Source: Oscillibacter sp. ER4 (GTDB lineage Bacteria; Bacillota; Clostridia; Oscillospirales; Oscillospiraceae). From it: a stretch of 35,502 nucleotides of DNA. A model generated the notes under the pieces. It had not been told where the DNA came from, did no database searches, and saw nothing but the letters and a program-made list of their open reading frames with translations. Position numbers and translations under genes: made by a program. Below are positions 1 through 35,502 of this stretch, in pieces; positions within the stretch are counted from its first letter, which is position 1, and the number at the start of each line of letters is the position of its first letter. Location of the stretch: positions 1-35,502 of the forward strand of contig NZ_JPJG01000031.1 of the NCBI RefSeq assembly GCF_000765235.1, given 5' to 3'.

Positions 1-72
1 TGCCGCCTGCAATTCACAGACAGCAAGCCCTTTCAGCTGCTTGAACAATTTTTACTTCAGAATATTGTCTAA
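1..72 (+). CDS. C-terminal tail of an unidentified ORF, cut by the window edge
   Basis: The first frame is open from base 1 to a TAA at 70-72 and gives 23 residues ending in LLEQFLLQNIV. The composition is plausible for a real C-terminus, and the sequence changes to AT-rich non-coding DNA just after the stop. It could be the end of a transposase, since a GGGGTCACTTCA-type sequence follows, but I do not recognise a family and the fragment is too short to decide. Confidence 0.25.
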   Translation, partial: CRLQFTDSKPFQLLEQFLLQNIV

Positions 73-310
73 CTTTTTGGGGTCACTTCACATACGCCAG
101 TATGGGGAGATTTTTTCAACCGATTTCATCTCAAAAATTCATTGGCAAAACTGCTTCGCACCGAAAAAGAGCAAATTTTGTGCGGAGCCGAGGCGCGGCG
201 GCGCAGGCATGCTGTCGCATGGCAAGACGGCGCAACGAAGGAGTCAGTGCAAAATTTTCTCTTTTACGGCGCATGTTTTCTTATGTGGAGCCGGCCAAAA
301 CGGTGCTTTT
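73..310. other. Non-coding spacer with GC-rich dyads
   Basis: No convincing gene is seen; overlapping small open frames lack ribosome binding sites. Bases 150-285 are a GC-rich core (GGCGCGGCGGCGCAGGCATG type) flanked by two AAATTTTG/AAAATTTT stretches, resembling the hairpin-rich spacers at 4540-4640 and 12220-12345. It may be a dispersed palindromic repeat. No U-run terminator is obvious for the pseudouridine synthase gene that ends at 311. Confidence 0.35.
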
Positions 311-1195
311 TCATTCCATCAAGCGCTGCATATCCTGCGGGATAGGCGCTGTAAAGTGTAATTTCTGTCCGGTGACCGGCTGGGTGAACCACAGCTCGTA
401 TGAGTGCAGCGCGGGGCGGGCGATAAGGGTTTTGTCCTCCGTGCCGTAGAGCCAGTCGCCCGCGAGGGGATGGCCGAGGTATGCCATGTGGACGCGAAGC
501 TGATGCGTGCGACCCGTCTGTGGGCGCAGGCGCAGGAGCGTGAAGCGGTCGTTTACTTGCAGAGTCTCGTACTCTGTGAGGCTCGGAAGTCCGTCCGCGC
601 GCACGCAGCGGCGGATGATGGAGCCCTCCGCGCGGCCGATCGGCGCGTCGATGACGCCGCACGGCGGCTCGACTGTGCCGACGGTGACGGCGCGGTACTC
701 GCGCCGCAGATCGCTTGAATGCAGCGCGCGGCGCAGGCGGTCGTGCACATAGCCGCTCTTTGCGGTGATGAGGAGACCGGACGTTCCCTTGTCGAGCCTG
801 CTGACAAAGTGCGGCACGCTGCCCTCGCCGAGATAATTCGTCAGCATCGCGGCGAGGCTCGGCGCGGAGGCGTCGCCCGCCTTTGGGTGCATGGCGATAC
901 CCGCGAGTTTGTTGAGCACGAGCAGGTCGTCGTCCTCGTAGACGATGTCGGGCTTTGCCGCATTTGCGCAGTACAAGTCCTCGCGCGGCGTACGCTCGCT
1001 GAGGACGACGCTGACGGTGTCGCCCGCGTGGACGATTGTGTTGACATGGACGCTCTGTCCGTTCAATAAAATGGCGTTTTCGCGCCATTTGAGGCTTTTG
1101 AGCAGCGTGTAGGAAAGCTGAAGACTGCCGCGCAGGATGCCTTTGACCATGCGGCCGTCCTCCTCCGGCGTCACGGTGTATGTGAGAATGCGCAT
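311..1195 (-). CDS. RluA-family 23S rRNA/tRNA pseudouridine synthase
   Basis: 294 residues. The frame is open further upstream, but the ATG at 1195 is chosen because AAGGAGGG lies six bases before it. The N-terminal part looks like a degenerate S4-type RNA-binding region (about residues 20-75). The catalytic loop SRLDKGTSGLLITAK (about 130-145) carries the catalytic Asp after Arg-Leu, and the C-terminal motif GRTHQLRVHMAYLGHPLAGD is typical of RluA/RluC/RluD enzymes, which isomerise uridine to pseudouridine in structured RNA. Length is normal. It is monocistronic and divergent from the glycosyltransferase. Which RNA position it modifies cannot be told from sequence, so no gene symbol is given. 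Confidence 0.93.
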   Translation of the reverse strand: MRILTYTVTPEEDGRMVKGILRGSLQLSYTLLKSLKWRENAILLNGQSVHVNTIVHAGDTVSVVLSERTPREDLYCANAAKPDIVYEDDDLLVLNKLAGIAMHPKAGDASAPSLAAMLTNYLGEGSVPHFVSRLDKGTSGLLITAKSGYVHDRLRRALHSSDLRREYRAVTVGTVEPPCGVIDAPIGRAEGSIIRRCVRADGLPSLTEYETLQVNDRFTLLRLRPQTGRTHQLRVHMAYLGHPLAGDWLYGTEDKTLIARPALHSYELWFTQPVTGQKLHFTAPIPQDMQRLME

Positions 1196-1241
1196 GGAAG
1201 CCCTCCTTTCCCGAAGTAAACAGCGCGTAAAATTCACACAT

Positions 1242-1274
1242 AGTATACCATCTTCGCGCGAAAAATGATATACT
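1242..1274. promoter_or_regulatory. Overlapping divergent extended -10 promoters
   Basis: On the minus strand TATACT occupies 1242-1247 with an upstream TG one base away (TGgTATACT), facing the rluA-family gene. On the plus strand TATACT occupies 1269-1274, also preceded by TG plus one base, facing the glycosyltransferase. Neither has a good -35 box, as expected for extended -10 promoters. The expected -35 zone of each overlaps the -10 box of the other. Confidence 0.55.
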
Positions 1275-1323
1275 GAATCACACTTCGGCGCTGCCGAAAA
1301 ACAAGCAACAGGAGGGCAATGGC

Positions 1324-2736
1324 ATGGACAAGAGAACCATCTGCCTTTTGAACGATTCCTTTCCGCCCGAGATCGACGGCGTGGCGAACGCCGTCGTGAA
1401 CTACGCGAAAAACATCACGAAAAGCGGCGAAAACGCCATTGTCGTCACGCCGACAATGCCCGGCGCGGACGACAGCGCGTTCCCATTCCCCGTGCTGCGC
1501 TACCCGAGCATCGACACGCGCAAGAAGCTCGGCTACGTGGCGGGCTATCCGTTTTCACCCGAGACCGCGCGCGTGCTGACGGAGCAGAAGGTCGAACTGA
1601 TGCACACGCATTGTCCCATCACGTCGTGCCTGCTGGCGCGCTCGCTGCGCGCCGTGGTCGACGCGCCGCTCGTGCTGACGTATCACACGAAGTACGATGT
1701 CGACATCGCCAAGGCTGTGCGCGGCAAGCTCTTGCAGGAGAGCGCCATTCGCGCGCTGGTGCAGAACATCGCAAGCTGCGATGAGGTCTGGGTCGTGAGC
1801 CGCGGGGCGGGGGAAAATCTGCGCTCGCTCGGCTACGAGGGCGACTACATCGTGATGGAAAACGGCGTGGACGTGCCGCGCGGGCGGGTGTCTGACGAGG
1901 CCATCGCCGCGGCGACGGGCAGATATGACCTGCCGCAGAACGTGCCGGTCTTTCTCTTCGTCGGGCGGCTGATGTGGTACAAGGGTATCCGCATCATTTT
2001 AGACGCGCTGAAAACGCTGCGCGAGAAAAATGTCGACTTCCGCATGGTGTTTGTCGGCGAGGGCGCAGACGGCGCGGAGATCCGCAGCTATGCGGAAGAG
2101 CAGAAGCTCTCCGACCGCTGCTTTTTCACAGGTGCGATCTCTGACCGCGAGATCATCCGCGCGTGGTATGGCAGATCCGACCTGTTTCTCTTCCCGTCGA
2201 CGTTCGACACGAACGGCCTTGTCGTGCGCGAGGCCGCAGCCAGCGGTACGGCGACTGTGATGATCCGAAATTCCTGCGCGTCCGAGGGCGTGGGCGACGG
2301 GCGAAACGGCTTTTGCATCGAGGAAAACGCCGCGGCGATGGCGGCAAAGCTCGAAGAGCTCTGCCGCGCGCCAGAGGTGATGCAAGTGGTCGGCGAAAAC
2401 GCCCAGCGCGAGCTGTACGTTTCATGGGAGACGGCGGTGCAGCGCGCCATGGCACGCTACGAGGTCGTCATCGACAATTACCGCAGCGGAAAATATCCGA
2501 AGCGCGAGCGCTTCGGCGACGAGTTTTTCAAAACGCAGGGTGGGCTGATGGAGGCCTTTGCCAGCGTGGGCGAGCTGAGCGAGGAGATCGCCGCGGGGCT
2601 GCGCATTGAGCGCGACGAGGCGTTGCAGACAATTGTCCGTTCGCGGCAGGAGCTTCGCGGGCGGTTCGGCGAGACAAAGCAGGAGCTCGCCGAGCGCTAC
2701 GAGACGATTTTGCAAAAAGTGGACCGCTATTTATGA
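1324..2736 (+). CDS. GT4-family glycosyltransferase
   Basis: 470 residues; ATG preceded by AGGAGGGCA. A GT-B fold is indicated by the N-terminal NDSFPPEIDGVANAVVNYA (acceptor domain loop, residues 9-27), TYHTKYD near 120, FVGRLMWYKGIRIILDAL (start of the nucleotide-sugar domain, about 205-222), and DTNGLVVREAAASGTATVMI near 297-316, which contains the family EX7E element. The family transfers sugars from UDP- or GDP-sugars with retention; close relatives make diacylglycerol glycolipids or cell-envelope glycans. A roughly 90-residue C-terminal extension rich in Glu, Arg and Leu probably forms amphipathic helices or a coiled coil. The donor and acceptor cannot be fixed. It is monocistronic and ends in a strong terminator. 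Confidence 0.88.
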   Translation: MDKRTICLLNDSFPPEIDGVANAVVNYAKNITKSGENAIVVTPTMPGADDSAFPFPVLRYPSIDTRKKLGYVAGYPFSPETARVLTEQKVELMHTHCPITSCLLARSLRAVVDAPLVLTYHTKYDVDIAKAVRGKLLQESAIRALVQNIASCDEVWVVSRGAGENLRSLGYEGDYIVMENGVDVPRGRVSDEAIAAATGRYDLPQNVPVFLFVGRLMWYKGIRIILDALKTLREKNVDFRMVFVGEGADGAEIRSYAEEQKLSDRCFFTGAISDREIIRAWYGRSDLFLFPSTFDTNGLVVREAAASGTATVMIRNSCASEGVGDGRNGFCIEENAAAMAAKLEELCRAPEVMQVVGENAQRELYVSWETAVQRAMARYEVVIDNYRSGKYPKRERFGDEFFKTQGGLMEAFASVGELSEEIAAGLRIERDEALQTIVRSRQELRGRFGETKQELAERYETILQKVDRYL

Positions 2737-2738
2737 GA

Positions 2739-2772
2739 AAAAGACGAGCGAAAATTCGCTCGTCTTTTCTTT
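2739..2772. terminator. Bidirectional terminator
   Basis: A perfect stem (AAAAGACGAGCG at 2739-2750 pairing with CGCTCGTCTTTT at 2757-2768) with a six-base loop is followed by a T-rich run. The A-run on the other side makes it work also for the convergent minus-strand operon ending at 2773. Confidence 0.85.
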
Positions 2773-3054
2773 TTAATCTTCGTGTTTTGGCTTTTCCGCG
2801 GCGAACCACATGTTCCACTGGAAGGAGTACGCCCTACGCGACGCCTCGTCCGCGCAAATTAGACGCACGCGCGACGGCTGTGCGTGCTCATAGCCGTAGT
2901 CCATGATGGCGCGCAGGAGGCGGTAGGCGGCCTTCAGGTCGCTGTCTGTGCAGGAGAGGGCCAGCGTGTCGCCGTCCGTGAGCGGCAGAAGTTCGGTCGC
3001 ATGGTCGGAAGAGGGGAGGGCGGAAATGTCCCCGCAGATGATCTCAACGGTCAT
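2773..3054 (-). CDS. Small uncharacterised protein in the 8-oxoguanine deaminase operon
   Basis: 93 residues, ATG with GAGGAGG eight bases upstream. It starts ten bases after the deaminase stop codon, so the two are almost surely cotranscribed. The protein is acidic at the start (VEIICGDISALPSS), followed by LKAAYRLLRAIMDYGYEHA and an Arg/Trp-rich end, with no signal peptide or membrane segment. The opening GDI and the middle AAY...A helix faintly recall the edges of macro domains, but the macro-domain phosphate loops are absent, so I do not assign that family. Function unknown; location hints at purine metabolism. Confidence 0.75.
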   Translation of the reverse strand: MTVEIICGDISALPSSDHATELLPLTDGDTLALSCTDSDLKAAYRLLRAIMDYGYEHAQPSRVRLICADEASRRAYSFQWNMWFAAEKPKHED

Positions 3055-3064
3055 GGCAGCCTCC

Positions 3065-4423
3065 TCAGCGGTTCAGATACGCGCGGCACTTCGCCTCCGC
3101 GTCGTGCGCAAGCTGTTCTTCGTCGACTGTGACAAGATGACCGTGGTCGACCGTCACGCGGCCCTGAACGACTGTGTAGTCAACGGGTCCGCGCACGCCG
3201 ACAGTGCCGAGCACGCTTTTGGGGTCAAAGCACGAGCCGACGAGCTCGAGCCTGCGCGAGTCGATCATGAAGAGGTCGCAGCACTTGCCGACCTCGAGCG
3301 AGCCGATGTCGTCGCTGCGGCCAAGGATGGCCGCGCTGCCGCATGTTGCCATCTTGAGCACGTCGTAACCGCTGGGGGCAGCTTTGCTGCTGTTCAAACG
3401 GTGCAGCAGGAACGCGACGCGCAGTTCCTCCATCAGCGATGAGCCGTCGTTCGAGGCTGAACCGTCAACCGCGAGGCCGACCGGCACGCCGAGCTTCAGC
3501 ATCTCGGGCACGCGGGCGACGCCGGAGGCGAGCTTCATGTTCGAGATCGGGCAGTGCGCCACGCCGGTGTGCGTCTTTGCCAGCACGCGCAGCTCCTCGT
3601 CGTTGAAGTGGATGCCGTGAGCGAACCAGACGTCGCTGCCCGTCCAGCCGAGGCGCTCCATGTACTCGAGCGGGCGGACGCCCTCGCGCGCGAGCATGAA
3701 GTGTTCTTCGTCCTTCGTCTCGCACAGGTGGGTGTGCAGGCGCACGCCGTACTCTCGTGCGAGCACGGCGCTCTCGCGCAGAAGGTCGGCAGACACGGAG
3801 AACGGCGAGCACGGGGCGAGCGCAACGCGGTGCATCGCGCCGAACGACTTGTCGTGGTATTTCTCGATGACACGGGCGGAATCGGCCATGATCTCGTCGA
3901 CCGTCTGCACGACGCTGTCGGGCGGCAGGCCGCCGTCCTTGACAGAGAGGTCCATACTGCCGCGCGAGGCGTACATGCGCGCGCCGATCTCGTCCGACGC
4001 GGCAAACTGCGCGCCAATGAGGTCGCCCGCGCCCGCAGGGAAGACATAGTGATGGTCGAAGCAGGTCGTGCAGCCGTGCTTCATCAGCTCGCCAAGGCCC
4101 GTGAGCGTCGAGAGGCGGATGACGTCCTCGTCGAGGTTTTTCCAGATCTCATAGAGCGTTTTGAGCCAGTCGAAGAGCTCCATGTTCTGTACTTCCGGCA
4201 GGTTGCGGGAAAAGACCTGATAGAGATGATGGTGCGTGTTGACAAGGCCGGGGTAGCAGAGCATGTGGCTCGCGTCAATCACCTTTTCCGCCTCCTGCGG
4301 CAGATTTTTACCGATCGCGCGGATGAATCCATCCTCAGCATACAGATCGACGTTTTCATAAACCGTGTCCGCGTCATCACACGACACCAGCGAACGAATG
4401 TTTTGAATGAGCAGAGTAGACAT
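3065..4423 (-). CDS. 8-oxoguanine deaminase-like amidohydrolase
   Basis: 452 residues from the ATG at 4423 (AGAGG upstream; a longer frame to 4507 has no ribosome site). It is a zinc-type amidohydrolase of the cytosine/guanine deaminase branch: metal motif NTHHHLYQVFSR (about 65-76), HTHLCETKDE (about 230), WFAHGIHFND (about 265) and LAVDGSASNDG (about 315). The segment FSRNLPEVQNMELFDWLKTL and the FDHHYVFP stretch are characteristic of 8-oxoguanine deaminases, which hydrolyse 8-oxoguanine to uric acid and ammonia; s-triazine aminohydrolases are close relatives and an alternative. Cytoplasmic. It lies just downstream of the BMP importer, separated by a terminator, and heads a two-gene operon with the 93-residue protein. 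This makes oxidised guanine or a related purine the likely substrate. Confidence 0.85.
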   Translation of the reverse strand: MSTLLIQNIRSLVSCDDADTVYENVDLYAEDGFIRAIGKNLPQEAEKVIDASHMLCYPGLVNTHHHLYQVFSRNLPEVQNMELFDWLKTLYEIWKNLDEDVIRLSTLTGLGELMKHGCTTCFDHHYVFPAGAGDLIGAQFAASDEIGARMYASRGSMDLSVKDGGLPPDSVVQTVDEIMADSARVIEKYHDKSFGAMHRVALAPCSPFSVSADLLRESAVLAREYGVRLHTHLCETKDEEHFMLAREGVRPLEYMERLGWTGSDVWFAHGIHFNDEELRVLAKTHTGVAHCPISNMKLASGVARVPEMLKLGVPVGLAVDGSASNDGSSLMEELRVAFLLHRLNSSKAAPSGYDVLKMATCGSAAILGRSDDIGSLEVGKCCDLFMIDSRRLELVGSCFDPKSVLGTVGVRGPVDYTVVQGRVTVDHGHLVTVDEEQLAHDAEAKCRAYLNR

Positions 4424-4539
4424 AGCAATACCTCTTAGACCCGCGCCAAACGCAGGCAGATTTAGTGAAAAATAGCAAGAAGCGCATTTTGCTGCCTCCA
4501 GCGGCAAAACAGCTCAAAAGCCTCGCAGAGTTTCACGCC

Positions 4540-4640
4540 GCGCACGGCGTGAAATAAATTGAAATTCGTCGCGGAGGACGACATGCGCGTCCGCAGCGAC
4601 ACTTTGCAGCGATTGGAGCGGTGAACGACAAGCGCTGAAA
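4540..4640. repeat. Hairpin-rich spacer
   Basis: Contains a perfect dyad TTCACGCCG/CGGCGTGAA around 4530-4553 and a longer imperfect stem GTCGCGGAGGACG...CGTCCGCAGCGAC around 4568-4604. No reading frame is supported. The motifs CGCGCACGG and GACATGCGCGT recur in the spacer at 12230-12280, suggesting a dispersed palindromic element. The promoter of the deaminase operon must lie between here and 4423, but no good consensus is seen. Confidence 0.45.
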
Positions 4641-4647
4641 CTTGTCT

Positions 4648-4680
4648 AAAACAAAAGCACCCATCGGGTGCTTTTGTTTT
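4648..4680 (-). terminator. Terminator of the importer operon
   Basis: A 15-bp perfect stem (AAAACAAAAGCACCC/GGGTGCTTTTGTTTT) with a three-base loop lies immediately after the stop codon of the last permease at 4686. The flanking A and T runs make it functional on either strand, so it also insulates the deaminase operon. Confidence 0.88.
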
Positions 4681-4685
4681 AAGAT

Positions 4686-5669
4686 TTATCTCTCTTCGCG
4701 GAAGTAGCTCAGACCCAGCGATGCGGGCGGCTGAACCTCGCGCTTCTTGCGCAGCGACACGATGATCAGAACGACCAGCGTGACGACGTAGGGGAGCATC
4801 TTGTAGAGCTCCTTGATAGCAAGGTTGGTGCCGGTGGGGATGAAGATATAGAGGATGTAGAACCCGCCGAACAGGATGGAGGCCAGCACGCTGACGTTCG
4901 GACGCCAGATCGTGAAGATGACGAGCGCGATGGCGAGCCAGCCGCGGTCGCCGAAGGCGTTGTTGGACCAGACGCCGCAGGCGTAGTCCATGACGTAATA
5001 CAGACCGCCGAGACCCGCGATCATGCTGCCGATGCAGGTGGCGAGGTATTTGTACTTCGTCACGTTGATGCCGGCTGCGTCCGCCGTCGCCGCGCTCTCG
5101 CCCACGGCGCGCAGGTGAAGACCCGTGCGGGTGTGCTTGAGGAAGTACGACGCGAACAATGCGATGACGATGGCGAGGTAGGCAAGGAAGCCGTAGGACA
5201 GGAAAACCTGACCGAACCAGCCGCCGACATTCAGGGATTTGCTGAAATAGGCGCTCGTCGCGCTCAGCGCGATGGAGGGGACTTCGCTGTCGGTCAGCTT
5301 GATGAGCGAGCCGCCGAAGAAGTTGCCGATGCCGACGCCGAACGTCGTGAGCGCAAGACCCGTGACGTTCTGGTTGGCGCGCAGAGTAACGGTCAGCAGG
5401 CAGTAGAGAAGGCCCATCAGAAGCGAGCCCAAAAGCGAGCAGAGCATCGGGATACCGATGGCGAGGAACGCGTTCATGTCGGCAGCCGGGGTGGACTGCT
5501 CGTAGAAGAACGCGCCGATGACGCCGCAGATACCGCCGACGTACATCACGCCCGGAATGCCGAGGTTCAGGTTGCCGGACTTTTCCGTCAGGATCTCACC
5601 GGTGCTGCCGTAGAGCAGGGGAATGCCCTGCATGACCGCACGGGGAAGGAAAGAAGCAAGATCAAACAT
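4686..5669 (-). CDS. BMP-type ABC importer, second permease subunit (NupQ/YufQ-like)
   Basis: 327 residues, a polytopic membrane protein with about eight to nine hydrophobic segments. It contains the family hallmark GIPLLYGSTGEILTEKSGNL (residues 15-34) and LRAVGESAATADAAGI, the coupling-loop region of the simple-sugar/nucleoside permease family (BPD_transp_2). It starts three bases after the upstream permease stop, so translation is coupled. In B. subtilis the equivalent NupNOPQ system imports purine nucleosides. Together with the BMP lipoprotein and double ATPase it forms a high-affinity nucleoside or nucleobase importer; the neighbouring purine genes favour a purine substrate, by inference. 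Confidence 0.92.
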   Translation of the reverse strand: MFDLASFLPRAVMQGIPLLYGSTGEILTEKSGNLNLGIPGVMYVGGICGVIGAFFYEQSTPAADMNAFLAIGIPMLCSLLGSLLMGLLYCLLTVTLRANQNVTGLALTTFGVGIGNFFGGSLIKLTDSEVPSIALSATSAYFSKSLNVGGWFGQVFLSYGFLAYLAIVIALFASYFLKHTRTGLHLRAVGESAATADAAGINVTKYKYLATCIGSMIAGLGGLYYVMDYACGVWSNNAFGDRGWLAIALVIFTIWRPNVSVLASILFGGFYILYIFIPTGTNLAIKELYKMLPYVVTLVVLIIVSLRKKREVQPPASLGLSYFREER

Positions 5670-5672
5670 CGC

Positions 5673-6764
5673 TCACGCCTCCTTTTTGCCCTTGCGCAGG
5701 CTGACCTTGTAGGTGATGAAGAATTCGCTGCCGATGATGAAGAACAGGATGATGCCCGTCAGGATATCGGCGAAGGAGTGGTTCAGGCCGAACACGCTGG
5801 AGATCTCGCTCGCGCCGCGGCTCAGAACCACGATAAGAAGGCTCGTGAAGATCATCATGATGGGGTTGAACTTGGCCATCCAGGAGACCATGACCGCAGT
5901 GAAGCCGCGTCCGCCGACGATGGTGGTGGTCAGCGTGTGGTCCGTACCGGCGGTGAGCAGCAGGCCGATGAGGCCGCAGATCGCGCCGGAGAGGATCATC
6001 GTGCGCACGATGACGCGCTCTACCTTGATGCCCGCATAGCTCGCGGTGCGCTGGCTCTCACCGACAACGGCGATCTCATAGCCGTGCTTGCTGTAATTGA
6101 GATAGATATACATAACGCCCGTGAGGATCGCCACAAGCAGGATCGGGAGGAGATAGCGCTGGCCGCCGAGAACGGGGAGCCAGCCAGCCTCGGTATTCTG
6201 GTTGATGATACCGATCTTGCCCGAGCCCTTGGGCACTTCCCACACGATGATGAAGAACGCGGCGAGCTGTGTCGCGATGTAGTTCATCATGAGCGTGAAG
6301 AGCGTTTCGTTCGTGTTCCACTTGGCCTTGAAGATACCGGGGAGGAAGCCCCACAGCGCGCCTGCCGCGACGGAGGCGACGATCATAATGACGATGAGAA
6401 GACCGTTGGGAATCTTGCCGCCAAGGCAGATCATGCAGGCCGCGGTGGCAAGGCAGCCGATGAGCACCTGACCCTCGGCACCGATGTTCCAGAAGCGCAT
6501 CTTGAACGCGGGCGTGACCGCGAGCGAGATGCCGAGCAGGATCGCGAGGTTATGGAACGTGACCCAGCTCTTGCGCGACGTACCGAACGCGCCGTAGAGG
6601 ATTGTGGAGTAGACCTTGATGGGATTTTCGCCCGTCAGCAGCGTTGTGACGATCGCGCAGACGATCAAAGCGAGCACGATCGCGCCGCCGCGGATCAAAA
6701 CGGCCTTGTACCAGGGGAGCGTATCGCGCTTGGCGATGTGGAAGAGCGACTGTTTCTTATTCAT
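5673..6764 (-). CDS. BMP-type ABC importer, first permease subunit (NupP/YufP-like)
   Basis: 363 residues with a short cytoplasmic N-terminus and about nine to ten membrane segments. The motifs FWNIGAEGQVLIGCLA (about 92-107), ATQLAAFFIIVWEVPKGSG, and VVGESQRTASYAGI (the cytoplasmic coupling loop) are those of nucleoside/riboflavin-type BMP permeases. The start ATG at 6764 overlaps the end of the ATPase gene by eight bases, indicating translational coupling and a single operon with the ATPase upstream and the second permease downstream. Confidence 0.92.
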   Translation of the reverse strand: MNKKQSLFHIAKRDTLPWYKAVLIRGGAIVLALIVCAIVTTLLTGENPIKVYSTILYGAFGTSRKSWVTFHNLAILLGISLAVTPAFKMRFWNIGAEGQVLIGCLATAACMICLGGKIPNGLLIVIMIVASVAAGALWGFLPGIFKAKWNTNETLFTLMMNYIATQLAAFFIIVWEVPKGSGKIGIINQNTEAGWLPVLGGQRYLLPILLVAILTGVMYIYLNYSKHGYEIAVVGESQRTASYAGIKVERVIVRTMILSGAICGLIGLLLTAGTDHTLTTTIVGGRGFTAVMVSWMAKFNPIMMIFTSLLIVVLSRGASEISSVFGLNHSFADILTGIILFFIIGSEFFITYKVSLRKGKKEA

Positions 6765-8289
6765 CCTTGTTGCCTCCCCTCACGAGCGTCATCAGTGCGC
6801 CGACCTCGCGCTTGTTGGTCTTTCTGGCGTCGACCACGCCGGAGACCTGACCGCCGCAGAGAACGACGATGCGGTCGCACAGCTCAAGCAGCACGTCGAG
6901 GTCTTCGCCGACATAGACGACGGCGACGCCGCGCATCTTCTGCTCTGTCAGCAGGTTGTAAATGGTATAGGAGGTGTTGATGTCCAGGCCACGCACGGCG
7001 TAAGCGGTCATCAGCACGGCGGGGGACTGGGCAATCTCGCGTCCGACAAGCACCTTCTGCACGTTGCCGCCGGACATGCGGCGCACGGGGAAGGACGTGC
7101 TGGGCGTGACGACACCGAGCTCTTCCCAGATGCGGTTAGCGAGCGCTTCGGGATCCTTGCGGTTGAGGAACAGCCCCTTACCCTTGCGCCAGGAGCGCAG
7201 CATCATGTTGCCCGTCATGCCCATCGAGCCGACCAGGCCCATGCCGAGTCGGTCTTCGGGGACGAACGACATCGAAATGCCGCTCTTGCGGATCTTCATC
7301 GGGTCGAGACCGACGAGTTCCTTTTCCTTGCCGCCGTCGGGCGGATAGAACGTGACATGGCCGGAGGCGACGGGGTAGAGGCCCGCAATGGACTCGAGCA
7401 GCTCGCGCTGGCCGCTGCCTGCGACGCCCGCGATGCCGAGCACCTCGCCCGCGTTGATGGTGAAGCTGACGTCATCCAGACGCTTGACGCCAAGCTCGTC
7501 GTAAGCCGTCAGGCCTTCGATGACGAGGCGCTTTTCAACGTCCTTCGGCTCGGGGCGGCTGATGTTCAGGCTCACCGTGTGGCCGACCATCATGTCGGTC
7601 AGCGATTGCTGGTCGGCGTCCTTGGTGGCGACGTCACCGACGTATTCGCCCTTGCGCAGCACGGCCACGCGGTCGGACACGTCGAGCACCTCGTGCAGCT
7701 TGTGCGTGATGATGATGAGGGACTTGCCGTCGGCCTTCATGTTGCGCATGATGGCGAAGAGTTTGTCCGTCTCCTGCGGGGTGAGCACTGCGGTCGGCTC
7801 GTCCAGAATGAGAATGTCCGCCCCGCGGTAGAGCACCTTGACGATCTCGACGGTCTGCTTCTGCGAAACGGACATGTCGTAGATCTTCTGATTGGGGTCG
7901 ATGTCGAACCCGTATTTGTCGCAGATCTCTTTGACCTTTTTGCTGGCTTCGGCAATGTCGAGCTTGCCTTCAAGGCCGAGGATGATATTCTCCGTTGCGG
8001 TGAAAAGATCAACGAGCTTGAAGTGCTGGTGGATCATACCGATGCCGTGTTCGAACGCATCCTTGGGGGAGGCGATCGTGACGGGTTCGCCGTGAATGTA
8101 GATTTGCCCCTCGTCGGGGAAATAGATGCCGGAGAGCATGTTCATCAGCGTCGTCTTGCCGCTGCCGTTTTCGCCGAGCAGCGACAGGATCTCGCCCTCG
8201 TGCAGCTCAAGGTTGATGGCGTTGTTCGCCACCACTTTGCCGAACCGCTTCGTGACATTCTCCATTTTAACTGCGCATGCAGTTCCCAA
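6757..8289 (-). CDS. BMP-type ABC importer, duplicated ATPase (NupO/YufO-like) with unusual second site
   Basis: 510 residues if started at the TTG at 8289, which has AAAGGGG eight bases upstream. A GTG at 8298 is immediately next to that site and an ATG at 8265 has none. Domain 1 is complete: Walker A GENGSGKTTL, Q-loop, signature MSVSQKQTVEI, Walker B ILILDEPTAVLTPQE. Domain 2 has a degenerate P-loop (GVAGSGQRELLE), signature MSGGNVQKV, and AVLMTAYAVRGLD where relatives have a PTRGLD Walker B end, followed by VGEDLDVLLELCDRI. Sugar/nucleoside-type double ATPases often have one weak site, so this is a variant and not a broken gene. It energises the two permeases encoded just downstream. Confidence 0.9.
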   Translation of the reverse strand: MGTACAVKMENVTKRFGKVVANNAINLELHEGEILSLLGENGSGKTTLMNMLSGIYFPDEGQIYIHGEPVTIASPKDAFEHGIGMIHQHFKLVDLFTATENIILGLEGKLDIAEASKKVKEICDKYGFDIDPNQKIYDMSVSQKQTVEIVKVLYRGADILILDEPTAVLTPQETDKLFAIMRNMKADGKSLIIITHKLHEVLDVSDRVAVLRKGEYVGDVATKDADQQSLTDMMVGHTVSLNISRPEPKDVEKRLVIEGLTAYDELGVKRLDDVSFTINAGEVLGIAGVAGSGQRELLESIAGLYPVASGHVTFYPPDGGKEKELVGLDPMKIRKSGISMSFVPEDRLGMGLVGSMGMTGNMMLRSWRKGKGLFLNRKDPEALANRIWEELGVVTPSTSFPVRRMSGGNVQKVLVGREIAQSPAVLMTAYAVRGLDINTSYTIYNLLTEQKMRGVAVVYVGEDLDVLLELCDRIVVLCGGQVSGVVDARKTNKREVGALMTLVRGGNKDE

Positions 8290-8359
8290 GGCGGTCACCC
8301 CTTTTTCCGCTGGAGGGCACAGGAAGAAAGCCCCGCAGCATTGTATTTGTACAAGTCAT

Positions 8360-8388
8360 ATATTAGCATAATTGAACGGCGTTGTAAA
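8360..8388 (-). promoter_or_regulatory. Sigma-A promoter of the ATPase-permease genes
   Basis: Read on the minus strand: -35 TTTACA (8383-8388), 17-base spacer, -10 TAATAT (8360-8365). It lies between the lipoprotein terminator and the ATPase start, so the membrane subunits can be transcribed independently of the lipoprotein gene. Confidence 0.7.
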
Positions 8389-8460
8389 TGTAAAACAGAA
8401 AAAAACACAAAAAAAATTAGAAGCGTACAAAAATTTTTAGCAAAATAGCGAAAAGTGCCA

Positions 8461-8504
8461 TAAAAAGAAAAAAGATATCGGGCTGCCCGAAGGCAGCCCG
8501 ATAT
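8461..8504 (-). terminator. Terminator after the BMP lipoprotein gene
   Basis: A 13-bp perfect stem (ATATCGGGCTGCC, 8475-8487, with GGCAGCCCGATAT, 8492-8504) has a four-base loop. On the minus strand it is followed by CTTTTTTC and TTTTTA. It is about 20 bases after the lipoprotein stop codon and should limit read-through into the ATPase gene. Confidence 0.88.
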
Positions 8505-8522
8505 GTAGTTTGCAAGAGAAGC

Positions 8523-9743
8523 TTAGAACGCCTGGTCGAGCAGCGTGATGCCGTCGATCTGGAGCTGGAAGTACGGGGCGGAGCGGAAAGTGGACTCGGC
8601 AAAATAGCCGTCCACGATGGCCTCGGTATCAGGCGTGTAGTCGGCATCGGTGTCGACGTCGGCCATGGAGGAGGTCAAGGTCTGGCCGTCCACGGTGAAG
8701 GTGGAGCAGTCGAAGACATGGAGCTCACCGCTCTCGAGCTTGGCGGTCGCGTCGGCGATGGCTTCAGCGGTACCCTCGGCGGCAACATTCTCGTTCAGGT
8801 CGGTCAGCACGACGGAGCCGGTAGCGAGGGTGCCGGTCCAGTCGGCGTCGATGGCGTCGCCGTTCATGGCAGCCTTGATGGCGTACTCATAGTAGGGGGC
8901 CCAGTCGATGCGGGAGGAGATCAGATAGGTGTTGGGGCAGGCGGCCTCGGTGGAACCGTTGTAGGAAACGTCGGGGACACCGGCGGTCTCGCAAGCGGTG
9001 GGAGCGCCCATGGAGTCGGCGTGCTGGCTGATGAGCTTGCAGCCGTTCTGGATGAGCTTCTGCGCGCCTTCCTTCTCGGCGGTCTCGTCATACCAGCTGC
9101 CGGTGAAGGTGACTTCCATCGTGGCAGTGGGGCAGACGGAGCGAGCGCCCAGGAAGAAGGAGGTGTAGCCGGAGATAACCTCGGCATAGGTGAAGGCGCC
9201 GACGTAGCCGATCTTGGCATCGTCCGCGGAGAACTCACCGTTGGCGATCATCTCGTTGAGCTTCATACCGGCAGCAACACCGGCGAGGAAACGGCCCTCA
9301 TAGATGGAAGCGAAGGCGTTGTGGTAGTTGCTCAGACCCTCGGTGTGCGCCTTGGTGCCGGTGGAGTGGCAGAACTGCACGTCGGGGAAGTCCTTCGCGG
9401 CCTGGATCATGTAGTCTTCGTGACCGAAAGAGTCGGCGAAGATGATGTTGCAGCCAGCGTCGGCGAGCTCAGCGGCCTTGTCGTAGCACTCCTGACCTTC
9501 GGGAACGTTGGTCACGATGGTGTACTCGACGCCGAGCGTCTCGCAGGCCTCTTTCGCAGCGTTGATGAAGTTGAGGTCGTAGGTGGAGTTTTCGTCGTGG
9601 AGCATGATGAAGCCGACCTTGAAATCGGCAGCATCGGTGTTGTCCTGGGTGTCGCCGTTGTTGGAGTCGTCCGTCTTATCGCCGCAGGCGACAAGGGCGA
9701 GAACCATCACGAGACTCAGGAGCAGTGCAAGGAACTTCTTCAT
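8523..9743 (-). CDS. BMP-family (PnrA-like) nucleoside-binding lipoprotein
   Basis: 406 residues; ATG preceded by AAGGAGG. It has a lipoprotein signal, MKKFLALLLSLVMVLALVAC, with lipidated Cys at 20, then a Asp/Asn/Thr-rich linker. The mature domain begins near residue 42 (KVGFIMLHDENSTYDLNF) and shows the BMP-family features: IIFADSFGHEDYMIQAAKDFP and FASIYEGRFLAGVAAGMKL. The family comprises surface-bound purine nucleoside receptors such as PnrA and the NupN-type proteins; some members bind other ligands. Its separate strong promoter and terminator would give more receptor than transporter, as is usual. Ligand assignment to a purine comes from family and neighbourhood. Confidence 0.92.
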   Translation of the reverse strand: MKKFLALLLSLVMVLALVACGDKTDDSNNGDTQDNTDAADFKVGFIMLHDENSTYDLNFINAAKEACETLGVEYTIVTNVPEGQECYDKAAELADAGCNIIFADSFGHEDYMIQAAKDFPDVQFCHSTGTKAHTEGLSNYHNAFASIYEGRFLAGVAAGMKLNEMIANGEFSADDAKIGYVGAFTYAEVISGYTSFFLGARSVCPTATMEVTFTGSWYDETAEKEGAQKLIQNGCKLISQHADSMGAPTACETAGVPDVSYNGSTEAACPNTYLISSRIDWAPYYEYAIKAAMNGDAIDADWTGTLATGSVVLTDLNENVAAEGTAEAIADATAKLESGELHVFDCSTFTVDGQTLTSSMADVDTDADYTPDTEAIVDGYFAESTFRSAPYFQLQIDGITLLDQAF

Positions 9744-9801
9744 TTCGGTAAATCCTCCTTAAATTTTACGGCAATCAAAAGATTTGAATACCGTTATCAC
9801 C

Positions 9802-9830
9802 ATGATACATAAAAAGGAAAAATTTAGCAA
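9802..9830 (-). promoter_or_regulatory. Promoter of the BMP lipoprotein gene
   Basis: Read on the minus strand: -35 TTGCTA (9825-9830), 17-base spacer, -10 TATCAT (9802-9807), about 60 bases before the start codon. Confidence 0.65.
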
Positions 9831-9850
9831 CAGGAAAAAGAAAAAATGAG

Positions 9851-9864
9851 GGTCAAACTTGACC
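9851..9864. promoter_or_regulatory. Palindromic operator candidate GGTCAA-AC-TTGACC
   Basis: A perfect 6+6 dyad with a two-base centre lies 20 bases upstream of the -35 box of the BMP lipoprotein promoter, inside an AT-rich stretch. Position upstream of -35 fits an activator site better than a repressor site. No identical copy is seen at the other purine promoters of the window, so the binding protein is unknown. Confidence 0.4.
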
Positions 9865-9906
9865 AAAAAAGCAGCATGAATTTTTGTCCATAGCGGAGAA
9901 AGCACG

Positions 9907-9944
9907 AAAAAAAGGGCCCGCTTTTCGAAACGGACCCTTTTTAG
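9907..9944 (-). terminator. Terminator after arcC
   Basis: On the minus strand AAAAAGGGTCCG pairs with CGGGCCCTTTTTT (one G-U pair) across a ten-base loop, ending in a six-T run. It lies 17 bases after the arcC stop codon and separates the ArcC-YgeW-YgeY transcript from the BMP gene. Confidence 0.82.
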
Positions 9945-9960
9945 AAAGGTTTGGCGGGAT

Positions 9961-10896
9961 TTACATCTGTACGAGGGTGCCGGTCTTGCCCTCGATGCCC
10001 TCGGCAGCCTTCTCAAGAAGGGTGATGAGCGCAACGCGGCCGGGCTTGCTCTCTGCAAACGACATGGCGGCCTGAACCTTCGGCAGCATGGAGCCGGGGG
10101 CAAACTGCTTTTCGTCGATATACTTGCGCGCCTCGTCCGGCGTCAGGGTGTCGAGACCCTTCTGGTCGGGCTTGCCGAAGTTGATGGCGACCTTCTCGAC
10201 CGCTGTCAGGATGACGAGCATGTCCGCGTCGAGCAGCTCTGCGAGCTTGGCGGTGGCGAAGTCCTTGTCGATGACCGCGGGCGTGCCGTAGAGCTTGCCG
10301 TCACGGCAAACGACGGGGATGCCACCGCCGCCGACCGTGATGACGACCGTACCGTTGTCGACGAGCGCCTTGACAGTGTTCTTTTCAATGACGTCGATCG
10401 GCTTGGGGGAGGGAACGACCTGACGGTAGCCGCGGCCGGCATCCTCGACCATGGTGTAGCCCTTTTCCGCGGCGATGCGGTCGGCGGTCTCCTTGTCGTA
10501 GAACGCGCCGACGGGCTTGGTGGGATGCTGGAAGGCGGGGTCGGCCTCATCGACGAGCACCTGCGTCACGACGGTCGCGACGTCCTTGTTCATGCCGCGG
10601 GAGGCGAGCTCGTTGCCGATGGCGTTCTGCAGGTGGTAGCCGATATAGCCCTGGCTCATCGCGCCGCACTCGGGGAAGGGCATGTCGGACTTGATGGCCC
10701 CCGCCTCGGCGGCGGTGGCCATGCCGAGGTTGATCATGCCGACCTGCGGGCCGTTGCCGTGGGCGATGATGACCTCGTTGCCCTGCGCGATCAGGTCGAC
10801 GATGGGCTTTGCGGTCTTGGTGACGAGGGCGAGCTGCTCGTAGGGGGTGTTGCCCAGCGCGTTGCCGCCCAGGGCGATGACGATTCTCTTGCTCAT
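9961..10896 (-). CDS. arcC: Carbamate kinase
   Basis: 311 residues, the normal family length; ATG at 10896 with AAGGAGAG upstream. Carbamate kinase signatures are clear: IVIALGGNALGN at the N-terminus, AHGNGPQVGMINLGM (about 45-60), FQHPTKPVGAFYDKE (about 120), PSPKPIDVIE (about 162-171) and GGGGIPVV (about 189). The enzyme transfers phosphate from carbamoyl phosphate to ADP, giving ATP, CO2 and ammonia. It sits directly downstream of the YgeW carbamoyltransferase (81-base gap), the same association as yqeA with ygeW in E. coli, so it probably harvests ATP at the end of the ureido/purine route. It could also serve arginine fermentation, but no arginine deiminase is seen here. Confidence 0.95.
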   Translation of the reverse strand: MSKRIVIALGGNALGNTPYEQLALVTKTAKPIVDLIAQGNEVIIAHGNGPQVGMINLGMATAAEAGAIKSDMPFPECGAMSQGYIGYHLQNAIGNELASRGMNKDVATVVTQVLVDEADPAFQHPTKPVGAFYDKETADRIAAEKGYTMVEDAGRGYRQVVPSPKPIDVIEKNTVKALVDNGTVVITVGGGGIPVVCRDGKLYGTPAVIDKDFATAKLAELLDADMLVILTAVEKVAINFGKPDQKGLDTLTPDEARKYIDEKQFAPGSMLPKVQAAMSFAESKPGRVALITLLEKAAEGIEGKTGTLVQM

Positions 10897-10977
10897 GATG
10901 ACTATCTCTCCTTGATTTTTTAAAAACTCTCTTCTCTCAAAAGCGGCTGACCCGCCTTTTTACATATGAAATGCGCC

Positions 10978-12171
10978 TTAGAACATCTTGCGCTCTTCGC
11001 CGCTCTTGTCCATCTCCATCAGGGCGCGGACGGGATCCTTGACCTGCGCGAGGAACATCATTGCAGCGATGATATACGGCTTGTAGGAAGCCTGCTTGTA
11101 CAGGGGGATGATATAGCGGTCGAACACGCTGTTGTCGACCTCGCCCTCAGGGCAGGAAAGACCGGTGATGTCGGCGGGCAGGCAGTGGAGATAGAGCGCC
11201 TTGCCGTCCTTGGTGAGCTTCATCATCTCTTCGGTGCAGGCCCAGTCCTTGTGCTCGGCGTTCTGCGCGAGCAGCTTTTTCTCCAGCTCGTCGATGCCGT
11301 CCTTGTCGCCGGCCTGATAGAGCTTCGTGCGCTCCTCCATGGCCTTGAACGGCGCCCAGGACTTGGGATAGACGATATCGGCATCCTTGAAGGCTTCCTT
11401 CATGTCGTTGCACTTCTTGAAGCTGCCGCCGGTGGCCGCCGCGTTCTTCTTGGCGATCTCCTCGACCTCGGGCATGACCTCGTAGCCTTCGGGGTGAGCG
11501 AGGGTGACATCCATGCCGAAGCGGGTGAAGAGGCCAATAACGCCCTGCGGGACGGAGAGGGGCTTGCCGTAGCTCGGGGAATAGGCCCAGGTCATGGCGA
11601 CCTTCTTGCCCTTGAGGTTCTCCACGCCGCCGAAGTAGTGGATGATGTGGAGCATATCGGCCATGCACTGCGTCGGGTGGTCGACGTCGCACTGGAGGTT
11701 CACAAGCGTCGGGCGCTGTTCGAGGATGCCGTCGCGGTAGCCCTCTTCGAGCGCGTCCATGAAGGTCTTCTGATACTTGTGGCCCTCGCCGATGAACATA
11801 TCGTCGCGAATGCCGATGACGTCGGCCATGAACGAGACCATGTTCGCCGTCTCGCGCACGGTCTCGCCGTGTGCGATCTGGGACTTCTTTTCATCGAGCA
11901 CCTGCTCCTCAAGACCCAGCAGGTTGCACGCGGAGGCAAATGAGAAGCGCGTGCGCGTGGAGTTGTCGCGGAAGATCGAAATGCCGAGGCCGGAATTGAA
12001 GATCTTCGTGTTCTTGTTGCGCTCGCGCAGGTCGCGCAGCGCGTCGGCCACGGTGAAGACCGCGTCGATCTCCTCGTCGCTCTTGTCCCACGTCCAGTAG
12101 AAGTCGGTCTTGTACATGTTATTGATGTGCAGCGTCTCAAGGTGGCGTGCCAGTTCAACAGTCTTGCTCAT
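10978..12171 (-). CDS. ygeW: YgeW-type knotted carbamoyltransferase
   Basis: 397 residues, matching E. coli YgeW in length; ATG preceded by AAAGGAG. The carbamoyl-phosphate site is SIFRDNSTRTRFSFASAC (residues about 64-81), with HGETVRETANMVSFMADVIG (about 100-119), the NLQCDVDHPTQCMADMLHI stretch (about 173-191) in the QPtQalaD position of the family, and YLHCLPADITG (about 344) as the HCLP motif. YgeW belongs to the knotted transcarbamylases; its natural partner substrate has long been unknown and is thought to be a ureido compound from purine breakdown. In the catabolic direction it would generate carbamoyl phosphate for ArcC, encoded next. It is part of the YgeY-YgeW-ArcC minus-strand group. 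Confidence 0.93.
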   Translation of the reverse strand: MSKTVELARHLETLHINNMYKTDFYWTWDKSDEEIDAVFTVADALRDLRERNKNTKIFNSGLGISIFRDNSTRTRFSFASACNLLGLEEQVLDEKKSQIAHGETVRETANMVSFMADVIGIRDDMFIGEGHKYQKTFMDALEEGYRDGILEQRPTLVNLQCDVDHPTQCMADMLHIIHYFGGVENLKGKKVAMTWAYSPSYGKPLSVPQGVIGLFTRFGMDVTLAHPEGYEVMPEVEEIAKKNAAATGGSFKKCNDMKEAFKDADIVYPKSWAPFKAMEERTKLYQAGDKDGIDELEKKLLAQNAEHKDWACTEEMMKLTKDGKALYLHCLPADITGLSCPEGEVDNSVFDRYIIPLYKQASYKPYIIAAMMFLAQVKDPVRALMEMDKSGEERKMF

Positions 12172-12219
12172 AGATAATTTTCTCCTTTATTTTATAGTAT
12201 ATTAAAAATCGTTTGAAAT

Positions 12220-12346
12220 ATTTGCGCCGCGCACGGAGCAAATGATCTTGATCCGTTTTTTGCCGCGACATGCGCGTGGCAAAAAACACTTCTCACGCAG
12301 CGCGCGTCGAGCCAAAGGCGAGGCGCGAAGCGGAGTGCAGCCTCTT
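12220..12346. repeat. Hairpin-rich spacer between ygeY and ygeW
   Basis: No gene is seen in the 200 bases between ygeW and ygeY. A perfect dyad TTTTTTGCC/GGCAAAAAA (12256-12264 with 12278-12286) encloses GCGACATGCGCG, and the CGCGCACGG motif at about 12230 matches the spacer near 4545. The arms lack a downstream U-run, so this is unlikely to be a simple terminator; it could process or stabilise the ygeY-ygeW message. Confidence 0.45.
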
Positions 12347-12383
12347 AATATCAAATGACGGGCGAAGCACGTTATTTGATATT
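12347..12383. repeat. 14-bp inverted repeat overlapping the ygeY stop codon
   Basis: AATATCAAATGACG (12347-12360) pairs with CGTTATTTGATATT (12370-12383) across a nine-base loop; the right arm includes the last codons and stop of ygeY. There is no T-run on the minus strand after the stem. It may be a 3'-end mRNA stabiliser. Confidence 0.5.
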
Positions 12384-13769
12384 ATTGCCCGTTAACTCCT
12401 GACGGAAGGAGGTGGCGGAGCCGTCCTTGTTCTCGGGCTTGTAGAGACCGGGGACAGCCGCGTACAGCGCCGCGCAGGTGACGAGGTCCTGCTTCCAGGT
12501 GATCTCGTTGGGCGCGTGGGCCTGAGATTCAGCGCCGGGGCCGAAGCCGACGCAGGGGATGCCGTAGCGACCCTGGATGGATACGCCGTTGGTCGAGAAC
12601 GTCCACTTGTCCGTCAGCGGGCGGCCCGTGCGCGTGGACATGGCCTTTTCGTCCGCGCCGATGCGCTCGGTGCCCCAGAGGGCGTGGTGCGCGTCGACGA
12701 GCGCCTGCACGTGGGGCGCGGTCTCCTTGTTGATCCAGGTGGGGAAGAAGGCCTCGGTCTCGTAGACGTGGCCGGTCCAGGACGGACGGTCGTACATGTA
12801 CATGGAGACCTTGATATCCTTGGCGTACTTCTTGCACGCGGGCAGGTCTTCAATCTCCTTCAGGCAGGACTGATACGTCTCACCCGCGGTCATGCGGCGG
12901 TCGATGGAGATCGAGCAGCTGTCGGCGACGGCGCAGCGGGAGGGAGAGGTGAAGAAGATCTGGCTCGTGGTGCAGGTGCCGCGGCCAAGGAAACGCGCGT
13001 CCTCCCAGTGCTCAGGATTATACTTCGGATCGAGCATCTTGACAAGGCCCTTGATCTCCTTGTCATCAGCGGCGTCGTTCTCGTTGAGGTCACGTACGTT
13101 CAGAATGACCTCGGCCATCTTGTGGATGGCATTGTCGCCGCGCTCAGGCGCGGAGCCGTGGCAGGAGACGCCGTGCATGTCGACGCGGATCTCCATGCGG
13201 CCGCGATGACCGCGGTAGATGCCGCCGTCGGTCGGCTCGGTGGAGATGACGAATTCGATCTGGTTTCTCGCATCCTCGGGGCCCTTGAAGTATTCGTTGA
13301 CGATGGACTGCCAGCACATGCCGTCGCAGTCCTCCTCCTGCACGGAGCCGACGACCATGATCTTGTAGCCCTCGGGGATGAGGCCGAGGTCCTTCATGAT
13401 CTTCGTGCCGTAGGCCGCCGCGGCCATGCCGCCCTCCTGGTCGCTGCCGCCGCGGCCGTAGATGACCTTGTCATCCTCGTAGCCCTCGTACGGGTCGTGC
13501 GTCCAGTTTTCGCGGTTGCCGATGCCGACGGTGTCGATGTGGGAGTCGATGGCGATGATCTTGTCGCCCGAGCCCATCCAGCCGATGACATTGCCGAGCG
13601 CGTCGAACTCGACCTTATCGTAACCGAGCTTCTTCATCTCCTCGGCGATGCGGTGGGCGACGCCCTTTTCCTCGCAGCTCTCGCTGGGGATGGCGATCAT
13701 ATCACGCAGGAAGCGGGTCATATCGGGGCCGTAGGCCTGTGCGGCTTTCTTGATGGCTTCGAAATCCAT
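12372..13769 (-). CDS. ygeY: YgeY-type M20 metallohydrolase
   Basis: 465 residues; ATG preceded by CGGAGG at nine bases. The M20 dinuclear-zinc set is complete: IDSHIDTVG (His and Asp, about 73-81), [16 protein letters not shown] (metal Asp, about 105), [13 protein letters not shown] (catalytic and metal Glu, about 146), [18 protein letters not shown], and AHAPNEITW near the C-terminus supplying the last His. Together with the context this matches YgeY, a hydrolase of the selenium/purine-linked E. coli cluster; the protein seems longer than E. coli YgeY, mainly in the second half. Known M20 enzymes cut amide or ureido bonds of small carbamoyl or acyl amino acids. It is first in the YgeY-YgeW-ArcC group and driven by a near-consensus promoter. 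Confidence 0.92.
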
Positions 13770-13838
13770 GGTAAAACCTCCGTTAAAAGTAATAGTATTT
13801 TCTGTCGATCGGGGTCAATTTTCTGTTACACTGTCTTT

Positions 13839-13866
13839 ATCATAGCATAAGAACAGCAGTTGTCAA
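13839..13866 (-). promoter_or_regulatory. Strong promoter of ygeY
   Basis: Read on the minus strand: -35 TTGACA (13861-13866), 16-base spacer, extended -10 TGcTATGAT with the hexamer at 13839-13844, giving a leader of about 60 bases. It is back-to-back with the regulator promoter; the 40 bases between the two -35 boxes are A/T-tract DNA suited to a shared regulator. Confidence 0.8.
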
Positions 13867-13905
13867 ACAAAAAATTTGCATTTCAAAAATTTTTTAAGAA
13901 AGTGA

Positions 13906-13933
13906 TTGCAATTCGATCAATTTATGGTATTAT
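13906..13933 (+). promoter_or_regulatory. Promoter of the regulator-PLP enzyme operon
   Basis: -35 TTGCAA (13906-13911), 16-base spacer, extended -10 TGgTATTAT with the hexamer at 13928-13933. Transcription should start near 13940, giving a leader of about 85 bases before the regulator start. Confidence 0.72.
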
Positions 13934-13949
13934 AGGGATGAAAGAACAT

Positions 13950-14003
13950 GCCCGTTCCGATGGAAAGCTGTGCAATTTGCACAGCAAAATAGGGCGGACG
14001 GGC
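13950..14003 (+). promoter_or_regulatory. Two-tier hairpin in the regulator 5' leader
   Basis: GCCCGTTCCG (13950-13959) pairs with CGGACGGGC (13995-14003) with one bulge. Inside it GCTGTGCAA (13967-13975) faces TTGCACAGC (13977-13985). The outer stem ends four bases before the ribosome binding site at 14008. The inner dyad could also be a protein operator in DNA. Either reading suggests controlled expression of the regulator. Confidence 0.5.
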
Positions 14004-14023
14004 GATCGGAGGAGGGATAGACC

Positions 14024-14665
14024 ATAGAAGCCGCAACGCTGAAGACCCTGGAGCAGGTCGCAAAGGGCATCGCCGCGACCTTTGGCAGCCATTGCGAGGT
14101 GGTGATCCACGATGTGGGCGCCAAGCACCCCGAGCATTCCATCGTTGCCATCGAGAACGGCCACGTCACAGGCCGCAAGGTGGGCGACGGCGCGTCGCAC
14201 GTTGTTTTAGAGCAGGTGCGTCAGGCCGATGCGCAGCCGAGCGACCACTTGAGCTACCTCACCAAAACGCCGGACGGGAAGATATTGAAGTCATCCACCA
14301 TGTACATCCGCGGCAGGAACGGCAAGGTCGCCGCAATCCTTGGCATCAATTACGACATTTCCTCGCTCCTGATGGTCGAGGATGCGGTGCACGAGTTGAT
14401 CGACACAAAGGATAAGACGCAGGGCGAGCCGGAAAAGATCGTGAACGTCAACGACCTTTTGGATGAGCTCATCGCCCAGTCTGTCGCGCTCGTTGGCAAG
14501 CCCGTCGCCTTGATGAATAAGGAGGACAAGATGCGTGCCATCGGCTTTTTGAGCCAGAGCGGGGCGTTCCTCGTCACAAAATCCGGAGACAAGATCGCAA
14601 AATACTTCGGCATATCCAAATATACACTATATTCTTATATTGACAAACAACAGGAGGAGAAGTGA
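14024..14665 (+). CDS. YheO/DauR-type PAS-like transcription regulator, apparent ATA start
   Basis: 213 residues if begun at ATA 14024. A TAG at 14018-14020 closes the frame upstream, and the ribosome site GGAGGAGGG (14008-14016) is seven bases before this ATA, while no ATG exists in the needed interval. A GTG at 14099 would delete a conserved part of the sensor domain. The N-terminal half (FGSHCEVVIHDV, SIVAIENGHVTGRKVGDGA, LGINYDISSL) is a YheO-like PAS domain. The C-terminal part (GAFLVTKSGDKIAKYFGISK) is the HTH_22 DNA-binding domain, as in the D-arginine regulator DauR. It is three bases upstream of the PLP enzyme and divergent from ygeY, so it is the natural local regulator of the purine genes. 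Confidence 0.85.
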   Translation: MEAATLKTLEQVAKGIAATFGSHCEVVIHDVGAKHPEHSIVAIENGHVTGRKVGDGASHVVLEQVRQADAQPSDHLSYLTKTPDGKILKSSTMYIRGRNGKVAAILGINYDISSLLMVEDAVHELIDTKDKTQGEPEKIVNVNDLLDELIAQSVALVGKPVALMNKEDKMRAIGFLSQSGAFLVTKSGDKIAKYFGISKYTLYSYIDKQQEEK

Positions 14666-14668
14666 ACC

Positions 14669-16150
14669 ATGGGCAAGATCGATTTGACCATCAACAAGAC
14701 CGGCCTGCAGCACAACATTGAGAAGGCCAAGGAAAACAACGTTATCATCCCGACCATCGCGCAGATGCAGCATCCTGAGACCATCCCTGAGAAAATTCAG
14801 GAAAAGCTCAAGACTGTCGGCCTTTGGGACGTCAACCCGCTGAACCTCTTCCGCATCACGTGGAAGAACGAGGCCAAGGAGTCCGGCGGTCTCTTCCAGG
14901 AGGTGCCGAACTATGTCGAGATCCCGTCCGAGCTCTCCGGCGTTCCTTGCCGCATCCTCGCCATGGCGGGCAAGTGGTTCCCCACGGGCTGCCACAAGGT
15001 CGGCGCTTCGTTCGGCTGCCTCGCCCCGCGCCTCGTCACCGGCCAGTTCGACGCGACGTATCATCACGCCGTGTGGCCCTCCACCGGTAACTACTGCCGC
15101 GGCGGCGCATTCAACTCCAAGCTCTTGGCGGTCGACTCTGTCGCCATTCTCCCCGCGGAGATGAGCAAGGAGCGCTTTGAGTGGCTCAGCAAGATCGCCG
15201 GTCAGGTCATCGCAACGCCGGGCTGCGAGTCCAACGTCAAGGAGATTTTCGACAAGACCTGGGAGCTCAAGCAGGACCCCAGCATGATGATCTTCAACCA
15301 GTTTGAAGAGATGGGCAACCCGCTGTGGCACTACAATGTCACGGGCTACGCCCTTGCAGACCTCTTTGAGGCGGTCAAGAAGCCCGGGCAGAAGCTCGCC
15401 GGCGCGTGCTTCACCTCCGGTTCCGCCGGTACGATGAGCGCGGGCGACCTCCTCAAGGAGCGTTATCCCGGCATGAAGCTCGGCGTGGGCGAAGCGCTCC
15501 AGTGCCCGACGATCCTGAATAACGGCTTCGGCGGCCACCGCATCGAGGGCATCGGCGACAAGCACATCCCCTGGATCCACAACGTGAAGAACACTGACAT
15601 GGCCATCGCCATCGACGACGAGGATTCCCAGCGTTTGCTGCGCCTTTTCAACACGGCAGAGGGCAAGAAGTACCTCAAGGAAGAGCTCAAGCTCTCCGAC
15701 GAGCTCATCGAAAAGCTCACTTGGCTCGGCATCTCCGGCATTGCAAACGTCCTGTGCTGCATCAAGATGGCCAAGTACTATGAGCTGACCGAGGACGATG
15801 TCGTCTGCACCGTTCTGACCGACTCCGCTGTGATGTACGGTAGCCGCATTGAGGAGCTCAACGAGATGCACGGCGCGTACAACGCCGAGGAGGCCCGCCT
15901 CGACCACAACCTTCACATGCTCGGCCTGAAGACCGACAGCATGATGGAGCTGACGTACGAGGACCGCAAGCGCATCCACAACCTCAAGTACTACACCTGG
16001 GTCGAGCAGCAGGCGCGCGACGTCAAGGACCTCAACGCGCTCTGGTATGACACCAAGGGCACGTGGGACGCTGTCCACGCGCAGGCGAAGGAGCTCGACG
16101 AGCTCATCAACGAGTTCAACGAGGCCACCGGCCTTCTCAAAGCGCTCTAA
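14669..16150 (+). CDS. Fold-type II PLP-dependent enzyme, possible YgeX substitute
   Basis: 493 residues; the ATG has AGGAGGAG within the end of the regulator gene. It belongs to the tryptophan synthase beta/threonine dehydratase superfamily. The PLP lysine is in FPTGCHKVGASFG (about Lys 110), the substrate Asn loop is PSTGNYCRGGAF (about 136-147), and the phosphate-binding Gly loop is TSGSAGTMSAGD (about 250-261). It is longer than YgeX (about 400 residues) and lacks the YgeX-type N-terminal sequence, so it is not a standard diaminopropionate ammonia-lyase. Beta-elimination of a 2,3-diaminopropionate- or ureido-alanine-like intermediate to pyruvate and ammonia would fit its position next to ygeY and the regulator. 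That is inference; the substrate is unknown. Confidence 0.85.
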   Translation: MGKIDLTINKTGLQHNIEKAKENNVIIPTIAQMQHPETIPEKIQEKLKTVGLWDVNPLNLFRITWKNEAKESGGLFQEVPNYVEIPSELSGVPCRILAMAGKWFPTGCHKVGASFGCLAPRLVTGQFDATYHHAVWPSTGNYCRGGAFNSKLLAVDSVAILPAEMSKERFEWLSKIAGQVIATPGCESNVKEIFDKTWELKQDPSMMIFNQFEEMGNPLWHYNVTGYALADLFEAVKKPGQKLAGACFTSGSAGTMSAGDLLKERYPGMKLGVGEALQCPTILNNGFGGHRIEGIGDKHIPWIHNVKNTDMAIAIDDEDSQRLLRLFNTAEGKKYLKEELKLSDELIEKLTWLGISGIANVLCCIKMAKYYELTEDDVVCTVLTDSAVMYGSRIEELNEMHGAYNAEEARLDHNLHMLGLKTDSMMELTYEDRKRIHNLKYYTWVEQQARDVKDLNALWYDTKGTWDAVHAQAKELDELINEFNEATGLLKAL

Positions 16151-16201
16151 GAGCGCGAAAGGGGAGCAGGAACCCCTTGCTCCAAACCCTGTTAGGATGA
16201 T

Positions 16202-16236
16202 AAAAGGGGGTATCTCGAAGAGATGCCCCCTTTTTT
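16202..16236 (+). terminator. Terminator after the PLP enzyme
   Basis: GGGGGTATCTC (16206-16216) pairs with GAGATGCCCCC (16220-16230), one G-T pair, three-base loop, then TTTTTT. It lies about 50 bases after the stop codon. Confidence 0.85.
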
Positions 16237-16239
16237 ATA

Positions 16240-16903
16240 CCCCTCAAAGGGGGGGACGCGCCCTGCGGGCGCGGGGAAAGCAGCGCCGCAGGCGCTGCAC
16301 GAATGCGACCCCCATTTTCTTTCCCGAGAAAGAAAACGGGCGTCGCCCGTCCAAAAGAAAGGCGTTAAGATTGGCAGTCTCAGGCTTGAAGGGGCCTTTG
16401 GCCTCTGGAATGCAACTGTTCGCGCACGGCGAAGCCGCGTTAGCATTGCTATACGACTTGTCTCTGCTCCTATCATCCGCTGCCGCTCTGCCCATCTTGT
16501 AGAAGTGTGCAGTAATCACCATCTACCGCCAGTCTCCACAATGCGGCGCGCGAAGCAATGCCGCATTCGGCAAGCAGTCTGCCGCCAAGCAAACGTCACT
16601 CGCGCCTCACGATAGTAAGGCGCGGTTGAGAGTTGTCACGAAACGCAGGGGTTCATGGCGAAGCCATGTACACTGCACCTGATTGCGCAGCGCGTGCAGC
16701 TCTTCAAGATAAAAACTGCCAATGTGCGGGGTCAAGGGGTAAGACCCCTTGCCTTTCTCTGGGGGTTCCAAAGGGGGTATTCTCTTTGGAAAGAGAATAC
16801 CCCCTTTGTCTCGCGTCCCCCCTGCGAATAGGGGGACAAAAAGCAGCAGCGCTTTCACGCTGCAAAAACCCACCGCGCAGCGCGCGGACAATAAGGAGTT
16901 ATT
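16240..16903. repeat. Palindrome-rich intergenic mosaic, no gene
   Basis: About 660 bases without a supportable gene. Successive dyads are GCGCCC/GGGCGC (16258-16272), GCAGCGCC/GGCGCTGC (16280-16298), TTTTCTTT/AAAGAAAA (16315-16336) and ACGGGCG/CGCCCGT (16336-16350). Further on come AATGCGGC/GCCGCATT (about 16540-16567), CAAGGGGT/ACCCCTTG (16733-16751), an 18-bp perfect stem at 16770-16807 with a two-base centre, TTTGTC/GACAAA around 16805-16840, and GCAGCG/CGCTGC (16846-16863). The 18-bp stem resembles the terminator at 16206 in sequence but has no T-run. The unit looks like a BIME-like composite or miniature mobile element. No T-box or known riboswitch core was recognised, and no clear promoter for the next gene. 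Confidence 0.55.
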
Positions 16904-18148
16904 ATGTTAAAAAACGTCAAATGCGCCCGCTGCGTCAAGTGCGGGAAAGAATACGAGGCCACGGCGAACCTCACGAACTGCTCGTGCGGCGGCATTCTCG
17001 ACATCATCTATGACTACGACTACATCAAAAAGAACCTGACGAAGGAAACGCTCAAGTCCCGCCCGAACACAATGTGGCGCTACCGCGAGCTGCTGCCGGT
17101 GGAGGAAACAACGCCCGACACGCCGCTGCGCGTGGGCTGGAGCCCGCTCTACGAAGAGCCGCGCCTTGCAAAGCAGCTCGGCCTTAAAAAGCTCTGGGTC
17201 AAGGACGACGGACAGAACCCGACGGCGTCGCTCAAGGACCGCGCGTCCGCCATGGCGGTCGCCAAGGCGGGGGAGGCGGGCGCGAAGATCATCGCCTGCT
17301 CGTCCACGGGCAACGCCGCGAGCTCTCTTGCGGGCAACGCCGCGGCCGCGGGCCTCAAGACCTTCATCTTCGTTCCCGAGCGCGCGCCCAAGGGTAAGGT
17401 CGCGCAGCTGATGACCTTCGGCGCAAACGTGATCTCCGTCAAAGGCAACTATGAAGAGACGTTCGAGCTATCGAAAAAGGCCATCGACAAGTGGGGCTGG
17501 TACAACCGCAACGCGGCCATCAACCCGTACCTCTCCGAGGGCAAGAAGACCGTTTCGATCGAGATCGCCGAGCAGCTCGACTGGAAGATGCCGGATTATC
17601 TCGCCATCTCCGTCGGCGACGGCTGCACCATCGCAGGCGTGTGGAAGGGCCTCAAGGACCTGTACGCCATCGGCTTTATCGACAAGCTCCCGCGCCTCAT
17701 TTCCGCGCAGGCCGAGGGCTGCCACCCCATCAACCGTGCCATCGCGGAGAACAAGCCCTGGGAGCCGATGGAGGAGAACACGCTGGCCGACTCCATCGCC
17801 GTCGGCGTGCCGCGCAACGCGGACAAGGCGCTCATGGCGATCCGCGAGTCGAACGGCATCGTCGTGAACGTGACGGACGAGGAGATCATGGCGGCGCAAA
17901 AGCTGCTCGGCACGACCTGCGGCGTCTTCGGCGAGCCCGCGGGCGTCACTGGCACGGCGGCAGTCAAGAAGCTCTGCGAGCAGGGCGTGCTCGGCGCGAA
18001 CGACACGGTCGTCTCCGTCGTCACCGGCAACGGCCTCAAGGACGTTGCCAACGCCATCAAGTTCTGCGGCGAGCCGATGAGCCTGCCGAACGACCTTGAC
18101 CTGCTGGTCGAGGAGTTCGCCAAGCGCGGCATTAAGACCGAGGCGTAA
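16904..18148 (+). CDS. Threonine synthase-like PLP enzyme
   Basis: 414 residues; ATG with AAGGAG. The N-terminus has a zinc-ribbon-like CARCVKCG...CSCGG arrangement (residues 8-29). The PLP lysine is in NPTASLKDRASAMAV (about Lys 110), the Asn loop is CSSTGNAASSLAG, and the Gly loop is SVGDGCTIAGVW (about 237). TGNGLKD near the C-terminus is the family's cofactor N1 region. This is the typical plan of bacterial threonine synthase, which makes threonine and phosphate from O-phosphohomoserine. No hom or thrB is nearby, and the gene lies among purine-degradation genes, so a catabolic role such as deaminating 2,3-diaminopropionate or a related amino acid is an alternative. Because of this doubt no symbol is given. 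Confidence 0.85.
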   Translation: MLKNVKCARCVKCGKEYEATANLTNCSCGGILDIIYDYDYIKKNLTKETLKSRPNTMWRYRELLPVEETTPDTPLRVGWSPLYEEPRLAKQLGLKKLWVKDDGQNPTASLKDRASAMAVAKAGEAGAKIIACSSTGNAASSLAGNAAAAGLKTFIFVPERAPKGKVAQLMTFGANVISVKGNYEETFELSKKAIDKWGWYNRNAAINPYLSEGKKTVSIEIAEQLDWKMPDYLAISVGDGCTIAGVWKGLKDLYAIGFIDKLPRLISAQAEGCHPINRAIAENKPWEPMEENTLADSIAVGVPRNADKALMAIRESNGIVVNVTDEEIMAAQKLLGTTCGVFGEPAGVTGTAAVKKLCEQGVLGANDTVVSVVTGNGLKDVANAIKFCGEPMSLPNDLDLLVEEFAKRGIKTEA

Positions 18149-18160
18149 GAGAGAACAGAA

Positions 18161-18195
18161 AAGAGGAGCGCGGACCGTTGGCCCGCGCTCCTCTT
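18161..18195. terminator. Hairpin between convergent genes
   Basis: AAGAGGAGCGCGG (18161-18173) pairs perfectly with CCGCGCTCCTCTT (18183-18195). There is no long T-run on either side, but it sits exactly between the convergent threonine synthase-like gene and the acyltransferase gene, so it probably ends both transcripts. Confidence 0.6.
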
Positions 18196-18199
18196 GCGC

Positions 18200-19258
18200 T
18201 CAGACGAAGTATTTGTTGACGATGGGGACCCGGCTCAGCAGCGCGGAGATCGCCGTGGAGACCGCGAACACAAAGACCGCGAGCAGCGGCACGGAGAAAA
18301 AGGCGTTGCAGAAGAAGGTGTCGATACCGAAATGCTGCAATAGCTCGATGACCATGGGATGGACGAGGTAAACGCCGAAGCTGTATTTCGACAGCTTGCG
18401 GAGAAGGGTGTACGCCCGCTCGCCCATGTGCAGAAAATTCAGGTGCTGCTTGGCAAAAACGAAGATCGGCACGCTCGTGCAGAGAACATTGAGCGAATTG
18501 TAGGTGTAGAAGATGTCGCTCGGCGCGCCCTGTGCCCTTGAGAGCGTGACGGGGGCGAACACGGAGACCAAAAGACCGGCAACGCCGACGCAATAGAGAA
18601 TGATCTCCTCCCTGCGGCTGAACGTCCGTTTGCTGAGATAGTACCCGCCGACAAAATAAATGGTGAGACCGAGCGGGAAAAAACAGTAGGAGTACATGAT
18701 GACGGTGCGGATGACCGTGCTCGCCTGATACGAAACGAAGGAGGTGAACAGGGCGAGCTGGGGCAGAAGAAAGGTAAAGATAAAGGCGAGCAGCAGAAAG
18801 TAGCGCATGAGCATTTCGTTTTGCACAGTGGGCCGCAGCAGTGGGATGAGCAGATACAGCCCCACGATCATGTAGAGGAACCAGAGGTGATAGTGCCCCG
18901 TGATGAACTGCGAAAGCACGACCGAAAGCGGCGCGTGACGAAAGACAAGGTAGACGAGCGCATAGCAGCCCGACCAGAAGAGAAAAACCGTGGCAATGCG
19001 TGCGACGTTCTTTTTGAGGATGGTGGAGATGCTGACATCGCGCCCGAGAAACAGCGCGCCGCTAATCATCACGAAGATGGGGACTGACCATTTACCCGCA
19101 GTGCAGTAGAGATTGAAAGCGAACCACGCGCGCGAATTGACGTCGACATCCGCCCAGTGCATTGCGGAAAGGTGCACGGCGACAACGGCAAAGATCGCAG
19201 CGACGCGGAGAACGTCAAAATAGATCACGCGCCTTGGCGCGGGATGCTCCGAAGACAT
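18200..19258 (-). CDS. Acyltransferase_3-family membrane O-acyltransferase
   Basis: 352 residues; ATG preceded by AAGGAGGG. It opens with RVIYFDVLRVAAIFAVVAVH followed by about ten hydrophobic segments, and a C-terminal YSFGVYLVHPMVIELL motif. This is the usual architecture of the acyltransferase_3 family (OatA, exopolysaccharide O-acetylases), which acetylate or succinylate cell-surface sugars. The conserved early His (residue 24, AVVAVHLSAM) is present. Only two bases separate it from the upstream 161-residue membrane protein gene, and both follow the hydantoinase gene, an odd combination functionally. Confidence 0.88.
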   Translation of the reverse strand: MSSEHPAPRRVIYFDVLRVAAIFAVVAVHLSAMHWADVDVNSRAWFAFNLYCTAGKWSVPIFVMISGALFLGRDVSISTILKKNVARIATVFLFWSGCYALVYLVFRHAPLSVVLSQFITGHYHLWFLYMIVGLYLLIPLLRPTVQNEMLMRYFLLLAFIFTFLLPQLALFTSFVSYQASTVIRTVIMYSYCFFPLGLTIYFVGGYYLSKRTFSRREEIILYCVGVAGLLVSVFAPVTLSRAQGAPSDIFYTYNSLNVLCTSVPIFVFAKQHLNFLHMGERAYTLLRKLSKYSFGVYLVHPMVIELLQHFGIDTFFCNAFFSVPLLAVFVFAVSTAISALLSRVPIVNKYFV

Positions 19259-19260
19259 AC

Positions 19261-19746
19261 TCAGCCCTCCTTTTCCGCGTTCTCGCCGGACGGTCCCTCG
19301 TCCTGCGCGGCGCCGGAAACAGCCTCGGGCGCGGCTTGTTCGCCCTCCGCGTGGAAGAGCGCCTCGGCGCGGCCCTCCTCGCGCGCCTGCGCGACAGCCT
19401 GCTCGCGCTCCTTTTCCGCCTTCGTGCGCTCTTTTTCCATCACGCGGCGATTGTGCTTATTTTGCAGCTTGAAGACGAGGCGCAGCGCGAGGATGAACAC
19501 CACAAGGAAAATGCCGAACCAGCTCCAGAACTTGAGCTTGAAGAGCGTTTTCAGCGTCCAGTACTTTGCCTGAAGCCCAAGGAAACAGAAGAGGATCGAG
19601 ACCGCGAGCGCCGCGCCGAAGAGCAGCACCCACAGCACCGACTTGACGGCGCTTTGCTTGCGCACGCGCAGATGCGCGATCAAAAACAGCAGACTCAGCA
19701 GAAAAAACGCAGGGAACTGCGCAAATAAAATTTCCCTCAGATCCAT
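19261..19746 (-). CDS. Small membrane protein with charged C-terminal tail
   Basis: 161 residues; ATG with GAGGTAAG upstream. Three hydrophobic segments are visible (about residues 10-25, 38-58 and 74-92), followed by a Lys/Glu/Ala/Gln-rich helix (about 93-130) that probably forms a cytoplasmic coiled coil, then a low-complexity Ala/Glu/Gly tail. No family recognised. It is eight bases downstream of the hydantoinase stop and two bases before the acyltransferase start, so it is the middle gene of a three-gene operon. It might partner the acyltransferase. Confidence 0.78.
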   Translation of the reverse strand: MDLREILFAQFPAFFLLSLLFLIAHLRVRKQSAVKSVLWVLLFGAALAVSILFCFLGLQAKYWTLKTLFKLKFWSWFGIFLVVFILALRLVFKLQNKHNRRVMEKERTKAEKEREQAVAQAREEGRAEALFHAEGEQAAPEAVSGAAQDEGPSGENAEKEG

Positions 19747-19754
19747 ATCTTACC

Positions 19755-21137
19755 TCACAGTGCGCATTTGCCGCGCTTCAAGTATTCGCCCATCTTGCCG
19801 CCGACGACCTTGCCGCCGTCCACCTGCAGCTGACCGCGCAGGTAGACCTTCGACACGCCGCCATTCGTGCGGAAGCCCTCGAACGGCGTGTAGCCCGCCT
19901 TGGAGAGCATGTCCGCGCCGTGGAGCACGTGGCTCGCGCCGGGATCGTAGACGACGATGTCGGCGTCGCTGCCCGCAGCGATGACGCCCTTGCGGGGGTA
20001 GAGACCGTAGAGCTTGGCGGGATTTTCGCTCAGCGCGCGGCAGACGCCGCCGAGCGAGAGCTTGTTTTCATTGATGGCCACAGTGTAGACGACCTCGCCA
20101 CGCGTTTCGACGCCGGGAAGACCGCCGGGGATCTTCGTAAAGTCGTCGCGGCCCATGTCCTTCTGCTCGAGCGTGAACGAGCAGTGGTCGGTCGAGATGG
20201 TCTGCACCTCGCCGCGGCGCAGCGCCTTCCAGAGCGCTTCACTGTCCTCCTGCGAGCGGATGGGCGGCGCGCAGACGTAGCGCGCGGCGGAGGAAAAGTC
20301 GGGATCGTAGTAAACGCCGTCGTCGAGCGCCAAATACTGCGGGCAGGTCTCGACATACACGGTCTGTCCGCGGCGGCGCGCCGCGGCGATCTCGTCAAGA
20401 GAAGCACGGTTCGTCGTGTGGACGATGATGACGGGCGCCTCGGCCGCCTGCGCGATGCGCAGCAGACGTGAAACAGCCTCGGCCTCTAAATAGTCGGGGC
20501 GGGAGATCGGGTGCGATACGACGTCCGCGCCCAAACCGCTCGCCTTGAGTTCGGCGATGCGCGCGTCGATGACGCCCGCGTTCTCACAGTGGACGCCCGC
20601 GATGCCGCCGCGGGCCTTGAGCGCTTTCAGCGCGCGGTAGACCGCGCCGTCGCCGATCATCATGGCGGGGTAGGTGAGGTACATCTTGAAAGACGTGATA
20701 CCGGCGTCGAACATCGCGTCGAGCTCAGACTCGATGCTCTCGTTCCAGTCGTCGATGGTCATATGGAAGCCGTAGTCGCAGTAGCACTTGCCGTCGGCCT
20801 TTTTATGCCAGAGATCAAGCCCATAGGCAAGGGATTCCCCTTTATTGGGGCAGGCAAAGTCGATGACCGTCGTCGTGCCGCCGCGGATGGCGCTTTTGCT
20901 GCCGCTTTCAAAGTCGTCGGCCGTCGTGGTGCTGCACACATCGAGATCGAAGTGCGTGTGCGCGTCGATAAAGCCGGGGAAGAGCATGCAGCCCGTCACA
21001 TCGACGACCTCGCTCTGCGCGGCGAGCTCGGGCGGAATGTGGCCAAGCATTTCGACCTTTTCCCCGTCGATGAGCACGTCGGCGCGGCGGCAGCCGCGGC
21101 CGCTGACGACATAGCCGCCTCGAAGCAGTGTTTTCAT
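19755..21137 (-). CDS. hyuA: Hydantoinase/dihydropyrimidinase-family cyclic amidohydrolase
   Basis: 460 residues from the ATG at 21137, which has AAAGGAGGG; the frame is open further upstream without a ribosome site. Metal ligands follow the D-hydantoinase plan: GFIDAHTHFDLD (His-X-His, about 58), the carboxylated Lys in GITSFKMYLTY (about 148), GVHCENAGVID (about 181), VIIVHTTNR (about 236) and ISTDHCSFTLEQKD with the final Asp (about 312). Family members open cyclic ureides such as dihydropyrimidines, hydantoins and allantoin. The E. coli homologue HyuA (phenylhydantoinase) is in the ygeW-ygeY cluster, so a cyclic ureide from purine breakdown is the expected substrate. It heads an operon with a membrane protein and an acyltransferase. 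Confidence 0.92.
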   Translation of the reverse strand: MKTLLRGGYVVSGRGCRRADVLIDGEKVEMLGHIPPELAAQSEVVDVTGCMLFPGFIDAHTHFDLDVCSTTTADDFESGSKSAIRGGTTTVIDFACPNKGESLAYGLDLWHKKADGKCYCDYGFHMTIDDWNESIESELDAMFDAGITSFKMYLTYPAMMIGDGAVYRALKALKARGGIAGVHCENAGVIDARIAELKASGLGADVVSHPISRPDYLEAEAVSRLLRIAQAAEAPVIIVHTTNRASLDEIAAARRRGQTVYVETCPQYLALDDGVYYDPDFSSAARYVCAPPIRSQEDSEALWKALRRGEVQTISTDHCSFTLEQKDMGRDDFTKIPGGLPGVETRGEVVYTVAINENKLSLGGVCRALSENPAKLYGLYPRKGVIAAGSDADIVVYDPGASHVLHGADMLSKAGYTPFEGFRTNGGVSKVYLRGQLQVDGGKVVGGKMGEYLKRGKCAL

Positions 21138-21211
21138 GGAAGAACCCTCCTTTGAAAAAATACCGTTCCAAATTAGCAAAAGCATAGCATACTTTTTACC
21201 TGATTTCCATA

Positions 21212-21230
21212 GAGTTTGGAAAAAATGTGA
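21212..21230. promoter_or_regulatory. Inverted repeat upstream of the hydantoinase gene
   Basis: TTCCA and TGGAA face each other across a seven-base centre (TTCCATAGAGTTTGGAA on the plus strand) in the AT-rich spacer between hyuA and the divergent nucleotidase gene. It could be an operator. The hyuA promoter itself is not clear; a TATGCT box near 21185-21192 on the minus strand lacks a good -35. Confidence 0.3.
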
Positions 21231-21272
21231 GAAGCGCCAAGATTTTTGCCGCAAATTCGGAACAATGCCGTA

Positions 21273-21301
21273 TTGAGAAAGTAGCAGACATACGATACAA
21301 T
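21273..21301 (+). promoter_or_regulatory. Promoter of the nucleotidase gene
   Basis: -35 TTGAGA (21273-21278), 17-base spacer, -10 TACAAT (21296-21301). It implies an untranslated leader of about 135 bases before the ATG at 21445; no known riboswitch was recognised in that leader. Confidence 0.7.
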
Positions 21302-21444
21302 AAAATCATACCACATTCCGCTTTTATTTGTACAAAAAGCGAACTTTTGGCGCGCAGACCAACTGAGAGATGTGAAAAGAAGCTGCGTGTCACGAAGAGC
21401 GGACAGAGAAAAAGCGGAGTGAAAAAATTGAGGAGGAAAACACT

Positions 21445-23538
21445 ATGCGCAAGTTCCTATCCGTCCTGCTCGCAATGGCGATGGTTCTCAGCCTGACTGT
21501 GACCAGCTTTGCGGCGGACACCGCCGCTGATGCGAAAGCCGAGATGGCGGGCAAGACTGTCATTCTGCATACGAATGACGTGCACGGTGCGGTCGAGGGC
21601 TATGCCTACATCGCACAGCTCAAGGCCGACTATGAGGCCAAGGGAGCCGAGGTCATCCTCGTCGACGCCGGCGACTTCAGCCAGGGCACGACCTATGTCA
21701 GCTCCACCAAGGGCGCTGATGCGGTCACGATGATGAATGCCGCGGGCTACGACGTCGTCACCCTCGGCAACCACGAGTTCGACTACGGCTATGCCCAGCT
21801 CAAGGAAAACATGAGCAAGGCCAAGTTCAAGGTCGTCTGCGCGGACGTCTTCAATGAGGACGGCACCCCCATCTTCGACGCGAGCTACACCTACACCACC
21901 AAGTCCGGTGTGAAGGTCGGCTTCTTCGGCATGGAGACCCCCGAGACCCAGACCAAGGCCAACCCCGCGCTCATCAAGGGCCTGACCTTCGCTGACAAGG
22001 ACGCCTTCACCAAGGCTGCCGCCGATCAGGTCGCGGCGCTCAAGGATGCGGATGTTGTCATCTGCCTTGCGCATCTGGGCGTTGACGCAGAGTCCGCTCC
22101 TTACCGCTCCACCGATCTCTACGCCGCCGTCAAGGGCATTGACTTCATCATCGACGGCCACTCCCACACCGTGATGACCAAGGGCGAGAAGGGCGAGCCC
22201 ATCCAGTCCACCGGCACCGCGTTCAAGAACATCGGCGTGATCGTCATCGATGACGCCAGCAAGAAGATCGAGAGCAACTCCCTTTACGAGATCAAGGAAG
22301 ACACCGCCAAGGACGCGACCGTTGCCGCGGCGGCAAAGGTCATTGTTGACCGTGTCAACAATGAATACGGTGTCAAGTTCGCCACCAGCAAGGTCGAACT
22401 CAACGGCGCGAAGGCCCCCAACGGCAACCGCGACGTGGAGACCAACAACGGCGACCTCATCACCGACGCGATGCGCTGGAAGGTCTTGCAGAACAAGGAC
22501 GGCCTGACCGTGAATGAAGACCATGTGGTCGCCATCACCAACGGCGGCGGCATCCGTGCGGCGATCGCCAAGGGCGATGTGACCAAGAAGGACATCAACA
22601 CCGTTCTGCCGTTCGGCAACACGGTCGCGGTCGTCTATGTCACGGGCGAGCAGCTGCTCGAAGCGCTCGAGGCTTCTACCTTCAGCACCCCGACGGCGGT
22701 CGGCGGCTTCCCGCAGGTTTCCGGCATCAACTTCACCATCCACACTGGCAAGGCGTATGACAAGAACGACACCACCTATCCCGAATCCACCTACTATGGC
22801 CCCAAGACCATCAACCGCGTGGTCATCAACAGCGTCAACGGCAAGGAATTCAAGGCCAATGAGGTCTACGCCGTTGTGACGAACAACTTCTGCGCCGCCG
22901 GCGGCGACACCTACTATGCCTTTAAGGCCGCTTCCGCCCAGTTCGACACCGGTATTCCTCTGGACGAGGCTGTGATGGAGTATGTGACCAAGGAGCTCAA
23001 GGGCGTGATCGGTGAGCAGTATGCCGCGCCTCAGGGCCGCATTTCCTACTTCAATCCCTTCAAGGATGTGAAGACCACCTCCTGGTACTTCAACTACATG
23101 ATCCATCTCTATGAGGCTGGCGTGATCTCCGGCACCTCCGCCACCACCTACACGCCCGACGCCAAGCTGTCCTGGGCGGCCGCGCTCAAGCTCCTGCTTG
23201 TCAGCCACGGCGATCTCAAGGCTGCGGACGCCACCGGCGCCGACTGGAGCAAGAACGTCATCGCCAAGGCTGCGGAGCTCGGCCTCGTTGCTGCGGACCT
23301 CGACGGCACGAAGGCCATCTCCCGCCTCGAGTTCTGCCAGGTCGCTGCCAAGCTCAACAAGCTTGCCGAGTCCAAGACCGAGAGCAAGTTCACCGACTGC
23401 ACCGACGGTTACGTGATGGCGCTCGTCGACGCGAAGGTCATCGACGGTATGACCGCTACCACCTTCGAGCCTGCCGCGTCCCTGACCCGCGCGCAGATCG
23501 CCAAGATCATCTATCAGCTGAACCTGATCGAGAAGTAA
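21445..23538 (+). CDS. Secreted SLH-anchored 5'-nucleotidase/metallophosphatase
   Basis: 697 residues; ATG with GAGGAGG. A signal peptide (residues 1-24, MRKFLSVLLAMAMVLSLTVT... ending at Ala) is followed by a calcineurin-like metallophosphatase domain: ILHTNDVHGAVE (about 38), DAGDFSQG, LGNHEFDYG (about 106) and IDGHSHT (about 234). The 5'-nucleotidase C-terminal domain has NGGGIRAAI (about 365) and NNFCAAGGDTYYAF (about 479). About residues 535-695 hold three SLH-type repeats (FKDV..WYFNYMIHLYEAGVISG and FEPAASLTRAQIAKI), which attach proteins to the cell wall. The enzyme strips phosphate from nucleotides outside the cell, yielding nucleosides that the BMP importer could take up. Monocistronic, divergent from hyuA. 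Some relatives act on UDP-sugars or cyclic nucleotides. Confidence 0.92.
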   Translation: MRKFLSVLLAMAMVLSLTVTSFAADTAADAKAEMAGKTVILHTNDVHGAVEGYAYIAQLKADYEAKGAEVILVDAGDFSQGTTYVSSTKGADAVTMMNAAGYDVVTLGNHEFDYGYAQLKENMSKAKFKVVCADVFNEDGTPIFDASYTYTTKSGVKVGFFGMETPETQTKANPALIKGLTFADKDAFTKAAADQVAALKDADVVICLAHLGVDAESAPYRSTDLYAAVKGIDFIIDGHSHTVMTKGEKGEPIQSTGTAFKNIGVIVIDDASKKIESNSLYEIKEDTAKDATVAAAAKVIVDRVNNEYGVKFATSKVELNGAKAPNGNRDVETNNGDLITDAMRWKVLQNKDGLTVNEDHVVAITNGGGIRAAIAKGDVTKKDINTVLPFGNTVAVVYVTGEQLLEALEASTFSTPTAVGGFPQVSGINFTIHTGKAYDKNDTTYPESTYYGPKTINRVVINSVNGKEFKANEVYAVVTNNFCAAGGDTYYAFKAASAQFDTGIPLDEAVMEYVTKELKGVIGEQYAAPQGRISYFNPFKDVKTTSWYFNYMIHLYEAGVISGTSATTYTPDAKLSWAAALKLLLVSHGDLKAADATGADWSKNVIAKAAELGLVAADLDGTKAISRLEFCQVAAKLNKLAESKTESKFTDCTDGYVMALVDAKVIDGMTATTFEPAASLTRAQIAKIIYQLNLIEK

Positions 23539-23557
23539 GGCGAAGCACAATACAACG

Positions 23558-23589
23558 AAAAGAGCGCTGCTTAGGCAGCGCTCTTTTTT
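23558..23589 (+). terminator. Terminator after the nucleotidase gene
   Basis: AGAGCGCTGC (23561-23570) pairs with GCAGCGCTCT (23575-23584) across TTAG, followed by a T-run. Confidence 0.88.
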
Positions 23590-23604
23590 GCTTCCAACAG
23601 GGAA

Positions 23605-23641
23605 GAGGGAGCCGGGGCATCGCCCCGGCTCCCTCGTTTTT
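23605..23641. terminator. Second hairpin between convergent genes
   Basis: A 14-bp perfect stem, GAGGGAGCCGGGGC (23605-23618) with GCCCCGGCTCCCTC (23622-23635), is followed by GTTTTT on the plus strand. It lies about 10 bases after the end of ygfK and should block transcription from both sides. Confidence 0.78.
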
Positions 23642-23649
23642 CGCTTTGC

Positions 23650-26601
23650 TTACAGGTAGAGGTAGCTGTACTTATCGCGCACGGTGAGGATGAGCGCCTC
23701 CAGCTCGACGGGAAGATCGTTGTCGCAGGAGGCCAAGTCGTATTCCTTCACGCCGTCCTCGTAGCGCAGGCGGACCATATCGTCGTCCTCGAAGAGCACG
23801 CCGTAGTTTTCGCTCTCGTCCATGTCCTCCTTCGTCTGGAAGAGGGTAAATTTGTCGTGGCAGGGTTCGCTGGCATAGGGGCAGAACTGCGTGCAGTTGC
23901 CGCATTCGTTGCACATCTTGTCGACATGGACGATCTCGTGTGAGCCGTCGGCCATCTTGATGACGACATTCGCGCGGTTCGGGCAGGAATCGACGCAGTT
24001 TTCACACACGGTGGAGCACTGTAAGCAGCGCTCGCCGTCGCAGACACACTTACTGGCCATCGAGAGGATACCCTTCTTGGCCTGCGCGTCGAACTCGGTC
24101 ACATCGGCCTCGGCAGGGATGTCGTAGATGTGCGGGTGACCGACGACGATCTCGGCAAAGCGCGCGGCGTCAGCAATGCCCTCGACCACGGTGGCGGGGC
24201 CGCGGTGCGCGTCGCCCGCGCAGTACACGCCGGGGATGTTTGTCTCGAACGCGGGACCCTTGCGCTCCATCTCGATGCCGTTTGCAGCCATCAGCTCAGC
24301 GTCGACCTGCTCGCCCACGGCGGAGATGACCATGTCGCAGGGGATGGTGAACTGCTCGCCGGATTTGACGGGGCTGCGGCGGCCGCTCTCATCCGGCTCG
24401 CCGAGGATCATCTTATCGCACAGGAGCTTGCCGCGGCTCTGTTTGACGGGCGCGGCCAGCTCGACGAATTCGACGCCCTCGTCGATGGCGAGCTGTAACT
24501 CGTGCTCGTCGGCGGGCATGAATTTCTTCGTGCGGCGGTAGAGAATGGTCGCATGCGCACCCATGCGCTTTGCAACGCGCGCGGCGTCCATGGCGGTGTT
24601 ACCCGCGCCGACAACGACGATGTTGCCGCTCAGGCAGGGCTTGACCTGCTTTTTCATGCGCTTCATCCACTCGATGACGCCCTGCACGTTGCCTTCAATG
24701 TCGAGCTTGCCGGGCTTCCACGCGCCGGTGGCCATCAGGATGTGCGTGTAGCCCATCTTCTTGAGCTGTTCGACGGACGGAGCAGGCTTGCCGAGCTTGA
24801 CCTCGACGCCGTAGCGCTCCATGAGCGCGACGTCCTTGTCGATGGCCTCGTCGCTGATGCGGAAGGCGGGGATGACGTAGCGCGGCACGCCGCCGAGCTT
24901 GCGCTCGCGCTCGAAGATCGTGGTGGGAACACCCTCGCGGCCAAGGAAGTACGCCGCGGCGATACCGGTCGGGCCGCCGCCGACGATGGCAACCTTTTTA
25001 TCCTCGACCGGCTCAGGCATACGGAGGGAGGCCATCAAGGTGTTGTAGCCCTTTTCCGCGGCAAGAAGCTTCGTCTCGCGGATGTGGACGGATTCCTCAT
25101 AGAAGTTGCGCGAGCACTTGCCCTGGCAGCGGTGCGCGCAGATGGTGCCGGTGATAAACGGCAGGGCGTTCTTCTCGGTGATGAGCTTCAGTGCTGGGCC
25201 GTAGAGCCCCTTGCGGCAGAGCTCAAGGTATTCGGGAATGTCCTGCTCGATGGGGCAGCTGCCCTTGCAGGGCGCGGTAAAGCAGTCGAGCAGCGGCACC
25301 TGTTCATCTTTTTTGCGCGAGGGGAGCGGCTTGATTGCCTTGAGGTGGTGGAAGTCGTGCAGCGCGGAGGCGGCAAGGTCGGAGATCGCGGCGGGGTCGT
25401 TGCCGGAAAATGCGCGGTAGGGCATATCCTTGACCTTTTCGACCATCTGGTGCAGGCGGTTGTAGCCGCCGGGCTTCAAGATGGTGGTGGCGACGGTGAT
25501 GGGCCAGATGCCGGCGGCAAAAAGCTTGTCACAGTTGAAGTAGTCCGCGCCGCCTGCGAACGAAATGCGCATCTTGCCGCCAAACTGGCGGGAGATGCGA
25601 TTGCACATCTCGATCGTCAGTGGGAAGAGGCTGCGGCCGGACATATACATTTCCTCGTTGGGCAGCTCGCCGCGCGTCGTGTCGACGGGGAAGGTGTTGG
25701 AGAGCTTGAGGCCGAACTCGAGGTCCTGCTTGTCCGCAAGCTTTTGCAGCCGCTCGAACATCGGCACGGCGTCCTCCCACTGGAGGTCCTCGTTGAAGTG
25801 GTGCTCATCGAAGACGATGTAGTCATAGCCCATGGAATCGAGGATGCTGCGCGCGGTCTTGTAGCCGAGAATGGTCGGGTTGCACTTGACGAAGGTGTGC
25901 AGATGCTTTTCCTTGAGAAGATAGCTTGCGATGCGCTCAATCTCCTGCGGCGGGCAGCCGTGGAGCGTGGAGAGCGTAACAGAGCGGGAAACATTGGGGG
26001 AGATCGAGGCGATGAAGTCCTTTTCCTCGGGGAAGAGCTCGGTCAGGACTTTTTTACATTCCTTGAACTGCGCGGTCTTGCCCGCGTCCATCATGTTGTT
26101 GATATAGGTGTTGACCTTGCGGCCCTTGATGCCGTCCAGGTCGTAGCCGACGGACATATTGAACACGAACCCGTCGGGATCGCCGAAGCCGTAGACCTTG
26201 CTCATGATCTTGAGCGCGCACCAGGCCTTGATGTACTCGTCCTGCGCCTGCTGCACGGTCAGCTCGGTCGACCACTCCTGATTGTAGCCCTCGTCAGCGG
26301 CGAGGATACAGGGGCGGGGAACACAGGCGGCAAGCTCCGCGCCGTCCATTTTCTGCACGGTCTTGACCTCGAAAAAGCGCGCGCCGGCGGCATAGGCCGC
26401 GATGATATTCTGCGCAAGCTGGCTGTTGGGGCCGGCGGCGGGGCCAAACGGTGTTTCGATGCGCTCGCCGAAGATCGGCAGGCTCTTGCCGCTTGCGTGA
26501 TAGTGCTTATGAACGCCGAACACATCGCCGCACTGCGCGTATTCGCTCGTCACCCAGTTCATCAGAGAGTCGAACGGAATGGGATACATTTTTTCAGACA
26601 T
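23650..26601 (-). CDS. ygfK: YgfK-type flavin/iron-sulfur oxidoreductase (putative selenate reductase subunit)
   Basis: 983 residues from the ATG at 26601, chosen for GGGAGG eight bases upstream. Domain order: an N-terminal dihydroorotate-dehydrogenase-like barrel (about 1-400; FFEVKTVQKMDGAEL, MSVGYDLDGIKG); a Cys-rich linker of the glutamate synthase small-subunit type (CFTAPCKGSCPIEQDIPEYL near 437, then CAHRCQGKCSRN); FAD-binding VAIVGGGPTGIAAAYFLG (about 537); NAD(P)-binding VVVGAGNTAMDAARVA (about 661); and a C-terminal ferredoxin-like domain with Cys clusters near 850 and 895. E. coli YgfK has the same plan and accompanies ssnA and xanthine-dehydrogenase-like genes. It probably shuttles electrons for reductive or oxidative steps on a purine-derived ring; the exact reaction is unproven. 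It is 20 bases downstream of ssnA. Confidence 0.93.
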   Translation of the reverse strand: MSEKMYPIPFDSLMNWVTSEYAQCGDVFGVHKHYHASGKSLPIFGERIETPFGPAAGPNSQLAQNIIAAYAAGARFFEVKTVQKMDGAELAACVPRPCILAADEGYNQEWSTELTVQQAQDEYIKAWCALKIMSKVYGFGDPDGFVFNMSVGYDLDGIKGRKVNTYINNMMDAGKTAQFKECKKVLTELFPEEKDFIASISPNVSRSVTLSTLHGCPPQEIERIASYLLKEKHLHTFVKCNPTILGYKTARSILDSMGYDYIVFDEHHFNEDLQWEDAVPMFERLQKLADKQDLEFGLKLSNTFPVDTTRGELPNEEMYMSGRSLFPLTIEMCNRISRQFGGKMRISFAGGADYFNCDKLFAAGIWPITVATTILKPGGYNRLHQMVEKVKDMPYRAFSGNDPAAISDLAASALHDFHHLKAIKPLPSRKKDEQVPLLDCFTAPCKGSCPIEQDIPEYLELCRKGLYGPALKLITEKNALPFITGTICAHRCQGKCSRNFYEESVHIRETKLLAAEKGYNTLMASLRMPEPVEDKKVAIVGGGPTGIAAAYFLGREGVPTTIFERERKLGGVPRYVIPAFRISDEAIDKDVALMERYGVEVKLGKPAPSVEQLKKMGYTHILMATGAWKPGKLDIEGNVQGVIEWMKRMKKQVKPCLSGNIVVVGAGNTAMDAARVAKRMGAHATILYRRTKKFMPADEHELQLAIDEGVEFVELAAPVKQSRGKLLCDKMILGEPDESGRRSPVKSGEQFTIPCDMVISAVGEQVDAELMAANGIEMERKGPAFETNIPGVYCAGDAHRGPATVVEGIADAARFAEIVVGHPHIYDIPAEADVTEFDAQAKKGILSMASKCVCDGERCLQCSTVCENCVDSCPNRANVVIKMADGSHEIVHVDKMCNECGNCTQFCPYASEPCHDKFTLFQTKEDMDESENYGVLFEDDDMVRLRYEDGVKEYDLASCDNDLPVELEALILTVRDKYSYLYL

Positions 26602-26621
26602 TGTTTTTTCCTCCCGCTTGC

Positions 26622-27965
26622 TTAATAGGTTCTGTGATTCAGCTCGCCCCAAAGCTTCTTTGCCGCCTCAAGAATGTGCGCATTTTCGGCTTCTTCGTCG
26701 ATGCCGACGAGCTCGCGGTCGAGCATGAGGGTCTTGCCGGCGGCGATGGTGGTTTGGCACTGGCGGCCCGTCATGCCGAAGATCATGTGGCCGTCGATAT
26801 TCTCGTCGGAGAACGGGGTGAACGGCTTATAGTCCATGACGATGATGTCCGCTGCCGCGCCGGGCTTCAGCACGCCGAGCGTGTCGGGGAAGTATTTTTC
26901 ACCGATCTTCGCGTTATTCTTGAAGAGCATGTCCGTGACCTCGCACCAGCCGACGTTCGGCAGGCAGTTCTGGCTGCGCTGGGAGCAGAGGGCGACCTTG
27001 AGGGACTCGAGCATATCGTTCGTGTAGGCGTCTGTGCCCATGCCGAGAAGAATGCCGCGCTTGTGGAGTTGGAGGACGGGGCAGATGCCGATGGCGTTGC
27101 CCATGTTGGATTCCGGATTGTTCACGACCATCGTGCCGGTCTCCTTGATGATCTCCATTTCGGCGGTGTTGACGTGGATGCAGTGGCCGAGGATGGTCTT
27201 GGGACCGAGAATGCCGAGATCCTGCAAGCGCTGGACGGGGCGGCGGCCATAGTTCTGGAGGGAGTCGTACACATCGTTCATGCCCTCGGACACGTGGATG
27301 TGATAGCCCGTGCGGCCGTTGTTGGCCGCGACCATGCGGTCGAAGGTCTTATCGGAGATCGTGAACAGCGCGTGGCCGCCGAACATTGCCGCGAGCATCG
27401 GGTCCTTATTCTTTTCGCATTCGGTGATAAAATCGGCGTTCTCCTGAATGGCCTGTAAGCACTTCTCCTCGCCGTTGCGGTCTGAGACCTCATAGCATAG
27501 GCAGGAGCGAAGGCCCAGGCGCTTGCTCTCCTCGGCAATCGTGTGGAGCGTGCCGGGGATCTCACCGTAAGAGGCGTGATGGTCGAAGATCGTCGTCACG
27601 CCCTGCTTGATGGAGTCCATGTACAGCGCGGTGGCGGACGCCCTTGTGCCGTCCATCATCAGATGGCGGTCGATGGCCCACCATGTGCCGTCAAGGACTT
27701 CATAGAAGTTCGTCGGGTTGTTGCCGACGATGGAAAGGCCGCGGGCGAGGGCGGAGTAGATGTGCGTGTGCGCGTTGATGAACGCGGGCATGATGACACC
27801 GCCTTTGGCGTCGATGATCTCGGCGTCGGGATACTTGGCGCGAAGCATCGCTTCCTCGCCTACTTCGACGATCTTCGTGCCTTCAAAGGCGACGGCGCCG
27901 TGCTCATAATAGCCCTGTGCATCTGCGTTGCGGGTGATGAGACGACCGTTGGTGACAAGTTTCAT
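26622..27965 (-). CDS. ssnA: SsnA-type amidohydrolase/deaminase
   Basis: 447 residues from the ATG at 27965 (AAGGAGGAG upstream). A zinc amidohydrolase of the cytosine/guanine deaminase superfamily: FINAHTHIYSALARGLSI (about 60), YHIHVSEGMNDVYDS (about 220), LGHCIHVN (about 255) and GMGTDAYTNDM (about 315). The length equals E. coli SsnA, a protein of unknown substrate that always travels with YgfK. Relatives deaminate aminopurines or hydrolyse amino-substituted rings. It forms a two-gene operon with ygfK. The RGLSIVGNNPTNFYEVL stretch resembles the SsnA family more than guanine deaminase proper, so I keep the SsnA name. Confidence 0.92.
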   Translation of the reverse strand: MKLVTNGRLITRNADAQGYYEHGAVAFEGTKIVEVGEEAMLRAKYPDAEIIDAKGGVIMPAFINAHTHIYSALARGLSIVGNNPTNFYEVLDGTWWAIDRHLMMDGTRASATALYMDSIKQGVTTIFDHHASYGEIPGTLHTIAEESKRLGLRSCLCYEVSDRNGEEKCLQAIQENADFITECEKNKDPMLAAMFGGHALFTISDKTFDRMVAANNGRTGYHIHVSEGMNDVYDSLQNYGRRPVQRLQDLGILGPKTILGHCIHVNTAEMEIIKETGTMVVNNPESNMGNAIGICPVLQLHKRGILLGMGTDAYTNDMLESLKVALCSQRSQNCLPNVGWCEVTDMLFKNNAKIGEKYFPDTLGVLKPGAAADIIVMDYKPFTPFSDENIDGHMIFGMTGRQCQTTIAAGKTLMLDRELVGIDEEAENAHILEAAKKLWGELNHRTY

Positions 27966-28232
27966 AAGTTTGCTCCTCCTTTTTCGTTTGCCTTTTCCCT
28001 GCCGCGAAAGCGGCACCGCAAGGGGAAAGAAAAAGCGCTCCTCACACAGACCGTATCATCTCCCCGAAAGGGGAGACCGTACAGCCCGTGCGCGAAGCAC
28101 TACGTTGCAGCTACCAAACGGTAATTTAGTTTGTAAAAATATTTTACAGGAATCGCGAACAAAATGCACGTTTTTTTCGTCTAAACTGACGTAGAAAATA
28201 AAAACGTAATTTTGTGCAATCCGTGGAAAGAT
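27966..28232 (-). other. Structured leader/spacer upstream of ssnA
   Basis: No gene is seen. A perfect TCTCCCC-GAAA-GGGGAGA stem loop lies at 28059-28076, flanked by two copies of ACCGTA, next to a GTGC/GCAC dyad near 28085-28100. Beyond it is an AT-rich stretch (28120-28215) with a TGTAAAA/TTTTACA dyad at about 28130-28150 that probably contains the ssnA promoter; TAAAAT with a poor -35 is the best candidate. I recognise no known riboswitch class here. Confidence 0.4.
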
Positions 28233-28436
28233 AAAAAGATGCCCCGCAGCGGCCGTGTAAGCCCCGTCAAAACCTGCACCATTCTGGACAGGTGGGTCGC
28301 CTCTGTCCGGCTTTATTGCTTCCAACGTCCAGCCGCAGACGGCAGCCGGGAGGCCTGCAAACCACCGGAGCGTACCGGCGTCCCTTATGACGAAATGTGG
28401 GTTTAAAAAGAACTTATCACGCACCCCGCAGGGCAT
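28233..28436 (-). ncRNA. 6S-like rod-shaped small RNA candidate
   Basis: On the minus strand an 11-bp closing stem (28426-28436 with 28239-28249, two G-U pairs) is followed by five T, as at a 3' end. On the plus strand the same pairs would be C-A mismatches, so the RNA is minus-strand. Moving inward come GTGaTAAG/CTTACAC (28413-28420 with 28255-28261), a large bubble, then a collinear stem ACCACC region 28361-28366 with 28291-28297, 28350-28354 with 28299-28303, and 28344-28348 with 28308-28312. Length of about 200 bases, closing stem, central bubble and terminal stem are the 6S RNA plan, which mimics open promoter DNA and binds RNA polymerase. A TAAACT -10 box at 28442-28447 fits a start at the stem. 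No conserved primary sequence was confirmed. Confidence 0.5.
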
Positions 28437-28483
28437 GTTCAGTTTATCTCAGTTTTCGGAAAAAATCCGTCGCAATCGAAGTT

Positions 28484-28774
28484 TTACTCTTCGTCCGAGA
28501 GGATCTGCTCCATGAAGAGGTCGTAGACCTTGTCGATTTCCTCTTCGTCGTCAATGGTGACAAGGAACTCCTCGCCGTTTTCCATCTGGCTTTTGAGGAT
28601 CACGAGACCGTATTCCTCTTCGTTTTCCTCGTCCTCGCTGTCCTCTTCGACCACGGGGAAGAAGGCCATATACGTCGTGCCATTATGCTCGAGCGCGTCG
28701 ACGTATTCCAGCTCTATATCGTTGCCCTCGTCATCAGTCAGCGTGACGAAATTGGGGCCGAACTCATCGTTCAT
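28484..28774 (-). CDS. DUF1292 small acidic protein
   Basis: 96 residues from the ATG at 28774, preceded by AGGAGGTG at seven bases. The sequence VTLTDDEGNDIELEYVDALE, TTYMAFFPVVEEDS, and GEEFLVTIDDEEEIDKVYDLF is the DUF1292 (YrzB-like) pattern of Firmicutes. The protein is extremely acidic, cytoplasmic and of unknown function. It is monocistronic, divergent from the PBP gene. Confidence 0.9.
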   Translation of the reverse strand: MNDEFGPNFVTLTDDEGNDIELEYVDALEHNGTTYMAFFPVVEEDSEDEENEEEYGLVILKSQMENGEEFLVTIDDEEEIDKVYDLFMEQILSDEE

Positions 28775-28805
28775 GGGGGAACACCTCCTGAAAGTTTGTG
28801 CTCGC

Positions 28806-28834
28806 ATTATACCGCACCTTGCGGCAAAATGCAA
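28806..28834 (-). promoter_or_regulatory. Promoter of the DUF1292 gene
   Basis: Read on the minus strand: -35 TTGCAT (28829-28834), 17-base spacer, consensus -10 TATAAT (28806-28811). A plus-strand TTGACA at 28852-28857 may serve the PBP gene, but the nearest -10-like box (TATTCT, 28872-28877) is only 14 bases away. Confidence 0.8.
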
Positions 28835-28943
28835 GACAAGATACGTACCACTTGACAGCCGTGCTATACTGTATTCTGTATCACTATTGAAAATCGGCTA
28901 TGCGCGCTTGCGCATATTTCTATCGCAAAGGAGGAGGCGCTTT

Positions 28944-31580
28944 ATGGAAGAAAACCGCGCAGAAAACCAGACGCCCCGAAGACAGCACACCCAGCACCCC
29001 ACGCATCAGGCGCACAAAAAGAAAAAATCCGGCACGGCCAAGCGGGTCATCGGCACCATTCTCGCCATCGGCCTTACCACCTGCCTGATGTTTTTCGCCA
29101 TCTTCATGGTCTACGTGCACACGTCGCTCGATCTGAATGTGGACATCTCGGCCTATACGCTCAAGCAGAGCTCAACGGTCTACTATCAGGACAAGGCGAG
29201 CGGGGAGTGGGTGGAGCTCACGAAGCTTCACGGTGAAGAGAACAGAACGCTCGTCAGCATCGACGACATCCCCAAGCATGTGCAGGAGGCGCTGACCTCC
29301 ATCGAGGACGAGCGCTTCTATAGCCACCACGGCGTGGACTGGAAGAGCACGGCCAAGGCCATTCTCGGCAAGCTCACCGGCACGTCGACCCGCGGCGGCT
29401 CGACGATCACCCAGCAGGTCATCAAAAATGTGACCGGTGACGACGAGGTGACCATCAAGCGCAAGGTGTCGGAGATCTTCCGTGCGCTGCGGCTCGAGAA
29501 GAACTACTCGAAAGACGAAATTCTCGAGACGTATCTGAACACGGTGTATTTCGGCAACGGCTGCTACGGCATCGAGGCCGCGGCGGAGGGCTACTTCGGC
29601 AAGACCGTTGGTGAGCTGAGCATCGCGGAGGCGGCGTCTATCGTTGGCATCACGCAGTTCCCTTATAAATATGACCCCGCACGCGGCGACTGGTACCGCG
29701 AGCAGAACAAGGAGCGCCAGCTCACCGTTCTTTATAAGATGCACGAGCTTGGCAAGATCAGCGACGAAGAGTACGAGCAGGCAAAGGTCGAGCCGCTCGT
29801 CTTCACCTGGGATGCGGACTTTGTCCCCTCTGCCAATGTGGCGAGCAGGGCGGACAGTGCGTCGAATACGATGTATGACTCCTACTTTGTCGAGCGCATG
29901 TTCAATGATATCGTCTCTGACATGCATGAAAAGCTCGGCTACGATGAGTCGGTCGCAAAGGACATGCTCTACACCGGCGGCTACTCCATCTACTGCACGG
30001 TCGATCCCGAGATCCAGTCCATCGTGGAGAGCGTTTACGCCGACCGCAATAACCTGAACTACACCTCGTCCAAGGGCCAACTGCTCCAGTCCGGCGCGAC
30101 GATCATCGACAACACGACGGGTGACATCGTCGCCGTTGCGGGCCGCGTGGGTGAGCGCGAGGGGCGGTTCCTGCTCGACTATTCGACCGTTGTGCGTCAG
30201 TGCGGTTCTGCCATCAAGCCTTTGAGCGTTTACGCGCCCGCGCTGGACGCCGGCGTCATCACGCCCGCGAGCGTCATCGACGACTATCCCGTTGAAATGC
30301 TCGGCGGCAGTATTTGGCCGGTGAATGCCTACTCGGGCTACCGCAGCATTATGACGCTGCAAGACGCCATCCGCAATTCGTCCAACCCCACGGCGGTGCG
30401 CACGGCCATCAAGCTGACGCTGCCCGCGTCGTATGCGTTTATGACCGAAAATCTCGGCTTCACGACGCTGACGGACGACGATATGACCGCGGCGGGCGCG
30501 CTCGCGCTCGGCGGCCTTTCTAAGGGCGTGACGACGCGCGAGATGGCCGCGGCCTACGCAACATTTGCCCGCGGCGGCGTTTACACCACGCCGAGAACGT
30601 ATACCGAGGTGCTTGACCACAACGGCAACGTCATCCTTGAAAATAAGACCGAGTCCCACGTCGCGATGAAGGAGAGCACTGCATACGCGATGAACGAGCT
30701 CCTGAAAAACGTCGTGCGCAACGGTACGGGTACGGGCGCGAACTTCTCCGGTATGACCATCGCCGGTAAGACCGGTTCGACCAACAGCAACAACGACCGT
30801 TACTTTGTCGGTTACACGCCGTATTACACGGCAGCGGTCTGGGTCGGCTACGACACGCCGACGCGCATCGTGGCGAGCGGCAACCCCGCGGCCACGCTGT
30901 GGAAGACGTTTATGAGCAAGGTCCACGCGGGCCTTCCGAACAAGGACTTTGAAGTCAGCAGCGCCGACATGGTCAGCGTGACCGTCTGCACGCAGACGGG
31001 ACTTCTGGCCTCGGCCGGCTGTCCCTCGCAGACTGTCAAGGTCGCAAAGGACCATGCGCCCTCGCTGAGCTGCGACGGACACATCAGCGTAACCGTCTGC
31101 GCCGATTCCGGCATGCTCGCCTCCGACTACTGCCCGAATGTTACGACGGCCTATGTGCTCGATCTGGGCCAGCCGAACGTCAGCAGCGGTTGGGGCTACA
31201 AGCGCGAGCTTCTCACGACGCCGCTGAGCGCCGCGCTTCAGGCAACGTATCAGGCACAGCTCGAAGAAGGGCTCATTTCGTCGATCCCTGCAGGCGAACC
31301 GGTGCGCACGAACAGCGGCACAGTGCAGCTATACAGCGATCTGATGTACAGCGGCATGTGCACGACGCACACAACGCCGCTGGAGCCCACGCCGGACCCG
31401 GATGCACCGGATGACGGCAGCGGCACGACGCCGGGCGGTGATGCCACCACTGGCGGCGACAGCGGCACACAGACGCCGTCTGACAACACTGGCACGGCGG
31501 GAGACAGCGCATCCGGCGATGTCGGAGACAACGGCCAGTTCCTCAACTGGCTGCTCAACAACGGCGGCACAGGCCGGTAA
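28944..31580 (+). CDS. Class A penicillin-binding protein (bifunctional peptidoglycan synthase)
   Basis: 878 residues from the ATG at 28944, chosen for GGAGGAGG; the open frame further upstream is antisense to the DUF1292 gene and not used. It has a basic cytoplasmic start, one membrane anchor (about 33-55), and a GT51 glycosyltransferase domain (ALTSIEDERFYSHHGVDW with the catalytic Glu near 120; RGGSTITQQVIKNV near 150; ILETYLNTVYFGNGCYGIEAA). The transpeptidase domain has CGSAIKPLS with the nucleophile Ser near 421, SSNPTA near 478 and IAGKTGSTN near 607. Two short Cys-containing repeats (VTVCTQTGLLASAGCP, VTVCADSGMLASDYCP) follow, then a Thr/Gly/Asp/Pro-rich tail of about 60 residues. It polymerises and cross-links peptidoglycan outside the membrane (PBP1A/PonA type). 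Confidence 0.94.
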   Translation: MEENRAENQTPRRQHTQHPTHQAHKKKKSGTAKRVIGTILAIGLTTCLMFFAIFMVYVHTSLDLNVDISAYTLKQSSTVYYQDKASGEWVELTKLHGEENRTLVSIDDIPKHVQEALTSIEDERFYSHHGVDWKSTAKAILGKLTGTSTRGGSTITQQVIKNVTGDDEVTIKRKVSEIFRALRLEKNYSKDEILETYLNTVYFGNGCYGIEAAAEGYFGKTVGELSIAEAASIVGITQFPYKYDPARGDWYREQNKERQLTVLYKMHELGKISDEEYEQAKVEPLVFTWDADFVPSANVASRADSASNTMYDSYFVERMFNDIVSDMHEKLGYDESVAKDMLYTGGYSIYCTVDPEIQSIVESVYADRNNLNYTSSKGQLLQSGATIIDNTTGDIVAVAGRVGEREGRFLLDYSTVVRQCGSAIKPLSVYAPALDAGVITPASVIDDYPVEMLGGSIWPVNAYSGYRSIMTLQDAIRNSSNPTAVRTAIKLTLPASYAFMTENLGFTTLTDDDMTAAGALALGGLSKGVTTREMAAAYATFARGGVYTTPRTYTEVLDHNGNVILENKTESHVAMKESTAYAMNELLKNVVRNGTGTGANFSGMTIAGKTGSTNSNNDRYFVGYTPYYTAAVWVGYDTPTRIVASGNPAATLWKTFMSKVHAGLPNKDFEVSSADMVSVTVCTQTGLLASAGCPSQTVKVAKDHAPSLSCDGHISVTVCADSGMLASDYCPNVTTAYVLDLGQPNVSSGWGYKRELLTTPLSAALQATYQAQLEEGLISSIPAGEPVRTNSGTVQLYSDLMYSGMCTTHTTPLEPTPDPDAPDDGSGTTPGGDATTGGDSGTQTPSDNTGTAGDSASGDVGDNGQFLNWLLNNGGTGR

Positions 31581-31654
31581 AAAGCAATAAACCTGCTAAA
31601 AAGTCAAGCCCTAATTAAAAAAAGTTATCGGCAGAAAAAGAGTATAGCAAAGCA

Positions 31655-31685
31655 GAGGCGGCAAAGCGGATCGCTTGGCCGCCTC
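31655..31685. terminator. Strong hairpin after the PBP gene
   Basis: GAGGCGGC/GCCGCCTC (31655-31662 with 31678-31685) encloses a second stem AAGCG/CGCTT. It lies 75 bases after the PBP stop and 25 before the IS110 transposase stop. No T-run follows on the plus strand, so it could equally be part of the element end or a palindromic target. Confidence 0.4.
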
Positions 31686-31709
31686 AAATAAAGCATTGGA
31701 GATCTCAGC

Positions 31710-32918
31710 TCATTCTATTGCCGGCAAACTGCGGTAGAGCTCTGTGACCTTGCCATAATAGACTCGGAGGAACTTATTCATGCGTGCTACCATAGCGAGT
31801 TTACCACTCTTTCCCTCGCCGCGTTTTTTCTCAATGAATGTAAAGATCGGGTCGTTTGCCGGTTTGTGCATCACATAGCTCTGCATGACTTCGTACCCGG
31901 TCTTACGCAGATAGCGATTTCCCCGCTTGGAGATATGCCGGTTATTCGCGCAGAATTTGCCGGACTGGTACGGCGGCGCATCGATGCCGGCGTATGCGAT
32001 GAGAGCCCGCTTGCTGTGAAAGCGTCGGACATCTCCGATCTCCGCAATCAGGCGCGGAGCCAGCGTGTCCCCGATGCAGGGCATTTCGCGCACGAGAGAA
32101 TATTCCGGCAGAGTCTTGGCGAGAGCTTGCATCTGTGTTAAAATAGCGTCACGGGACGCCTCCACTGTGTGGAGGACTCGTATCGCTTCCGTAATGACGA
32201 TCTGCGTGGATGGTGCATTGGGAAGCACAGGGATACCGTTTTGAGCTGTGGCAAAGATGAGTGTTGCCATACGTTCGCAATTGCGGTATCCCTTTTTTCC
32301 GCCCATTTGCAATAATCCTTCCGAAAGCGCGTTTCTCCCATTTCGAGGATGTGAGTGGTGTGACAATACTGCAGGACAAAGTCCGAAAGCTTGTGCCGTC
32401 CGGCATGGTCGCTCATGAGCTCCTGCATACCGGGCAAAACCTGATCACAGAGGGCATTAAAATCAACCTTTGCCTTGATCAGCATGGAGGTCATTTGGTA
32501 ATACTGCCGCGCCAGAAGCTGAAGCTCCCGATATGTATCCTCCGGCAGCTTGGTCGGTTGAAGCTCCTGCCAATAAGCCAAACCGTACAAAGCGATCTGC
32601 ATAGCGTCAATTCGATCGGTCTTCACCTTGCGGATACTTTGTGAGCAAAACCGCTTCATCCGCAGCGAATTGACGACGGAGACGAATATTCCGTTCTCCA
32701 ACAAAGCAGTCACCACCGGGCAATGGTAGCTGCCGGTGCTTTCCAAAACGGCACGAACCTCTTCGCCGCTGCTGCGCAGCAGTGATACGAGCTCCAACAT
32801 TCCTTCTCTTGTGTGCTGAACTTCAAATGGAGCGTACACGATCTCTCCCCCCTGGCTTCATTCCGCACACTGTACTTTTTCCTTTGGACACATCGATCCC
32901 GATACTGAGCACGGGCAT
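31710..32918 (-). pseudogene. IS110-family transposase, two frameshifts
   Basis: Three consecutive frames make up one transposase of about 400 residues. Frame A starts at the ATG 32918 (MPVLSIGIDVSKGKSTV, first catalytic Asp) and is lost at a G6 run, 32847-32852. Frame B (VYAPFEVQHTREGM, VLESTGSYH with Glu, KTDRIDAMQIALYG with two Asp) runs to an A6 run at 32293-32298. Frame C continues KKGYRNCERMATLIF to the stop at 31710 and contains the Transposase_20 region (MPCIGDTLAPRLIAEIGDV, RALIAYAGIDAPPYQSGKF, SKRGNRYLRKTGYE) with the candidate nucleophilic Ser. Both breaks are at homopolymers, so a sequencing artefact or slippage decoding is possible; as read, no full protein is made. Confidence 0.85.
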
Positions 32919-32934
32919 TCCTTCTTTCCTGATA

Positions 32935-33104
32935 AAATATTGCAATGCTTTCGCACCGGCTTATTACGATTCAATTTGGTTCGTGACACGCACACGGCAT
33001 AGCCGGAGCAACCTGCTCAATCGAATCTTTATAACAAGAGGGCGGAGGACTGTTTACAGCTCGAGCGCTTGGCTCGTCAAAGAGACCGTCCATCCATTGC
33101 CCTC
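32935..33104 (-). ncRNA. Candidate bridge RNA of the IS110 element
   Basis: The region between the minus-strand TATAAT (33107-33112) and the transposase start is non-coding and folds in two domains. Domain 1: outer stem 33099-33104 with 33038-33043 (GAGGGC/GCCCTC), an internal loop with arms 33077-33098 and 33044-33061, and inner hairpin 33072-33076 with 33062-33066. Domain 2: a nine-bp stem 33019-33027 with 32968-32976, including one G-U pair on the minus strand, enclosing two hairpins (33014-33018/33006-33010 and 33002-33005/32995-32998). IS110 elements are known to make a bridge RNA from such an end, with two internal loops that pair with target and donor DNA. Assigning the loops is inference. 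Confidence 0.5.
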
Positions 33105-33120
33105 CCATTATAACAAAATA

Positions 33121-33180
33121 ACAAAAATAAGCATAGTCTCCGAGGCTTCCTATCCGCTTCGGGTGCTATGCTTATTTTGT
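33121..33180. repeat. Long inverted repeat beside the IS110 element
   Basis: ACAAAAATAAGCATAG (33121-33136) and CTATGCTTATTTTGT (33166-33180) pair over 15 bp with one bulged A. The 29-base loop has its own CCGA/TCGG-type dyad. It lies between the element promoter and the permease terminator and may be a palindromic insertion target or the element end. Confidence 0.55.
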
Positions 33181-33183
33181 ACC

Positions 33184-33217
33184 AAAAAAGAGAACGGTTT
33201 TCACCGTTCTCTTTTTT
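33184..33217 (-). terminator. Terminator of the YtvI-like permease gene
   Basis: AGAGAACGGT pairs with ACCGTTCTCT across a short loop; with flanking A6 and T6 runs the stem extends to 15 bp. It abuts the stop codon at 33216. Confidence 0.88.
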
Positions 33218-34283
33218 ATGCGGCAGCTTCCGATTTTGCGTTTCGAATCTGCGCGAACAGCAGCAGGAGGAAGGGGAAGAGTACCATCCCTGCCACGCCG
33301 AATGTGCAGTAGCCGAGGTACATCGCAAAGAGCGACGCGACCGGCGGCAGCCCCGCCTGCGCGGAGAGAAGCTTGGGCTCGAGCGTGTTGCGCGTGATGA
33401 GCGTGCAGAGGTAGAGCGCGAGGAGCACGATGGCCTTGGGCGGGAAGCCGAACAGCAGCGTGAAGACCGCCCACGGCACGAGCGCCGTGCCCGTGCCGAA
33501 GACCGGCAGCGCGTCGAGCAGTGTGATGAGAAAGGCGAGCAGCAGGGAATAGCTCTGGCGCATGAGGAGAAAGCCGATAAGAAGCTCTGAAAACGTGATG
33601 AGCGACAGCGTTGCTTGCGCGCGCAGCCACCGCGCAAGCGAGCGCATTACGCCGCCGCGAAAGAGCCGCAGCTTTGCCATCGCTTCTTCCGGCACGGCGT
33701 GTTCGAGTGCTGCGCAGAGCTCGGGGTACGACGCGGAGGTGAAGAAGATCGCAAGCACGCCCGTCGCGATGGCGAGCACGCCGCCCGGCAGCGCCGCGGC
33801 GGCAGAGCCGAGCCACGCCATCGCGCGCGAAGACAGCGAGCGCAGCAGGCTGTCCGCGTCCGTGACGGCCCTGAAAAGCTGCTCGTGCAGATAGCCGCTG
33901 AGCCATTCGGGACTCGACGCGCTGAACTGCTCCAATCGGGAGAGCAGATCGTCTGCTGCGGCGGGGATCGCGTCGAAAAACGCGGGCGCGGCGGCGAGCA
34001 GCGCGTTCGTCTGAGAAAGCAGCGTAGACCACAGGAGCGACAGCAGCCCGCCGAGCAGAAACAGCAGCGTCAGCGTCAGGATCAGCGCGGAAAAGCCACG
34101 TTGAAAGTGAAATTTCCGCCGCAGATACAAAACGACCGGTTCCAGCAGCGCCGCGATGAGCAGTGCCAGCAGAAACGGCAAACACCACGGCAGCACATAG
34201 CGAAAGCAGACATAAAAGAGAGATGCACCCATGAAAAGCGCGAGCGACAAAGTGAGGAAGCGTCTCAGCCGTTTTTCAGTCAA
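33216..34283 (-). CDS. AI-2E-family permease, YtvI-like, TTG start
   Basis: 355 residues from the TTG at 34283, which has GGGAGG ten bases upstream. That same GGGAGG is inside the coding frame if the ATG at 34301 were used, and that ATG has no site of its own. About eight membrane segments; the family signature appears as LITLLDALPVFGTGTALVPWAV (here cut: LLDALPVFGTGTALVPWA, about 265-282) and NTLEPKLLSAQAGL near the end. The AI-2E family exports small molecules; YtvI members are linked to sporulating Firmicutes. The substrate is unknown. Monocistronic, divergent from the PheB-like gene. Confidence 0.88.
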   Translation of the reverse strand: MTEKRLRRFLTLSLALFMGASLFYVCFRYVLPWCLPFLLALLIAALLEPVVLYLRRKFHFQRGFSALILTLTLLFLLGGLLSLLWSTLLSQTNALLAAAPAFFDAIPAAADDLLSRLEQFSASSPEWLSGYLHEQLFRAVTDADSLLRSLSSRAMAWLGSAAAALPGGVLAIATGVLAIFFTSASYPELCAALEHAVPEEAMAKLRLFRGGVMRSLARWLRAQATLSLITFSELLIGFLLMRQSYSLLLAFLITLLDALPVFGTGTALVPWAVFTLLFGFPPKAIVLLALYLCTLITRNTLEPKLLSAQAGLPPVASLFAMYLGYCTFGVAGMVLFPFLLLLFAQIRNAKSEAAA

Positions 34284-34312
34284 ATTTTGCAGACCTCCCA
34301 TCGAAAAAAGTG

Positions 34313-34341
34313 TTGCAATATGCGTTAAGATATGCTAAAAT
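34313..34341 (+). promoter_or_regulatory. Promoter of the pheB-like gene
   Basis: -35 TTGCAA (34313-34318), 17-base spacer, extended -10 TGcTAAAAT with the hexamer at 34336-34341, about 35 bases before the ATG. Confidence 0.78.
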
Positions 34342-34381
34342 CCTGCCATATAAAGACAGATGACCGCGGAGGAGAAACATT

Positions 34382-34822
34382 ATGGCGCCTGCAACGAAAT
34401 TTTATTTGGTCTCGGCAGAGGCCCTTCCGGAAATTTTTATCAAGGTGGCGGAGGCGAAGCGCATGCTCCAGTCCGGCGAGGTGCGCACCGCGGGCGACGC
34501 CGCCCGCACCGTCGGCATCAGCCGCAGCGCATTTTATAAGTACCGCGATGCGGTGCGCCCCTTCAACGATATGAAGACCGGCCGCATCATCACGTTCTAC
34601 ACGATGCTCAAGAACAACCCCGGCGTATTGTCCAACGTCCTTTCTATTTTTGCCGGTTCGGGCGCGAATATTCTGACCATCAACCAGAGTATTCCCACCA
34701 ACGGCTGTGCCGCGGTGACGATCTCGGCCGAGACGTCCGAAATGCAGGAGTCGATCGAAGAGATGATGGCGCGGGCGCTCGCGCTTGAGGGCGTGGTGCG
34801 CTTCGATATCCTCGCGGCCTGA
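34382..34822 (+). CDS. pheB: UPF0735 ACT-domain protein, PheB-like
   Basis: 146 residues; ATG preceded by GGAGGAG. The N-terminal half (FYLVSAEALPEIFIKVAEAK, RTVGISRSAFYKYRDAV) has a helix-turn-helix-like segment, and the C-terminal half (GRIITFYTMLKNNPGVLSNV, ANILTINQSIPTNG) is an ACT domain that binds small ligands, usually amino acids. The family (B. subtilis PheB) is conserved next to homoserine/aspartate-pathway genes in Firmicutes. Here it precedes aspartokinase by 88 bases with a terminator between. Probably a regulator of amino acid synthesis; not shown to be an enzyme. Confidence 0.9.
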   Translation: MAPATKFYLVSAEALPEIFIKVAEAKRMLQSGEVRTAGDAARTVGISRSAFYKYRDAVRPFNDMKTGRIITFYTMLKNNPGVLSNVLSIFAGSGANILTINQSIPTNGCAAVTISAETSEMQESIEEMMARALALEGVVRFDILAA

Positions 34823-34852
34823 GTCACGCGGGCTTGTACAAGTTCATACGAT

Positions 34853-34894
34853 GGATTGGCAGCGGCTGAGATGAGCGCTGTCAATCCATTTTTT
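34853..34894 (+). terminator. Terminator or attenuator just before lysC
   Basis: GGATTGGCAGCG (34853-34864) pairs with CGCTGTCAATCC (34876-34887) over 12 bp with one G-T pair, followed by ATTTTTTG. It ends 16 bases before the aspartokinase ATG, leaving no space for a separate promoter, so lysC transcription probably depends on read-through. Confidence 0.8.
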
Positions 34895-34910
34895 GTTGGA
34901 AGTGGTTCTT

Positions 34911-35502
34911 ATGAGCCTGATCGTACAGAAGTTCGGCGGCAGCTCCGTGCGCGACTATGCGCATCTTCTGCGCATGGCGCGCATCGTCAAATCGCGGGTG
35001 GACGAAGGCGACGACGTGGTCGTCGTTCTCTCCGCGCAGGGCGACACGACGGACGGCCTGCTGCAAAAGGCAAAGGAGATCAGCGAGCGGCCTTCGCCGC
35101 GCGAGCTCGACATGCTGCTCTCCGCGGGCGAGCAGATGAGCGCCGCGCTCGGCGCGATGACGCTGCGGTCCATCGGCGTGGAGGCGGTATCCCTCTGCGC
35201 ATGGCAGATCCCCATCGAAACGGACGGTACACATGGGAACGCGGAGATCGAACTGATCGACACCGCGCGTATCCGGAAGGAGCTGGCCGAGGGCCGCGTT
35301 GTGGTCGCGGCGGGCTTTCAGGGCGTCGACGAGCGGGGCGACATCACGACGCTCGGACGCGGCGGCTCGGACACGAGTGCAGTGGCGCTCGCCGCGGCGC
35401 TGAAGGCCGATGAGCTCATCATTTATACCGATGTGGACGGCATTTTTTCATCTGACCCGCGCATCTGCAAGAACGCTGTGCGGCGCGAGGTGATCTCGTA
35501 TG
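34911..35502 (+). CDS. lysC: Aspartokinase, 3' end beyond the window
   Basis: 197 codons are present, with no stop before the window end. It starts MSLIVQKFGGSSVRDYAHL, the amino acid kinase P-loop-like KFGGSS motif. VVVVLSAQGDTTDGLL, LSAGEQMSAAL, VAAGFQGVDERGDITTLGRG and IYTDVDGIFSSDPRI are aspartokinase signatures, including the GRGGSDTSA substrate region. It phosphorylates aspartate as the first step to lysine, methionine and threonine. The ribosome site (GGAAGTGG) is weak. The C-terminal ACT regulatory domains would lie outside the window. Confidence 0.94.
   Translation, partial: MSLIVQKFGGSSVRDYAHLLRMARIVKSRVDEGDDVVVVLSAQGDTTDGLLQKAKEISERPSPRELDMLLSAGEQMSAALGAMTLRSIGVEAVSLCAWQIPIETDGTHGNAEIELIDTARIRKELAEGRVVVAAGFQGVDERGDITTLGRGGSDTSAVALAAALKADELIIYTDVDGIFSSDPRICKNAVRREVISY

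Follow-up and report, generated by a model that had tools for sequence, protein, structure and literature searches.

A reductive urate pathway island in Oscillibacter sp. ER4 and two fold-type-II PLP proteins that may take the place of YgeX

The window analyzed here is a stretch of 35,502 nt from Oscillibacter sp. ER4 (contig NZ_JPJG01000031.1, assembly GCF_000765235.1), in which a purine catabolism island occupies positions 2773-27965. The reverse strand encodes, from the left, an 8-oxoguanine deaminase of the amidohydrolase type (3065..4507; NF006055, 574 bits, cut-off 532), two ABC importer permeases (4686..5669 and 5673..6764; both PF02653, BPD_transp_2), an importer ATPase with two ATPase stretches (6757..8298; PF00005 twice), a BMP/PnrA-like substrate-binding protein (8523..9743; PF02608, Bmp), the carbamate kinase ArcC (9961..10896; TIGR00746, 382 bits, cut-off 358), the carbamoyltransferase YgeW (10978..12171; TIGR03316, 762 bits, cut-off 500), and the M20 family ureido hydrolase YgeY (12372..13769; NF009555, 594 bits, cut-off 321). 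Divergent promoter-like sites follow at 13866-13839 on the reverse strand (11/12 matches) and 13906-13933 on the forward strand (9/12); they come from a consensus scan, which gave five such sites in 13700-18300 compared with 1.2 in shuffled sequences.

Three genes are then read from the forward strand. They encode a YheO/DauR-type regulator (14024..14665; PAS_6 [YheO-like] and HTH_22, both over cut-off), an unnamed, cysteine-synthase-like fold-type-II PLP protein termed PALP493 (14669..16150; cysK-type matches below cut-offs), whose start lies 3 nt past the stop of the regulator gene, and a ThrC-like PLP protein (16904..18148; NF006050, 328 bits, cut-off 303). The regulator probably starts at ATA 14024, which is preceded by a strong Shine-Dalgarno sequence (the next listed start is GTG 14099), because the frame is closed just upstream without an earlier canonical start and because of a comparison with relatives. 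After an acyltransferase gene and a small membrane protein gene that interrupt the set (18200-19746), the island continues with the hydantoinase HyuA (19755..21254, reverse; TIGR02033, 522 bits, cut-off 393), a secreted-type 5'-nucleotidase with two SLH stretches (21445..23538, forward; PF00149 [Metallophos], PF02872 [5_nucleotid_C], and PF00395), the yanthine reductase YgfK (23650..26652, reverse; TIGR03315, 1,271 bits, cut-off 835), and the SsnA aminohydrolase (26622..27965, reverse; NF005540 and TIGR03314 over cut-off, 597 bits versus 444). SsnA most likely starts at ATG 27965, whereas the listed ORF extends to 28016.

A preliminary description of this DNA had named most of these genes, and they are all in place: the deaminase, ArcC, YgeW, YgeY, the hydantoinase, YgfK, and SsnA score over their NCBIfam cut-offs, and the importer, the YheO-type regulator, and the SLH 5'-nucleotidase are recognized by Pfam domains. 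Its division into several operons on both strands also agrees with the map, where the set is spread over several divergent transcription units. Purine import by the putative BMP importer and a role for the 5'-nucleotidase are plausible from gene content. That description was silent on the two PLP protein genes (14669-16150 and 16904-18148, forward strand) and on a copy of the ssnA RNA motif, an orphan cis-regulatory RNA, at 28073..28120 on the reverse strand (RF03031, 56.2 bits, gathering score 37.3).

The ssnA motif was reportedly described by Weinberg and others in 2017, and to our knowledge the RNA is still an orphan. A predicted terminator hairpin followed by a U-run (28034..28101, reverse; -49.5 kcal/mol) takes up the core of the motif, and the segment 28031-28140 has an MFE of -53.4 (z of -6.7 relative to 200 shuffles). 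The folding model thus places the ssnA RNA in conflict with a strong predicted terminator, in an architecture of motif plus terminator.

The core of the island is an already known pathway. As far as PMC12507026 sets it out, the oxygen-free reductive urate pathway comprises eight enzymes and was reconstituted in 2025; six of them (YgfK and SsnA, HyuA, YgeW and the carbamate kinase ArcC, and YgeY) are encoded in the window, all over cut-off. The accounts given there and in PMC12990295 supersede the earlier view that the enzymes acting after urate are ill-defined. The window ORFs that were scanned include neither a xanthine-dehydrogenase-type urate reductase nor YgeX. Elsewhere in the ER4 genome, contig C58 carries a TIGR03311 protein (1,240 bits, cut-off 830) about 2 kb from an XdhA match (NF043082, 1,183 bits, cut-off 780), and the former is a candidate for the first enzyme, converting urate to yanthine. 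YgeX has no TIGR03528 match at E≤1e-30, our threshold for its presence, anywhere in the ER4 genome. A complete route, as first proposed, is therefore borne out for six of the eight enzymes and fails for the window, with the urate reductase candidate on another contig and YgeX not found.

Two samples were used for comparison, a family sample of 150 Oscillospiraceae genomes and a class-wide sample of 291 genomes that is independent of it. In the family sample, YgeY is present in 39 genomes and YgfK in 43 (41 above cut-off and two partial matches, G076 and G103; 58 genomes matched at E≤1e-100, and 15 with the reductase half alone were dropped). Both occur together in 36 genomes, here called pathway genomes, in keeping with the initial assignment to purine or urate catabolism. 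The preliminary description had taken separation of these genes in relatives to count against it, and to some extent this is seen, as the halves can be separate: in G125, YgfK (571 kb) and YgeY (1188 kb) lie on one contig. Whether the island is "rearranged" depends on the reference, since 44 of 100 PALP493 loci have the layout of the window, with YgeY read divergently, YheO co-oriented with PALP493, and the ThrC-like gene downstream. Oscillibacter ruminantium GH1 (L194) shares this divergent unit together with YheO, and O. valericigenes Sjm18-20 (L196) shares it with no YheO called. These 100 loci consist of 20 family loci and 80 database loci from some 590 database stretches, and at least 4 are double (G036/L186, G080/L197, G064/L198, and G031/L236). 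BMP relatives flank 36 of them.

The ThrC-like protein scores over threonine synthase profiles (in addition to NF006050, TIGR00260 at 221 bits, cut-off 167) and matches PF00291 with 248 bits. Judged by its sequence, it is nevertheless a dedicated paralogue, because the ER4 genome encodes another threonine synthase over cut-off, on contig C26, and because the threonine synthase signature residues are changed. Four solved threonine synthases served as reference, with the signatures STGNT, NSVNP.R.EGQKT, and VGNAGNI; the corresponding stretches in the window are STGNA, NAAINPYLSEGKKT, and VGDGCTI, which depart from the signature. In all 26 ThrC-like sequences, including that of the window, STGNT is replaced by STGNA, VGNAGNI by VGDGCTI, and the R of NP.R.EGQKT by L. 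Residues A138, A205, L210, K214, D239, G240, C241, and T242 are found in 26/26 and S211 in 20/26. Signature residues of this kind presumably bind the substrate phosphate. The ThrC-like protein also matches the YgeX profile over 259 columns (E of 6.8e-8). In the column of YgeX Asp120, which we take to be a residue with an assigned role in YgeX, both the ThrC-like protein and PALP493 have Thr. These active-site comparisons were made by alignment only.

PALP493 is more distant from YgeX (E of 4.5e-4, 151 columns). It falls far under the cut-offs of all five cysteine-synthase-type families that it matches (TIGR01139 [CysK], 70 bits versus 351); TIGR03528 is absent from these five listed families, as it is from those listed for the ThrC-like protein (the best 25 of 38). 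The AF2 model of PALP493 (pLDDT 87) has cysteine synthase and cystathionine beta-synthase, both beta-replacement enzymes, as its nearest solved folds. An Fe-S or metal role for its many conserved Cys residues was considered and rejected, since C279 is the one Cys of the window protein that its relatives in L298, L301, and L302 retain.

PALP493 and the ThrC-like protein both track YgfK across the 150 family genomes. Each is present in 36, of which 32 (PALP493) and 33 (ThrC-like) have YgfK, and 33 genomes have both; for the ThrC-like count, 38 matches were obtained, and G005 and G123 were dropped at 30 to 31% identity. This near confinement to YgfK genomes bears on one alternative, that an ordinary threonine synthase and an ordinary cysteine synthase lie in the island by chance. 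The folds agree with such a view, as does the NCBIfam threonine synthase score. However, the second ThrC, the signature changes in 26/26 sequences, and the low cysteine synthase scores of PALP493 all speak against it as well, so that it is already disfavored and appears very improbable.

Among the 36 pathway genomes, YgeX is present in 19 and was not found in 17 (it occurs in 33 of the 150 family genomes at E≤1e-30, in 26 of them over cut-off). The 17 genomes include 15 with both PALP493 and the ThrC-like protein; of the other two, G103 (68% complete) retains of the pair only a partial ThrC-like match interrupted by an internal stop, and G123 (81% complete) has neither. A plain known pathway, its YgeX missed through draft assembly, could be invoked for ER4, whose genome (G000) consists of 130 contigs and is 98% complete. 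We consider this very unlikely to be the explanation, given that G080, of the same genus and 100% complete, likewise has no TIGR03528 match at E≤1e-30 and that the PLP pair is present in those 15 of 17 genomes. YgeX or the ThrC-like protein is found in 35/36 pathway genomes. YgeX coexists with PALP493 in 14 and with the ThrC-like protein in 13. YgeX and PALP493 show no anticorrelation within the 36 (two genomes lack both, versus about 3.3 expected under independence), and presence and absence within the family are therefore not used as proof.

At 34 YgeY loci (33 plus the window; G052 and G123 were left out, and G125, G138, and G031 were viewed with longer flanks fetched around PALP493), YgeX is adjacent in 14 and PALP493 in 15, with both in 1 and neither in 6. 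Nine of the 14 genomes in which YgeX neighbors YgeY also have PALP493, elsewhere in 8 and beside it in G008. By coordinates, PALP493 in G052 is less than 1 kb from YgeY. YgeX-type genes flank 6 of the 100 PALP493 loci (L127, L210, L219, L228, L235, and L257; the profile scan covered the L219 member only), which weakens PALP493 as a one-for-one YgeX replacement. Furthermore, PALP493 is dispensable in five pathway genomes, which have YgeX without it. The ThrC-like protein fits the replacement better than PALP493 alone.

In the class-wide sample, 17 genomes besides ER4 have YgeY, of which 10 have only YgeX, 7 only the ThrC-like protein (50 to 58% identity), and none both or neither. The Fisher test for this alternation (p of 5e-5) overstates independence, as the seven ThrC-like genomes belong to only two families. 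In 6/7, the ThrC-like gene and YgeY are close together on one strand, and the same gene run includes a PALP relative (32 to 63% identity; seen in fetched stretches only); the L298 run reads SsnA-like, DHODH-like, XDH-like, adenine deaminase, ThrC-like, PALP, YgeY, carbamoyltransferase, and ArcC. An eighth ThrC-like genome, G268, has a match that reaches the contig end, and no YgeY was found in it; seven ThrC matches of 39 to 41% identity were left out of the count. No YgeY was found in 18 of the 28 YgeX genomes of this sample, and YgeX thus has other uses.

We propose, with a probability of roughly 0.6, that the island is the Oscillospiraceae form of the reductive urate pathway in which the ThrC-like protein and PALP493 replace YgeX at diaminopropionate. 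Urate would pass via yanthine, dihydro-yanthine, and ureidomethyl-hydantoin to diureidopropionate, and from there via albizziin or its isomer and 2,3-diaminopropionate to pyruvate, and ATP would be obtained from carbamoyl phosphate via ArcC. Where YgeX is missing, the last step would fall to the fold-type-II PLP pair beside YgeY, acting from diaminopropionate. The gene content, the missing YgeX, the dedicated paralogue, the co-inheritance, and the gene positions are read directly from the sequences. The substrate, reaction, and division of labor that we infer for the pair have the ThrC-like protein, as a best guess, as the ammonia-lyase, because its relationship to YgeX extends along most of the chain, it has lost the signature residues, and it is nearly always present where YgeX is not. 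PALP493 may prepare or invert the substrate, for example as a racemase for a D-configured D-hydantoinase product. We know of no activity for either protein, and no paper found in a search of the openly licensed literature names a YgeX substitute.

It is conceivable, at odds well short of even, that the pair does an added job, acting on albizziin or using diaminopropionate or phosphoserine to make serine, cysteine, or some other amino acid, and that an unrecognized lyase replaces the missing YgeX. The coexistence of YgeX and PALP493 in 14/36 pathway genomes and the beta-replacement folds nearest to PALP493 would suit such a job. In loci from Lachnospiraceae, PALP493 adjoins serC, serA-like, and DUF1015 genes, an arrangement that hints at another substrate, e.g., phosphoserine. 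On the other hand, the ThrC-like protein and YgeX are strictly alternative in 17/17 class-sample YgeY genomes, the former is near YgeY in six of seven, and the scanned ORFs of the window included no other lyase candidate. We also regard as doubtful, in its full form, a more far-reaching version of the replacement of YgeX, a new two-enzyme ending of anaerobic purine catabolism. Here a ThrC-like lyase overlooked under the name threonine synthase would work with PALP493, a new PLP family that inverts or rearranges a D-ureido amino acid, carbon would possibly go to phosphoserine and glycolysis and not straight to pyruvate, and the ssnA RNA would be a riboswitch turning the pathway on with urate, yanthine, or a close derivative.

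The capacity of gut communities to degrade urate is gauged by marker genes that include YgeX, and in 17/36 family genomes with YgfK and YgeY, YgeX was not found while the rest is seemingly in place. A figure legend in PMC12507026 marks YgeX by Pfam PF00291; because the ThrC-like protein also matches PF00291, a survey based on this domain cannot separate the two. If the pair cleaves diaminopropionate, "threonine synthase" is a misannotation in such genomes, and the pathway would gain a final step that is distinct in chemistry and stereochemistry; PMC12990295 names the stereochemistry of the ureido intermediates as still unsettled. With the reaction of the ssnA product now known, the ligand of the ssnA RNA becomes testable.

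The Escherichia coli cluster consists of ygeW-ygeX-ygeY-hyuA-yqeA and ygfK-ssnA-ygfM-xdhD, as far as PMC12507026 presents it. In our comparison with the MG1655 region, it shares YgfK, SsnA, HyuA, YgeW, carbamate kinase, and YgeY with the window, whereas in ER4 YgeX was not found, XDH is elsewhere in the genome, and the BMP ABC importer, the YheO-type regulator, PALP493, the ThrC-like protein, and the ssnA RNA leader are additional. In the Clostridioides difficile variant outlined in the same source, other enzymes also take single pathway steps, UacX for YgfK in yanthine reduction and UacY for YgeW/YqeA in 2-ureido cleavage; that outline names no YgeX replacement, and our proposal for ER4 concerns the last step. 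The diaminopropionate ammonia-lyase YgeX (TIGR03528; PDB 4d9g and 5ygr) has a PALP family PLP chain and a place beside YgeY in common with the pair, but neither PLP protein of the window is found by TIGR03528 at E≤1e-30, and both differ at the Asp120 column. Class II threonine synthases (2zsj, 6cgq, 1uim, and 2d1f) share the fold and 35 to 39% identity with the ThrC-like protein, which is altered at the three signature stretches in a genome that has its second ThrC. As in the RF03031 family, the ssnA RNA of the window lies directly upstream of ssnA and scores over the gathering threshold; nothing else sets this copy apart, and the overlap of its core with the predicted terminator is the new point.

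The preliminary description had proposed an anaerobic purine-catabolism island, and its named genes are all present in the window, most of them scoring above curated cut-offs. The reverse strand at 3065-13769 carries an 8-oxoguanine deaminase, two permeases, an ATPase, a BMP binding protein, ArcC, YgeW, and YgeY, and the forward strand at 14024-18148 carries a YheO-type regulator, an unnamed fold-type-II pyridoxal-phosphate (PLP) protein (PALP493; 14669-16150), and a threonine-synthase-related PLP protein (ThrC-like; 16904-18148). Then follow an acyltransferase, a small membrane protein, and HyuA (reverse strand), a 5'-nucleotidase with SLH stretches (forward), and YgfK and SsnA with the ssnA RNA motif (RF03031) as leader (reverse). 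A 6S RNA (28237-28437, reverse, 70.1 bits) lies directly upstream of this leader, and an apparently broken IS110-type transposase (31710-32839, reverse) consists of two frames with DEDD_Tnp_IS110 and Transposase_20 pieces. No Pfam family matches the 93-aa ORF that follows the 8-oxoguanine deaminase gene (2773-3054, reverse). The genome is a 2.73-Mb draft, and the window makes up one of its contigs.

The island is confirmed, and its pathway is already known. According to Li et al. 2025 (PMC12507026), the route was rebuilt from purified Escherichia coli and Clostridioides difficile enzymes: XdhD converts urate to yanthine, YgfK and SsnA yield ureidomethyl-hydantoin, HyuA yields diureidopropionate, YgeW acts after HyuA, a carbamate kinase is encoded in the cluster, YgeY forms diaminopropionate, and YgeX converts this to pyruvate. 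Parallel work in C. sporogenes is described in a commentary (PMC12990295). Because of this reconstitution, the island represents an established type of system, and calling its enzymes poorly defined, as the earlier remark did, is out of date.

The first enzyme of the pathway is absent from the window. Another contig of the genome, C58, encodes XdhA (NF043082, 1183 bits; cut-off, 780) and, roughly 2 kb from it, a TIGR03311 protein (1240 bits; cut-off, 830); the latter appears to be the better candidate for the first enzyme, because TIGR03311 proteins also occur in the urate runs of two other loci (L127 and L300). YgeX, the diaminopropionate ammonia-lyase, had no match at E<=1e-30 in this genome or in a genome of the same genus (G080). 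The last step is probably a new variant.

The same 150 family genomes were used for every gene count. YgfK is present in 43 (41 over the cut-off and two partial), YgeY in 39, PALP493 and the ThrC-like protein in 36 each, YgeX in 33 (26 over the cut-off), and the ssnA RNA over its own cut-off in 31. PALP493 and YgfK occur together in 32 genomes (Fisher p 5e-19), ThrC-like and YgfK in 33 (p 6e-21), and PALP493 and ThrC-like in 33 (p 3e-26), values that are not independent draws because the genomes are related. Among the 36 genomes with both YgfK and YgeY, 19 have YgeX, 29 have PALP493, 14 have both, and two (68% and 81% complete) have neither, so that the presence of YgeX and PALP493 shows no anticorrelation within this set. 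Wherever PALP493 is present and YgeX is not in this set (15 genomes), the ThrC-like protein is found as well. YgeX or ThrC-like is found in 35 of the 36 (both in 13), one of which, G103, is counted through a partial ThrC-like match with an internal stop.

At 34 YgeY loci (33 tallied plus the window), YgeX is adjacent in 14, PALP493 in 15, both in one (G008), and neither in six (Fisher p 0.0004). Any YgeX is missing from 11 of the 15 genomes with adjacent PALP493, and nine of the 14 with adjacent YgeX have PALP493, eight of them elsewhere. XdhA adjoins PALP493-ThrC-like-HyuA in G074, and an XDH molybdenum-domain match lies 1.4-2.7 kb from PALP493 in G078, G133, G019, G045, and G054. In G031 (L121/L236), an additional M20 gene lies between those for YgeY and YheO, on the other strand; its product is a distant relative with 30% identity to YgeY.

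A separate class sample of 291 genomes contains 18 with YgeY at E<=1e-130, our own included. The other 17 have YgeX (10 genomes) or ThrC-like (seven; 50-58% identity), never both and never neither; G293, with only a 40% match, was counted as having a true threonine synthase. The p value of 5e-5 is too small, because the seven fall in two families (f25 and f43) and the ten in five. At the same threshold, 18 of the 28 YgeX genomes lack YgeY, as does one ThrC-like genome (G268), whose match runs to the contig end. Six of the seven have ThrC-like close to YgeY and in the same orientation, with a PALP relative in the same run (62-63% identity in G425, G257, and G229; 32-38% in G243, G415, and G315); in G280, ThrC-like and YgeY are on different contigs, and the two stretches fetched contain no PALP relative. 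In three YgeX genomes taken for comparison, YgeX adjoins YgeY (G179 and G411) or is separated from it by two genes (G238), and PALP493 was not seen in the stretches fetched.

The run in G243 encodes an SsnA-like protein (344 bits; cut-off, 444), a dihydroorotate-dehydrogenase-like protein, an XDH-like protein (22% in BLAST against XdhD) accompanied by two small ORFs, an adenine deaminase (over the cut-off), ThrC-like, PALP, YgeY, an OTC-type carbamoyltransferase, and ArcC; the dehydrogenase-like protein and the carbamoyltransferase are both below cut-off. Here the PLP module stands in what appears to be the other pathway variant. We take Pfam PF01180 to be the dihydroorotate dehydrogenase family. 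UacX, which replaces YgfK in C. difficile, is assigned to PF01180 in PMC12507026.

The ThrC-like protein scores above threonine-synthase cut-offs, and the first structure matches of its model (pLDDT 90) are class II threonine synthases. The genome encodes a second ThrC on contig C26 (494 aa; TIGR00260, 239 bits). The ThrC-like subfamily departs at three stretches where four solved threonine synthases agree: STGNT becomes STGNA, NSVNP.R.EGQKT becomes NAAINPYLSEGKKT, and VGNAGNI becomes VGDGCTI. Residues in these stretches presumably hold the substrate phosphate. The changed residues A138, A205, L210, K214, D239, G240, C241, and T242 are found in 26 of 26 ThrC-like sequences and S211 in 20 of 26; A138, A205, K214, D239, G240, and C241 are also present in six more distant members. 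Thus, the protein is probably a mislabelled paralogue. It matches the YgeX profile over 259 columns (E 6.8e-8), PALP493 over 151 (E 4.5e-4), and both have Thr at the position of YgeX Asp120.

PALP493 has its best family scores with cysK-type profiles, far below cut-off, and scores 27.8 against Pfam PALP (gathering score, 35). Among the best 50 of 1316 structure matches to its AF2 model (pLDDT 87, pTM 0.90, 50 sequences), cysteine synthase and cystathionine beta-synthase rank nearest, and diaminopropionate lyase does not appear. In the window, 753 nt (16150-16904) separate PALP493 from ThrC-like and contain near-perfect palindromes at 16202-16234, 16305-16346, and 16769-16808, likely small inserted elements; in L195 the two genes are <100 nt apart. 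In the Lachnospiraceae loci L219, L228, and L235, and also L211 and L212, serC-, serA-, and DUF1015-type genes come after PALP493, and in L219 a second ygeX-type gene comes next.

As we read the published route (PMC12507026), its sole alpha-amino acids are albizziin and diaminopropionate, and PLP enzymes beside YgeY should therefore act on one of them. ThrC-like appears to be the better lyase candidate than PALP493, because YgeX or ThrC-like occurs in 35/36 family and 17/17 class-sample genomes and because of its YgeX profile match (E 6.8e-8). By conjecture, PALP493 could act as a racemase or catalyse a first step, and a D-selective HyuA would yield a D-configured product. Against this mechanism, the pair coexists with YgeX in many genomes, PALP493 without ThrC-like stands next to YgeX in G008 (genome search) and L219 (locus), and Lachnospiraceae PALP493 neighbours are serC, serA-like, and DUF1015 genes (nine, seven, and seven of 100 PALP493 loci, respectively, by clustering; identities from profile scans of the L219 and L235 members).

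YgeY and YheO are divergent, with promoter-like sites between them (consensus match only), and PALP493 starts 3 nt past the YheO stop. The YheO-type regulator has an apparent ATA start (14024-14026), and four more genomes seem to use ATC (L117/L197 and L234) or ACG (L194 and L202); in all five, a strong Shine-Dalgarno sequence precedes the non-AUG start and no canonical in-frame start lies upstream. Such starts are possible in L206 and L207 (ACG) and L230 (ATC), but canonical starts exist upstream; other relatives start with ATG, GTG, or TTG. A non-AUG start may hold the regulator low or tie it to initiation-factor control.

In each of the 30 loci fetched, the ssnA RNA precedes ssnA by 44-239 nt, and YgfK is present in all 31 genomes with the RNA over cut-off. 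A terminator of <= -10 kcal/mol is predicted between motif and ssnA in 28 of 30 loci, versus 21 of 120 dinucleotide shuffles. Hairpin and motif core overlap in six of 30, one of which (L085) is a long fold with a separate terminator; in the window, the hairpin is predicted to occupy the entire core (-49.5 kcal/mol; leader z -6.7). On this model the leader would be a riboswitch-type attenuator, the folded motif allowing read-through and the unfolded motif termination. Riboswitches for xanthine and uric acid exist; the ssnA RNA, an orphan RNA now open to testing, belongs to a different RNA family.
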